Of a DNA stretch of 64,000 nucleotides, positions 1 through 64,000 are shown piece by piece; the stretch's first letter is position 1, and every line of letters begins with the position of its first letter. Both the position numbers and the translations under genes were made by a program. The DNA comes from Margaritispora aquatica (Eukaryota; Ascomycota; Leotiomycetes; Helotiales; Discinellaceae), in the NCBI GenBank assembly GCA_007644065.1, contig VJWN01000006.1:186001-250000 (forward strand). The letters are read 5' to 3'. The notes beneath the pieces are model-generated. The model saw only the letters and a program-made list of their open reading frames with translations, searched no databases and was not told the origin of the DNA.

Positions 1-440
1 AGCGGTTATGGTGACGTTTGTTTCCGTGCGTATGACCGTCTGAGAAGATCACTACTTCGTCGACGCAGAAGACTGAGAGGGCGCGAGCAATGTAGCCGCA
101 GAGAGCGTTTCTTTGGTCATGGCTTTGGCAGCTGGATATCATTAGTGTACATGGCAGATCTTGCTTATAAGGAGACATACTTGGCTATGATACTACCAGG
201 CAGCGCAACACTGACTGTCCAGTCTCGCCCTTTCACTGGCTTGAATACCGCTGTTGGCTTGGTTGTGTCGACCTCTGCGGGGACAATTGAAGGTGTTGAA
301 GATACTGCAGGCGTGCCATTGGCAACTGGTTTCGCTTCTGCTTGGCGTTTCCGCTTCTGTTACCAGTATATTAGACCCAATGATTCGGAATAGCCTCAGA
401 ACAAAGAACATACCTTTGCATTTGTTTCTCCTCTCCCCAT
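1..440 (-). CDS. SPOUT-family RNA methyltransferase (DUF171 / C9orf114-SPOUT1 type), 5' part only
   Basis: The N-terminal part of a putative SAM-dependent RNA methyltransferase of the DUF171/SPOUT1 (CENP-32) family runs off the left edge. Three exons are legible on the minus strand: 414-440, 181-356 and 1-131 (incomplete). Introns start GTATGT and end in AG, and the reading frame is kept at both joins. The protein starts MGRGETNAKKRKR, has a low-complexity linker, then WTVSVALPGSIIAN and, after the second intron, YIARALSVFCVDEVVIF. These two segments are hallmarks of the family: the first beta strand, and the helix plus strand of the knotted fold. The start is the ATG at 440, whose upstream region is shared with the thioredoxin gene starting at 661. 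The catalytic and SAM-binding knot lies outside the window. The family call rests on remembered motif similarity. Confidence 0.72.
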
Positions 441-660
441 TTTGAGTATTGTTTCTGAAGCAAGACTTGGGCGGTCAAATAAATTCTTCGGCAGAATATT
501 TCCTTGATCCGTGCACTTTCTCAGCCTTGCTGTGCCTTACCTTACCAAACAAGGGTATGATGTCCAGCCAGATCTCCTGCTTATCAAGAATCCCATACAA
601 AGATTCCCCTCCATAGCTCAACTTCTACAATCACCTTCAACTTTGCCGCAATACAACAAG
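441..660. promoter_or_regulatory. Bidirectional promoter between SPOUT methyltransferase and thioredoxin
   Basis: A 220 bp spacer separates the ATGs of two divergent genes, so it must hold both promoters. It is pyrimidine-rich on the plus strand just before the thioredoxin start. I see no named transcription-factor site. Confidence 0.5.
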
Positions 661-1395
661 ATGCCTTCTTCAGTCAGTATTGGCTCGTCTGCTGAGTTCA
701 GTAAACTCTTGGGATCATCCACCATTGTCATAGCAGATTGTATGTCTCTCCCTCGCTCTCAAGGCTGTTACTAACCACCCCTCAGTCTATGCGGATTGGT
801 GTGGACCATGCAAAACCATTGCGCCCATCTATGAGGGTCTTGCTGCGAAACACTCGAAGCCAAATCGTGTTACATTTACAAAAGTCAATGTGGATAATCA
901 GCAAGAAATCGCACAAAAATATAGCGTGCGAGCGTATGTATATTATCTATCTGAATGCCGCAAAGTGCTGACCGAAATAGCATGCCTACATTCCTCATTT
1001 TCAAGAGCGGAACTGTAATCAACACAATCAAGGGCGCCGACCCTCGAGGCCTGACAAATGCTGTCGAAGCGGCAGTGAAGCTTTCCGGAGCCGCTGCACC
1101 TTCGTACTCGACCGCTGGCCGAACACTAGGTGGTACACCACCTCGTGGAACATCATTGGCGAGACCATATAACTTCCAAGCATTTTTCGACGGTATCATT
1201 GCTTTCTTAGGACTTTACTTCATCAGCTTGTTTTCTCTGGATGCATATGCTGCAGCAGAGGCCAGTCCGTTCAACGTCAACAGGGTTCCAAGTGCTCCAG
1301 GTACAGCATCGAGGCCTGGTGAGAGGAGATCCGGGGCAGCGACACAGATTGGCAAGAAGTTGGGTACCATTGCGGATCTTCAAGGTGGCGATTAG
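661..1395 (+). CDS. Thioredoxin-domain protein with C-terminal membrane segment
   Basis: Three exons (661-739, 786-933, 981-1395) give about 213 residues. The thioredoxin fold is complete: the active-site motif WCGPCK is at about residues 31-36, the KVNVD strand follows, and the cis-proline motif AMPTF straddles the second splice. The joins restore FYADWCGPCK and YSVRAMPTFLIF, which fixes both introns. After the domain there is a linker, then a hydrophobic stretch (FFDGIIAFLGLYFISLF, about residues 140-160) and a Ser/Arg-rich tail. This suggests a membrane-anchored thioredoxin-like oxidoreductase with its active site N-terminal to the anchor. Soluble fungal thioredoxins are about 105 residues, so this is an extended family member. 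The cellular membrane cannot be told from the sequence. Confidence 0.85.
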
Positions 1396-1624
1396 AGTTG
1401 TGATACCAATTTTGCGAAGACCTGCTTTTAGGTTACAATGTTAAGCTTTGCATTTAGCTATCAATAAGTGTATACTAAGTATGTGCTTGCCTTATGAGAT
1501 ATCAATCGAAATCACACGGGTCCTAGACAAGTGTCTGATGGGGTTGTTCTAGATTCACGAGATAAAACACTCAATTATGTTACTAGTTTATAGCTGCCGT
1601 GTTCTATCTCCTCTACTTGAGAAT

Positions 1625-2692
1625 CTATTGAAATCCAATATTCTTCCTGGGCACATACAGACTATCAATACTATCAATCTCCTCCTTTGTCAACTCAAAA
1701 CTGACAGCCTGCACAGCCTCATCCACTCTCTCAATCTTGCTCATTCCAATGATCGGACTCGTCATGAACGGCTTGCTTAAACTCCACGCAATGACTACAA
1801 TCGCCATACTGGTGCCCCGCTTCTTCGCGATCTCCTCAATCGTCCGATTGATCTTGATATCCGCCTCCGTAAATTCATTTCCCAGAAATGAACCCTTCAT
1901 TGAGTCGCCCCTCTCACTCTCCTTGAAGCTCGCGTGCGGACGAGTGAGATATCCCATCGCAACAGGCGACCACGGGATCATACCCATCCCAAATTTCGCC
2001 AGCGAAGGCACCATCTCCCGCTCCTCCTCTCTATATGTCGCATTGTGCAAGTTTTGCATAGAGATGAACTCGGTCCAGCCGTTCATGCGAGCTGTATATT
2101 GCATCTCGAGCAATTGGTGGGCCCACATCGAACTAGCACCAATATATCTGACCTTGCCAGACTCCACGATATCATGCAGAGCCTTCATGGTCTCCTTGAT
2201 AGGCGTGTTAGGGTCAAACCTGTGGATCTGCAATAGATCGATATACTCTAGCCCCAGCCTCCCCAAGCTCTTGTCGACAGAATCAAAGATGTGCTTGCGG
2301 CTCAGTCCATACGCATTCAAATAACCACCCTGGTCCCTCTGCTCGACACTCATCGCCAACGGATCCTCCCATTTCTCACCCGTTCGCTTCCCAACCGGTG
2401 CCCACAGCTTCGTCGCCACGACGATATTCTCGCGCGGGAACTCGTATTTTTTAATCGCCTTCCCCAGGATTTCCTCGGACACGCCGTTGGAGTACGCATT
2501 GGCTGTGTCGAAGAAGTTGATACCAGCGTTGTATGCTGCTTTGAGGATGGGCAATGCCTCTGCTTCCTCGGTACACCAGGATTGACGACCCTTGCGGGAA
2601 CCGAAGGACATGCAGCCTACGCAGATGCGGGAGACTTTGAGGCCGGATTGACCCAGGTTTGTGTATTTCATTTTGTTGGCCATTTTGAGCAT
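1625..2692 (-). CDS. Aldo/keto reductase (NADPH-dependent, AKR family)
   Basis: An intronless ORF of 355 residues encodes an aldo/keto reductase. The tetrad is visible: Asp62 and Tyr67 in FFDTANAYSNG, Lys95 in VVATKLW and His157 in LLQIHRF. The C-terminal AKR signature region (SPIIGMSKIERVDEAV) that binds the cofactor phosphate is also present. The reading resembles fungal versiconal-hemiacetal-acetate-reductase or YakC-type AKRs acting on small aldehydes and ketones; the substrate cannot be inferred. In-frame ATGs at 2692, 2680 and 2668 are all possible starts. The family core begins at MKYTNLGQSG, so the shorter starts are equally plausible. It lies beside a decayed GGPP-synthase-like gene, so it could be a survivor of a former terpenoid gene group, but that is speculation. 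Confidence 0.9.
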   Translation of the reverse strand: MLKMANKMKYTNLGQSGLKVSRICVGCMSFGSRKGRQSWCTEEAEALPILKAAYNAGINFFDTANAYSNGVSEEILGKAIKKYEFPRENIVVATKLWAPVGKRTGEKWEDPLAMSVEQRDQGGYLNAYGLSRKHIFDSVDKSLGRLGLEYIDLLQIHRFDPNTPIKETMKALHDIVESGKVRYIGASSMWAHQLLEMQYTARMNGWTEFISMQNLHNATYREEEREMVPSLAKFGMGMIPWSPVAMGYLTRPHASFKESERGDSMKGSFLGNEFTEADIKINRTIEEIAKKRGTSMAIVVIAWSLSKPFMTSPIIGMSKIERVDEAVQAVSFELTKEEIDSIDSLYVPRKNIGFQ

Positions 2693-3736
2693 GGAGGTTT
2701 AATAGACAGGATTTCTGGTGTGACTTTAGGTGTAGATTTGTTTGAGGGAATTAGGGGGATTAGGAGAGTTACCTGCTGTTATATAATAAATTGTTGTTCG
2801 GCCGAAGAGATCAATAAGGTGGATTTCAAACCCTGACGTCAAGTGCTAAGAGGGGTTGGTTCGTGGTTAAGGAACACTAAGTCCGGGGAGGTGCATTAGC
2901 TGCCTGTAAGCTTTATTTTGAAGCTTAATTGTATCGGTTGACTAGCACGGAAGTTCTTCGGCACTGCTTCTTGTGCTTTGGTGACATGGTAGATCTTATG
3001 GAAGTCGAAAGTTTCTGCAAGGCGGCGATATTAACGTAAGCTGTGACGAAGGATCCAGTGGTTTTATCGCCGAGGTGTCCTGTTAAGCAGGGTCAGATAA
3101 AGAAAAGGTGTCTGTGAATATTCTCAAGCGAGAGTAATTGCGGAGAAGGTAAGTTAATCCCCCAGATTTCTCATGGTGTTTTTTTCTTGCAGCTGTTCTC
3201 TGTTGCTATCAATAAGCTCGCATTCATTTTCAAAAGCGAGAAAGTTTTCTCGGATGGTATCACAGTTATGTCATAATCTTACCTTCCATTCCGTCTTTAA
3301 AATATGTGACGCTTCAAGCGTAACACAGACTTCCAAACGACACCGATGTTCAGACTACATGTTTGCGTTATACTGAGACAACGATGAGGTAGTTTTCATT
3401 GTATAGCATGCTAAGTATACGTCGAGATGCTCATCTAATCGATGAAATTTCAACTTCGATTAGACGCGCTCTCCCATATCAATCAATTTCACGCAATAGA
3501 TGAAATTCAAGTATTGTGATAAGTTCTAAATTATAGCATTCCATCACCGGATAGAAGAGTTAGAGGGACTCAGTGCGGGAACGATTGCAATTTTTCTGGG
3601 TCATTATTGAACGAGTTTTGATACAGGAGGTTTCATGCTATCAAAAAACCAGTTCCTAACCCATCAAATGATAATGTGAATTTCTTACTTTGCTCTCCAC
3701 TTTCCCTCTTAACTCTATAGATTGTATCTAATTCAA
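2693..3736. other. Intergenic, no gene recognised
   Basis: This holds the promoter of the aldo/keto reductase. The rest is AT-rich with short ORFs of no recognisable family. I see no RNA gene or mobile element. Confidence 0.5.
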
Positions 3737-4690
3737 CCATATCAGTGTGTTGCTTCACTTTCTACAAAGATAATTGTGATATCCTGGCCGATGCACTTGA
3801 TGTATGGCATCAGGTTCCAGTCGAGAAGCGAGAGATCGCTCGCAGAAATCATCAACAGAATTCATCTCGTATCTCTAATGTAAGTTATTCTGTTCCATGA
3901 AGGCATGTTTGATTTCAGAGCTCAATTAATTCAGGATCAACGATAATCAGGATAACTCATTGCGGTGTTCGAGGATGTCCTTTTATTGTCTCCAGAATCT
4001 AGAAATATCTTCGTTTGCCGGTTATTTTTCGTCTATTCCACCTTGCATTGACTGATCAAGTTCAATCAAAATGAGAGAAATGTTTATTGGACAAGGAAGT
4101 GATTTATTTTGGACGTATCACTGCAGGCTTCAACACTCGAAGCATATGTCCCGCAGGCCGAGCAAAGCAAGTCACCACCTCAGCATGAAGAAGGATATTT
4201 TGCTAAATTTGACCCAGAGATTAGTGGTAATATCCTCTCGGCGACAGTGATGCTAGCAGAAGCTACTCAAAACATATATCTCAATCTTGACAAACCCTTG
4301 GAAGTTTGGGGATGTGTGTACCAAGCCCATGATGATATCAAGGACAAATTCCAAATCGGTGCTGCCCTCTTTGTACTTATTGCAGTGAGATCGAGCTGTG
4401 TCCCATGCTTGTGGGAGATGACCTCGATCAAGGCAACTTCACACTCCCTCTCATATACCCCCTTGAAAAAGAGGAAGGGGCAGGTAGTGATAAATTTCTC
4501 GCTACTTTGCAAACCAGACGTCATAAATAACGGTATATCGATCGAGATGAAAAGGTGAGCGCTTGCTTGTTTAGAAGAGGTGGGAGCTACGGTGTTCTCG
4601 AGGGAAATGTTGGAGAGTTTGCAGAGTGAGGTTGCCATGGAGTTCAAGGGGATTGAAGATATTGTGGGGTTGAGCAACGATAAGTCAAGG
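3737..4690 (+). pseudogene. Decayed geranylgeranyl diphosphate synthase-like gene
   Basis: Pieces of a fungal GGPP/polyprenyl synthase appear in the right order but in different frames. They are: PYQCVASLSTK (3737 on, N-terminal PY-Y--S-P-K motif); DILADALDVWHQVPVEK (3778 on); INDNQDNSLRCSR (about 3937 on), the first Asp-rich motif DDxxD-NS-LRRG with its first Asp changed to Asn; GQGSDLFWTYH (about 4092), matching the GQG-DLFW motif; YQAHDDIKD (about 4320), the second DDxxD motif, intact; VGDDLDQGNFTLPLIY (about 4406), matching the EDL--GKFS-P-I region; and a C-terminal EEVGATVFSREMLESLQ segment to about 4680. At least three frame changes and several stops separate them. One GT-AG intron (starts at about 3881) still sits at a position I recall as common in fungal GGPP synthases. 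It is most likely a relic of a specialised terpenoid or indole-diterpene-type gene. Confidence 0.75.
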
Positions 4691-4756
4691 TCATTGATGA
4701 AAATTTATATAACAAAGCGGGAAATTAGAGTTATTATCTACCGAGAATAGAGGCTC

Positions 4757-5988
4757 CTATAGAGGCAATTCATTTGTTATACTTAGTTGCTGTTTCTTTC
4801 TTAATTCCAACTCTTTTGCGTATGTCTAGGTAATTGTTAAATCTAGCCAAGAGTATAGGAGAATCTACTTACATAGAGAATACTGCCGATGAGGATAATG
4901 GCAATACTTAACATTCGGGAACTAGAAAGGTGTTCATTATTCACAAAGGCCACTGCCAACAACGACTGAAGTACACCGCGAGCTGCAGTAGATATCATAT
5001 GGCTGTTGAATGTCAGTCATGAATCGTGGACGTACATCCTGTAAAAGACCTCTAAAAGAAAGAAGGAAGAAGGAAAAAGTCAGAAGTTACTTACGTGGTT
5101 GGGGACGTGGTTTTGATCTGTAAAAACGCAGCAATACTTAATAAGAAATTAAAAATTCCAGCCACAAACAACTGCCCGGTAAATCTTTGAAATGTGTCCG
5201 AGCCAGTGTTCAAAACCAGCAAGGTATAGTCTCCATTAAGGATGGCTATGATAGAGAATACTGGAGCCATAGCTAAAGCACTGGTATAAACCAAATCCAA
5301 TACACCTAGCTCCAGTCCCGACACGTATTTCTTCATAACAATCGTTTCCACGGCCGTAGTGAGGGATGACCAGACGCCCCATGCCATTCCAACGGTCGAC
5401 GTTTCACCAATTTTTTCACTTGAAACGCCAAACACAAATCCAATTATGGTTATCCCACATGCCGCCAAGGCTAAAGCGCTAGGCCGGCTATTGGAAAGAA
5501 AGAATGCTGATAAGACGATAGTGAATGGCAAGAGAAGCCCTCGAGCGATTTGGTAGAATGACGCATTCACATTCTGTATACCTATTAGCAATGCCCAAAC
5601 AGCGAATACGAGTCAAAACCTTAGAGCTTTTGCGTGTAGGGATTGCAGAGAAGTTGAGGTGAGGAAAGAGTAGGAAAAGGTATAAAAATTATGGAAACTT
5701 TACCTGAAGACAGTAGATCTTAGATAACTGCGCTACAACTCGAACAGCGAGTAGCGGCAGTAAGCTTTTGATGACTTTAGTATCGAGTTTAGGAATGGTA
5801 CAGAATTTAAATATTGAGCCAGTGTGGATGAAAATGATAGTCATAAGAGACTGGACTGCAAGAAGCGTTGTTGGAAGAGAAAGAGTATTGAGCACTGTTT
5901 TATTGCATAGTGTTACTGTTAAAGCGATACTAATATGAAAAGAGACGGCGGAAGCGACTTTCGCTCGCGCTGACATTAGGTCAAGCAT
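4757..5988 (-). CDS. Nucleotide-sugar transporter, TPT/SLC35 family, GDP-fucose-transporter-like
   Basis: Four exons (5704-5988, 5095-5573, 4873-5002, 4757-4825) give about 320 residues with roughly ten hydrophobic segments, the size and layout of Golgi nucleotide-sugar antiporters of the triose-phosphate-translocator superfamily. The first join gives YCLQNVNASFYQIARGL, and a later segment reads CGITIIGFVFGVSSE. Both resemble SLC35C1-like GDP-fucose transporters. The last exon ends in a short charged cytosolic tail (TYAKELELRKKQQ). The expected role is import of a GDP- or UDP-sugar into the Golgi lumen in exchange for the monophosphate; GDP-fucose is the best guess, by similarity only. It diverges from the GT32-like gene at 8.2-9.7 kb, so it could supply that enzyme or the glycan genes at 39-60 kb. 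Confidence 0.8.
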
Positions 5989-8218
5989 GTCGAAAAACAG
6001 TAGAAGCCGTCAGGCTGATGATAAAAATGTATGATTAATAGCGGATGTAGGACTGATGTAGGAATTGCAGATATCTAATGGACAAATTCCTAAAGTCATT
6101 CAGAAAGAAGCCAAACAATATAGAAAACTCGGGCAGATGCTAAAAACCCAATTTGGATCGGATCGGTACAGGTTTCAAAATGACTTAAGACATGATTAAT
6201 ATTGGATGGAGTTATTCTTTCTTTTTTAGGCCGCAAATTTCTTATTTCAAATGAACAACTTTTAATAATATCGGAAGTAACAGAGCCTATTGAGGCTTTG
6301 AGCTATGTGTAAGACACGATGGCGGCCAAAGCTTAATTTAGAGGCTCTAACTTTTCTCTAAAATTCTGGACGATCTTTCTCTTTCTGAAGCTGACGTACA
6401 CTGCCTTGATATGGGATGGTGACTTTCTTTTTGGTAAAATCTACGAAGAGATTTTTCTGATTCTCGATCGAAAAGAAATATTAAGTATGAATGGAGAAGG
6501 TGGTTTGCAGCTGAACTAAATAAGCAATTATTCAACGGTAGGCTGAGACAAAGATCAGATGGTATTTACAACAGGGTTCACGACACCGCCATCCATATCG
6601 ATCTTGAGACATCGAAAACCGAAGAAAGTCAAGTACCAAAGACTCTTTCCCATAGCAATTCTACCTACAGAAATAGTTCCGAATGATGAATCCCTACTCA
6701 CTCACCCCTGAGATGATCTTCGCAATAATGACATGTCCGGCATGACAGACGAAAATTTGACGTGGGGCCTCCTGATGCAATAAAGAGTTGTATTTTAAAG
6801 ATTTCTCCTGTGGACAAAGTAATCTACACGATTTGAACGGGAGAAGCTTGGCAGGCACAAAGAAATACAAGTCCTTGAAAACTGATCAAGTGTGGGTAAA
6901 AGGGGCAAGGACACCCCGCGTTTGCTTTTGTCAAAAAGCCCATCATGCACAGTCAGGGGGCCATGTAGTTCAATAGGGTAGTCCAATAGGGTTCTCCCTC
7001 TTGTTGCTTTTTGGTCAGATACAAGATGGAATTTGGACTCACCTACAGTAGTTCACTTCACTTAATCTCGCTGACGTACACACTTCCAAAACAGCATCAG
7101 CTCTTGTGTCAGTTATCGAAAGAGTGTCGCCTTCTACGTCGATTGCACACGCCTCTTGATGCTCCTCTCAGGAGAACAAATATATCACACCGTCCACACT
7201 CTGGCTTCCCTCGAGCAGGGATAACGAGGGGATCTTGCTAGATGATATCATGCGCCCTGATAATATCTTCTCCATACTTTATTCTTGTCGTTTCCCTCTG
7301 AACCGAAGTTATCACCTTAGTCGCCATGTTCAAACGCGAATAAAAGTTGGTACGAGCCGGTGAAGGCCTTTTCTCCAAACTTGCAGAGTACCAAGACGAG
7401 CTGAAATATCTCTTAGATTGTTCTTTGATTCTATTTGATTCAAGGGCAAGACGTGCTCGCCTTATAGGTGAGTATATCGATGTCTTCAACGATCCGCTCG
7501 CTGGCTTCACGTTTATTGTTGACGGAAACTTTTTTTTTTTGCTGCAGCATAGTGATTGAAGGCAAATTGCATTGCTATCCTTGTGTCCTTTAGCCTGAGT
7601 GACAGGTGTATTGCTGTCAATATTTTCCATGACCGCCAAATATAAAGAGGATACATAAAGAGGTTAGAGGATTGTAGATGGGCAGAATTTACTTTGTCAA
7701 CGTCAGATTCCTTTCGTTATTGGGTAGGGTTTTGTCTTTGTTTCTGTATGGTCATTCATTGATTTTCAAAGCCATTTCTTTCTTGACGAAAATGTAGCTT
7801 AACTTCTTTGTTTTTGTGATTTCGACTTCTTGCTCGAATGAGTGATTTAGCAAATCGTGATAAAAACGCGATATCTCCCCGAATGCCCTCAATTATATGT
7901 ATTGAAGCTTGCACTACATTAATATCAAGCCCGAAGGTAACTTAGTCCATTATAAATCATATCCTCATCGTGTGAGCATGTTTGCCTCCAACCACGAAAA
8001 GTTGTGATTCTGAATGCTTGAGGTTGATTCGCGAGCTAAGCGAGTGATTGGTCTCCTCACGATCTCTGTGTCCACATATCTCCTCGAGCTCTGCATAGAT
8101 CTTTTTAGTGTGAAGAGGTATACCTATTAACTCTTTATTGAAAGAGTTAAGAAGGTAGTCGACAACAGCACAACCTCACCACTGTTTAAATCGGTGAACA
8201 AGCGAGAAAGAGGGTAAG
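5989..8218. other. Intergenic region between nucleotide-sugar transporter and GT32 gene
   Basis: This 2.2 kb holds both divergent promoters. Near its middle (6893-6902) lies AAAAGGGGCAAGG, a near match to the GGGGCAAAT site found in the divergent promoters of the 39-60 kb glycan cluster. A stretch at 7347-7559 is open for 70 codons (starts MVRAGEGLFSKLAEYQDEL), but it lacks clear homology and has a stop just upstream, so it may be a relic. No other gene is recognisable. Confidence 0.4.
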
Positions 8219-9654
8219 ATGACTGCGCCGTGAGCGTGCAGCCATTAACGAGATGAAATGAAGCAGCTGAACCAATCCTACGACACGTGCAATGAACCTA
8301 CAAAAAGTGAAAACAATTCGCCTCTTGAGACAGCGGAGGGTTCTGGTCTCAAACTTTGCTTGTTTTCTTACTTGCGTTAAGGATATGCGGTGGTGGCACA
8401 GAATGCCCATCATTCTTGGGCAAAAAGTCCAAATTGAACTTCAAACTTCCTCTCAAACCTTTGTTAGTTGTATCAGGAACGTTTGCAATACTGTTCGCGA
8501 TCGCGTTGCTCATCTTCATCGCTCCATTCTCGTCATCGTACAACTATCCTTTTCCTGCATCACATGCGAAAACGCAAGCGTATGCGCTCAGTGGTTTGGA
8601 CTCGCAAGTATGTACCAACTCATCAGCAGTGGAAAATCTAGACGTCTCAACGTCAAAGACTATTCCGAATAATGTGCACTACATCTGGATTGTCAAGGAC
8701 CCAACTGTCTTCAGTCTCAATTTCAAGCATTTCATCTCATTTTACTCAGCCCATCTTTACTTCGAGCCGGACAAGATATACATCCACACCGACGCAGCAC
8801 CAGAGATCTTCGCTCAGGCAAAGAACTCGGGCAGCAAATGGACGCGACGAATTCTCGCGTTACCTCACGTGGAGTACTACCGCATCACAGTACCAAGCGA
8901 GACGAAGAAAGGAGTGAAAGTCACGCTTGTGGAGCACAAAGCTGATTTCCTTCGCATGGAAGTGCTATACAAGTATGGCGGCGTATATCTAGACAGCGAC
9001 GTGATTCCCTTGCGCTCGATTGCGGATCTCCGAAGTAGCGGCTTTGCGAACATCGTTGGGGGCGCCGTGGCACTCTCGATGAAGCATTCTGGGTACATTA
9101 ACAACGGCGTGATGCTTGCAGCTCCAAGGACCACGATGATGGACTTGTACATGCAAGGTGCACAGGAACACTATGACGGTGGTTGGCCCACAGCAAGCGT
9201 CTATCTTCTCACTGATCTCGCGAATCGTATGGCTGCTATACCGAGTGAGGTGTTGATAGTTCATCCTAAAGCATTTGCGCCTATGAGCTGGGAGCTCGAG
9301 GATTAGACTCGACTATTCAAACCGCATCCCACTCCTCGCCACGAGGTTGCAGTAACCGATCGACCCGTGGCATTTGCGCTGGATACGTGCAAGAAAAAAT
9401 TCAACTGGCTATTAGCGAACGAGCAGGTGAAAAGGGAAGAGTGGGAGATTGACTTGTCGAGCTCGTATATGTTACATGCTTTTGATGACGATGTGAAGCA
9501 AATTGGGGGTTGGGATCATGTTGTTGATGTGCGGTATGTATTGGCGAGGAGGAGTATCTATGCAAGGGCTGTGTATCCGGCTGTGGCGAATGCAATTGAG
9601 AAAGGTGTCATACCTTTGGCGGAAGCTCAGGGAGAGGGGTGGAGTGCAATTTAG
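8219..9654 (+). CDS. GT32-type (DXD, Och1/capsule-sugar family) glycosyltransferase interrupted by an in-frame TAG
   Basis: The reading frame encodes a type II membrane glycosyltransferase. A signal anchor (PLLVVSGTFAILFAIALLIF, about 8450-8510) is followed by a GT32 domain with IPNNVHYIWIVKD, the helix ADFLRMEVLYKYGGVYLDSD that carries the DXD metal-binding motif, and a conserved end (WEIDLSSSYMLHAF, YVLARRSIYARAVYP). An in-frame TAG at 9304-9306 splits the domain; the same frame then stays open for a further 115 codons to 9654 with family-like sequence. There is no good intron that would remove it, so this looks like a recent nonsense mutation, readthrough or a sequence error. The N-terminal frame lacks an ATG. 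One workable model is a tiny exon (8219-8229, MTAP) with a GTGAGC donor joined at 8382. The product would be a Golgi mannosyl- or related transferase. Confidence 0.65.
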
Positions 9655-10213
9655 GGTGTATAGAATATTTGTGCTTGTTAATTACGATACTATCATTCTC
9701 GGAAAGCGCTTGCTGAATGAAGGCTGTGGCCTTCGATATGTGACGACAATCCAGAGCAAGACTAAGACTTCTAACTCTGTGGATAATCTGTACCTGAGTA
9801 TGAATAAAAAAAGTGCAGGTTGAAGCGCAAATGTTTACCACAGAATGCTCGAAGTATCTCATTCAAAATGCTGGTGTCTGAAAGCATAGCCTGCAATATG
9901 ACATTTTCAAGAAATGCTAGAGAGTGAATCTTAGCTGCACGAAGTGTTGATGATTGCCGCATTCTGTCACTTGGAGAATAGCCGCTCAAAATCAAAGCTA
10001 TAGTGAGGTTCTCTTCGGGGAATTTCAGGATGACAGCTGAAAAGCCCTGTGCTCTCCATGACGATAGAGTTGTAATGCGACAGTATTTTGTATTCCTTCC
10101 CAACCGTTAACGCCATGTATCCATTCACTTAAGCCATGCCAAGTGAGATATCGGTACACCAATCCAAGGAGCAATCCTGACATACGCAAGAGAATCAGTC
10201 ATCCATCATGCCT
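9655..10213. other. Convergent intergenic region, no gene recognised
   Basis: This is 3' flank for both the GT32 gene and NHP2. The short minus-strand ORFs here have no recognisable family. Confidence 0.5.
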
Positions 10214-10932
10214 CTATACCCTGACATTCCTTGCCTCTTTCTCAACCACCTTGACTAGCTCCTTGTAGACCTCTGCAAAGTCCTCATCACCCTCAATCTT
10301 CTCCGCCTTCTTCGCGCCAGTTCGTGCCTCGGAAACCATAACAACACTGGTTGGTCGCTTGGTGTTTCCTGCTGCGCCGAGTTCTGCGCGGCTGGTAACA
10401 AAGATGTATGGAACATTGTGGTCCTCGCAGAGTACGGGAATATGTGAGATAACATCCATTGGAGAGATATCTGCAGCCAAGATCACAACGCCAGGTGCTG
10501 CGGAATTTGGTGCACCTTGAGGAGATTTCCGTAGAGCCTTAACGACTTCTTTCACTCCACGCTTTAATGTCTTGTTCTTTGCCGCTATTCTTGCATCAGC
10601 TATGTTTCTGGTTTGAAAACCTGAGCAACTGTACCTTTCTTAACACTCTTCAGAACCTTCTTTGCTACTTTCTCGTCTGCCAGAGGAGCTGCAAAAGGCA
10701 CCAGAGCGCCAATTGGCTTTGCGATAATTTCTGCGCTAGCTGTCTCCTTTACAATATCCATGCTCTCAACAGCAGGTGCCTCAGCCTTGGTTACCTCCTC
10801 GATAGCAGCTGCGATATTGTCGCCATTGAGCTTGGATTTTTTTTCCTTCTTGGACTTCTTGACGCCGTCGGTTTCGCTGCGCTTCTCCTTCTTCTCCTTC
10901 TTGTCGCGCTTCTCTGATTTGTCTTTGCTCAT
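10214..10932 (-). CDS. NHP2: H/ACA snoRNP protein NHP2 (L7Ae family)
   Basis: Two exons (10635-10932 and 10214-10584) encode about 222 residues. The N-terminal third is a highly charged Lys/Glu/Ser extension (KEKKEKRSETDGVKKSKK). The L7Ae/Nhp2 RNA-binding domain follows. Splicing restores LKSVKKAAKNKTLKRGVKEVV, the kink-turn-binding segment conserved in yeast Nhp2, followed by GVVILAADISPMDVISHIPVLCEDHNVPYIFV. Nhp2 is a core protein of H/ACA ribonucleoproteins with Cbf5/dyskerin, Nop10 and Gar1; these guide pseudouridylation of rRNA and snRNA in the nucleolus. The intron is only 50 nt (GTACAG...AATAG). The acceptor was chosen because the nearer AG would bring in a stop. The charged N-terminal extension is longer than in yeast. 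Confidence 0.92.
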
Positions 10933-12099
10933 GATTACGGCTGTGTGTAGTTATGCTGTAGAATAGTTGTAATGTTATGTTCAATGCGGGAGCTCAAGAT
11001 AGAGTTGTGGAAAAAGTTCGAGGATCTGAATTTAAAATGGCGCTAGACTGTAAATGGTCGCTGGCTACACCGCCCTCGTTAACCTTCCCCTCTCCAACCT
11101 TCACCTACGACAAATTGGATTTCTCTACCGAAGAATGCGGCACTCCTTCAGATAGCTGAGTATATAGAGAGCCTCGGAACACGGCTTGTATATAATCTTC
11201 ATTTGAGACAGACGAATTCAGCACCAGTAGCCTCAGGTAATACAACAAGATGCCGGACCCTCTTTTGTGGCACGGAATATCGACAATAATGAATTATCAC
11301 TTTCTATCTGTGAGGCTACCAATTCCTTCGGCTTGATACCTAAGGGCAGTGTCCATCTAGACTGCAGCTGTCACAGTCTGGTAATCAATTCATAGTGTCC
11401 TTCCAGTCAACATGAAAGAAAGGTGGTTCTTGGTTGCACCACATCTGTTACAGTGGCATGTGTTGTTACAACTACCTTCCTATCTTGCCAACCTCAACTA
11501 TACTTAGACTCAAGTTGGTCTCGGGTGATGATTTTACATACTCAATTGAGCAGTATTGCTCATCTCCTTGTAGCTGGAGAGAGCTGGAAGCCTTCAATCC
11601 ATTTTCATTCATTCTAGCCTTGGGTTGCATCTGTCTGAGGGGTTATGGTCACAAGAAGCTTTCGCAGAGCTTTACAAAGGCTTTAAAGGCGTTCAAAATG
11701 AGGACATCATTGGAGAGTCATGGGTTAAGCTTTACTCATTCCGGCCAAAGCTGGTCGTTGGCACTGCCTGCTTCTTTGTGGTTGGGGCTGAGCGGTGGAC
11801 AACGAACACTCGATGACAGTGACATTCCTGGGTTGTGCAGAGGAGGGCCTTTTGCAATACAAAATGTCAAGCAACGAGTTCCCGTGTCTTGAATTCTGAA
11901 AGTCAGACGGGGGAATTTGATCAAAGTCTAAGCCCATATGGAATACAAGCCACCATTTACCCCTCATCACACTTACAGTAGTGTAAGTATGAGATACAAT
12001 TAGAATTTCTATAAATTCATCATACGAACCCAAGATCCCAGGAGATTTTCAAGCTGTCTATCAATGCTTTCATGTAACTCAAGAGAAATCTCTTAGAAA
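10933..12099. other. Divergent intergenic region (NHP2 / carboxylesterase promoters)
   Basis: This 1.17 kb contains no recognised gene. Several overlapping short ORFs at 11.4-12.0 kb on both strands have no protein-family signature. The region must contain both promoters. Confidence 0.5.
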
Positions 12100-14259
12100 A
12101 TGTCAACCATAATTTTATCATGCGCTACTCTTTTGATACTACTTAGTCTAGCACCAGCTTCCTCAATTCTTCCCCGTACTGACTCTCCCATTGTTAAATC
12201 TGGAAAAGCAACACACGTTGGAGTCAGTGACTCAGTGTCAGGAGTCAATGGCTGGCTTGGAATTCGATATGCTCAACCACCAATTGGACCACTTCGTCTC
12301 AAAGCGCCAAAGTCGTACACTGCTGATGGTGTGATCAATAATCAGACACCTGGGAACATATGCTTCCAGCTTGCTGAAGGGGAAAACCAGTCAGAAGACT
12401 GTCTCAACTTGAATATTTTCACTCCGGCCCCAACTCGTGATTCTAAGAAGAACCATGCCTCTGGACTACCGGTAATGCTTTGGATCCATGGAGGTGGATT
12501 TAATCAAGGTTCTGGATTGTTCTACCCACCACAGTCAATTGTCAATAGAAGTGTTGAGCTTAACAGCCCCGTTATTGTAGTTACCATAAATTATAGGCTC
12601 AGCTTTTTTGGTTTCTCAGGCAAGATACCCTGTCCCCATAGCTTTATCATGCTAATTTTTGTGAAGCTGGCAAGGCCGCTATTGCAAATAATGCGTTGAA
12701 CTTGGGACTTCTCGACCAACGCCAAGCGATGAAGTGGGTGCGGAGACATATCTCTGCCTTTGGTGGAGACCCCAACAAAGTAACATTGTTTGGGCAGTCA
12801 GCCGGCGCCACTTCGATCGGGCTTCAGATGATAGCAGACGTTGGCCATGAAAAGCTGTTCCGAGCAGCCATTCTTGAAAGTGGTTCTCCCGCAGATACTC
12901 TCCCAACACCTCCTCCAACGTGGCCGGCCTATCAAGCTGCATGGGATGCAGTAATTTCAAGAATAGGGTGAGGAGAGAGCCATGACGCTTGAAGTCTTGA
13001 AGTCTTTGTTGACTGGTTGTGTAGATGTGCCAACAGCACGAATGTTTTTATTTGCGTTCAGAGCGTACCCTCGGCTATTCTTTTCCCTGTTATTCAAGCT
13101 GTAGCTTTGAGTGCACCTTTGCCTAATAGTGTTTGGCCGTATGTTATCACTTGCCAACCCAGAAGAATCATATGACTGACTTATTTTTAAGGTGGCAACC
13201 AGTGGTTGATGGCAAGTTCGTCAAAGACTTCCCTTCCAAACTTACAGCCTCCGGCCATTTTGCGAAAATCCCTATGATCATGGGTAAGTACTGTCTGTGG
13301 TATCTTGCGAAGCTTCAGCTTATTTTTCCTAGGCTTTACAACTGACGAGGTAACATGTGAGTTTTGTTCAAAAACATTTTTGCTTAGATACTGACCGAAG
13401 CAGATGTGATTCCAATCGATCTCAACATAACAAGTGACGCCGAGATTCTATATATCAGCCAACGTAAGCTGTTACCACAGATAATTCAATTGTATTTCTT
13501 TCTCGCTAAAATTTTCAAAAAGTTGTTCTACCGCCGTTCCCTCCAGCTGTAATGACCCAAATCCTCGCCCTCGAGCCACTATCAAAATACCCCAGTACAG
13601 GAGCATCAATTCTCGGAGGCAATCAATGGAAACGAACAACCCAAATCGCATCCGATCTTTTCGAGCGATGTCCAGGCCGAGAATGGATCCAGAACGTGAC
13701 GAAACACTCACCAGCTTGGAAATGTAAATCGCCCTGCAAATTTCCCTGTGAACTCACCAAAACTGCATTCGCTGAGCTAACGGAAAAACAGATAGATGGA
13801 ATGCAGTTGTTCCTGAACAAATTGCCGACGCTCCATGGCTTAATAGTATGTCCTGTTTTCCCCAGCTCTCCGTAAGATGATGCATGACTTCTGCCATACT
13901 AACACAAAAAAGTCGTGCACTCTGCCGAAATAGCCTATGTCTTCGGGCCCTCCTACGCAGGCGCACTGAACGCACCACTTGAGCTCGCGCTCTCGCGCCA
14001 AGTCCAACAAGCCTGGATATCCTTTGCCACACACCTTGATCCTAATGCTCTGGGTCCCCTGAGTCCCGGTGTGAAGTGGCCTGCGTGGGAAAGAACCTCG
14101 GAGCAGGTAATGGTTTTTCAGAAGACGGATGGGAGTGGTGAGCAGGCCAACGGGACGCTGGGAACGCCTGTGGGACAGGGTCTGCATCTTGAGAGAGACC
14201 CCGATGATAGGCCTGTGTGTGATTATTATGCGGCTAATGATGCTGTTTGGGTGCATTGA
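12100..14259 (+). CDS. Secreted type-B carboxylesterase/lipase (alpha/beta hydrolase)
   Basis: Nine exons (12100-12619, 12667-12967, 13025-13138, 13192-13283, 13333-13356, 13404-13463, 13547-13723, 13792-13845, 13913-14259) encode about 562 residues. A signal peptide (MSTIILSCATLLILLSLAPASS) is followed by the COesterase domain: GIRYAQPP, EDCLNLNIFTP, the oxyanion-hole segment LPVMLWIHGGGFNQGS, the nucleophile elbow GQSAGATS, the acidic residue in GFTTDEVTY and the catalytic His in IVHSAEIAYVFG. These match the Ser-Glu-His triad of type-B esterases/lipases. The enzyme should be exported and hydrolyse carboxylic esters such as lipids or plant esters; the substrate is unknown. The first intron begins with GC rather than GT: only the splice 12619/12667 restores the expected GFSAGKAAIANNALNLGLLDQR. 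Confidence 0.88.
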
Positions 14260-15042
14260 GGTGTGCTCAGGATGCTGGGGTTTGAAGTATGAGGCTAATG
14301 TGGAGGATTTTAATGGTAATTTGATGTGTTCTGGGCTTTCGAGGTTTAGGAGATGGGACCTCCTTAACTGATATCATGCAAAACCAAAATTTCATAAATC
14401 GCTATCTGAACTGCTATTTGCAAATGAAGGCAACATGATGGGCCGAAAATTCTCTTCTCTTAGACAATTATATTCCTTACCTACCTACCAAACTTACACG
14501 AGCATTTATCAAACTCCATGTTTCATTCCCTCGAATCTGCAAGAAGCGATATGATGATAAGCCATGGCAATAGGGCTTCCGGTTTAGCAGACTCTCATAA
14601 GTCCCTCAAATCTCTTAGCCTCAGTAAAGCTATCTGGTGCTTGGGGCTAAATCTTTTTACATTTGGACTACCTAACTTTAGGTACTGATCAAGCGAAATT
14701 TCAGTGCGAATACTGGCAACAGCTCGAATCTGAATTAAAATGTGTTAAGATGTCAAGTGTTCTTATTTCCTCAAATCGTCGACACCCCGTCACTGCGAAC
14801 CTGATGTGGAATCGAGTCATGTGATACATGTCAATCACGCTAAAAATTTATGGATCATCAATTGAGATTCAACGACAATCACCTCCTGCTTGCCTCAGCT
14901 CGCGCCAACCTTCAACTGCTTCTTGCAACTCCGATTGCTCGTCTAGCGAACCGACAGATACTGCAATCATTCTTTCAGGGACTGAGAAAGCTCTAGGGGA
15001 TCGAACAGAACTCAATTGACGCTGTGCGTCCACATCACCAAG
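14260..15042. other. Intergenic, no gene recognised
   Basis: This contains the 3' flank of the esterase and the promoter of the bL28m gene. It includes a TACCTACCTACC tract near 14478. No coding signal is convincing. Confidence 0.5.
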
Positions 15043-15744
15043 ATGCCTCTCTTCGCACCATCACACCCATCTCTCCTCCATGTTCGAAGCTTCTCCTGCA
15101 CAGCGAGCACACTCGCAAAGTCTACGAAGCAGCGCCTGAAGTTCGAGCACACCAAAGTCCCTCCTTATCCTTACGGACCCTCTCTATTCTACAAACAATC
15201 CAATTTTGGTCTATATGGCATGCAAAAAATCCGCTTTGGAAACATGGTCTCGGAGAAAAATGAGATCAAGACAAGGAGATACTGGAGACCCAATGTACAC
15301 TCGAAGCGATTATGGAGCAATGCGCTAGGTCGATACGTGAAAACGAGGATCACAACAAGGGTTCTGAGGACTGTGGATAAGGTCGGAGGATTGGACGAGT
15401 ATCTGCTAGGGGAGAAGGCAGGGCGCATCAAGGAGCTGGGAATGGCTGGGTGGAAGATGCGATGGAGACTCATGCAGACACATGCAGTCAAGGAGAGGTT
15501 CAGGCTACAGAGAGAACAGATGGGACTACCACCCAAGGTTGAGGTTCTTGTCTCATCAACTGGCGCGTTGGCTACAGAGCAGCAGGTCGCAGAGGAGATC
15601 AAGGAGTTTGACGAGGCGCTGGATCAGGGACAGGATTTGGAGATCGGTGAAGATGCTCAAGGTACGGCCGCCGAGGATGTGGTTGCTGAAGAGCCCGAGT
15701 TCATGCAGGAAAAGCCTGCACGGCCGGAAAGGGTCGTTCTGTAA
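15043..15744 (+). CDS. Mitochondrial large-subunit ribosomal protein bL28m (yeast Mrpl24 family)
   Basis: This intronless gene of about 233 residues has a mitochondrial-type N-terminus: Ser/Arg-rich with no acidic residues in the first 25 (MPLFAPSHPSLLHVRSFSCTAS). It is followed by the L28 core: LYGMQKIRFGNMVSEKNEIKTRRYWRPNV, then SKRLWSNALGRYVKTRITTRVLRTVDKVGGLDEYL. That is the bL28 signature (G--V--GN-VS---KTRR-W-PN) with the fungal C-terminal extension. The tail is acidic and Glu-rich. Its role is as a structural component of the mitoribosome large subunit. The start is the ATG at 15043; reading further upstream would need a non-ATG codon. Confidence 0.88.
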   Translation: MPLFAPSHPSLLHVRSFSCTASTLAKSTKQRLKFEHTKVPPYPYGPSLFYKQSNFGLYGMQKIRFGNMVSEKNEIKTRRYWRPNVHSKRLWSNALGRYVKTRITTRVLRTVDKVGGLDEYLLGEKAGRIKELGMAGWKMRWRLMQTHAVKERFRLQREQMGLPPKVEVLVSSTGALATEQQVAEEIKEFDEALDQGQDLEIGEDAQGTAAEDVVAEEPEFMQEKPARPERVVL

Positions 15745-17284
15745 ATTATAACGAGAGTGTAATATTACCGTGTACTATTGGGCCTGTTCAAGACGAGATT
15801 ACGTCGTGAAGCAATTTTCTTTTTCTGCTAAGTGGTAGTTGGTCTTCGATGTTTGGTTAGGTGGAAGCTCGTACTGTATCAATGTCCGCGTCTAACTGAT
15901 CATTACTAGCCTTGCGGGATCTGTCTGATTTATACCTATCGTGTTCACCTAAGGGGTTCTAGGCTTTATTGCTTGTCTCCTATTGTCTCTTTTTAAATAG
16001 CGATGTCCACAAGCGAGTGTCTACCTTTTATGTTCGAACCATTGATCGTATCTTGACCTCAACAGCCGCAATGCTTTGCCATGCTCGCTAGCGGTGGTTA
16101 TGGTGGAAGAAATTGCTGAGTATCTTCGAAGCTTCCGTAGCTTCCGTAGCCAAGGGCCATCAAAGGCGGTTTTGCACCATAAAACTTTCATGGCGTTAAG
16201 AGAAACTTGAAGATATTCATCGGGGGTGTTCATTTATCAATCACGGAAGAAAAGTCAATTGTGAGCATGTGCCATTATGGAGCTGTCGAGAATGGCGTTG
16301 AACGTGACGAGCTCTTCTTAGTCTAGCAAAATTATCACTCGAGGTAGGCGAGAAGGCTGGCTAGAGGACGCAACTGGTTACAATTACTTGACAGACCCGA
16401 TGGAGAATACTTTCTGGTTGAGCCTCGGTACTATCATCGGTGCTAGGAGCTCAATTATACGCATTTCAAGTTGTTAGGCTCTCAATGCCCTGCTCCTGTC
16501 AGTCCGTGATTTTTACTGACAATGGCATGATGACAAGGCCAGACTTTCCGATCATACCAGGCAACGCTCAGAAAATGGTTTGATGCATGTGCTGCATTCT
16601 CCTGCTTTTGGATTCTCATTTCACCAGACAACTTCTCTTCTCCTTACCTTTAGGTATCATCCCGCCACCACTATCACAGGTATCAAAAGAGGTAGAAACA
16701 AGTATCACTCACCAGCATTATTTTTATTGTGAAGCTAGATTCATGTTCTCGTATTGTCTGAAGGAACTTGGAAAACAAGTCTGTCATGTTTATATCTTGT
16801 GATGGCTAAATATGCCGCTTTCGCTCAACGGATTGTCATTTTGATTCTTGACGCTGTAGGTTTCCACTAGGTAAGGCTGGATATTGAACCCAAGAGCATA
16901 CTTGCTAGCTATTAGTAGATCAGACATAAAGCACTTTGATCTGCTGTTAAGTGAACTGAAGGATCGATACCACGTGATTTTGAACTTACCATGGCTTACA
17001 CTTAAAGCCGTCTTGTGTCAATAGGGAAGCGATTATATAGAGAAACGGGGAATACGCAGTGAAGATATAGAGAAGGGGACTTTAAAAAGAGGGTGGGGAG
17101 GATTTTGAGTAACATATTGAATACGAGTAGGCTGTTAATTCGGTATTGTTTTTATTCTGTTGGGCCTCTTTCTATTAAAAACAGAATAAATACCAATGAC
17201 CATCATAATATCTAGATTCAATACACTTAGAGATGCTACCAGCAAGGCTACCAGATTCACATCCCACATACTCGCTGTCAAACA
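15745..17284. other. Convergent intergenic region, no gene recognised
   Basis: A 1.5 kb gap between the 3' ends of bL28m and the Gnt1-like gene. Its short ORFs show no family resemblance. I see no repeat or RNA gene. Confidence 0.45.
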
Positions 17285-18545
17285 TTAGCATGAAACACAA
17301 AGCTTCTCATAGTCCAGTGGCAAACATACCTTCCTCCGCATCTTAAAATCATCATACATATCCACCCAAATATTCCTCGCTCTACAGTCCCTATTCCTGC
17401 CCTCCGTCCACCTCGTATTATCACAATCAGGCTCATACCCATACCCCTTATCCCCCTTGCCCTTACTTGCCAACCAGGGTTTCTGCATCGGATGGTCGCT
17501 AAAATGCACAAACTTCGCCTCCATGATCGCTGCATCCGGGTTCCATTCCAGCGTCTTATCATCTATGTACAACTTATGATTTCCATACTTATTGATTCTG
17601 AACTCGCCCGTCAACAGAGCGTAAACACGATGTGGAAGACGCAAACAGTCGCTGTTGCTGCCGAAAAGACGGTTCACGATCTCCATGTCGTAGATGCCGT
17701 ATTTTGCTTTGGCGATGGCGGTCTGGATTAGGGCGAAGGCCGATAGGGAGGGTGTGATGAGCATTATGTGCGATGACATGGTGGGTTTGGAGAGCCAGTA
17801 GGCTCGCGAGAGAGCGATGCTTGTGGGCGGGAGGAAGAAGAGCTCGTCCATGGGCTCGTGGATCGTGGAGTCCGAGTCAAGGACTATAAGACGTGTGTAT
17901 TGAGTTTGGTTGAAGGCGAGGAGCTTGGTATAGCTGTCTGACCAGTTGGGCCCAAAATCTAAATTTTTTTAGCTCAGATCACAGATTTGAGGAATAAGAC
18001 TTACAAGAAGCGAGATTGTTGTGCTGAACATCAATGGGTATCAGTTTAACCCCATACTCCTCTTTGGCTTTCAACAAAAGCTCAGTGTTCATGCTTTCTG
18101 ACTTAGCATCCAGCTTGAAGCCTTTCGGGTATAACAGAATCCGATCGGCTTTACTTCCCATACGATGCAAGATCTCAAATAGCATCACGGTATTGCACAG
18201 ATATTCCGTGTCTGTAGCATAAAGCGCATAAGCAAACTTCGACCAATCCGTTTCATTCGTGCCATACTTGTAGGGAGGCTCAACGGTTTTCTTGTAGTAA
18301 CATGATGGTCCAGTCAAATGACCCCATATGTCGACTTGCTCAACTTTTTGTCTCACATAGAACAATGAGATAATCGCTAGAATGACGTATATGAAGACAC
18401 GGAATATTTTTGAGCTCAAGAACTCCTTTAGAGATGGTTTTCTTTTTGGTTTGCGGGTTGACTTGAAATCATGCAGTTCCGGGAGAAAGAATGGTGAATC
18501 ATGTAGATAATCTGGGATTTCCTCATGGTTCGATCTCAGTTTCAT
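17285..18545 (-). CDS. GT8-family N-acetylglucosaminyltransferase, Gnt1-like
   Basis: Two exons (18005-18545, 17285-17958) encode about 404 residues of a type II Golgi protein. A charged cytosolic N-terminus is followed by a signal anchor (FRVFIYVILAIISLFYV, about residues 48-64) and a GT8-like domain. Family landmarks are FAYALYATDTEYLCNTVMLFE, the metal-binding DXD in RLIVLDSDSTI, LSRAYWLSKPTMSSHIMLI, YDMEIVNRLFG and LPHRVYALLTGEFR. These match Kluyveromyces Gnt1, an alpha-1,2-N-acetylglucosaminyltransferase that caps mannan side chains in the Golgi using UDP-GlcNAc. The exact acceptor in this fungus is inferred. The 46 nt intron has a GTAAGT donor and an AATTTAG acceptor. It stands alone, but adds to the number of glycan genes in the window. 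Confidence 0.87.
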
Positions 18546-20441
18546 AGTTTGCTCATGAGATTATGTTGGGATGAGATCTTGAAACGTTCTGGTGATGATA
18601 ATGGATGGCGAAGATAAGCAAAATGATCCTGACATGGGTATCGCTTGACAAGTAACTATGAGAGTTAGAAATTGAGTTGGTAGTAATGATATTTCCTTAC
18701 TAATGATACAGATCCAGCAAATATGAAGCTATTCAACTCCGTCCATGAAACTCACAGTCCAAAAAATGTCAGTCCTTAGCTTCCGTTCGGTCTATAATCA
18801 CGACGTCACCTTAAAGCAAGAAGCCAAACATGAAAATCAGTGCAATTAATGTGTGCACGACGGACACGAAACAGAAAACAAAAATTCACAAGAAGTACGG
18901 TATACAAAGAGATTTGGTTAAGGATGCGGATCGATAAGGAGAGGTTGGCTCGATACCGCCCCTAAACGGACGCTAAGTTTTGCCATTCCCTGAATGCGGC
19001 TCAAGCTGGGTGGGTCTCGGCGATCGGTGCAAGGATAAGGTGAACATTCGTAAGGTCAACTTTCTTGAGGATATACCTTGTAATTTTCAACAGAGCGAAA
19101 TAATTGAGGGTGAAAGGAGTATGTTTATTGATCTTGCCGCGCGAGATATTGTAGAAGACACGGCAAAGTGGTGTGCGTATGTCATGTGATCAGACGTGTT
19201 AACTTTACCTTACCCACCGCAGGTAGGTACCTATCTAGCCCAGGAATTCCGGGCATGGATGGGATGTTATTGAATAGTGTTTAAATGCATTACGAAATGG
19301 TTTCAGTCAATGCCACGACGATTTCACAATGAATACGAGTGAGTAATAGTGCCACCTAACAAAGTCTTATTGATATACAGACAAGCAAACTTACCTAACC
19401 TAAGTGTAAATATCAGCTCCAAACGCCTTCCCCCTGACGAACCACATGTGACAAACTAAACTACCTACCTTGATCTCGACGACGAGCCACCGGCGTGTCG
19501 GCTGCAAGCATAGGATAGACGAGTGATGACCTCTTTAATCAAATGCCCGCGTTCGCTAGCGTAATAGCAGGTGACATAGTTCGTGGCGAACCGACAGCCA
19601 CAGCTATATAGATCATAGGCTTGTCCACACATAATGATAATGGATTATTTGAATGGCTGGTTGGTTGACAGTTGATGTAAGTGCTTTTGTAAGTTGATTG
19701 ATGGTTGATTGGCGAATTGATGGATTGATGATTTACTGTGTTTCCCTGGCCTCTATGTTTTATATTCACAATGTAAACCTTGTCCTCAGAGTTGTTCTCT
19801 AGGACAGTGCTATAGAAACTGTTTGTCTGTTGGATATTGAGAATGCTTTGTTGACAGCTCCAAGGTGACAAATTGCATTGTATGCAGTCTTTCAAGGTCA
19901 AAGAAAAGCAATAATGAAGACAGAAGACAACACTAATTAAAAAAGGCAGGACTATCGCTGTACAATGGACCTTGTGTCTATGAGGAAGATGTAAAGAAGA
20001 TGTACTGAAACCATACATCTGCTATTCTCACCCAGTGGCGCCATGTTCAATTTCTGACAAGACATGGCAATAAGCGAAGCTTGCGGATATTTGTCGAGGG
20101 ACAGTCAAGAACTAGCTGAACCTGTTTGCGAGATATGAGGGTGGTATGGCTAAGCTTCTAGCACTGGCTACAAGAATGTTGTTTTTTAGACGTTCTCCAA
20201 AGGCATATTGGGCCAGTATTGACACGAAGCCTACGTACAGAAACTTCTGCAAGGCAGGTAAATGTGTTCACGAATAAATAGACTCACCTGATTTCGTGAA
20301 GTCACGCTAGCCCTTGGTCGCCATACTCTTGTAATCTTTGTCAGCAATGCTTAGATTTGATTCTCTAGTGTAAGGAGTTTGCACCTTTTATGCCCATCAT
20401 AGCCCCATGAGTCCTCCCATTCAGATAGCCCATCGAATAGC
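18546..20441. other. Intergenic, no gene recognised
   Basis: This 1.9 kb contains the Gnt1-like promoter and the 3' flank of SART1. It has TACC/GGTA-rich tracts near 19.2 and 19.45 kb and a GATTGATGG-type simple repeat around 19.69-19.73 kb. A 159-codon minus ORF (19539-20018) is low-complexity Ser/Thr/Asn across that repeat and is probably not a gene. Confidence 0.45.
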
Positions 20442-22458
20442 CTAAGCCAATCGGACACCAGCCTGTCTTTGCTTCTTTCGTTGTTGTGCAGTTGCGTTGC
20501 TCATGCCACCAATTTGGCTTCCATCCAACGAACTTTGCGCCTCTCTCCTCTTCTCGTCTTCTATCTTTTTCAACATCTTTTCTGTCTTCTGTTTTCCACT
20601 TCCCTTTCCGTGGAATTGATGCGAGAGGTTTTTGAAAGCCTCTTTTGGACCCATACTCCGGCCGTGTTCATCGATGTACTTCAATTCCACGTTCGGCTTA
20701 TACTCCTTGTTGAACAACTCTCCCAGTTGACGAGACTCGGTTTGATCACGGAACGTGTTTTGTTGGCGTGCATAATCTTCCTTCTCTCGCGCAGACATAC
20801 GATCAAGTCGGCCATTGGCGCGATCGCGCTCTCTCTGTGATCTGGCTTTCCGTTCTGCTTCGGTCTCTCGTCTTTGTTTTTCTGCCAAGAATAACTGCTT
20901 CTGTCGAAAGATAGCATTGAGATCGCCAGATTCGGCCGTTTTGATGATACCTCTGTCTTTCAAAAGCTTGAGGGTAGATCCCAAACCACGATCCAATGTA
21001 GCCTCATCATCCAGCCCAGTATTGGTAATGTCCTCGGATGCTGATATTTCCCGTTTTAGTCGTGCAAGACGGTCTTCTTCATCCTCGATGTCATTATAAG
21101 ACTGGGCCATGTTAATGTCACCATCATCATCAGAATCGTCTCCCATAGCCGTGACAGCTTCGGCTGGTCGGGAAGCCGATCGTGGGTTGCGGTCCGCAGC
21201 GGTGGCTGGCTTCAGGTTATTGACAAACTCGGATGTTTCATCAATGACAAGGCCGCCTTCTTCTTCATTATCAGCAGATGGAGTCGCGGCAGCCTCCTCT
21301 TGAAATTTTTGTGCGATGTCCTCCGGCCTTAATTTTTGGCGCTTTTTAACAGCATTTCGACGTTGTTTCGCAAGGGAAGCCTGTAAATCATCATCATCTA
21401 CAAACGAGGTATCTTCGTAAATTCGCTTCTTTATTGGTTGGTCAAGATCCATTGATGTTGCATCTGCTCCTGATGTCGTTGCAGGTTCAAGGGGAACAAT
21501 ATCATCTTCATCAACGGCCTTCTGACGGGTGGATTTTGCCTTCTTCTTTTTAGGCTTTTTTACTTTCATTTCAGAGAGATCCAAGTAGTCAGATCGAGGC
21601 TCATCGTCTTCTGCAAGTCGAATTATCAGCATGTTACTCTATCATGACCACATGGCAGGAGGTGCACTTACTAAAAATGTCAAGGCTGAAGACCTTCGGC
21701 TTGAGCTTTTGCGTCGCCATCTCACTCCTAGCCTCCGTAGTACTTCCCATACCATCCAGTGTAAAAACTTTGCCTTTCTTGCCATCGATCTCTTCATCGT
21801 AGTGGGCCAGAATACTCTTAGTTCCGCTCTCATCGTCCATATCATTAGGATTGTAAACCGGCTTCTTCTTTTTGAGCTCTAACTTCTCACTCAGTTTCTC
21901 ACGTTCACGGAGGTCCAGATTTTCTAGCTCATCGCCTTCCTCTTCATTCTGATCGATAGTGGTGTCCTTCAATGTCAAGACTTGCTCCTCGCCTTCCTCA
22001 AACGTGTCCAATTCATGGCCAACCTTCACACCAGCTAGGTCCTTCGCAGTATATTCAGCAGCAGCTTCAGCGTCTGCAATCTCTTGCTCTCTTTTCCTAG
22101 CTTTCTCAATCTCCTTCTGCCTCTTCTTTTGTTTAATCAGCCAGCTTTTAGCATCCAAATCATCACCTTCAGCCTCTCCAAGACCTTTACCTTCAAGCTT
22201 CGTAAATCTTGATGCGGCATCTCGAGCCTTCTTGATAGCCTCCAGTTTCAATTCTCTCTTCTTCTTTGCTAATTCAGCCTCTTGTGCTTTGCGATAATTA
22301 TCGTACGACTGGGCGTCTCTAGATTCGAGGGTGCTCGCGGCGTCTTCGTCAGGAACGACAGTTGAAGGAGCTTCTTTAAATACAGGTCCTGCTCCGGGGA
22401 CTGGAAGTGGCTTCATGCCAAGCGACACGCGCAGTCTGTTTGTCTCTTCGATATCCAT
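20442..22458 (-). CDS. U4/U6.U5 tri-snRNP protein SART1 / Snu66
   Basis: Two exons (21672-22458, 20442-21610) encode about 651 residues rich in Lys, Glu and Asp with long coiled-coil-like stretches. The N-terminus (MDIEETNRLRVSLGMKPLPVP) is the SART-1 start motif, and SYDNYRKAQEAELAKKKREL, VYNPNDMDD and the C-terminal region (FNKEYKPNVELKYIDEHGRSM, FHGKGSGKQKTEKMLKKI) are characteristic. Snu66/SART1 is a scaffold of the tri-snRNP needed for spliceosome assembly and pre-mRNA splicing in the nucleus. The start is the ATG at 22458; an apparent extension upstream would need TTG. The intron is 61 nt with a GTAAGT donor. The gene is of usual length and looks intact. Confidence 0.92.
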
Positions 22459-24838
22459 TGCTGAGGTGAGGTGTGTATGCGGAACTTTCAAATTCTTGGG
22501 AGTTAGCTATCGAGGTACAGCCAGGGTCGCGAGCATCAGCAGCCTTGACCTGCAGCAAAACTGTCGGCACGTGATGGAGGCTAGCCTTGCCTCAATAAGC
22601 CTAGCTTGAGCCGAGCGGCCGCGAGCAGTCGTATAACTTTTTTGCACATTGCACTGAATCTTCTTTTTTTCTTTTCCAACTACAGATCTGTGCTCGATGA
22701 TCCCTCCAGCTCCGGTTGTGAGGTTGACTGTCGCAGCAGTTCGTTCGTTCCATGGAGCCATCCACCTCGCGGTATTTTATGATGTCAATTTCCGAACGAC
22801 AGATCTCAGAGTGACTGGTCCTCACGAAGCTTGAGTTCGCCTTCACCGGCTTGAGCTCAGTGGACGAGGAACTGGGGCAGGTTGATTCCACCTCTCAACT
22901 TCAAGGCCGTCGGTCAATGGAGACGGGAAAAATCCAGCCATCTACATTACAATTCGAGAGGGCATAATTAGGAGGATAATTCGAAGAATATTGGGCTGAA
23001 GTCTCGAGCAATGAAGAGGCATCTCAGAGCTGAGTATTGTGCAGATACATGGTTTAGGATTACTGGGGGCTAAAGTTTATGGTGACAGAGGTAGACTAGT
23101 CACTTTTCAACAGCAGATCGTCGTCCATAAATCATCCGTGTTCATATTACATCTCGGAGACACTGTTTCCTAGTTCCATACTTAGTCAATCTTGCAGTGA
23201 GAAGCTATATTCTATCAAAAGCTTTTCTCAACCATGGGGATTCTGAACAAAGCATTCAAATTTCTTGGTTTGCATTCTTTTGAGCCCACGTTAACCATTT
23301 GCACAGACTCGATGTCCAGCGTTTCCTTTCACACCCTGCCACATATTCTGCGATTTCCCCCACACATTCTGGGTTTTGCGGTTATGAAAGGTTTCCTTTT
23401 CAAGACCCGCCTATTTCCTCTTCATCTTCATCTATCATCTACGAACCTCGACTACCTTCACTGCGAAACAACTATAAGGCATACTAGATGCGACAGCGAC
23501 TTGGTCATGGTACGACTAAGAATAGTATCACCAAACTGCCTCATAGCTTGGGGAGTAAGGACGATCCATTGGAATCTTTCCACGTAAACAAAGATTTGTG
23601 TGGAAACTTCCAGTAACCCAAAGGCGAAGCAAGATGTCCTATTACCAGAATCGTGAATGAACAGCCTATTTATTAAGCTAAATAACATTTGAGTATCGGA
23701 TGCTTATTATACCCAACCTTCAACAAGCACTGCTCGAACTTCCGGTCTTCGTTTCAGGAATCATTAAGAACCTTGATTGAAGCCACGTCGACGTTAATTT
23801 CTCTACTCCTGATCGGAATGCATAAAACCACAACTAGAGACGGTTCTTCCTCGGTCCGACCTGTTCATGAGATGTATTAAGAGTTTTCTCGGGGTGCGAG
23901 TTTACTTGGCCAATATTGAAGCATGAAAGTTGACAATTGTCAAGCCTCATTTTCATTATGCGAGCCGTGTATACTTCATGGCGTTGATTACCTTCGATCT
24001 CGGCCAAATAATTTTGGGCTTCACCAACCAGTATGGTCGGAAGGCTCTCGACAAATGCCAGAGAGAACCACCACAATGTACCTTAGTATGCAAGGCATCA
24101 CATATGACTAGGAACGGACCGAATGAATCGGGGAAGTGTACCGTTCTGGGGACCCCGCACATGTTTGTGATGCGGGGAAGCAATTGAAATCTACTTTCTT
24201 TCCAGCTACCCAAATTTGGTTGATCTATTCTTCCTAGCGAGTTCGATAAGAACCCAATCAGCATTCAAGCCTCTTTTTCTTCTTTTCATAAATCTTTGAC
24301 CATGTTCTCATACTTGCATGAGTAACCAAGGCACCACCCACGCCTTCCTTCGGCTTTGACTGCCGAAGCAAGCTAATTGGGCAAGGTTCGTAAGACCGTC
24401 CATACCGCTAGCCATACATCATATCCATCTCCAACTCCTTCCCACCTCAGTTACCTACCGTACCAGTCATCACAAGTAACAACCACCTTCGTACTTACCT
24501 CATACTATCACTAGCTTTTCACTCCTAGCACCTCATAAACCACGGAGTATGCTTTCCTGATTAGGCCTTGCTTTCTCCCTGGGTATGTTCGATACTTGTG
24601 ATTCTCATCTTTTACCAGCCGTCTCTTGTGCATTAGTCCTCGGTCAAGGTGAAGACATCGGCCCTAATAAGACATCCTCTTGAAATCTGCTACTCCATCA
24701 ATATCACAAGATCTGCTGGGGGGGGGGAGAGAGATCTCGATATAAATCAAGATGGCCAGTCTCCCATCAGTTGTTTCGTCACTCATCTCCTCACCTTGCA
24801 ATTCTTTCAATCTCACTTGTACTCTGTATCAGCCAGCC
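22459..24838. other. Divergent intergenic region (SART1 / glucoamylase)
   Basis: This 2.4 kb shows no recognised gene. A possible tiny ORF starting ATGGGGATTCTGAAC at 23234 has no supporting homology. The glucoamylase promoter and leader end the region, including a run of ten G at 24718-24727 and a pyrimidine-rich leader. Confidence 0.45.
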
Positions 24839-26943
<2,105 letters not shown>

Positions 26944-27728
26944 GTGAGAATGGAGAATATGGTTATCAGTCTGTGGATTGTGAGACGGAGAATGTTTTTG
27001 GAGCGAGAGACCATTGACAGTATTTAAAGGGGAGAAATAGGAAGCTCACTAAGCTTTAGATTGCACACTGGAGGTACCTTGGCTTTGATTGAGAGTTGAA
27101 TCTCGATCACATTTCTTAAGTATGAATGGTAACTGAATCAAGTAAAATCACAACGAAGTTTATTTTCAAGCTTTCTAGCCTTTATCCCAATAAATTCTCA
27201 CTCATATGCACCTTCGACCGAAGACGGATGTACAATACACCCTCAACTTCCTCGAACCCGTTTATGAAAAGCCAGCGATGGTGATACTTTTGTTCTTGGC
27301 CCCCTTTCTCTCTGCCATTGTTCCAAATCCAAGACTCAACTAGATCTTTCTTCTCTGCTTGATACGCACGATGCAATGGATCAATTTCAAAGCTCAAATT
27401 CAGATCACGTGAATTACTCTGTATGAGCTACCCTAAGGTAGACGAGGCAGTATTTGCTATAAGATCTATATTTCTCTATTTTCATAATCTTATTGTTCAC
27501 CTATCTTCGGCTTTTTGATACAAATATGTATAGGGATTTTTGGGGAAAATGGTGGAGAACGGACGCATCTATGACTCCAACTATGATACTCATGTATGTC
27601 ACTGGCTTTAAATCTAACCGAGCTCGGAGTTTTCTTCGCTAGGGATGTGTTCCTCCATTTATTTTCCTACCCTTTTTGCGACTCTAATCTCATTAGAATT
27701 TTGATACTCATACGATTCTGATTTTCCA
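26944..27728. other. Intergenic, no gene recognised
   Basis: This holds the glucoamylase 3' flank and the deaminase promoter. A 71-codon minus frame at 27182-27397 reads like protein but has no ATG start and no recognised family. Confidence 0.45.
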
Positions 27729-28909
27729 ATGTCGTCCAGCTCACTCATTACAACTTATGAGCAGCGACAGCAATGGAGGAAACAACATCTCCTAACCAAG
27801 GATATTTACATTTTCAAGGTCCCAAAGGTCGAGCTCCATGTCCATATCGAAGGTACCATGACTCCAGAACTGCGCTGGAAGCTTTCTCAGCGAAACAGAA
27901 TCCCTTTAACAGCTGGATCAGACAAGATTCCGCTCCTTACCTTGGAGGATGTTCGTGAAGCTTATACCAAAATTCGAGGCAGGATTGGGGCTGCTTCTGC
28001 TGATGCATCGAAGTCATTCACTTTCTTCGAGGTTTATTACGGGGGATTCAATTTGCTCCAATGTGAAGAAGACTTTTATGATCTCGCAATGGGATACTTC
28101 ACGAAGGCCGCAGAGATGAATGTCAAATACTGCGAACCATTTTTCGATCCTCAAGGTCACACTTTGAGAGGCATACCAATTAATGTCTTGATGAATGGCT
28201 TTAGACGAGCTCAGTCAGATGCTGAAAGAGTACTTGATGTGAGTTTGACCTTTCAAAGTGTAGCTAAGCTGACATAACGAAGGTGAAATCTCAATGGATC
28301 ATGTGTTTCCTTCGCGACATGTCTCCAGAATCTGCAATGGCTCAGTATGAAGCTGCACTTCCTTACAGAGACATGATCGTCGGCATAGGTCTAGACTCAG
28401 ACGAGTACGATCGGCCACCGATGCTCTTCCAAGATGTCTTCAGACGAGCTCAGGAAGATGGCTTCAAGCTTACAAGTCACTGTGACTTCAACCAGAAAAA
28501 TACACATGAGCATATTCGTCAAGTCGCCAAAATGATCAAAGCTGATAGGATCGATCATGGTCTTAACGTCGCCGACCAAGACGACTTAATTGCTTTGATT
28601 AAGGCCAAAAATATGGGGATGACAATCTGCCCATGTGCATATATTCGCCACACGTCGGAAGGCGAAGTGTTCCCCCGAATACGGAAGCTGTTTGATGCAG
28701 GTATACAGATTACTATCGCAAGTGATGATCCTTCGTACATGGAAGACAATTGGATCTTGCACAATCTTCTTATGATTCGAGATAAGTGCAACTTCACTGA
28801 TAATGAGATACTGCGGCTCCAAAGAAATGCTATAGCGATCTCATGGGCTCCAGATTCTTCGAAACATGCACTCTTAAGAGGGCTTGATCATTTTGCTATT
28901 AACGGTTGA
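27729..28909 (+). CDS. Adenosine/adenine deaminase family protein
   Basis: Two exons (27729-28238, 28283-28909) encode about 378 residues of a TIM-barrel amidohydrolase related to yeast adenine deaminase Aah1. Seen motifs: VPKVELHVHIEGTMTPEL (first zinc-binding His pair), KYCEPFFDPQGHTLRGI (as in Aah1 EVFYDPQSHTSRGI), KADRIDHGLNV and ASDDPSYM (zinc-binding Asp). The usual HAGE motif, whose Glu shuttles protons, is replaced by SHCDFNQ, so the substrate may differ from adenosine or adenine. The expected reaction is hydrolytic deamination of a purine or related ring in the cytosol. Both exons are in phase 0 and the 44 nt intron has a GTGAGT donor. A transporter of the allantoate permease type follows 345 bp downstream on the same strand, so a role in purine salvage or catabolism is a reasonable inference. 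Confidence 0.85.
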
Positions 28910-29253
28910 TGGGAGTGCTGGGGAAGAGAGAGGAGGACTGCCAAGACTAACGCCACAGTCTTGAGCCCGAGGTTGAGTCTGAGGTCAAGAACGACCATCA
29001 AAACCATCATTCCCTTGCAACAAATTCTTCACAAATCTTCATCCTCATTTGCTATACAAATGGACCACATCAAGACTCGGCCTTCTCCGTTAGCATTCCC
29101 TCCATTTTTGCCCTGCATAAACGCTCGATAGCTTATCTGCCCGGCCCATTGTATCATACCTCGCCCGTACCTCGCCCGTAACTCATCGGCATCCACTACC
29201 GGCGAATAAACAGACCACCAGCTCGCCCGATATATAGGTATTACCTGATCAAC
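28910..29253. other. Intergenic spacer before MFS transporter
   Basis: A 344 bp spacer between two co-directional genes. It includes a short direct repeat, CCTCGCCCGTA, at about 29159-29179. It probably holds the MFS promoter; nothing else is seen. Confidence 0.45.
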
Positions 29254-31083
29254 ATGTCTTCATATCCAGACCCCGGAAGCTCCTCAGAGCACACTCCTCT
29301 CCTCGCGGACAACATGGCAGGCGACCTTTCATCCACCATCGAGGAGCAGCCTCAAGATGTGAGCCCGTACACCAAAGCGCTAGCAGCTCGCGTGCTACGC
29401 AAAATTGATATGAGGATCTTGGTTATCATGTTTGTGACTTACAATCTCAACTTCATGGACAAGACAATTTTGTCTGCGGCGGCTGTGTTTGGGCTCAAAG
29501 AGGATAATCATCTCGTGGGGACACAGTACTCTTGGTGCTCGTCCATTTTCTACTTTGGATACTTGGCATTCGAGTACCCCACGACGATCCTCATTCAAAG
29601 GCTACCAGTTGGGAAATATCTATCTGGAGTCTGTCTGATCTGGGGAGTAATTGTGGCATGCACTGCTGCTTCCAACAGCTTTGGGAGCTTAGCGACTTGT
29701 CGGTTCTTGTTAGGTGTTGCCGTAAGTAAACACTTAAATATACAGATTTATGCTAACCGTTTGGATTAGGAGGCAACCATCTCTCCAGCGTTCGTCTACG
29801 TAACTAGCGTCTGGTATACACGTGATGAAATCCCAGCCCGAACAGGAGTCTGGTTCGCAGGAAACAGCTGTGGTGGCTTCATCGCCTCGCTTCTGGCATA
29901 TGGAATTGGTCAGATCACTCACCCACTCCACCCATGGCAATGGATGTTCATCGTGCGTTCCCCTTTCACAGCTCATCATATACCTATCTAACACCGACAG
30001 ATCTTCGGCGTAATAACCAGTACCTGGTCCATCTGCGTTTTCTTCTTTCTTCCGGATACCATTAACGATGCCTCCTTCCTCACAGAAGAAGAGAAGCAAT
30101 ACGCCGAAGACCGTGTCGTTCTTGGTGGTACCGGACGCGTTTCGCCGCTTACATCTAGGTGGAATGTTGCGCAAGTCTTTGAGTGTCTCACAGACCCAAA
30201 AACGTACTTTTTCGCTGCCATTTCGCTGCTCACCCAAATTCCAAATGGAGGTACCGGCTCCTTCGGTAATCTGGCCTTGAAATCTTTCGGCTTTACGTCG
30301 TTGGAGAGTACGCTTGTAACGCTTCCGGCAAGTGTGATTGCGATGTCTACTATTATCGGGACCGGCTGGTTAGCGAGCAGGTACAAGAACGTTACTACAC
30401 TCCTATTAATGTGTGTAGTTGTACCTCCCGTAGTAGGCAGCGCATTGATCTTCAGTGTAAAGAAAAAGGGTGTGAGGTTGTTGGCTTACTATTTGGTACG
30501 TTGACTCAGTATGCGCCTAGAGGTTATGCATATTGGAAATATAGAAAACAGAAGAGCTAAGAAACCCGAATCTTAAATAACTAGAAGCTAACATGAATCT
30601 TCAAAACAGCTACAAACAGGGCCAGCAGGCATTCCTCTCTCCCTTGGCCTGATATCTTCGAACTACAAGGGCGTGACGAAGAAAATGACCGTCACCGCTG
30701 TCTTATTCATGACCTACTGCGCTGGTAACATCGCCGGACCGCAGACATTCATCACTTCGGAAGCAGAGCAGTAAGTCCTCCTTCTTATCTCGCTTCCCCG
30801 TCATCGCCCCAACCAGTCAGATCATCCAAATCGTTGCTAACAACCATCTCACAGAGGTTACCCAACAGCATTCAAAGCAATCCTAATTTGCTACGGTCTC
30901 GTAATTCTCGTCGCTATTTCACTGCGCATCTATCTAACCACTGTGAACAAGCGACGTGATCGTGTTGAAGGAGCTGTAGTGCCAGCGCAGGAAGAGGGAC
31001 CTGTGGAGAAGAGAGTTCCGACTGAGGAGGAGTATGAAGATATTACTGATTTGATGACGGTGGGGTTTAGGTATCGTTATTAG
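29254..31083 (+). CDS. MFS transporter, anion:cation symporter (allantoate permease/Dal5-like) family
   Basis: Five exons (29254-29721, 29770-29952, 30001-30495, 30610-30770, 30855-31083) encode about 511 residues. A hydrophilic N-terminus precedes about twelve hydrophobic segments. Family signatures include RKIDMRILVIMFVTYNLNFMDKT at the first segment, YSWCSSIFYFGYLAFEYPTTILIQRLPVGKYL, and EATISPAFVYVTSVWYTRDEIPARTGVWF after the first splice. These match the fungal Dal5/Tna1-like anion:cation symporters that import allantoate, nicotinate, vitamins or other organic anions across the plasma membrane. The substrate is unknown. Its position just downstream of a purine deaminase suggests a nitrogen-containing purine-derived substrate, but this is context only. 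Introns 3 and 4 are longer (114 and 84 nt) than the others. Confidence 0.87.
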
Positions 31084-33610
31084 TGCTGTTGATAAAAGAG
31101 AAAAGATAGGGTGACAGCATGGCAGGGGACATGAGTGGCAGGATGGATTTGTGAGGTGGAATTTAGATATGCAATGATACCCTACTGTATAGATTTAGAC
31201 ATTTGATAGAAATTTACCAGAGAAGCATATAGCAAGGCCAACTATAGCTTGACTTCTCTTCATTCAAAGAACCCCGCAATACCCACATCAACTTTCATCA
31301 ACAAAACTACCAATCCAACCTCAAAAATCAACTATTACAACCTCTCCTTACTCCTTACTATTCCTAGTATCTTCTCCGATCAGCACTTCCACCATCGTGC
31401 TGAAGTTTAGATGCACAACCCTCGCTCGCTAATTCCATGAAACTAGTATATAAAGCCGCCTGAGTTCCAAGACCATGAAAAGTAAACCATAAAGCCTCAG
31501 TCATTTGGAGAATATTCGGGTGTTGTGTTTTGTCTTTGTTTTATCTTGTCGCAGTAGCGAGTGGCTGGTGGGTGGTGCACATTCACTTCCTGTAATTTTC
31601 CAGGAGATTTATCGAGAGGACGTGTTCAGTTCAGAGGCTTGTGCGACAAGCGGAATAAATTCAAATTGAAATTGAGACTGAGATCTGTTTGGTAATTTTT
31701 GGGGGGTCAAGTAGTTGGTTGTTATGTCACTTGTGTGTTGCGTTTGAATTGACGACAGAACTTAGGCGAGGAAGATAGAGTTGGCAGCAAGGTGGCAAAC
31801 CTTAGTATTACAGACCACTTGGATCTGACGGAAATATACGTTTCGTTGACTTCTGTGAGAGTTTAGAAATATACAGAGAGTGGAGATTATGGATAGACTA
31901 GCTTTTGCCATAAGCTATCTATTTTCTTTTCAAGAGACTTGAAGGTGTGTTTATCCTGATTTTATCAAGATGAAGTTCATCAATATGTACCTGTAATGAT
32001 TTCTTTGGTCTATCTTTACTTTACTCTTAGTTATCTCCCCAGAGATCTTGTTTATACAATATACTATACGCACAGTATGGTCCATAAAACTCTTTACTTA
32101 ATTCCATGCCTTTAGAAAAACAACACAGAACTACTTTGAACAGAAAGTATATCTACTTTTCTATCTTTGGCTTGGGAAATTGCTATCTTTATTCTCAAGA
32201 CTAGCTCTTACAATTCTCAGTTTTAGGGCGATGTGGTTCAACACTTGACTGCCAAAACCAACACTAACACAACACAGTCAAAATTATATTGACAACGAAA
32301 ACCTACACTGCCCCACTAAATGCTCTGTAGAGGACTTACCTCCTCAGAGGTTGTTGTCTTATTTGCTAGCTATAAGTTACCACAACATAATATCTCTTGA
32401 TTTATCAACTACCACAAGGCAAGCTCAATCCAAGCCTCCACGTCCACTGGTAAACACAGGGCAAGAGGTATGGCCAGCAGACTGGGGTTGACGATAGAAC
32501 GCATCGGTGAACTCACGACAAGAGATATTGCACTTGTCCATATATGCTGTGGAAGTATGTAAGGGAGGGTTAGATATCTGTAAAAATAAGAAGATTGGAT
32601 CAGGTTGTTAGCTATCTCTTTCAAATGGGAACCCTGAAAGCAACTTTGGCAACAGCAACGTAGATGGCACGAATCACATTGGGAAAAAAGGAAGGCATTT
32701 TTAACTTTCTTTCTTATTCAACCACTGTCTCTACCTGCAACACTCCTCGCCTCTCTCCCCAAGCTAGCTATCCATCCGTCTGGCCACCATCAAGCAAGTA
32801 AGCAGGCAAAAAGCACGCACTTTCAATCCACGCCCTGCAAGCAAGCACCCATCAAGCCTTACACCAACATCTTTCCAAAAAGCAACGTCGCGCTCGAAGC
32901 CCGCACCACCGCACCTCTCTCTACCCTCCCCCATCAAACACCATAAAAAGCACCAAGCTCACCAGGAGACTCTCTTCCTCCCCTCTCCTTCCCACCAAAC
33001 ACGAAAAGCAAAAGCCACTCCCAAGTATCGGCGAGCCGACATCAAGGGAGCAGGACGCACACTTCTGAGAAGCGAAAGAATGTCGAAGGTATGATAAACA
33101 TGTGCGTGTTCAAAGGGGTATTTTGGAATCGAATTGAAAGGAGGTAAAACTCCTTGGCTTGATTCATCCACAAAAGTAGTAGTGATAATCATCGTCGTCG
33201 AATAGATGTCCACACAGAGATCGAATAACCGTGGTATCAAGAAGTATCTGTCGCGAGTGAAAATAACATAGGCAAAAAATTGTCGTTAAAGGCATAAATG
33301 TCCAGTCGCTCACGAGAGCGAGAAGACCCGTGATGAAAGAAGGAGGATGGATGTACGCATCGTACGAATTGTGAAGTCGTGAGGAAGTATGGATCAAATC
33401 AATCGTGAGATATGGACGGTCGTGAGTGAGAGTATTGTAGAAGAGGTCTGAAAGCTCGACATTGTTGTTTGTTGTTAGAGTAGTTGCTGGGACAGCGCTT
33501 TGCGTTGGCTGTGCGTTCGGATCCGATTCATGCATCGACAGTTCAATTGGCTTTCAACAACAAAAATAACAACGGCTTTCCGACCATCAGAAACGACATC
33601 AGAAGTCCAT
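31084..33610. other. Convergent intergenic region, no gene recognised
   Basis: This 2.5 kb has AT-rich and pyrimidine-rich stretches (32.7-33.0 kb is very C/T- and A/C-rich). A 123-codon minus ORF at 33164-33535 has no recognisable family. I see no mobile element. Confidence 0.45.
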
Positions 33611-33958
33611 CTATAATAGCGCCGCAACAACCATAACTACCAAGCCCGCACCACCCGCATACATGCCATTCAGACTCGATGCAGCGCCCATGTAGTTTGA
33701 TGGGATAGTCTTGGTCGCGCTGGCAGCAGATCCGGTGCTAGACTTGACGACTACAGCTGTCGTGGCACCTGTTCCAGTTGGGCCCGCGGTGGTGCTGTTG
33801 CGCGCGTAGGTCGAGGTGACTGATGCGACGATCTCGGAGACGGTGATGGTCTTGGTAAGAGTTTGGGTTGAAGTGAGTGTTGTGGTGAGCGACGCGGTGG
33901 AGTCGGCGACGGCGAAGAGAGGAAGGAGCAGCGCTGCGGAAAAGATTGAGAAGCGCAT
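33611..33958 (-). CDS. Small secreted Ser/Thr-rich protein, probably GPI-anchored
   Basis: An intronless ORF of about 115 residues. It starts with a clear signal peptide (MRFSIFSAALLLPLFAVADS), then a Ser/Thr/Ala-rich mature part with one N-glycosylation site (RNST), and ends in a hydrophobic tail (MYAGGAGLVVMVVAALL) preceded by small residues (GAASSLNG). This is the pattern of a GPI anchor signal. Such proteins sit in the fungal plasma membrane or wall; no enzymatic domain is visible. The start at 33958 is preferred over an upstream in-frame codon (34012) because it puts the signal peptide first. A long region upstream (to about 34626) is open in another frame and is more likely leader than gene. 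Confidence 0.7.
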   Translation of the reverse strand: MRFSIFSAALLLPLFAVADSTASLTTTLTSTQTLTKTITVSEIVASVTSTYARNSTTAGPTGTGATTAVVVKSSTGSAASATKTIPSNYMGAASSLNGMYAGGAGLVVMVVAALL

Positions 33959-36900
33959 GATGAGGTCGTTAGATCGTATGTATGTGAGTATATTGTAGAT
34001 GTTTATGTTCAAGATGGAAATGTATCAACAGATTGTGACCGAACGGAGATGCTGCAGATCTTGTATGCGCGCTGATCGAGATGGCTTCTTTCTGGAGATA
34101 GATGCTTTTGATAGATGGAACGAGCGTTGAAGGTTTCGTTTCGAGAGAGGTATTTGTGCTTGGACGAGGTTCGTTCGCGACAATAGGATCTTGTTTCTAG
34201 TTTGTATTGTTGTTCCGACAATGAGTGTGGTGAATACAGCGTTCTTGCGTAGGTATTCTTGTGTGTTTGAGATGGTATTGTTGTTTTTGGTATTGTTGAT
34301 AATGAATTGGAAGTGATGATTTCTGATCTTTCAAAGACGTGAGTAGACTTTGCCAACGAAGTCTTGTGTGGTGAGATGTGAGTGAGGACGAGGACGAGGT
34401 GGTGTTTGAGAAATAGTAAAGGGTGGAGAGGGTGAGGAGGAGGAGAAGGATTTGGGAAGCGAGAGACGCTGTCCAGGTCCTGTCCAGGGCAACCAGTAGT
34501 GGGTGGACGACTGGGGGATGATCGCGTGGTCTGGGCTTTGGGAATTTGGCAGTGGGATTGCGAATTTGCGATTGGATTTTCTAATTGGAATTGCGCGTCA
34601 ATTGCGATGTGGTCGCTGTCAATCATGGAAGGACAAACGTCTTCATTATGAGTTGTAAATCTTGACAGCTCAGAGACATGTCCTCTTACACCGACTAGAG
34701 ATGCATCTTGACCTTGCGTTCATCTCATGTATGCTGTATGTATGGTTTGCAAAGTCCGAAGTTTCGTTTCTCGTTCACTCATCCAATCTGTAGTACTGTA
34801 GTCCACTGACGAACGATGGGTGGAAACATGGTGATTGTTCTGTGAGACCTGCATTCCCCAAGGGACATTCTTGCATTTCTTCAGCGGAGAGCATAGAATA
34901 CAGGCTGTGTCTCTCAGCCTATATTGCGCTATTTTCCTCCTGAGCTCGCTGTAGGAATTGGGATATCCTCCCTCGAATCCTCCTCTTTTCTTCCCATCCA
35001 GTCTAATTCCATTTCATTTCCCATTTCTGGGTCGCAATCCATCAATCCAACAATCTCATTTAACTTTGCAGCCGCTAAATGTCCACAATCCTTGCTCACC
35101 CGCCAGCGCATGGATCGACCCGACTAGCATATGAAACCTGAGCAGTTTGACTGGCCAGTAGAGATTAGTGTGCTGGACTCTGCCCGCTGCATCCCTGGTT
35201 CCTGAGTTAGCGTCTGCCAATCTGCACCAATGTGCAACGCGTTCCTGGTAAGGTGTGGAATCCGGCAGCTTGGCCGAGCAAAGCCCAGAGCAGATGCATC
35301 TGCTGTTGAAGGAAAGATTTTGTTGATTTTGGTGTAGGAAAGTGAAGAACTTTCAGTGCGGGCAACCATCGGAACGAATCAATGCATTGGGGTGGAGATA
35401 AGATACTTGGCATAGCAACCAGTGATGGAGCTTGATGTCGGAGGTGTTGAGACTGAAGGTCATGAAAGTTGAGTTCTTTGAGAGACAAGCACGGTGAGCG
35501 ATGCGCTGTAGTGGATGAGATCAAGGTCGGGTTCTCGTCGGTCGCCTTGCAGGTCGTTTCTTCGTGGCTGACAAGACAGCAGACGGCAGACAGCACATTG
35601 GCATGGCTTGCAGTTCGTGCTGGAGAGAAGAACGTCCGTCAGGTTTCAACAAACAGCTCATCGTTTGCATCTGTGTTGCGCCACGTGTGCGCAAGGCACA
35701 TTCACCACTCACCACAGCATCACCAACTTTTCCTGCCCTCACATCAACGCAGATTGAAAAGTGTCTTCAACCGTGAAAGAAGACAGCAATTCCGGAAATG
35801 TTGTTGTCGTGTGCCACAGTTCCTAAATTGCGCGAGATGAGATCATTTCTCCAAAGAGCGGCTAAATGCCCTTCACAACCCTCCATTCCTCTTTGGCGCC
35901 GAGCAATTGCTTTTTGCTTCCATTTGCGCTTCCAACAGAGGTTCTAGAATCTGGAGAGTTCAGACACAAGCACGTTTTGTTTCGCCTTAGTTGGTATGAC
36001 TTTTCTTTTTAAACAGTTTCACGAGAAACCAAACATCTTGGAATTCCGCGCACGGCGGTCAAGAAAGAAGGTCGTTTCCAACTACCTATTTCGGGCACGG
36101 ACGGCCACCGCATGGTCAGAAGAATGCGACAGGCCAAGTATATTCCCGTACTGATCAGTTGGCAAACGTGTCGTTGATACATGGAGAGACTCAAGTTGAT
36201 TCACCACGTCTGTTGGCCCAGCGCATGTCATGTCTCGCCGCTTGGGGGCGCAAATAATGGTCTCTATCTGTGTTTGGCGGTTCTCTTTGTGGAACAGTAA
36301 CGATACGCAAAATGCAAGTCATTCTCGTGGCAAGGTCCTGTTGAATGCAGTGTTTATGCTAGTAGTCGCACATGTAATTTCTGTCTATTGCCTGTCATGA
36401 TAGCGATTTTGACATGTATTTCTCTATGATCTGTCGTGTATTGATTTTGCTCATTACCTGGACCTGGACGAGGATCAGATTAAGCTCAAGCATCATCAGC
36501 ATGAAATTCAACAACATCAGACCAGATCGTCCTTCCTCTTCATCTCCAGACAACCTGATAAGAAGATACTAAATACAATTATACCTCTCCAACAGCCGTG
36601 GCATCCCTTTCTCGGTCCGTGGCACACAAAGTTATGACGCGAACGCGAAAAATCGCCATTTCTCAAACCGCTTCCGTATCAGATCAGATATCATTAGCTA
36701 GCATGAGGCTAGGAGTGTGTTGGCCCGTGAGTACTCATTCTCTCGCAGGTTTCGTGCCAAGCTTGGGGGAAGAAAATTGTCAGATCTGGGATGAGGGATG
36801 AGGGAGCGCGGTGAGTTGACGTGTTTGATCTGCGCTGAGCAAGCTTCGAGGAAGATGGAAGGAGCGAAATCAAGGTCATGTGATGTTTGATCGTTGATGA

Positions 36901-39223
36901 GACGAGATGATTGCGTGTAAAAGGATGCAGATCACTTTGTTGTTCAATGCGCATTATTCCAATTCGAAAAGATGTTTTTTTGAATGCTTCGAATAAAAGT
37001 TACCTTAACTTAGGTAGGTAGGCAGGTAAGTCGGTATCTAGGTAGGAAAATCGTACCCAAAACCCAAAGGCAAGTACGTTTGCGTCATGTGATCTCGACT
37101 CCAACATCGTGGGACTTCCAGTTGATGGAAAAGACGCTTCACACTCATACCCAAACAAGATTATATTCTATGTAGAAAAAACAACGGCCTTTATGTATAG
37201 GTGCTTGAGCTTTTCCCAGTCATCATGAACAATTCCTCGCTGAAAAATAGATGCTAACTAAGCCTTGTACAGCCACCTTTACACGCCTCAACAATGTAAG
37301 TAGAGCAACCTCTGTTCTCTACCTTACGATTCTTCCACTCTGTATATAAGCATTCTATGGTCTCATTTTTCATGAATTATGTCGGTTTGTTTTACCTGAG
37401 CTTCTGTGGAAACTTGTCTAGGAGCAAATCCATGTCAGAGGTTGCAGAGCATTGTACTGATAAGACAGATCTAGCTATAATGAACAACAGCTCTGGCTTA
37501 TAATGCAATATTCATAGGGACTTAGTATCAAATCACAGGGAGTCAGAAATCCTCCAACCAAAAATTGTTACGAGGGGTCGTCAATAAATCATCATCCGTG
37601 ATCATCTTTGACTTCAACAAAAATCTAAATAGACGGAGTATAAAACTCCTATTTCTCCCTCCGCAACTAATGTCTCTTGTGCAAAAACAACCAATGTACT
37701 TTGCCGTCGTACTAGGAGGAAACACGTCATGGAAAGCTCGCTAGGAATCATCAATATGCTGCCGATTCTCACTTCTATAAACGCATATAACGCGGAAGAG
37801 ACAGGCATGATTTGATTTTTAAGGAAATTCTATTGAGACACGATTGCTGCTATATGAAGTGCTTTTACTACCATTGTGCATGTGACTGTTGTCAACTTCT
37901 CTTCCCCCCCTCTACCGACTTCTTCCACATCTAAAGCCGATTCGAGCCAACATTCCTCTAGCTAATGCAACGCAACCCCGATTCCAATTTCTCCTATACT
38001 CAAAGTTTATTCATATCTCTACATATGCCTGAAATTTGACATGAGCATAATAAAATTGCAAGGTAGTGGCAATGCACTCGATGAAGCGCGAGAATACTGA
38101 TAATTGTTCGAATACTTGTTTACTATCGAAATTTTAATGATGTTATATACTCCCCGCCCTTGAATTTAAAGTGGATTGACGCTTCTAGGTTATAATCATT
38201 CTTCTCATCTATTTGCGCGCTGGTCGATTGGAGTCTACTTGTATTCACTTTTAGCTCTTGGCATGTATAACTTTTTGCGCTTGTGATTTACTGAGTTACT
38301 TCTTCGTTTCCGTATGCTTCCTAATGGTGCGATCATCTATGTCATATAATCTAGATCATTTAGGCGAAAAGAGCCCCAACACCGCATTGCTAACATTGGA
38401 GTTGAGCTTAGCTGGGTATCTTCGATCTCTAAACCGTTAAAGATACTGATCACAATTCTCGAAATCTTCGAAAATCCACCTTAACTTCTCAATTAGCTCT
38501 ATATAACACAGCAATCCCCCAATAAAAAGGGTCTGTATCCCGAAATGAACAAGCCTATCTAGACAACATGTTCGGTGAACAGAGTCATATTTATATTGCC
38601 CACTTGCACTCGCTATATACCATGGCCTTCCGTTTAGCGAGACATCCCCGCTTAATTTTACAAGATCAATGTTGGACAAGCGGAGATTCTTATTGCTTTC
38701 GTCCAACGACTTGACTTACGAAACGAAAAGAACCCAAAAAAATCAATCGCAATTTCGAATATCTAGCTATTGAGAAATAGATATAGGGGAAGAGAAATAG
38801 TCGCGATGTATAGGTTTCTATTCATAGTCGTGCCCTTGTTCAATCTTTTTATATATATAACGCAAGGTCAGATCACTAGCACTCGCAGAGTGAGGTTAGC
38901 TGTAGATTTACCTGGTATCACTAGACTGTGACTCTCATAGCTACATTTCAAAGCAGTTATTATACAAATTATCCACGAGAATAAAAAGAAGTTATACTAT
39001 CGATGTAAAGAAATGAACTTCAATATTGAAATCTACTAAATACCTCAATGTATAGCTGGATAGAACTTAGAACTTATACTTCTTTTGTTAGGTGCTTTGT
39101 AATTCAAATACAACATGTTTTAGCCTTTTATCAGAAAACCTTTATGTAATCACATCTATAACCCATCTTATGCTAGCTCTCAACGACGACTTTATTTGAA
39201 TCTAGCAGCTATAAAACAAACAA
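33959..39223. other. Gene-poor 5.3 kb region left of the glycan cluster
   Basis: I recognise no gene here on either strand. The first 700 bp is probably the promoter and leader of the small GPI protein. A GGTAGGTAGGCAGGTAAG-type tract lies near 37.01-37.04 kb. Beyond about 37.8 kb the composition becomes more AT-rich, continuing into the glycan cluster. A minus ORF at 38437-38706 (89 codons) has no recognised family. This segment separates a conserved housekeeping region from the cluster and could be a recombination or transfer boundary. Confidence 0.4.
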
Positions 39224-40428
39224 TTAAGAAAATGAACCGCCCTTCAAGTACCAAGCTTTTGCAGCATCAACCCCTTCTCTTACACTCCGAGCCATATAGG
39301 TATTCTTTTCACACTGCAGTAACCAAGAGTTGTGGTAAGTCTTGAGCTTCGCGTATTCGCCCTCTTCGATGGTAACATGGTCAATACCCCACAAAGTACT
39401 AAGGATATGCACATGCAGTCTGTCACTAATTATGAGTCCTCCCCTGTGAAGGAAATCCCACGCCCATTCTAGCCTAAGCCATGCCTGGCCATCGTGGTCT
39501 GTTTTATCCAGTCCTGCGGGGTCTTCCTCAAGCCAATCCATGATTTGTACTTGAGTTTCTACCATTTCACCAGCCTCATTAACAACGTGTTGTAATTCTT
39601 CAAACGTCGGTCTCTCTTGCCAGTGATTTTGTTTGCCTTCTTTGTCCGTCCGTGCTAAGAAGGTAAAAGAATAGCCTTTATTTTCCACAACCTTTTGAGG
39701 AGAGAAAGTAATCAGCATAGTTGCCGCATCAGGAACCAAGATAATATCATGTTTTGTGCCAAAATCTTTTTGTAGATCCGCATATGACCTTGTATCTCTT
39801 GCGGCAAGTTGAAGATCATGGTGTTTGGCATAAATTTTCTGTGTATGTTGCAACTTATTCGGATCCTCGAACTTGTAGGTCTGAGGAAATGATCGGATGC
39901 GATAATCAAGGAATTGCTCAACAACCATGTCGCGCATCGTTTGTTCGCCATACCAGAGATCACCAAAGTTTCCCCCTCCAGTGAGCATGATGGCTGTTTT
40001 CTCAGGACCTCCATTTTTGACCAATCTCTCACGAAGAACTGTGGAGTTGAAATCTTGTGGACGGCTACAACTGTATATGCTTTTGATATTCAAGGCATCA
40101 AGTAGAATGTTTTGTCCCGACCAAATGGCCGAATCGCCTTTGTTTCTGTTATAAATTAGTATATAATAGACATGGACGATAGGATTCTTTACGGGTAATC
40201 GGGGAATCCAATGACAGCCACATGAGTGACTCCTTGTAGTAATTTGCGGTATTCAGTCTTGAGTATTTCTACTTGTGAGGCAAGGGAAGCCGAACAGGAA
40301 TTGTGTTGATAAAGACCAATTGTAACATCCTCAACGGTTTTATTGAAACCATTCCTACTTATAAAGTAGGTATTAATGACCAAAAATAAAAGTAGTAGAG
40401 ACTGATAGAGACGTTGATGAGAAAGCAT
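39224..40428 (-). CDS. Polysaccharide pyruvyl transferase family protein (Pvg1-like)
   Basis: Two exons (40193-40428, 39224-40145) encode about 385 residues. The N-terminus is a signal anchor (LYQSLLLLFLVINTYFIS). The catalytic domain starts at the splice, which restores GFPDYPNKGDSAIWSGQNILL, the G-P---N-GD-AI motif of the pyruvyl transferase family. AIMLTGGGNFGDLW and GLIISDRLHVHILSTLWGIDHV (the conserved DRLH motif) follow. Members such as S. pombe Pvg1 transfer pyruvate from phosphoenolpyruvate to a galactose residue to form a 4,6-ketal, adding negative charge to Golgi-made glycans; bacterial homologues modify exopolysaccharides. Topology fits a Golgi-lumen enzyme. It diverges from the GT25 at 41371 and is the left-most gene of the glycan cluster. 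The start is the ATG at 40428. Confidence 0.9.
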
Positions 40429-41370
40429 GATTGAAAGAGATATGATGGATCTGTGAAGGCAAAACATAGAATGCAACTTCCTATATAAATAAATACTTAT
40501 AAAAAAGGTAAAAAAGAGGATCAAGAGATATAGTAATCAATAAATTATTAAATTAACGACCAAAGTAACATAAAGAAGCTATTCCTTTTAGATTAGGATA
40601 ATACTATGGTTTTAACCCAAATAGGTAGCTAAATAGAAATATGTTTCAGTTTAGATCAAAGCCAATTCAATCAAATTGGTTTCAACCCACAAAAGCCAGC
40701 CAAAACAGCCTATATTCTTTTAGTCTTTCTCGAATCGAACCATACAATGTCAAACTATACTATTGTGTTGTGTTTTTATAAAATCATGTGCTTTTTCCAT
40801 TTATTTTCTTATTTCCTTGGCTTTCATTACTCTTTCTGAATATTGTTTCAGATAAACTTGGAAACAATTTCAAAAGAAAAGAAAACATCCACAAAAATAA
40901 AACTTGTCTCTAGGGTATAATTGGTATCTCTGATAGACTATTGGATATGTTTTTACCATTGCCGTCAAATAGCCACTGTAAATTGCGCTCGTTCAAACAA
41001 ATATAGAACATTGGTGTTCCAGATTGGTATCCTCTAGTGAATGATTTGTTTCATATCACAACAATATCATAGATCTCAAAATGCGACAAGATTTGGGATT
41101 ACAAAAATGATAGTTTCACTCCTTTTATAAAACAAACTGATTGACCGCACCAAAATGATCCCTGGATGGTTTAGATCCGAACCTGACGAAATGATATGAG
41201 GGCAAAAGAAACACTTTGATAGGGGTAAAAGGGGTTCGTTCATAGTGTGGGGGCAAATACTGCCCTAATATGATGCTATTAATTGTTTATTGGAAAGGTG
41301 ATTCATATCTTATATAGATTATTTTATTGTGAAAAGATTTTAGGAGGTTTACTTCATTCATGCCAATCCA
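40429..41370. promoter_or_regulatory. Divergent promoter of pyruvyl transferase and GT25, with GGGGGCAAAT site
   Basis: A very AT-rich spacer of about 940 bp. It holds the decamer GGGGGCAAAT at 41249-41258, 113 bp before the GT25 ATG, preceded by AGGGGTAAAAGGGG at 41221-41234. The same core recurs once in each of the three other divergent promoters of the cluster. Confidence 0.5.
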
Positions 41371-42650
41371 ATGTCCTGTCCTTCAAAGATGGCACTTTTG
41401 AAAGAACACATGTTCGTACCATTTGTCAAGATCCTTGTGTTACGAAGAACTGTATTTGCAATAATTGCACTTCTTTTACTATGCTTAATTTTTGGAGATT
41501 CATTTCTGAGCTTGAGTTTTCAACAATCACATAGTAGGAAATACATGAGAGATGACATAGCAAGGAGAAGTTCGGCATCAAATAGCACACTTGGCTTTCA
41601 AGCCATTTTTGTTGGCATAACACCTGGGTAAAATTTGCTTTCCATACTCTCTACTGTGCTAATTTTTGTATTGTCACACAGAAGAACCGACCAGCGCGAT
41701 ACAATAACACTCCTATCTTACTATTCGGGCTTGGACATCACAATAGTAGATGGGGTAGATGGCGATGCAATCTCGAACAAGTCCTTACCTGTGGGGAAAA
41801 GCCGAGAAACCCTGAGGAACCCTGAGCTGGCATGCTGGCGGGTTCACATGAATATCATGAATTTGATCATATCCAAGAAGATCCAAAGTGCTTTGATTTT
41901 GGAAGCAGATGTCGATTGGGATATACGGATCAAAAAGCAAATGGAAAGCATATCTGATCATATTCCTGACTCAACCTCTCAACATCCATATGGTAAAGGT
42001 AGCTCTGTTGGGCAGTTTGGGTAGATGCTGACTATTTGTCCCATCTAGGACTTGACTGGTTGTTCCTTTGGCTTGGTCATTGTATACATGGAGCGGATCC
42101 TAAAAACCCCGGGCCTTATGTTCTATACCCAGACGAGACTGTCTCAGCTCATGAACATTTCAATTCGTATGTGAAGCGCGAGTTTGAGGCATACAATTAC
42201 ACGGAAGGCTACCGCCGTCTTATATATCGTGCCAGAAGTACTACACTCATTCGTTTCTCCATACTTTGAATGCTATACTGACAAACTACAGCCCCTTTAT
42301 GCACTGCTGGATATGCTGTAACACTAGAAGGAGCACTACGAGCACTTTACAAGTTTGGATATCATAAGCTTGATAAGCAGATTGACCAGGAGTACAAGGA
42401 CGCAACTCTTGGTGGGTGGCTACCAGGACTTGTTGTTACGCCACCTATTATGGCTCAATGGAAGACCGGAACGCAGGCCGACTCTGATATTGAAGTTGTC
42501 AGAGAGAAGAATATACCAGACGGTGGAACTAGTGGTTTTGCTGTTCAGTCAAGCGCCCGAAAACACCTCAATAATCGGACATATATTAACGAAATAGTGC
42601 GTACACCATACAAAGTTGGTTGGGCACATGTTGGGATCGATCGTATTTGA
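41371..42650 (+). CDS. GT25-family glycosyltransferase (LPS-biosynthesis/collagen galactosyltransferase type)
   Basis: Four exons (41371-41627, 41682-41992, 42049-42237, 42292-42650) encode about 371 residues of a type II membrane protein with a signal anchor (TVFAIIALLLLCLIFGDSF). The GT25 domain shows RTDQRDTITLLSYYSGLD, ITIVDGVDGDAISNKSLP, ELACWRVHMNIMNLII, the presumed sugar-nucleotide/metal site ALILEADVDWDIRIK, WLFLWLGHCIHG, and PLCTAGYAVTLEGALRALY after the last splice. GT25 enzymes include bacterial beta-galactosyl- and glucosyltransferases and animal collagen beta-galactosyltransferases; the donor here is unknown, though galactose is the commonest. Introns 1-3 are in phases 2, 1 and 1, exactly as in the paralogue at 58560. 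It shares a divergent promoter with the pyruvyl transferase. Confidence 0.88.
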
Positions 42651-43746
42651 GGAATTTCGTATCTGCCGCGCAAAATCAGCACCTAAGGTTTCTGATATAT
42701 TGCAAATTGCAGTAAGACTAAAGTAATGGAAAGCTTCACTTAATCGTTCTGCACTTTCCATTTTTCGGTACTTGTATCTTTGTAGATATGACAATTGCAA
42801 GTATAATATAAGTTACAGTACTTACTGACCAGAGATCATCGAAATTCTATTTTACAAGTTACCCAATAATTTCCTTTCTAGCGTCGACAGAACAATTCCC
42901 TCAAGGCCTCCATAGCGAGGATGGCCGTGGTTGTTCTAGTCCCAAGTACTATACACACCCCGTTGGTCCGAATATTTCGTTACGTACAAAAGTCCTAGGT
43001 TAGAGTGACGAAAGCTAGAGTTTATTTTAGTAAGCAGTCCAATAGTTATACCTTAAATAGGTAATAGCCAGGCTTGTCTTTGATTAGTACTAGCTAAAGT
43101 AAGGTCTTGTATTCTATAGAAGGAAAACTGATCTTTGTTCCGATAGTGTTTTGGCGAAAAATGATAGATGGTGGGGTAGTTTTGGATGTGGTGGGGTAAC
43201 CCTATTCATAAATGGACATCATTTGAATCATGCTGACAACACCAAATTCTCGATTTTGGTCAGACATACAGAAGAAATGACTGTAATGATTCCATATCGG
43301 CACTTTGTGTTACCATTTTCGTGACAATCGTGCTATATGGAAATTTGGTATCTCTACCCAATGTCCGGGTTCCGACTCAGCGCAGCTCACTTGGCGATGC
43401 TATTCTAAGTCATGCTAAGGCAATTGCTTTTCTCTGCCAAGCTAATATGTGATAGACGAAGAAAGAAACACGCGACCAAAATCAAAATACAGGGGTGTCG
43501 AATTAGCGATCAAATGTCTCACTAGGAAGTTTGTTCTTTCTGGAGGCTGAGGCGGTCCTGCATTGTGGCGCTGCCACCATCCAAGCTAAGAAAAAAAAAA
43601 CATCACACATTTACATTATCTGGGCTGGTTAGGGGAAATTTAATTCGGGATGCAGAAGTTGATTCTGCTTATCGGGTTTGATATCTCGAGCTTCAAGTTC
43701 CTGTGGTACAGGTCTGAAGCTGCTGGAACTATTACCAACTATCGCT
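42651..43746. other. Intergenic region carrying copy 1 of a duplicated block
   Basis: This spacer lies between GT25 and GT8. It contains copy 1 (about 42956-43144) of a non-coding sequence repeated at about 46592-46760. A TGGTGGGGTA motif is repeated at about 43169 and 43188. No gene is visible. Confidence 0.5.
42956..43144 (+). repeat. Dispersed intergenic repeat, copy 1
   Basis: This block aligns by eye with 46592-46760. Shared landmarks in the same order include AGGTTAGAGTGACGAAA (AGGTTGGAGTGACGAAA in the other copy), TTAGTAAGCAGTC, TTGAT-AGTA, TAGCTAAAGTAAG and AAGGAAAACTGAT. Many differences are transitions, and this copy carries an internal insertion. It is non-coding and lies in the same orientation as copy 2, both ahead of plus-strand glycan genes. 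It may be a duplicated regulatory segment or the remnant of a small transposable element. Confidence 0.75.
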
Positions 43747-44819
43747 ATGATTCCAAGAGTGCCTCGATCGCGACAGATACCTGCCACTAGGAGGATCCTG
43801 CTTTATGTTGTAGCTGGTGCTACAGTTTTGTTCTTATTGAATTTGGTATTTTCTAGTAAAGAGAAGGATTTGACTTCGCGACCAAAGACCTCGCACTCCG
43901 GGACACCAGGAAAAAATTATGCATTCGCTGCATTTCTTGCGGCGCCAAGTCATGACGTGAAGGAAGACAATGACGACCTCTACTATGTTGGAACAAGAAT
44001 GATGATCTACCAATTGCTACACGATCCAGAAACTGCCACGAACAATTCGTACCCAATGGTAGTCTTGGTCACAGATGGGGTTTGTATGTTCAGATCTCCC
44101 CATCGCTTTCGATTAAAACTTACCAGTCTATAGCAGAATCAAAACGTAGAAGACTAGCTCAAGACGGAGCCATAGTGCTACCTGTCGAGAAGTTGGCTCT
44201 GGGATGGGCAAAGGTTCGAAAACAATGGCGAGATGTGTTGACAAAGTTACGTCTTTTCGAGCTCACCCAGTACGATAAAGTTCTGTTCCTGGACTCGGAT
44301 ATGCTCATCGTAAAAAGAATGGACGGCATATTCGATATCCCAGAGACCGACATTCAGAAAAATCGAGGGGACAAGTCAGAAGCAGCATCACCTTCAGATG
44401 AGGGAGAGCAGCCGTCAGAATACATTTGGGCAGGAACATCAGGGTCTGGAGGCTATGACCATCCATATCCCCCACCAGCAGGAGCAAATCCAAATGCAGG
44501 ATGCGTTGTTTTCAAGCCTTCGAAAGCAATGTTTGAGTACTACTTGGGACTTGCACAACTTAAGGACAGATTCGTCGGTAGGACACCAGAGCAGAGCTTA
44601 TGGGGATATGCGCACAGGAGGAATGGCAATATGCCTTGGAAACAGTTACATTACGATTGGAACATGAATTGGGCGTCTTGGCGCGACTATGAACACGGAA
44701 TTAGGTCACTGCATTCTAAGTTTTGGGAGCTCGATCACGATAAAGAGCTCAGAGATTTTGCAATGAGCATTAGGTGGAAGATGGAAGGATTTTGGATAGC
44801 GAGAGATATGCAAGAATGA
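43747..44819 (+). CDS. GT8-type (glycogenin-like) glycosyltransferase
   Basis: Two exons (43747-44083, 44134-44819) encode about 340 residues. A basic N-terminus and signal anchor (RILLYVVAGATVLFLLNLVF, about residues 19-38) give type II Golgi topology. The catalytic part shows YAFAAFLAAPS, YPMVVLVTDGVSESKRRRL across the splice, LRLFELTQYDKVLFLDSDMLIVKRMDGIF with the DXD metal site, and NPNAGCVVFKPSKAMFEYYL followed by PEQSLWGYAH, a classic GT8 layout (donor-binding DXD, then N-G--V, then DQ-like loop). The enzyme probably transfers glucose, galactose, GlcNAc or a similar sugar from a UDP donor in the Golgi. The donor GTATGT at 44084 was chosen because the earlier GTTTGT would break the frame. 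It lies in the glycan cluster. Confidence 0.85.
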
Positions 44820-45204
44820 TCTAGTAGGGTTAATCAATAAGAGGCAGCGCATGTGATTGATATCTTGAACATCTTTATAATTTTGTTTGAAAAGAAAAGT
44901 CTAGTCAACAACTTGTGATTTTGACAGACTCTGTCGAGAATAGATTCATTCATGATTATGCTTTAAATCTCTTGTAAGCCATATGTGGTTCCCCCATTCA
45001 GTGACTAATAAAGCTGTTCTGACTACGTCATGCAACGTGACATACACAGCTAATATGCTCAAGTATCGATTCTTATTCCTCACAATGATTTCACACTTTT
45101 TCTCACTTTTGCAAGGAGGCTTCATCTTTCAGCTGGATATTCTGGAATAATTCTTCACTATACAAACTGCTCGTACTTGATATGCTCCACATGTCCCTCG
45201 GGTA
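44820..45204. other. Intergenic, 3' flanks of GT8 and decayed GT25
   Basis: A convergent spacer of about 385 bp. Nothing further is recognised. Confidence 0.45.
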
Positions 45205-46245
45205 TTAACGTCTCATGCGAGATGTCACCAAATTTGTCCCCCTCAGGAAACTGTGCTTTGAAGGTCTTTCCCCACCAACAAATCTGTCCATGTTCACTCT
45301 TACAGAATACTGTACATCAAGTGTCTCTGCAACCCTCCTTATTGAGCCAGCGGCGTTAACTCGGCCAGGATCTTTTGAAGTGTCTCCTGAGTCCTTGAAA
45401 GAGCCAAGTATTGTGTGCCATGGATGTACACATTTAAATGGCAGTTCGCGAGAGCTACACTTTCGGCTCAATCCTCCATCAATGGAGTGTGCAAGTTTCA
45501 TTGACTGGATATAAAGTAGTGGTCGTGCTCCGTGTAAGGACAACACATACCCAGAAGTGCATCGGCCTCCATCTGATTCAAAAATAAGCTGACTCTAGTT
45601 GCCTGGAAGAGGGGCAGGCCACCTGTTGGGTCTAAATCTATATATCTTCTATGGAGCTGGGACCGTAGGTCATCTGGCATAACGTAATAATTCCCGTTTT
45701 CTTTATACCGATTGGCAGCAGAGCAATGTCCCAACCAGAAAATATCCCAGTTGTCGCCATAAGGAGAATAATAGGGTTGATGGTTTCGATGCGTTGTACT
45801 GCAGTGCCATTGAGTCATTGGCGAATTCCTAAAGTTTTTTCTCAGTACGATGTCCCAGTCGGCCTCATCGTCTAAGGTCAAAGCACTTTGAATATTTTCC
45901 CGAACCATCTCACAAGTAGGAAGCATAAGTTGGGTGTGTTTGTGACGAGGAAGCAAGAGAACGAACATTTGCGCAAATTCCATATGACCACGCCAGCATT
46001 CTAGAGGATTATTTCCTCACTCCTTTATCTATTCATTTTCTTAAATCAGTAAGAGCTCACTTTTCTTCTATGGTCCAATCTATACCTTGGGAAGGGCTTT
46101 GTCTGGGATGTCACTATTCTTCACTCCCCTGAGCCAATCGAAAGTAAAGCTAGAACATTACGCCCCCATCGCAATGCTACACTGCTTATCTGTTCGCTCT
46201 GGCGCCGAAAGTATGAAAATTCTTTGCAACTGAAATTCGAGTCCT
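45205..46245 (-). pseudogene. Decayed GT25-family glycosyltransferase
   Basis: A third GT25 is readable from N- to C-terminus on the minus strand, but broken. From the 5' end: RIFILSAPERTDKQCSIAMGA (46245-46165), an in-frame TAA (about 46162), then FTFDWLRGVKNSDIPDKALPK in the same frame. A frame change follows before GIDWTIEEK, then an intron to ECWRGHMEFAQMF. A further intron leads to MVRENIQSALTLDDEADWDI, GDNWDIFWLGHCSA, an intron starting at about 45621, and DGGRCTSGYVLSLHGARPLLY to the stop at 45205. Every GT25 landmark seen in the intact genes at 41371 and 58560 is present, so the family call is firm. The stop and the frameshift near the N-terminus make it a recent pseudogene, unless the sequence is wrong there. 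Introns in the 3' half still look functional. Confidence 0.78.
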
Positions 46246-47232
46246 GGTTAATAATCATTTTTTGAAAGTTCAATGTGTAAATCTTACCCGAGTATTTGAT
46301 TTTTGATTTGCAATTGTCACGTTGAAATCAACTCGTTCATAATATTATTCGTAACATCCCCGATATTAATCTAAGATGAAATTTAAAAACGAAGGCTATG
46401 AGTCTAATAATTGCAATCACTTTGCCTCATGGAAACCGAGAGCGGGGTAGTGGTGAAAACATGGTTTTTGATGGCCTGCTTTGTGTCCGAAGCTTCAATT
46501 GAACTTCTTCAAGAGACTAAATTGAAAACCATTATTCTAAGCAGCAGGTACGGATTTATTGGTCTGGGAGTGCCCTAAGCAGATGAAAGCGCATCCCCTC
46601 GTGTTGGTTTGGACATTTTGTTGCGTGCTAAAGGCTTAGGTTGGAGTGACGAAACCAGGAGTTTCTGTTAGTAAGCAGTCTGGTAAAAATGCCTTGATCA
46701 GTATTAGCTAAAGTAAGAAGAGCTTGCATTCTTCAAAAGGAAAACTGATATTCGTTCAACTAATCATGCCAAGCCCCACAGATTTAAGCGACAGGGGCAA
46801 ATAGGGGTAAGCGATAAGAAGTAAGACATAAACGACGGGAGAGCCTCCTTTGATCCTGCATTACACACGGATGACACGGGAGGGAGCCGTTGATCCAAGA
46901 GGAAGATAAATTTGCGCCTTTGACTTTCCAAGTGATCAGTGATCTGGGACCCCCACAATCTAAATTGTGGAAAAGTAAGTTAGCTGGCTTTTGTTTGCTT
47001 CTTACTTGGCTTGAAAACCAAAAGCCACATACACTCTCTGCTCCACCCCCTGATTTCCCATCCACTTTGGGTTCAACATGTTACGTCAGCTCGGCCATCT
47101 CTGTCGCGAAAATGATTTCTTGTAGAGAACTACACCTACTAGCATGTGACATTCATTGCCTGCAACACAGTAATTGTGGATGCTAGATCTTCAAAGTCAA
47201 CACTCGCCAATATACTTTGTGCATATTCTACT
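46246..47232. promoter_or_regulatory. Divergent promoter (decayed GT25 / fucosyltransferase-like) with GGGGCAAAT site
   Basis: This divergent spacer contains copy 2 of the dispersed repeat (about 46592-46760). Just after it come GGGGCAAAT at 46794-46802 and AGGGGTAA at 46803-46810. The latter also occurs beside the site at 41.2 kb. The site is 430 bp from the downstream ATG. No gene is recognised. Confidence 0.5.
46592..46760 (+). repeat. Dispersed intergenic repeat, copy 2
   Basis: This is the partner of the block at 42956-43144, in the same orientation and about 3.6 kb downstream. It is shorter by about 20 bp, and differs mostly by transitions and small gaps. See copy 1 for the shared landmarks. 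Confidence 0.75.
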
Positions 47233-48630
47233 ATGTCTCTTCTTCCTGTCAGGGCAAAGGCCAGCGTCAGGCTTGGAGCACTTGTCCTGCTGGCATTTTC
47301 TAGCCTTTATTATATTGCATACGTCCAGCTCCATCACTTGCACTCAAGCTCGGAGATTTACTTAGAGCCCAATGTTGCCATCGAAGACACGTCCCGAACA
47401 GCTTGGAGTAAACCATTGCCGGCGGAAGAATGGATTGAAATTGCTAGCAAGGTCGACATTGACGGGCCTTTCGACATCACCCCACTGCGCGAACACTGCT
47501 CGAAGAAAAAGCCAAGCCCAGGGTTAGTCTTTACCTGTAATCAAGCAAATGGGGGTATTGGAAATGTTCGCAACCAACTTCTGGGATGTATTCGATACGC
47601 GATTGAAGCAGGAGGAGGAGTCGTGCTACCACGACCGGTGGTTCGTGACAAAAATTTGATGCGAACAGGAACCGGAATCACAGCCAACTTCACTTATATG
47701 TTTGATGAGGATCATTTCCGTAAAACCATGGCAGATGCATGTCCTTCATTCAAGATATATCCGGCTGTAGAGGGGCTAAGGAAGCTTCCAAGTGTTCTTT
47801 ATCCGCAGAAATTTGGTGGTGATGTGGCATATGGTCAAGTCATAACCGAGCCGGAATTTTGGAGAGAGCGATTTGATGTGTGGCTCAAGAATGAGACTGA
47901 AACTTTTGAAATCAAGAGTATATCTGAAGAAGAGCCGCTATTGATTCTGTTTGATCAAACATTACTCCTCCGGCAGCCTGTGGATTTCGATGGAGAGGAG
48001 TTCAAAAACTCATATGGACGTATCCTACAACTGCGACCAGATGTCAGGAAATTGGCAGCAACTGTTATATACCAGCTTGGAAAGCGTTTTGACTTGACGC
48101 TAGACCCATCATCGTGCACACACGCCGATGCATATTTCGGAGCCCACCTCCGCACAGAGCAGGATGCTCTGAAAGTCTGGGGCGACGCCAATTTCGACAC
48201 ACAATCAAGTCAATACATCAACAAAACCTTGGAAACTGGAGTATCAATCATATATGTTGCAACTGGCAGCCCTGAGGAGCTTGATAAGATGCGAGAAAAG
48301 GCTTGGGAGGAAGCTGGGCTCAATGTCACGTCAAAATTTGATCTGCTTGATAAGGAAGACTCAGCATACCTACGCACGTTAGAATGGGATCAACAGGCAT
48401 TGGTTGACTACGAAGTACTGCTCAAATCATCTTACTTTGCAGGGTTTATCAAGTCTACCTTTGCTTGGAATATTGCACTGCGTCGACACATCTTGTCCAA
48501 AATAACAGATCCATACCCCGAAAAGGTACTGGGTCTTATAGATGAGTACTCCCACATCTATGGGGAACATGACTATAAGAGACGGAAGAATCCATGGACC
48601 ACGTCAATTCAGTGGAGTATGTGGCCTTAA
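47233..48630 (+). CDS. GDP-fucose protein O-fucosyltransferase-like glycosyltransferase
   Basis: An intronless gene of about 465 residues with type II topology: a short basic N-terminus, a signal anchor (LGALVLLAFSSLYYIAYVQL, about residues 13-32), then a GT-B-type domain. NGGIGNVRNQLLGCIRYAIEAGGGVVLPRP resembles the N-terminal glycine-rich loop of O-fucosyltransferases (N-GLGN------ A-A----- -LP). AYFGAHLRTEQDA carries the HLR motif whose Arg contacts the GDP-fucose phosphate. The C-terminal segment DYEVLLKSSYFAGFIKSTFAWNIALRR matches the D------S--F-G---S-F motif. A fucose donor is the best inference; other GDP-sugars are possible. The ATG at 47233 places the anchor near the start. It lies beside a nucleotide-sugar transporter and opposite a decayed GT25. 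Confidence 0.8.
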   Translation: MSLLPVRAKASVRLGALVLLAFSSLYYIAYVQLHHLHSSSEIYLEPNVAIEDTSRTAWSKPLPAEEWIEIASKVDIDGPFDITPLREHCSKKKPSPGLVFTCNQANGGIGNVRNQLLGCIRYAIEAGGGVVLPRPVVRDKNLMRTGTGITANFTYMFDEDHFRKTMADACPSFKIYPAVEGLRKLPSVLYPQKFGGDVAYGQVITEPEFWRERFDVWLKNETETFEIKSISEEEPLLILFDQTLLLRQPVDFDGEEFKNSYGRILQLRPDVRKLAATVIYQLGKRFDLTLDPSSCTHADAYFGAHLRTEQDALKVWGDANFDTQSSQYINKTLETGVSIIYVATGSPEELDKMREKAWEEAGLNVTSKFDLLDKEDSAYLRTLEWDQQALVDYEVLLKSSYFAGFIKSTFAWNIALRRHILSKITDPYPEKVLGLIDEYSHIYGEHDYKRRKNPWTTSIQWSMWP

Positions 48631-48889
48631 TAGCTAGTAGTTCAATAAAGTGTCCAAAAAATTGAGATAAATGATTCTATGTAGCAAACATATTGCGTAC
48701 TGTGATTCCCAATCCACTTGCATCCATCAATATGATACAAAAAATAGCGCCGACGGGAGTGATAAAGACATATTCTTTTTGTGTAATTGAACATACGTAT
48801 GAAATAACAGGACTAAGGTAAGGCAAAGTACTGTACAAAACAGCCATCACATGAAGACAAAAAGAAACGATTTTCCTCCATCCAAATTC

Positions 48890-50070
48890 TCAATCCAACA
48901 GCTGCTGTGACTCTTCATCTCCCTTGAATAGACTTGGGTCTTTTGTTTGACTTTTGGTCACAAATTGACTCCCAGACTCCTGTGTTATTCTAGAATACTG
49001 ATATGTTCCCATTCCAGCAATGCTAAATCCAATCGCCTGTGTCAAACTCATTGGACTCTGATAGACAAACATATCGAAGATACAGATCATGATGGATTTT
49101 GGTATTCCGCTTAAGGTCAGGACAACGGAAGATGTCTTCTTGATCTGAACCGCGCTTATTAGCTTTTCCTATGGTCACATGTTTGGACAGGGACAGAGAA
49201 ATGTTCATACCACAGTGACTGAAGCAATATTGAGGGCGAAAGTGAGAAGACCATTCGAAAAAATAATTGCTGGTTTGATGTTTGGGAAATTTGATGTTGT
49301 CAAATCTCGGTACTCGAATGCAAGTATAAAAAGAGAATTGATGACAGTGCAGGCAGGAGCGAAATAGTAGAGCAAAGTTAGGGAGCTCATTTTCGATTTT
49401 CCACTTAGAAGGGTTTGTTGTAGAGCATTTTTGTAAGCTTCGAATCCAATGGCAGCTGCTTGAATCAAGAAACCTGTGGCAACGAATCGAACTTCCCCCC
49501 AAGATGAAATTGCGACCCCAGCGACAATTATGCAAACTGTCACGAAAACTCTGACTGAAGGTTCTGGGTTCCGAATACCCAGACTCCAGCAAGCAAGAAG
49601 AGTCGAGACTGGGCCAAATGCCTTGAACATAGCTTTCGTCAGTAGTTGGAACTCTATTGGATTTGGTTGGCCTACCTTGAGCATTTGAATGAATGACATG
49701 CTCAGATACAGATATACCAGATTGGAAAGTATTAGACTCATGCTGAAGCACATCCCAATAGGCAGCACGGCTGTCAAATATTTCCGTACTGTCATATCGG
49801 TGCTCTCATCTATCAGTGAAGTTGTGCGTGCTAGAAGCTGAGTGGCAAGGGTTGCAAACAACATATGCCATGTTGTAATTGTGATGGAAAACGGAAATCG
49901 ATCTAGAATCCACTTGTTGAATAAGATGACAATAGAGCTTAAGGCAATCCATAAGCTGCAATTAGATCAGTATCTTTCTGGTCTCCTCGCTACATGGGTA
50001 CAACTCACGTGATGTACAGGAGACTTTCCAATCTTTTGCGACTCAAGTAAGAAGTTCCTAAGATTGCCAT
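48890..50070 (-). CDS. Nucleotide-sugar transporter, triose-phosphate-translocator (TPT) family
   Basis: Four exons (50009-50070, 49676-49955, 49211-49621, 48890-49144) encode about 335 residues with roughly ten membrane segments. Family landmarks: ALSSIVILFNKWILDRFPFSITITTWHM in the first segments, LSMSFIQMLKAFGPVSTLLACWSLG across splice 2, SWGEVRFVATGFLIQAAAIGFEAYKNALQQ, and the diagnostic KT motif in IKKTSSVVLTLSGIPKSIMI. A hydrophilic cytosolic tail ends the protein. It should exchange a nucleotide sugar for its monophosphate across the Golgi membrane; the particular sugar cannot be told. It probably supplies donor to the glycosyltransferases around it. The acceptor for exon 3 was chosen to keep phase 0, giving MLK-AFGPV. 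A TA-flanked MITE is inserted 121 bp upstream of its ATG. Confidence 0.88.
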
Positions 50071-51134
50071 GTTGTGCTCGTTTGACAAATTGTGTGAAAG
50101 AGAGGGAGTTGTAGAGAGTGGCCTAGTGTTTTGAATGGAGCGAGTTTCTACCGCCAAGATTCAACTCTCGATTTATCAGATATAACCTTGTACAGTGGGG
50201 TGCAAAAAATTGAAGACCCCCCCCCCCTTGCAACGCCAAACAGCATAATCCTAATACGGTATATTTTTTATGCCGCTTTTTCTACGATCTCTATCCATCA
50301 AGAGTATCAACAATACCGCCACAAAAAGAAAACTCCCCTTAGAGGAGGAAAAGAAGTATATTATGTATAATATAAATAATCCTTTACTCTATAGACTGGC
50401 TATTACTATAAATAATAGAAGTTGATACTTTAGTACAGTTAAAAGAGTAGTTTATAAAATATTGTAATTATAAAAGCAGTATAGAAAACATACTGTATTG
50501 GGTTTATGCTGCTTGGCGTTGCAAGGGGGGGGGGCTTCAGTTTTTTGCACCCCACTGTAGGGCCATCAAAAGCATAATGTGATCAATGCTAAGGGGGATG
50601 GAATTAGACTTCGTCAGTGGCGGAAAGCAGATATCAATGTCTTGCAACTTGAGCTAGCGTTGTCACAGCTGAACAGATCGGGACAGAGCTGGCGTTCTGA
50701 GACCGAAGCCATGCCACGTCGAAGAAAGTACGGAGTAACGGCAAGTCAATAGATTCCACAACAAAAGTTCTTGCGGGATGAGGTTTTATTCTTTTTGAAT
50801 ATCCAACTTCTGATTAGGAATCATCATTGCTTTTGATAAGTTTGACCCATGTTCGGTGAAAGGAACTTGGCATACGGAATTAGACGCCAAGAAGGTATAC
50901 AGGCCAATACGTTTGGGCGCAGATGAAGCTCTTGAATAATGATTAGCAGAATTGCTTTCGAGACTTGCGTCTCATTGTGGCTATCAATCAGGTCATTTAA
51001 ATATGAGAACCTAGCCTGTATTAAATTTCATTTCAATTTCAAGTCATGAAGTGATTATGTAGTGACTTGGGATCACCAGCCGAGAGGTGAAGTAAATTGC
51101 AGATAAAATAAAGATATTTGATACTTGAATTCAA
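50071..51134. other. Intergenic region with MITE, upstream of nucleotide-sugar transporter
   Basis: This spacer holds the transporter promoter and the 3' flank of the Stealth gene. It includes a 365 bp inverted-repeat element (annotated separately). I see no GGGGCAAAT site and no other gene. Confidence 0.5.
50193..50557. mobile_element. MITE with long terminal inverted repeats and TA target duplication (Tc1/mariner-like)
   Basis: The two ends are near-perfect inverted repeats: CAGTGGGGTGCAAAAAA at the left (50193) and its complement at the right (ending 50557), both followed inward by a homopolymer (11 C on the left, 10 G on the right) and then TTGCAACGCCAA-CAGCATAA. Similarity continues for about 100 bp from each end with scattered substitutions. 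The element is flanked by TA on both sides (50191-50192 and 50558-50559), the target duplication of Tc1/mariner/pogo transposons. It has no coding capacity, so it would have been moved by a transposase elsewhere. The AT-rich middle is unremarkable. Confidence 0.9.
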
Positions 51135-53817
51135 TTAGACCATAGTCTTATGTTTATTCTTTGGTAACGAAGACTTCTCAAAGGGGCTTGGATCCGGCAC
51201 CATGCTCTCTAACAGCTTTGTCATGACTCTCTTGACGTTTTTGACTTCGTCTTCATCCTCAGTATTCACATCATCGTTCAAACATAGTTGTCCGACCTTG
51301 CCCTTGCGCTTTATTAGTCTCTTGAACAAGACGTTTTCCACCTGCTCTGCATCTGTGATCATGACAAAATATGCATCGGGATCAACAATGACGTATTGAT
51401 ACTTCCACAACGCCTTCACAACCACCTGCCTTGCCTCTGCCTGGCTTTCAGGATCTGGCAAAAGAGGTTGAAGTCCCTTTTCGACTCGGTTAAGGATTAA
51501 TTTCAGAAGACAATCACCGCATTTGGGTTGATGTCTTGCGAGTCGTTCGAAGATTATTGCCGTGCTAAACGCCCAATTCTTGTATGATTTATCCGAAGAT
51601 GAAGCCGAGAAACCAGGTGCTAAACATTCGTTGACGTTGAACTCGGAACAGTCGATATCTTTGATGACCATAGGTCCATCCATAGATGTCCATTGCACAT
51701 CTACATTGACTTTTGGTGCCTCCAACCCAGCTGCCTCTAGTGCTTCGTTGACGTTGTAAAACATACGTTTGCGAAAAGTACTCATACCCTCGTTTTTCAT
51801 GCCCTCCCCAAGCTCTTGCATAATGGCTTGCCTTTCATGCCAGTTTAAGTTGCCATCTTGATTGAGATCGCTTCTCTTCATGATATAGCTCCATAGCAAT
51901 GCCTCCCTGTGTCTTTCCATGGTATAGTGGAATGTGACGAACCAGGAGTAAAGCTGGAACCCGGCTTCACCTCTGAACCTCTGAGACGTACTTTGTAATG
52001 CTGGTCGAGGGAATGACTTCATAGCTTCCCGCATCACAGATCGTGAAAGTGAGTGACCAAAATGGACCTGGCCCTTTCGCTTACGTGCACCGAATCGTCG
52101 ATTGAGCACCCAAGATGTATATATAAGAAATGGCTTCTCTCCGAAACGACGCGCATCGAGATCTGATGGAGGATTTAGAGTGTTATAAGAATTGGTCTTG
52201 AATCCCATTGTTGGACCAAATAAAGGCGAATAGATATCTGAGGCTGCATGCACCTTACCGAGGAGCATGTCATCTGAGAGCGCGAAAACCTGTTAGAAAA
52301 TTAGATTTTGCCATCTACACGCTGTTGCCAGCATTTTACTCACTCGATCTGTATCAGACTTTGTATTGAACAATTGATTTTCAATCGTTAAGGAATTGAA
52401 TGTTGGAAGACAACCTTGTTCAGCAGGGTCGAAGAAATCTTCCTGTGACAAAATCTTCACAGTATTTCTTGTAAACTTGTCGTCATTCAGCCATAATGGA
52501 ATTTGTTTTCCAGTAATCAATGCTGAAGAATCCAATGTTGCATTTTGATAGTCCTCTCGGCTGCCGACAGAGTTCACCAGGAGTTGAATTTTGTTTCTGA
52601 AAGTGCCTGCATACTTTTGCACACTACGGATCGAATAGCGAAGCTCGTCCCAGTCACGATATCTGTTCACACGATGCGATTCCATCCACTGTCCCGCCTC
52701 ATCATTTAAGGACGAATTTTTCTCGTACGGGAATAAGGTATCCTGAAATCTTTCCTCTGACCCATTGACCCCTGCAAATATTGTCAATAAGCCAATTTCG
52801 TTTCCAAAATGTAATCAGTTGAGCTTACATGTGTAAACAAAGTCAATCTTGGGTTCTGGAAGACTTCCCCACCTCGTGATATCAAAAATTGCGTCAGAAA
52901 ACCACTGGTCTTCCCAACCGACCAGATTGACATCCTCGGTTGCTTCCTCAAAAGGTATATGAATCATTTCTGGCAAAGTTTCTGCTTTCTCTCTTAGCTC
53001 CTCACATGCTGAATATGGAGGAAACAACTGTAGCTGCATCCCAGACATGTTTTGGCCGACATCGGAGACTTTTTCAGAGTCCTCTTTGATCCCCAGGCTC
53101 TGCGGTTGTACAATAACTTTCTGAGAAGCTTCAAGTACCAGTGTTGTTGGCGTATTTCTCACGCCAATCTCTATCTTATCATTGTCTTTGCTAGGAGATC
53201 TAGAGTTCTCTGACTCTTCTTCGTCTTCTGATTTATCCAAAGCTGATTCATGCTCGGCATCTTTCGTCACACGCAGAGGTGGGCTATAATGTAGCTCGGA
53301 AGATTCGTCGGGCGTTCTTTTCGTATTCTTTTTATCATTGAGAGTTTTTGCTCCGTCGCCTTCTTCTTGTAGAGAATCAGCGTTCCCAGATTGTAATGAA
53401 CTTTTAGAGAAACTTGCTAACGCAAGATCTTCCTTCCCTTCGAGTGCTAACTTTTGGTCGCGTGGTAGGAGATGGGATTCGGATATAGCTGTGTGTGTTA
53501 AAACCCGGCATTCCTGTGACCGCGAGATATCACGGATTTATTAAAGACTTACCAGGTTTATTTGATGTGATTGGTACCAAAGCTTCCTGCTTCTGTACAG
53601 GCTGGTACTCGGAGCTGCTGTGGCTCGTATTAATTTGTGTGATTTCGATATCTTCAACTTCTTGAGATCCAAAATCAAGTACCGAAGAGTAGCGGTGCCA
53701 AGTAAAGGTACAAAGTGCGCAGAGAAAGATCATTCGACCCCATTTCATCAGTGGCCGGCGTCGAGCTGTTTTTGTAGCGCTCGCCCAATGCGGGAGTTTC
53801 GATGGAGATCTGTACAT
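51135..53817 (-). CDS. Stealth-family sugar-phosphate transferase with EF-hand
   Basis: Four exons (53553-53817, 52829-53488, 52344-52771, 51135-52289) encode about 835 residues. A short basic N-terminus and signal anchor (WGRMIFLCALCTFTWH) precede a long acidic Ser/Glu-rich stem. Splicing creates Stealth region CR1 (KIDFVYTWVNGSEERF). CR2 follows (RYRDWDELRYSIRSVQKYAG; TFNSLTIENQLFNTKSDTDR-VFALSDDMLL across splice 3), then CR3 (SWVLNRRFGARKRKGQVHFGHSLSRSVM), an EF-hand loop (DLNQDGNLNWHE) and a CR4-like C-terminal part (KYQYVIVDPDAYFVMI). Stealth proteins transfer hexose- or pentose-1-phosphate: bacterial capsule enzymes, animal GlcNAc-1-phosphotransferase (lysosomal tag), Cryptococcus Xpt1. 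This one probably builds sugar phosphodiester links on a Golgi glycan; donor unknown. It diverges from the GT34 gene. Confidence 0.9.
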
Positions 53818-54812
53818 TGCAAGATCAAATTGCAAAGAGAAAAGTAGGAAGCATAATCGAATAGCAGGCTTGATCGCAATTATTCGGATTTCAGTACATC
53901 ATGTTTTTTTTATTTTTTTTTTAGCGAGGTGGTCACAACGACGAGGGGAAAAGACTTTCGTGGTTGTGTGTGTTCAACAACTGTCATTTCTTCCCGCTGC
54001 TCCTTGGGCATCGTAGGCACGGCTGGAAGAAAGATAAGAAAATTGCGAAGCTGAAAATGCACAACGCAGCCCTGTATGGCAAATCCGATACCCCGAGCTA
54101 CCAAGATTTATTTCTGCGCCTTGATATGACAAAATTCACCATGTTTCGTCCACAACAATTCAAGTGGAGAACTAGTAAGAAGAAGGAAGAATATAAGACA
54201 CCTAAATTTGGCCCATGACTCTGAAAGCAGGTTGTTAAGCGAATAGCATGAGATAAAGCAGAGTTGAAAACCGTTTGGAAAAACAAAGTACCATGGAGCA
54301 TAAATCTCGAAAGGAAATATAAATAGCTGATTGGTTCAGCGATATCCATCTACCAAATGCATCCACTGGCCCTCAATGCTTTTTTGGCTCGGCACTTCCT
54401 TGACTAATTCAACACATCAGTCTTCGCTTTGGTGACTCTTCACTTTGACACGATGGGATTCAGGGGGAAATTGTTTGCAAAGAGGCTTGTTCTTTGCTTT
54501 TGGTGAAAAAGCCATCCGGCTCACACCCCTTGCCACTAATACGGACCTGCTTAAGCGAATTTGCCCCTTATTGAGGCCAAGATTGGCGACCCCACCAAAA
54601 CAACAATTAATATTTTTACACCGCGATTTACTCTACATACCTACTGGTGAAGCTCGGCAACCAACCTACCTTCCCTCGTCTCCTAGATTGGCCCACCCTT
54701 TAGGCTTCTTATTTTCTCTAAATTCTTCACTTCAGTTATCAACTTGTCGCTTCAGATTCTTTCTGCCATTTCTTACCAACCTATTGAATCGCATGATACA
54801 TCCACATATCAC
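53818..54812. promoter_or_regulatory. Divergent promoter of Stealth and GT34 genes with ATTTGCCCC site
   Basis: A roughly 1 kb spacer with no recognised gene. ATTTGCCCC at 54559-54567 is the reverse complement of the GGGGCAAAT core seen in the other divergent promoters of the cluster. It is 246 bp from the GT34 ATG and about 740 bp from the Stealth ATG. Confidence 0.5.
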
Positions 54813-55941
54813 ATGACTTCTTCTTGCAGTCCTGGAAGATCAACCAAACGATTCTTCAAATATGTTTTGGTGCTTGCAGTAGTTAGCTTCATTATACTCT
54901 GCGAGTTTTGGAAGCAACACGAGACCGGGCAGGCTCTTCAGTCACGCGGAGGATCGACACAGAGGAAGAGCAGCACCCGATCAAATGCTGATCTTGCATC
55001 ACAAAATCCACTCCATGACTCCCAGACAGACAAAGAAAGTGTGACACAGCCTTTGGTAGGTAAGGTTACTATATCTTTTGGAGAACAGGAGGCGGTTTAT
55101 GAGCGGGCCATTCGTTCACATGAGTACCACAACAAAAAGTTTGGATATCCCCAATTCGTCCTCAGAGAGAGACTCATGTCAGGTCTCTGGTCAAAGCATG
55201 CCTACATCTTCTCCGTGCTAGTTCAAGAGCTTTCAAAGCCTGAGGGACAAAGACTGAAATGGATCATGTAAGTATCTCCTTAAGCATAGATATGAGTTTG
55301 CTGATTTATTTGAAGGTGGCTTGATCGTGACACTGTTCTCATGAATTCACGTTTACCCCTGGAGATTTTCATCCCACCTCCTGAATTTGATCATATTCAC
55401 CTTTTGATGACCAACGATCGAAATGGTCTAAACAATGGGGTCTTCTTTTTGAAAGTAAATGAGTGGGCACTCAAACTGTTCTCATCGGCCTTGGCGTATG
55501 GTCACTACAACCCGGGTGTCAAACTCAAGTACACAGAGCAATCTGCTATGGAGGAGACAATCCTGCGGACAGTAAGTCTGGCCAATCGTCTTTTAGTTGG
55601 CATGCAATCTTACTATTCATTAGAATTGGTTCAATAAGTCATCGGCAAGAGTTCCTCAACGTTGGTTCAATGCATTTCCTCCCTCTACTGATGGGAAAGG
55701 AAAATTACAAGACTTCCATGGTCGCCCAGGCCAGCTTTTACTTCATTTCGCTTCAAACAGAGATGGACTTCGTCCAGACAGGATGAATCATTGGATGGAC
55801 ATTGCCGATAATGAAGAATCAGAGTGGCGAGTATCTTTAAACGATACTAGTTATCCTCAGCAGATAGACGAATACTGGAAGAGATTGAAGGCTGGAGAGA
55901 ATGTTGCATCTATCATTGATTCTATCGAAAGGCAACCTTGA
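54813..55941 (+). CDS. GT34-family galactosyl/mannosyltransferase (Gma12/Mnn10 type)
   Basis: Three exons (54813-55267, 55316-55571, 55639-55941) encode about 337 residues. The anchor is FFKYVLVLAVVSFIILCEF (about residues 14-32), followed by a Ser/Gln-rich stem. The domain reads VTISFGEQEAVYERAIRSHEYHNKKFGYP, then SGLWSKHAYIFSVLVQEL, then KWIMWLDRDTVLMNSRLPLEIF, where splice 1 completes the D-x-D metal site (DRD), then NGLNNGVFFLKVNEWALKLFSSALAY and EQSAMEETI. This is the GT34 plan (alpha-1,2-galactosyltransferase Gma12, alpha-1,6-mannosyltransferase Mnn10/11, plant xyloglucan xylosyltransferase). Galactose or mannose is the likely sugar in a fungal Golgi. With a pyruvyl transferase in the same cluster, galactose is attractive, since pyruvyl ketals are placed on galactose in fission yeast. 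Confidence 0.87.
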
Positions 55942-56093
55942 TATTTCTCTATGGGAGTGTCATTTTGCGCGAATATATATCTAGCCTTAATGGCATAACA
56001 TCTCGTGAGAGGTTGAAATCATAAAGTGCGAAGAACAAATTGATAGTGACTGCATTAACGCTAAAGCTATGTACAGATATGAAGACAGTGTGG

Positions 56094-57928
56094 CTACTTG
56101 TCATTGGCATTCGAGCACTGCCTGATCTTCTCAAGGATACGTTCCGCGCACTCCATCATCCCTGATTCGACCCACATGTCTTGGAAGAACTTCTCTGCGG
56201 CTTCGCTTTTGATATTAAGATGTTGTCTCTAAATTTCTAATCGAACTCGAGAGTATCCAAGGCTCCTAGCTATTGGCTATTCTGGAAATTCGAGAAATCG
56301 AGCACCACAACGTTGCTAGATCTAACTGCGGATATTTTTCCTTCCAACCTCGCTGGCCCGTCCTCACTAGCTCCAAACCGCTCGATAGGAACAATTATCA
56401 CCTTCGTCAGTAGTCCGGATTTTGTTTCCGTTATACGACTAATAAGGTATCGTCCTTCGACTATGTCGACCCCACTATGCTGAACGGAGTCGTATGACTA
56501 GGTACGAACACCAGGGAAGCTAGGCACATAAACAATCTAACAATCGGTGTTATTCTGCAAAAGGCTCACCGTGTCGGGCCAGATCGAAGTCCGCCCAGTT
56601 GTGTTGGCTAGGTGTCCAGCGAGTGCCATTTGAGCATGGACAGAACCGACAAGTCCCAAGATATTGGCGACACGTAGCAGCGGAAGGGTGCGGGAATAAT
56701 ATCCTCCATAATCCCCAAAACCACCAAACTCTGCACTGAAATACATGTTAAGCGCCTGGCCGACGCATGTGAAGTGAATGACCGAAGCTTAGTTGATGAG
56801 CTCTTTCGTGGCCGTCTCATTATCAAACAACACCGTTTTCCGGTCATGCTTCATCAAATTTTAGTATCTATGATTCCACAGGCGATTCACTCTCAATGTC
56901 GAGTTCTTCTCCATCTCAGCAACCATCAGATTCCTAAATCATGAATCAGTCCCTTTTTCCCCGGAGATTTCAACATTGCTTAGGATATACTTATGAAACA
57001 ATAAACCTTTAGATGTTCGCAAAAGCAACCAGGTACGCGAGGTGAGTTTGATCAAACGCTTACATGACTTTCTGATCCCACATGTGAATATCCTGCCACA
57101 ACTTGTAACTACGTTCGCAGAAGTCGATAGTAGCTAGAGTAGCCTTAGATGTGATCCATCCAATGTTGATAGTAGCTGTAGGTTCATGCTCCTTATGTGA
57201 AGAATCAGACTAGAACTAGATATCTCAAGTTTCATTCTGGAAAGGAAGCATGTCTAACACCGAGTCACGACTTTCGGTCTGATATGTATCATCATCAAGA
57301 AACACAAAGTTACAACTTCGCTTTGAGAGTTAAAGAGTAATTTGAAACTGTCGCTGAATGAGCTTTCGTCCAAGGCCGAGCAAGCGATACAATGATGAAA
57401 TTTATGGACCTTAAGCAACGCAACGCAGTTCATGACCACGCTAGAATCACTATCAAGATCTCCCCGTAGCCATTAAACATCCCCAATTCTGTGCATGCTA
57501 CTCTAAGCATATAACAACCGGACTCTAAACCTTGCTAGGCCTATTTACGAAGGCGAGCTTTGAAGTGGTTGAGAGTCTGTATATCTTTTGAGTCTGCAAT
57601 CGATATGAAGGACATATACTTGATTGTAATTCCACGAGATATCAACCAGTCGACGAAAGATTTATTGTCTTGTGAAATCCAGATCAGCACCCTTCACTTC
57701 TGGTTTGGAGGTAATTGCTAGAGAAGCAGAGAAATTCATACATTCCGAAATTTTGGCTGTGCTCAGTTGCGTTGGAAAGAACGAGGCATCGTCACTAAGT
57801 ACTATTGATATTTTGCTGAGAAATTCGATCGAAAAAAATATAAGAATTGCAAGTTTGGCTGTGTATGTTATCAGGGGAGTATGAATGAGACGCTGTATAC
57901 GTTCGATCCAGCTATGTGAAGAGATCAT
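56094..57928 (-). pseudogene. Decayed nucleotide-diphospho-sugar transferase-like gene (GT77-type)
   Basis: Coding fragments lie in order on the minus strand with many stops and frame changes. From the 5' end: a membrane-anchor exon (MISSHSWIERIQRLIHTPL from 57928, then AKLAILIFFSIEFLSKI); SFVDWLISRGITIKYMSFI; a region SSVVMNCVALLKVHKFHHC (about 57445); FVFLDDDTYQTESRDSVLDM (about 57300-57245) with an acidic DDD site; ATINIGWITSKATLATIDF and MWDQKVM (about 57180-57060), matching the N-G-------T---- and DQ motifs of nucleotide-sugar transferases; MYFSAEFGGFGDYGGYYSRTL; GHLANTTGRTSIWPDTV; VIIVPIERFG; VVVLDFSNFQNSQ; and MECAERILEKIRQCSNANDK ending at TAG (56094-56096). This is clearly a dead type II glycosyltransferase-like gene. 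The GT77 assignment is from memory and less certain than its being a relic. Confidence 0.65.
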
Positions 57929-58559
57929 TAGAGGAGATCAGTGATCAACATGGGAAGCCTTGACAGCGAAGGTAGCGGTAATAACACTGGATCGGAGAAA
58001 ATAATTGGTCAATGTGTAATTACCACAGGGAAGTGAAAATTTCAAAAACCCCGCCCCTAGAGTTGATAATAGAGCCGTTGCGCAAATGGGCCGCGAAATG
58101 GTCGCAGAAATCAAGGCCCTAGAGGCTACGTAAAGAAGCTATTCTGAGTACTAGTAAACAGCCCGAATGTGATAGATCTCTAATCTGACGAAGATTGTGG
58201 CGTTGAATTCACGCAAGGTACATCCTGCACGTCCTTGAAGATCGCATGATGGTCTTATATTTGCTTCTTGGGGCTGAATAGGAATTCGGTTAAGACCCGC
58301 AAGCGTATCCCCAATTTTCCAGAGCACTTACCACGGCTGAGACTTTATCAAAAGAGATATCAATGGGTCTCATGAAACGCAAGGATAGATGGACTCCTGC
58401 ATGAAAAGAAAATTCTCATCACACGATCGCTCAACCTAACAAAACTGGTGGGGGCAAATAATGAAAAGGGGGATTTGCTTGTATTATTGACACTTGCAAA
58501 GTCTGGATCATGGAGATAGCTTTCGATCACCATGGGTGAAGATTTTGCAGTCAGCATCT
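57929..58559. promoter_or_regulatory. Divergent promoter (decayed GT77-type / GT25) with GGGGGCAAAT site
   Basis: This spacer of about 630 bp carries GGGGGCAAAT at 58450-58459, 101 bp before the GT25 ATG. Spacing and orientation are almost the same as in the other GT25 promoter (113 bp). No gene is recognised. Confidence 0.5.
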
Positions 58560-59744
58560 ATGGCCTACTCAAACACACAAATGCGTCTTCCGGCATTTTC
58601 GTCAAGAATATCACGAATATTCGGCATTCTCGTGCTAGTATGCACGGGATGGCTTTGTTTTACAAATATCTCGCGAAACGATGGTGTGAGCAACTCTCGG
58701 ATTCTTGACCTGACACCGCGAAATCGAACGCTTGGATTTGGGGCTATATATATGGCAGTTCTTCCAACGTGAGTTACGTACTGCCTCAAGGAAGATGTAT
58801 TGTCGCTAAATTTTTAGATAGTCGCACTGATCATATCGATGCTGCAGCATTACTTTCACATTATAATGGCATTGAAATTAGCATCATTGATGGTGTAACT
58901 AATTTTTCACGCAAAGCGCTCCCAAAGGGCACTGGTGAGAATCTGAACGCGGGCGAGTTGGGATGTTGGCGAGTTCACATGAACTTTCTAAGAACTGTAG
59001 TGGAGAAGCGACTGGAAACTGCTTTGATACTTGAAGCGGATGCGGATTGGGACGTGAGAATCAAGGATCAACTTACGAAGTTGTCTGATAATTTGCCAGA
59101 TACTACTCCCAGAAACCCTTATGGTAAGTTAGGTATGAAAGTGAGAAGACATTGAACATCATCTGAGTTCTCATAGGGTTTTCCTGGCGATTTCTATTTT
59201 TGGCCAATTGCAAACATTTTCCAGATGACAAGAAAAAGGGGCCTTCGATTGTGTATGAGGACGAGACGGTAGGTTCAATGGAAGATCAGCAAGACTGGGT
59301 GAAAGATGAGGCGAAGCATTATGGGGTGAAAGGAGATAACAAAAGAATCATCGGAGCAGCTTTCAGTAAGTTCAAGGTCAGCTAATTCAAATAACCTCGC
59401 TAATAGTACACGAAGGACCTTTATGCACAACTGCATATGCTGTGACTTTAGATGGAGCAAGAAGAATGCTGTATGAGATGGGAATTGAGGGGATCACGCG
59501 AGCAGTGGACGTTGAATTCAGAAAGGCAACAATGAATGGACGGCTTCCAAGTCTGGCGATTACACCTCCACTTATGGGGCAGTTCAGAACAGGTTTAGCA
59601 TCAGATTCAGAACTTCGTAACACTGAAGTGAAGGATATGAGGACCTTTCACGTTGGAGCTGGTCCACAGGTGAGGCAAAGTGCTCGATTGGCTCTTCGTG
59701 AGCAGGTCTATGAAGACAAAAGCGTCGGTTGGGCTCATGTATGA
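58560..59744 (+). CDS. GT25-family glycosyltransferase, second intact paralogue
   Basis: Four exons (58560-58768, 58822-59123, 59177-59365, 59407-59744) encode about 345 residues. The anchor is IFGILVLVCTGWLCFTNI. GT25 landmarks: PTRTDHIDAAALLSHYNGIE, ISIIDGVTNFSRKALPKG, ELGCWRVHMNFLRTVV, ALILEADADWDVRIKDQL, and HEGPLCTTAYAVTLDGARRMLY after the last splice. Intron positions and phases (2, 1, 1) and the length of exon 3 (189 nt) are identical to the gene at 41371, showing that the two arose by duplication. The segment normally reading W--LWLGHC is WRFLFLANC here, so a conserved Gly-His pair is altered. Activity may be changed or lost, although the frame is fully open. The acceptor at 58821 was chosen because the earlier AG (58816) brings in a stop. 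Confidence 0.85.
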
Positions 59745-61022
59745 TAGATGCGAAGTTGTTGATATCAAGCAGTCATCCATTGATTACACTTCTGTGTGTA
59801 ATCTCTTAGAGCTCGGCAAAGACACAAGGTGACTTACACAGCTGAAAGATTCGTGGTCTTCCAAGAATAACACACAACTCAGCCAATGAATATTTATACT
59901 GCATTGATCTCTTAACGCGCGTAAGGTTAGACACAAATTTTTGCAACTCACAGGCAGCGGAGAGGAGATCAGGGTGAGCCCCGAGATTTTCCAGAATGAA
60001 ACGTCTTTGAGTATCTCAACTGTTTTAATCTTGCGTTCATTCCAGAAAGCCTTTGTTTCTTGTAGCTGTCATAACCTTATCTCTCAAAAAAAGGGGTCCC
60101 CATACGTCTCAAACATCGTCGTAGTAAAACACCCAACGCTGTGGACTGGCATGGCCAAATTTGGTAGTAGAGAACACCCATCTGTATTGTACTTGATGAT
60201 CTGAGAAGCATGTCGTGGGGGCAAATTCGTCAAGTAATTAACCGAATTAGGAAATAGGTCGCACTATGATTGAGACATCCCCAAGCAAACTTTTGCTTCA
60301 CGGAACGGGTAAAGTATGATTTGCTTATTCCTCTCCAGACCCCTTTGGAAATCGGTTCGCACACTGATCGGCAGAGACAAGGACCATGAATTAGTTCTCA
60401 GTGGCGTTATGAAGCCTAAGTACAGAGTCATGGCCAACAGATATCATGATTTGTTTTTATTGCTTTGAGCAGTCTCCCGTCATGGAAGAGGGAGTATTGC
60501 TTCACGATAATGCCCTCTTTTATCGGATTATCTAGATCTGCAGGATGTTGCTTGCCGGAAAAGAAATAAGAAAATGACAATCACTCCCTCCCTCACTCCC
60601 GCTCCATTCAATGATAACGGGAAAGTGAGTGGTTGATATTTCCTCGAAGGAACCGAAATTGCAGCTACGCGGCTTTGACACATCCCAACTCTGACTTTGG
60701 CTGGCTGATTTTCCATATTCAGAACGGGAAACACTTTTCATGCTTAGGAGCTAATGCGGGCTGTGATAAGGAGAGAGAGCCGCAGTGAGGTCAGACAAAC
60801 AACAGATTAGATGTCAGCCAAGAGCGAGCGAGCTGGTGTGTCTATCCCCTTGAATTTCCGTGCCGTGGGTACTCTCTTCACGCTTCCAAATCACACTCAT
60901 TGATATTTAACTTCTCCCCACCATTTTTTAAGTTTTTTCCTCATCACAGACACTTTGTCTACCACACTCGTTCTTTTTTTGCTAGTCCTCTGGGTCCTTG
61001 TCTAAGCGAAACTTTTTTGAGA
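59745..61022. other. Intergenic, right edge of the glycan cluster
   Basis: This 1.3 kb shows no recognised gene. A further GGGGGCAAAT lies at 60217-60226, outside a divergent pair (about 470 bp after the GT25 and 800 bp before the WSC gene). The last 150 bp is the T-rich leader of the WSC gene. Confidence 0.45.
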
Positions 61023-62048
61023 ATGAGGGTTATATCTGCTTCTGAGAGTTTGTACAAACTTTTCTGCACTCTTTTGCTCGTTTCATCGGTAGCTGGAAGT
61101 ATCTTCCCATGGTTTAATCACGCTGAGGCTAGGTAAGTAGCTTATTTGCCTCTCTCTACAGTGGACTAACCTTTCGTGCAGAGCGGTGGCACTAGACTCA
61201 ATTCCTGGAATCACCGAGGCCGCACCGCTCCCAACGATCGTTCCACGGGTACACTCGGTTCGCAAAACTCGAAATCATAAAACACACAGCGCGAAGAAGC
61301 CTCATTATACCAAGGCTACTCCAACTCCACCGCCAGTGACCACTACTACTACCACCGATGGTGGTGGACAAACTACTCCAACGACGACTCCAACTCCCAC
61401 CCCAACACCACCACCACCCCCTCCTACTTCAACCATCTGCGACTATACAGGATGTTTCGGTTCTGCACAGTCTTTCCCCAACTTCAACATGGTTGACACA
61501 ACGGGCAAGATGACTGTTGAGCTTTGCACTAGTGAATGTATATCATCTGGATACGCATTCAGTGGGCTCAACAAGAAGTAAGTTCTTAAAACAATACCAT
61601 ATGCGACAATTACTGACGTTTTAGTGACTGCTATTGCGCAAGTTCTATTGAATCTGTTGAGGTGGAGGTCGCTGCCGGCTATTGCGGTTACAACTGTCCA
61701 GGAAAGCAATCGGAGAACTGCGGCGGTAGAGATATTCACGGACCTCATGTGAAGAACGGTCCATCTCCACGCTCCATGGTCTTCGACGTCTACTCATGCT
61801 CGGTGTCGACCGCAACTTCTTCATCAACTAGCAGCGCCAGCACACCAGATCCATCTGCAGATATGTTTACCCCTGTCAAGGAGAGAGGATTCGAGGAGTT
61901 GCGCAATCCGGCAAAGCCTATGGAGTCTAGAGACTATGCTAGGTTAGCTCGTGGGGGGGTGTTCAAGGCTGCCGAGAAGAAGCAGCAAGGGAATGTACTT
62001 GTTAAGAAGGACTTCGGAGTCAAGAAGTTCTGGTGGTCTACCGAGTAA
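61023..62048 (+). CDS. Secreted WSC-domain protein
   Basis: Three exons (61023-61132, 61182-61577, 61625-62048) encode about 309 residues. A signal peptide (LYKLFCTLLLVSSVAGS) is followed by a basic region, a Thr/Pro-rich O-glycosylation-type stretch (PTTTPTPTPTPPPPPP), and one WSC domain: YTGCFGSAQSF, ELCTSECISSGYAFSGLN, NDCYCASS across the splice, GYCGYNCPGKQSENCGG. Eight or so cysteines fit the usual WSC disulfide set. A second Ser/Thr-rich piece and a Lys-rich C-terminus follow. There is no transmembrane segment after the WSC domain, so it is more likely secreted or wall-bound than a Wsc1-type stress sensor. WSC domains bind cell-wall polysaccharides. The gene lies just outside the glycan cluster. 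Confidence 0.85.
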
Positions 62049-62554
62049 TCTAATTTACTTTTCCCATCTTGTTGTTTCTTTACCCTTTTTTTTTTCTTAC
62101 GCACACGATGTCGAGTGGAGGGGATGGGTTCGCAAGCAGGCGGCTCTTCGTTGCGACGCTGGGAGCCCTGCGGAGACCACTAATTATGATGAAGTTATGC
62201 TTGGTGTATAGAATTGAACGATACATTATCCAATTATCAAGAGATTATCTGCTTGAGCTCATTTTCCGTATAATTCAAACAATTGTCATGAAGTTCAGTG
62301 TACCTTGTAAACAGACAAGACGTCTGTAGCTCGCATACTCATTGGTTCTCTAAACGAAACTTGAATGCCTGCAGATCACAATCCTCGAGTCAGCCCAAAC
62401 GATCTTCAACAAGGATTACGACCATGTCAGCGCTAGACGGCGGAGGCTGAGTTTCTGACCACCATCTAAATAAAGAGTTAAGATATCTACATAAGGAGCG
62501 CAATGTGAACCGTTACTGTTTTATTTACATTCTCTTGCTCTGAAGAAAAACAAA
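62049..62554. other. Intergenic spacer
   Basis: A 506 bp spacer between two plus-strand genes, with an oligo-T run at about 62085-62094. No other feature is seen. Confidence 0.45.
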
Positions 62555-63877
62555 ATGTGCACACTCACTCCGCAAGCACGTGCCTTCAGTTCCATTCTCT
62601 CAGCACTCGTCGGGTCTGTTGTGAACGGGCTTTCGTCTGGCTGGCTGATAGCTTTTATAACTGGATGGATAACTTGGTTCGCGTTCTTTCGTGTGACGAT
62701 TGGAGGGTCATATATGCTGTATCGCAGCTTAACGTCAACGTGGCCACCAGAGGGAGCAAGCGAGGAATATGAAATGCTGAGCAGAATAGCTTCCCCAGAT
62801 CCCGAATCGACTGCACAAGAACACCTAATCAATCAAAATTCTCAAGATCAGTTTGTCGAAAACGAACTTGGTGTTGGAAACGCACTCTCAAATAGTCCTC
62901 CTTCCTTAAGCGAGCTATCAGCAGATGGCGTCTCTGAAGAAGCATACCACCGCCACGTCTATACTATTGTCTTTCTCAATGGGAATTCAGCTTCCGGCAA
63001 TCCCCTCAAAGAGTCTGCTTTCAGCACATTCTGGCCAAACCGATCAGATCTCGCTATTAGACAGCAAAACTACCGATATGCAAAGCAGAAACGTACCGAG
63101 CTTCGCAAACACTACGCTTCAGACAACGATCTCAAGAGAGGCCTCCAAGCCTACTCGGTCATGATCACAACAGGCAGACTTCCAGGACCGCTACCAACCC
63201 TTTCTACCCCTTGGTTATCGTTGAATCGCGAAGTGACTATCCTGGGCTGGATTGGATGGGTTTACAGCGCTGTGTACTCACCCATATCACAAATCCTTTG
63301 GGTTGCGTCGAATTCCTCTGCAAGCTCTTCAACTGGTCTAGGTAAGATTGTCAAAGGTATATCAATAGCCGTTACAGCTCTACCACTTTGTCTGGACTCG
63401 CACGTTCGCTTCGCGGAGAAACTTGAAAGAAAACGATGGGGAGGGAAGTGGGCTTACAGGGCCTTCAACATCACGAATGGAACCAGCTGCACCTTTCAAG
63501 GTTTTCTTTGTGGGACACTGCTTATATGGGGCGTTGTACAAGCTCGAAGCCAGACAAGCGACTTTTTCGCATCGAGCTTCCCCTGGCCACTAGTGGGCAT
63601 TTATCCTATCTTCTCGCTGATTTGGGCGTGGGCGAGTTTTAAAATCGTCCCGATGATGGACGGTGGCCGAAAGAGAGCAGCGCAGAGCCATTGGGCTGGT
63701 TACTTTGTGGATATTGGGATGGGGTTATTTGCGGGATTGTTTGTGGCGGCTCCAGCATTTGCGTTGTATTTTTCCAGTGTTTCGCCTGGGGAGAGCGATA
63801 CTGGTGCAAGTGATTTAGGCGAGTTCTTGAGGTGTGAAGTTCCCGTGTGGGAAAAGTTTTCTGCGATATTCCCTTAG
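62555..63877 (+). CDS. Unrecognised multi-pass membrane protein
   Basis: An intronless ORF of about 440 residues; I do not recognise the family. Two hydrophobic segments near the N-terminus (SGWLIAFITGWITWFAFF and neighbours, residues about 25-60) are followed by an acidic, Ser-rich loop of about 150 residues with a basic stretch (RYAKQKRTELRKHYASDNDL). Then come four or five more membrane segments: VTILGWIGWVYSAVYSPISQI, FLCGTLLIWGVVQAR, WPLVGIYPIFSLIWAWASF and FVDIGMGLFAGLFVAAPAFAL. The start at 62555 is an ATG just after the last upstream stop. It is likely fungus-specific; no pathway can be inferred from the neighbours. Confidence 0.75.
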   Translation: MCTLTPQARAFSSILSALVGSVVNGLSSGWLIAFITGWITWFAFFRVTIGGSYMLYRSLTSTWPPEGASEEYEMLSRIASPDPESTAQEHLINQNSQDQFVENELGVGNALSNSPPSLSELSADGVSEEAYHRHVYTIVFLNGNSASGNPLKESAFSTFWPNRSDLAIRQQNYRYAKQKRTELRKHYASDNDLKRGLQAYSVMITTGRLPGPLPTLSTPWLSLNREVTILGWIGWVYSAVYSPISQILWVASNSSASSSTGLGKIVKGISIAVTALPLCLDSHVRFAEKLERKRWGGKWAYRAFNITNGTSCTFQGFLCGTLLIWGVVQARSQTSDFFASSFPWPLVGIYPIFSLIWAWASFKIVPMMDGGRKRAAQSHWAGYFVDIGMGLFAGLFVAAPAFALYFSSVSPGESDTGASDLGEFLRCEVPVWEKFSAIFP

Positions 63878-64000
63878 GTTTTCTTAGCGTATATCAATTC
63901 TCTTGAAGTCGTTGTCATCCAAGATGCAAGAACAACAATTCTGCTATCGGCATGACTATTTCGACATATTACCTCAATTTCCTCAATGTTTCTTTTCTAT

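What the first reader, a model, noticed from the sequence alone, without database searches (positions are those of the whole stretch)
39224..59744. A 20 kb fungal gene cluster for a complex pyruvylated surface glycan
Ten consecutive genes or gene relics are all for glycan assembly or donor supply: pyruvyl transferase, two intact GT25 and one dead GT25, GT8, an O-fucosyltransferase-like enzyme, a TPT nucleotide-sugar transporter, Stealth phosphotransferase, GT34, and a dead GT77-type gene. Glycosyltransferases are usually scattered in fungi. The known fungal polysaccharide cluster that comes to mind (galactosaminogalactan of Aspergillus) has a different gene set. The mix resembles a bacterial capsule or exopolysaccharide locus, but with Golgi-type membrane anchors and spliceosomal introns. 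Seen: gene content and motifs. Inferred: one shared product, probably a charged galactose-, fucose- and sugar-phosphate-containing glycan on wall protein, lipid or as exopolysaccharide.
Basis: partly seen in the sequence, partly recalled or inferred. Interest (0 to 1): 0.9.

Follow-up and report, generated by a model that had tools for sequence, protein, structure and literature searches.

The report
Fungal gene cluster for charged glycan
A mould carries, side by side in 20 kb, eight intact genes that look like a production line for a negatively charged, galactose-rich sugar coat; such clusters are unusual in fungi, and what this one makes has not been shown.

Summary
The cluster is real. Between 39.2 and 59.7 kb I modelled eight intact genes: a Pvg1-type pyruvyl transferase, two GT25, GT8, a PF10250 (O-FucT-family) enzyme, a TPT-family transporter, a Stealth phosphotransferase with all four conserved regions, and GT34. 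A third GT25 is a pseudogene; the "dead GT77" could not be confirmed. In the 42.4 Mb genome the only pyruvyl transferase, Stealth and GT25 sequences found lie here, so chance is very unlikely. The fungus is helotialean. Fucose is doubtful: no GDP-mannose dehydratase was found; a glucose-4,6-dehydratase was, so rhamnose is possible, though its second enzyme is unproven. The TPT protein may import phosphoenolpyruvate for the pyruvyl transferase, as fission yeast requires; that is inference. Conservation is patchy: Stealth and GT25 lie 4 and 5 locus tags apart in two black yeasts, but those GT25s belong to another clade; a helotialean relative keeps a Stealth–WSC pair without the other genes; pyruvyl transferase is unlinked to Stealth in Exophiala spinifera. 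Product, co-expression and enzyme activities are untested.

The parts
39224..40428 (-). Pvg1-type polysaccharide pyruvyl transferase, 385 aa, 2 exons (40193-40428, 39224-40145), N-terminal membrane anchor (by eye)
   Evidence: PF04230 76.4 bits; model; PDB 5ax7 E 5e-44; D106, R217, D240, R337, L338, H339 of Pvg1 all kept, H168 is E; AlphaFold model of exon 2, mean pLDDT 93.2, best Foldseek hit 5ax7 E 4e-20
41371..42650 (+). GT25 copy a, 371 aa, 4 exons (41371-41627, 41682-41992, 42049-42237, 42292-42650)
   Evidence: PF01755 30.7 bits, cut-off 24; model; 43% identical to copy b
43747..44819 (+). GT8-like glycosyltransferase, 340 aa, 2 exons (43747-44083, 44134-44819)
   Evidence: PF01501 23.1 bits, cut-off 24.3; glycogenin E 4e-6; model
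45209..46203 (-). GT25 pseudogene (copy c); ends approximate
   Evidence: in-frame stop and frame change; tblastn by copy a at window 45660-45908, E 1.7e-6
47233..48630 (+). PF10250 (O-FucT-family) glycosyltransferase, 465 aa, single exon; donor unknown
   Evidence: PF10250 61.8 bits; model; best-scoring of 7 PF10250 matches in the genome, 6 of them over the cut-off
48890..50070 (-). TPT-family transporter, 353 aa, 3 exons (50009-50070, 49211-49955, 48890-49144); candidate Golgi importer of phosphoenolpyruvate or of a nucleotide sugar
   Evidence: PF03151 70.7 bits; TIGR00817 38.8 bits, far under its cut-off 317.9; model; paralogues on C1 and C23, a remote one on C12
51135..53817 (-). Stealth phosphotransferase, 835 aa, 4 exons (53553-53817, 52829-53488, 52344-52771, 51135-52289)
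   Evidence: PF17101, PF11380, PF17102, PF17103 all over cut-off; GNPTAB 7s6n E 3e-21; residues 270-835 73% identical to the Hyphodiscus homologue
54813..55941 (+). GT34 (GMA12/MNN10 family), 342 aa, 3 exons (54813-55267, 55316-55571, 55624-55941)
   Evidence: PF05637 49.1 bits, cut-off 23; model
58560..59744 (+). GT25 copy b, 342 aa, 4 exons (58560-58768, 58822-59123, 59177-59365, 59416-59744); the WLGHC motif reads FLANC
   Evidence: PF01755 25.9 bits; model; motif
61023..62048 (+). WSC-domain protein just outside the cluster; a homologue lies head-to-head with Stealth in locus L015 too
   Evidence: PF01822 48.3 bits; tblastn to L015, similarity runs past the domain to near the C-terminus

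Best explanation
A helotialean (Leotiomycetes) fungus holds a biosynthetic cluster for a negatively charged, galactose-rich glycan made in the Golgi. Proposed order of work: GT34 and GT8 extend a mannose-based chain with hexoses; the GT25 enzymes add galactose caps; the Pvg1-type enzyme puts a 4,6-pyruvate ketal on the galactose, using phosphoenolpyruvate that the TPT transporter may bring into the Golgi; Stealth adds a sugar-1-phosphate to mannose, as cryptococcal Xpt1 is recalled to do with xylose; the PF10250 enzyme adds a further sugar, possibly rhamnose and less likely fucose. Shown: gene content, integrity, exclusiveness of three families as far as the searches reach, conserved pyruvyl-transferase residues. 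Inferred: substrates, order, Golgi site, one shared product.
For: Eight adjacent intact genes, all of families for glycan assembly or small-molecule transport. Three families found in 42.4 Mb only within these 20.5 kb. Pvg1-type fold and active site. Fission yeast Pvg1 works in the Golgi on galactose and relies on transporters Pet1p and Pet2p for phosphoenolpyruvate (passages of PMC4872226 and PMC6801904). Stealth and GT25 lie 4 locus tags apart in Cyphellophora europaea and 5 in Exophiala mesophila, and a JGI pair shares the contig length 32,464. A dTDP/UDP-glucose 4,6-dehydratase type enzyme is present and GDP-mannose 4,6-dehydratase was not found.
Against: No expression or chemical data. 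Pyruvyl transferase and Stealth lie on different contigs in E. spinifera; pyruvyl transferase and GT25 are 504 tags apart in E. xenobiotica. Helotialean relative L015 has Stealth and WSC but no match to the other seven cluster proteins in 21.6 kb. Of 10 named species listed with both Stealth and GT25, only 2 show them within 5 tags. The GT25s linked to Stealth in black yeasts belong to a different GT25 clade. GT25a and GT25b have EAD where 109 of 122 aligned rows have EDD. No regulator was recognised among the genes. TPT similarity to phosphate/PEP translocators is far under the cut-off. The second rhamnose enzyme is unproven.
Confidence: 0.5

Rival explanations
1. The same enzymes make a secreted or capsule-like exopolysaccharide (or glycolipid) rather than glycans on wall proteins.
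For: Clustered polysaccharide genes are known in fungi for galactosaminogalactan, an exopolysaccharide (abstract starts in the listing; figure legend of PMC13202872).
Against: None of the eight proteins has a Pfam match to a polysaccharide synthase; the glycosyltransferases have a single N-terminal anchor by eye, as Golgi protein-glycan enzymes do; the closest characterised pyruvyl transferase acts on N-glycans (PMC6801904 passages).
Confidence: 0.2
2. Neutral gathering: glycosyltransferase genes collected and partly decaying in an AT-richer compartment, without a shared pathway.
For: At least one pseudogene, a MITE-like element, lower GC3 than flanking models (0.425 against 0.497, 8 against 23 genes), patchy conservation.
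Against: Eight models intact; exclusiveness of three families; recurrence of Stealth near GT25 elsewhere.
Confidence: 0.2
3. The cluster was taken over as a block from bacteria.
For: The families resemble bacterial capsule or lipopolysaccharide genes by name; a search with Pvg1 returned mainly bacterial sequences (PMC6801904 passage).
Against: Spliceosomal introns in seven of the eight models; the best hits with an organism name are fungal for pyruvyl transferase, Stealth and GT25; Stealth groups inside a helotialean clade.
Confidence: 0.02

Closest known systems
Pyruvylated galactose (PvGal) pathway of Schizosaccharomyces pombe (Pvg1, Pet1, Pet2)
   Same: Pvg1-type enzyme with the same PEP and acceptor residues; GT34 belongs to the GMA12 family; a TPT-family transporter beside it that could play the part of Pet1/Pet2
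   Different: Here the genes are clustered and joined by Stealth, GT25, GT8 and PF10250; that the fission yeast genes are scattered and that Pet1 is TPT-family is recalled, not tested; the Pet1 sequence was not on hand
Xpt1 xylosylphosphotransferase of Cryptococcus neoformans, and GNPTAB
   Same: All four Stealth regions; best PDB relatives are GNPTAB chains; several homologues carry the name xylosylphosphotransferase
   Different: Donor sugar unknown; Xpt1 itself was not compared (seen only as names and reference titles; the Xpt1 paper was not held)
Galactosaminogalactan cluster of Aspergillus, Metarhizium, Verticillium
   Same: Clustered fungal polysaccharide genes (listing)
   Different: That cluster is gtb3, agd3, ega3, sph3, uge3 (legend in PMC13202872); the Pfam matches here are to other families
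Bacterial capsule / exopolysaccharide loci
   Same: Mixed GT25, pyruvyl transferase and Stealth content (recalled)
   Different: Fungal homologues, introns, membrane-anchored enzymes; no export protein among the Pfam matches of the eight genes

Membership tests
Pvg1-type ketal-pyruvyltransferase | PF04230 domain over cut-off and Pvg1 as closest solved relative | tested here: met
   76.4 bits against 25.3; 5ax7 only PDB hit at E up to 0.1; Foldseek ranks 1 and 2
Pvg1-type ketal-pyruvyltransferase | D106, R217, R337 (and D240, L338, H339) of Pvg1 | tested here: met
   6 of 6 kept; H168, an acceptor-selectivity residue, is E
Pvg1-type ketal-pyruvyltransferase | Transfers pyruvate from PEP to galactose | not testable with these tools
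   needs enzyme assay
Stealth phosphotransferases | Conserved regions CR1, CR2, CR3, CR4 | tested here: met
   all four over their cut-offs
Stealth phosphotransferases | Sugar-1-phosphate transfer | not testable with these tools
   needs enzyme assay
GT25 galactosyltransferases | PF01755 over cut-off | tested here: met
   30.7 and 25.9 bits against 24
GT25 galactosyltransferases | EDD triad and WLGHC motif of most listed fungal homologues | tested here: not met
   Of 122 aligned rows 109 have EDD and 10 EAD, both copies among the 10; WLGHC in 85 of 122, kept in copy a, FLANC in copy b. Four sclerotiniaceous relatives share EAD and also lack WLGHC, so this may be a diverged subfamily; activity open
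GT8 | PF01501 over cut-off | tested here: inconclusive
   23.1 against 24.3; glycogenin E 4e-6
GT34 | PF05637 over cut-off | tested here: met
   49.1 against 23
GDP-fucose O-fucosyltransferase | PF10250 over cut-off | tested here: met
   61.8 against 31.5
GDP-fucose O-fucosyltransferase | GDP-fucose supply (GDP-mannose 4,6-dehydratase in the genome) | tested here: not met
   best TIGR01472 match 57.5 bits against 415, and that protein scores 280 bits with TIGR01181; a heavily intron-split gene could be missed; salvage not tested
Golgi PEP transporter (Pet1 type) | Ortholog of S. pombe Pet1 or member of TIGR00817 | tested here: inconclusive
   TIGR00817 38.8 bits against 317.9; Pet1 sequence not available
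Galactosaminogalactan cluster | uge3, sph3, gtb3, ega3, agd3 | tested here: not met
   the Pfam matches of the eight genes are to other families; the five genes themselves were not searched for in the genome
Conserved fungal glycan cluster | Same neighbours in relatives | tested here: inconclusive
   Stealth and GT25 within 5 tags in 2 of 10 named species listed for both; Stealth-WSC pair in L015 without the rest

The most novel reading that the evidence does not exclude
This is a eukaryotic counterpart of a capsule locus: one compact nuclear cluster that builds a doubly acidic glycan (pyruvate ketals on galactose plus sugar phosphodiesters on mannose), with its own Golgi phosphoenolpyruvate importer, assembled in one helotialean lineage around an older Stealth-WSC gene pair.
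Probability: 0.3. Interest if true: 0.75.

Novelty: new variant of a known kind. Interest (0 to 1): 0.55.

Why it matters
The fission yeast pyruvylated-galactose pathway is described as incompletely known, with at least five genes needed (passage of PMC6801904). If those functions are gathered in one cluster here, the galactosyltransferase and transporter roles become testable by adjacency: GT25 and TPT are direct candidates. It would also be a fungal glycan cluster with content other than galactosaminogalactan, and would tie Stealth phosphotransferases, which occur in many ascomycetes, to a pathway.

Tried and rejected
Fucose product: GDP-mannose 4,6-dehydratase was sought and not found. Rhamnose is kept only as a possibility: the first enzyme type is present and Botrytis makes UDP-rhamnose (PMC5698552 passages), but the best PF04321 match (C9, 127 bits) reads, by eye and recall, more like a methionine adenosyltransferase regulatory subunit, so the second enzyme is unproven. 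GDP-fucose synthesis is incomplete in several Pezizomycotina too (PMC10481521 passages).

Dead GT77: not confirmed.

Cluster conserved as a whole in relatives: not shown. The pyruvyl transferase found nothing in viral contigs. A GT25 search of the bin holding L015 (7.3 Mb, with fungal contamination) found nothing, which shows little, as the tool itself says.

Recent tandem duplication of GT25: copies a and b are 43% identical and are not sisters in the tree, though support there is weak (82/80, 84/87).

Structure of the PF10250 enzyme: single-sequence model failed (mean pLDDT 33.7), and its one PDB hit at E up to 1 is chance-level. TPT had no PDB sequence match. GT34 had only a weak one, xyloglucan xylosyltransferase 2, E 0.041.

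RIP: TA/AT is 0.65-0.79 over the regions tested; one intergenic stretch, 42651-43746, reaches 0.95, so no general signal. Subtelomeric origin: telomere repeats were seen only at the far end of C46, about 1.6 Mb away; none in the first 3 kb.

Literature: searches returned no paper; one returned two on bacteria; 42 one, on Epibryaceae (Chaetothyriales), whose passage says GT25 and GT34 are expanded there but names no cluster; one listed 10 of 16, none on such a cluster by title or abstract start. Only the open PMC library was searched.
Full report
What is there. The window is bases 186001-250000 of contig C46 (1.885 Mb) of a 42.36 Mb, 49-contig genome. In a tree of the Stealth protein with 39 chosen of the 120 listed homologues, it falls in a well-supported clade (100/98) with Hyphodiscus, Oculimacula, Coleophoma and others; these three are Helotiales in the NCBI taxonomy. 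A match to the Aspergillus sRNA Afu_309 fits a filamentous ascomycete. I modelled eight genes with intact reading frames between 39224 and 59744. Introns are 47-66 nt with GT...AG ends; the PF10250 gene has none. Pfam supports seven of eight over cut-off; GT8 is slightly under but matches glycogenin. A third GT25 copy carries a stop and a frame change.

More than chance. Family searches of the whole genome found one pyruvyl transferase and one Stealth gene, both here. The GT25 profile found one match; tblastn with GT25a found the three copies of this cluster and nothing else at E up to 0.001. GT34 as a family has strong matches on C4 and C2, and tblastn with this GT34 matches only C2 besides itself, at E 1e-5. 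PF10250 has 7 matches, 6 over the cut-off, one of them 66 kb away on the same contig. These searches read exon by exon: one search found one of three GT25 copies and one search missed this cluster's GT34, so absence elsewhere is strong for the protein searches and weaker for the family ones. In the 14 named prokaryote controls PF04230 rang in 8, Stealth, GT25, GT34 and O-FucT in none.

The pyruvyl transferase. Its only PDB relative by sequence is S. pombe Pvg1. The residues that the Pvg1 structure paper proposes for acceptor and PEP binding (D106, R217, R337; passages of PMC4872226) and those added in a review (D240, L338, H339; passages of PMC6801904) are all kept; H168, which shapes acceptor choice, is E. 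An AlphaFold model of the second exon (306 residues; alignment with 40 of the 109 homologues; mean pLDDT 93.2) matches Pvg1 first. Of 109 homologues, 7 bear fungal names: Exophiala (4), Elasticomyces (2), Savitreella (1); the five closest, at 59-66%, come from sources without an organism name. The enzyme is therefore patchy in fungi as far as this search reaches.

The transporter. Pvg1 needs phosphoenolpyruvate in the Golgi, supplied by Pet1p and Pet2p (PMC4872226). That Pet1 is of the TPT family is recalled, not from a call. The cluster protein is TPT family (70.7 bits) with weak similarity to the phosphate/PEP translocator model (38.8 bits against 317.9). Paralogues lie on C1 and C23, and a remote one on C12. 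PEP import is thus a good guess, not a result.

The PF10250 enzyme. PF10250 contains eight subfamilies, most of them fungal (PMC10481521 passages). GDP-mannose 4,6-dehydratase was not found; the best match is a protein that scores 280 bits with the dTDP-glucose 4,6-dehydratase model, itself under that model's cut-off of 365. Botrytis makes UDP-rhamnose through a UDP-glucose-4,6-dehydratase and a second enzyme (PMC5698552 passages). The second enzyme was not identified here: the best PF04321 match looks by eye like another family. So fucose is doubtful and rhamnose possible. That plant PF10250 enzymes include rhamnosyltransferases is recalled.

GT25. Of 122 aligned rows (the two copies and the 120 listed homologues), 109 have EDD and 10 have EAD at the acidic triad; the ten are both copies, four relatives that include Stromatinia (Sclerotiniaceae) and Sclerotinia, two metagenome proteins, and two rows outside that clade, P0299 and P0311. 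In a tree of 37 chosen homologues and the two copies, the copies group with the first six and Acephala (100/99); Acephala has EGD. Copy b also lost the WLGHC motif, which 85 of 122 rows have; the four sclerotiniaceous relatives lack it too. This looks like a diverged leotiomycete subfamily, and whether it transfers galactose is unknown.

Neighbourhood in relatives. No fungal genome collection was on hand, so I compared locus tags and contig lengths of hits. One search listed 120 of 276 Stealth homologues, one search listed 120 of 170 GT25 homologues. Ten named species appear in both lists. Two have the genes 4 and 5 tags apart (Cyphellophora europaea 09575 and 09579; Exophiala mesophila 02158 and 02163). 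Three share a contig length at 121 tags (Lithohypha guttulata) or unknown distance (Lojkania enalia, Cercospora zeina). Five have them on different contigs (Rhinocladiella similis, Clohesyomyces aquaticus, Septoria linicola, Pseudocercospora musae, Xylariomycetidae sp. FL2044). A JGI pair (P0201, P0317) shares the contig length 32,464, which suggests but does not prove one contig; short lengths can agree by chance. Against: the GT25s linked in black yeasts fall in another GT25 clade, so this is recurrence of the same families together, not a conserved orthologous block. Pyruvyl transferase and Stealth are on different contigs in Exophiala spinifera, and pyruvyl transferase and GT25 are 504 tags apart in E. 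xenobiotica.

An older core. Locus L015, a fungal contig inside a bin named Deltaproteobacteria, holds a 72% identical Stealth gene and, head-to-head with it, a WSC protein whose similarity to the window's WSC protein (61023-62048) runs beyond the domain towards the C-terminus. Relative orientation is the same here, but GT34 and GT25b stand between the two. None of the other seven cluster proteins matches in the 21.6 kb of L015 at E up to 0.001. The simplest reading is that the cluster formed around, or was lost from, an older Stealth-WSC pair.

Mechanism and confidence. I hold it about even that the statement as given is right in its main lines (0.5). Exopolysaccharide (0.2) and neutral gathering (0.2) are the main rivals. 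The lower GC3 of the cluster (0.425 against 0.497, 8 against 23 genes, Mann-Whitney p 0.001; flank models are my own rough predictions) and the pseudogene fit neutral decay; the exclusiveness and the recurrence do not.

Relation to the known. Galactosaminogalactan clusters show that fungi can cluster polysaccharide genes (listing; legend); the gene set here is different. The component families are all known. Hence a new variant of a known kind.

Noticed in passing
window 50191-50559: A 369-bp element with about 90-nt terminal inverted repeats (88% alike) whose ends read TACAGTGGGGTGC: MITE-like, Tc1/mariner type by recalled resemblance; about 120 bp upstream of the TPT start.
   Followed up: partly
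window 42962-43140 and 46603-46757: A roughly 180-nt repeat, 68% identical, on the same strand 0.5-0.6 kb upstream of both the GT8 and the PF10250 gene; shared promoter part or element relic.
   Followed up: partly
window 8564-9654: A further glycosyltransferase of the GT32 type (PF04488, 49 bits), outside the cluster.
   Followed up: no
G000 C46:167333-167596 (about 18.4 kb before the window): Another PF10250 gene on the same contig.
   Followed up: no
G000 C23:1878035-1881350 (L030): The genome's one PF03407 (GT77) match lies about 1 kb from a TPT paralogue of the cluster's transporter: a possible second mini-pair.
   Followed up: partly
L015 (NYXK01000235.1): A fungal contig sits in a bin named Deltaproteobacteria bacterium: apparent contamination of the public record.
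   Followed up: partly
window 22667-22949: Rfam Afu_309 sRNA, 124.7 bits.
   Followed up: no
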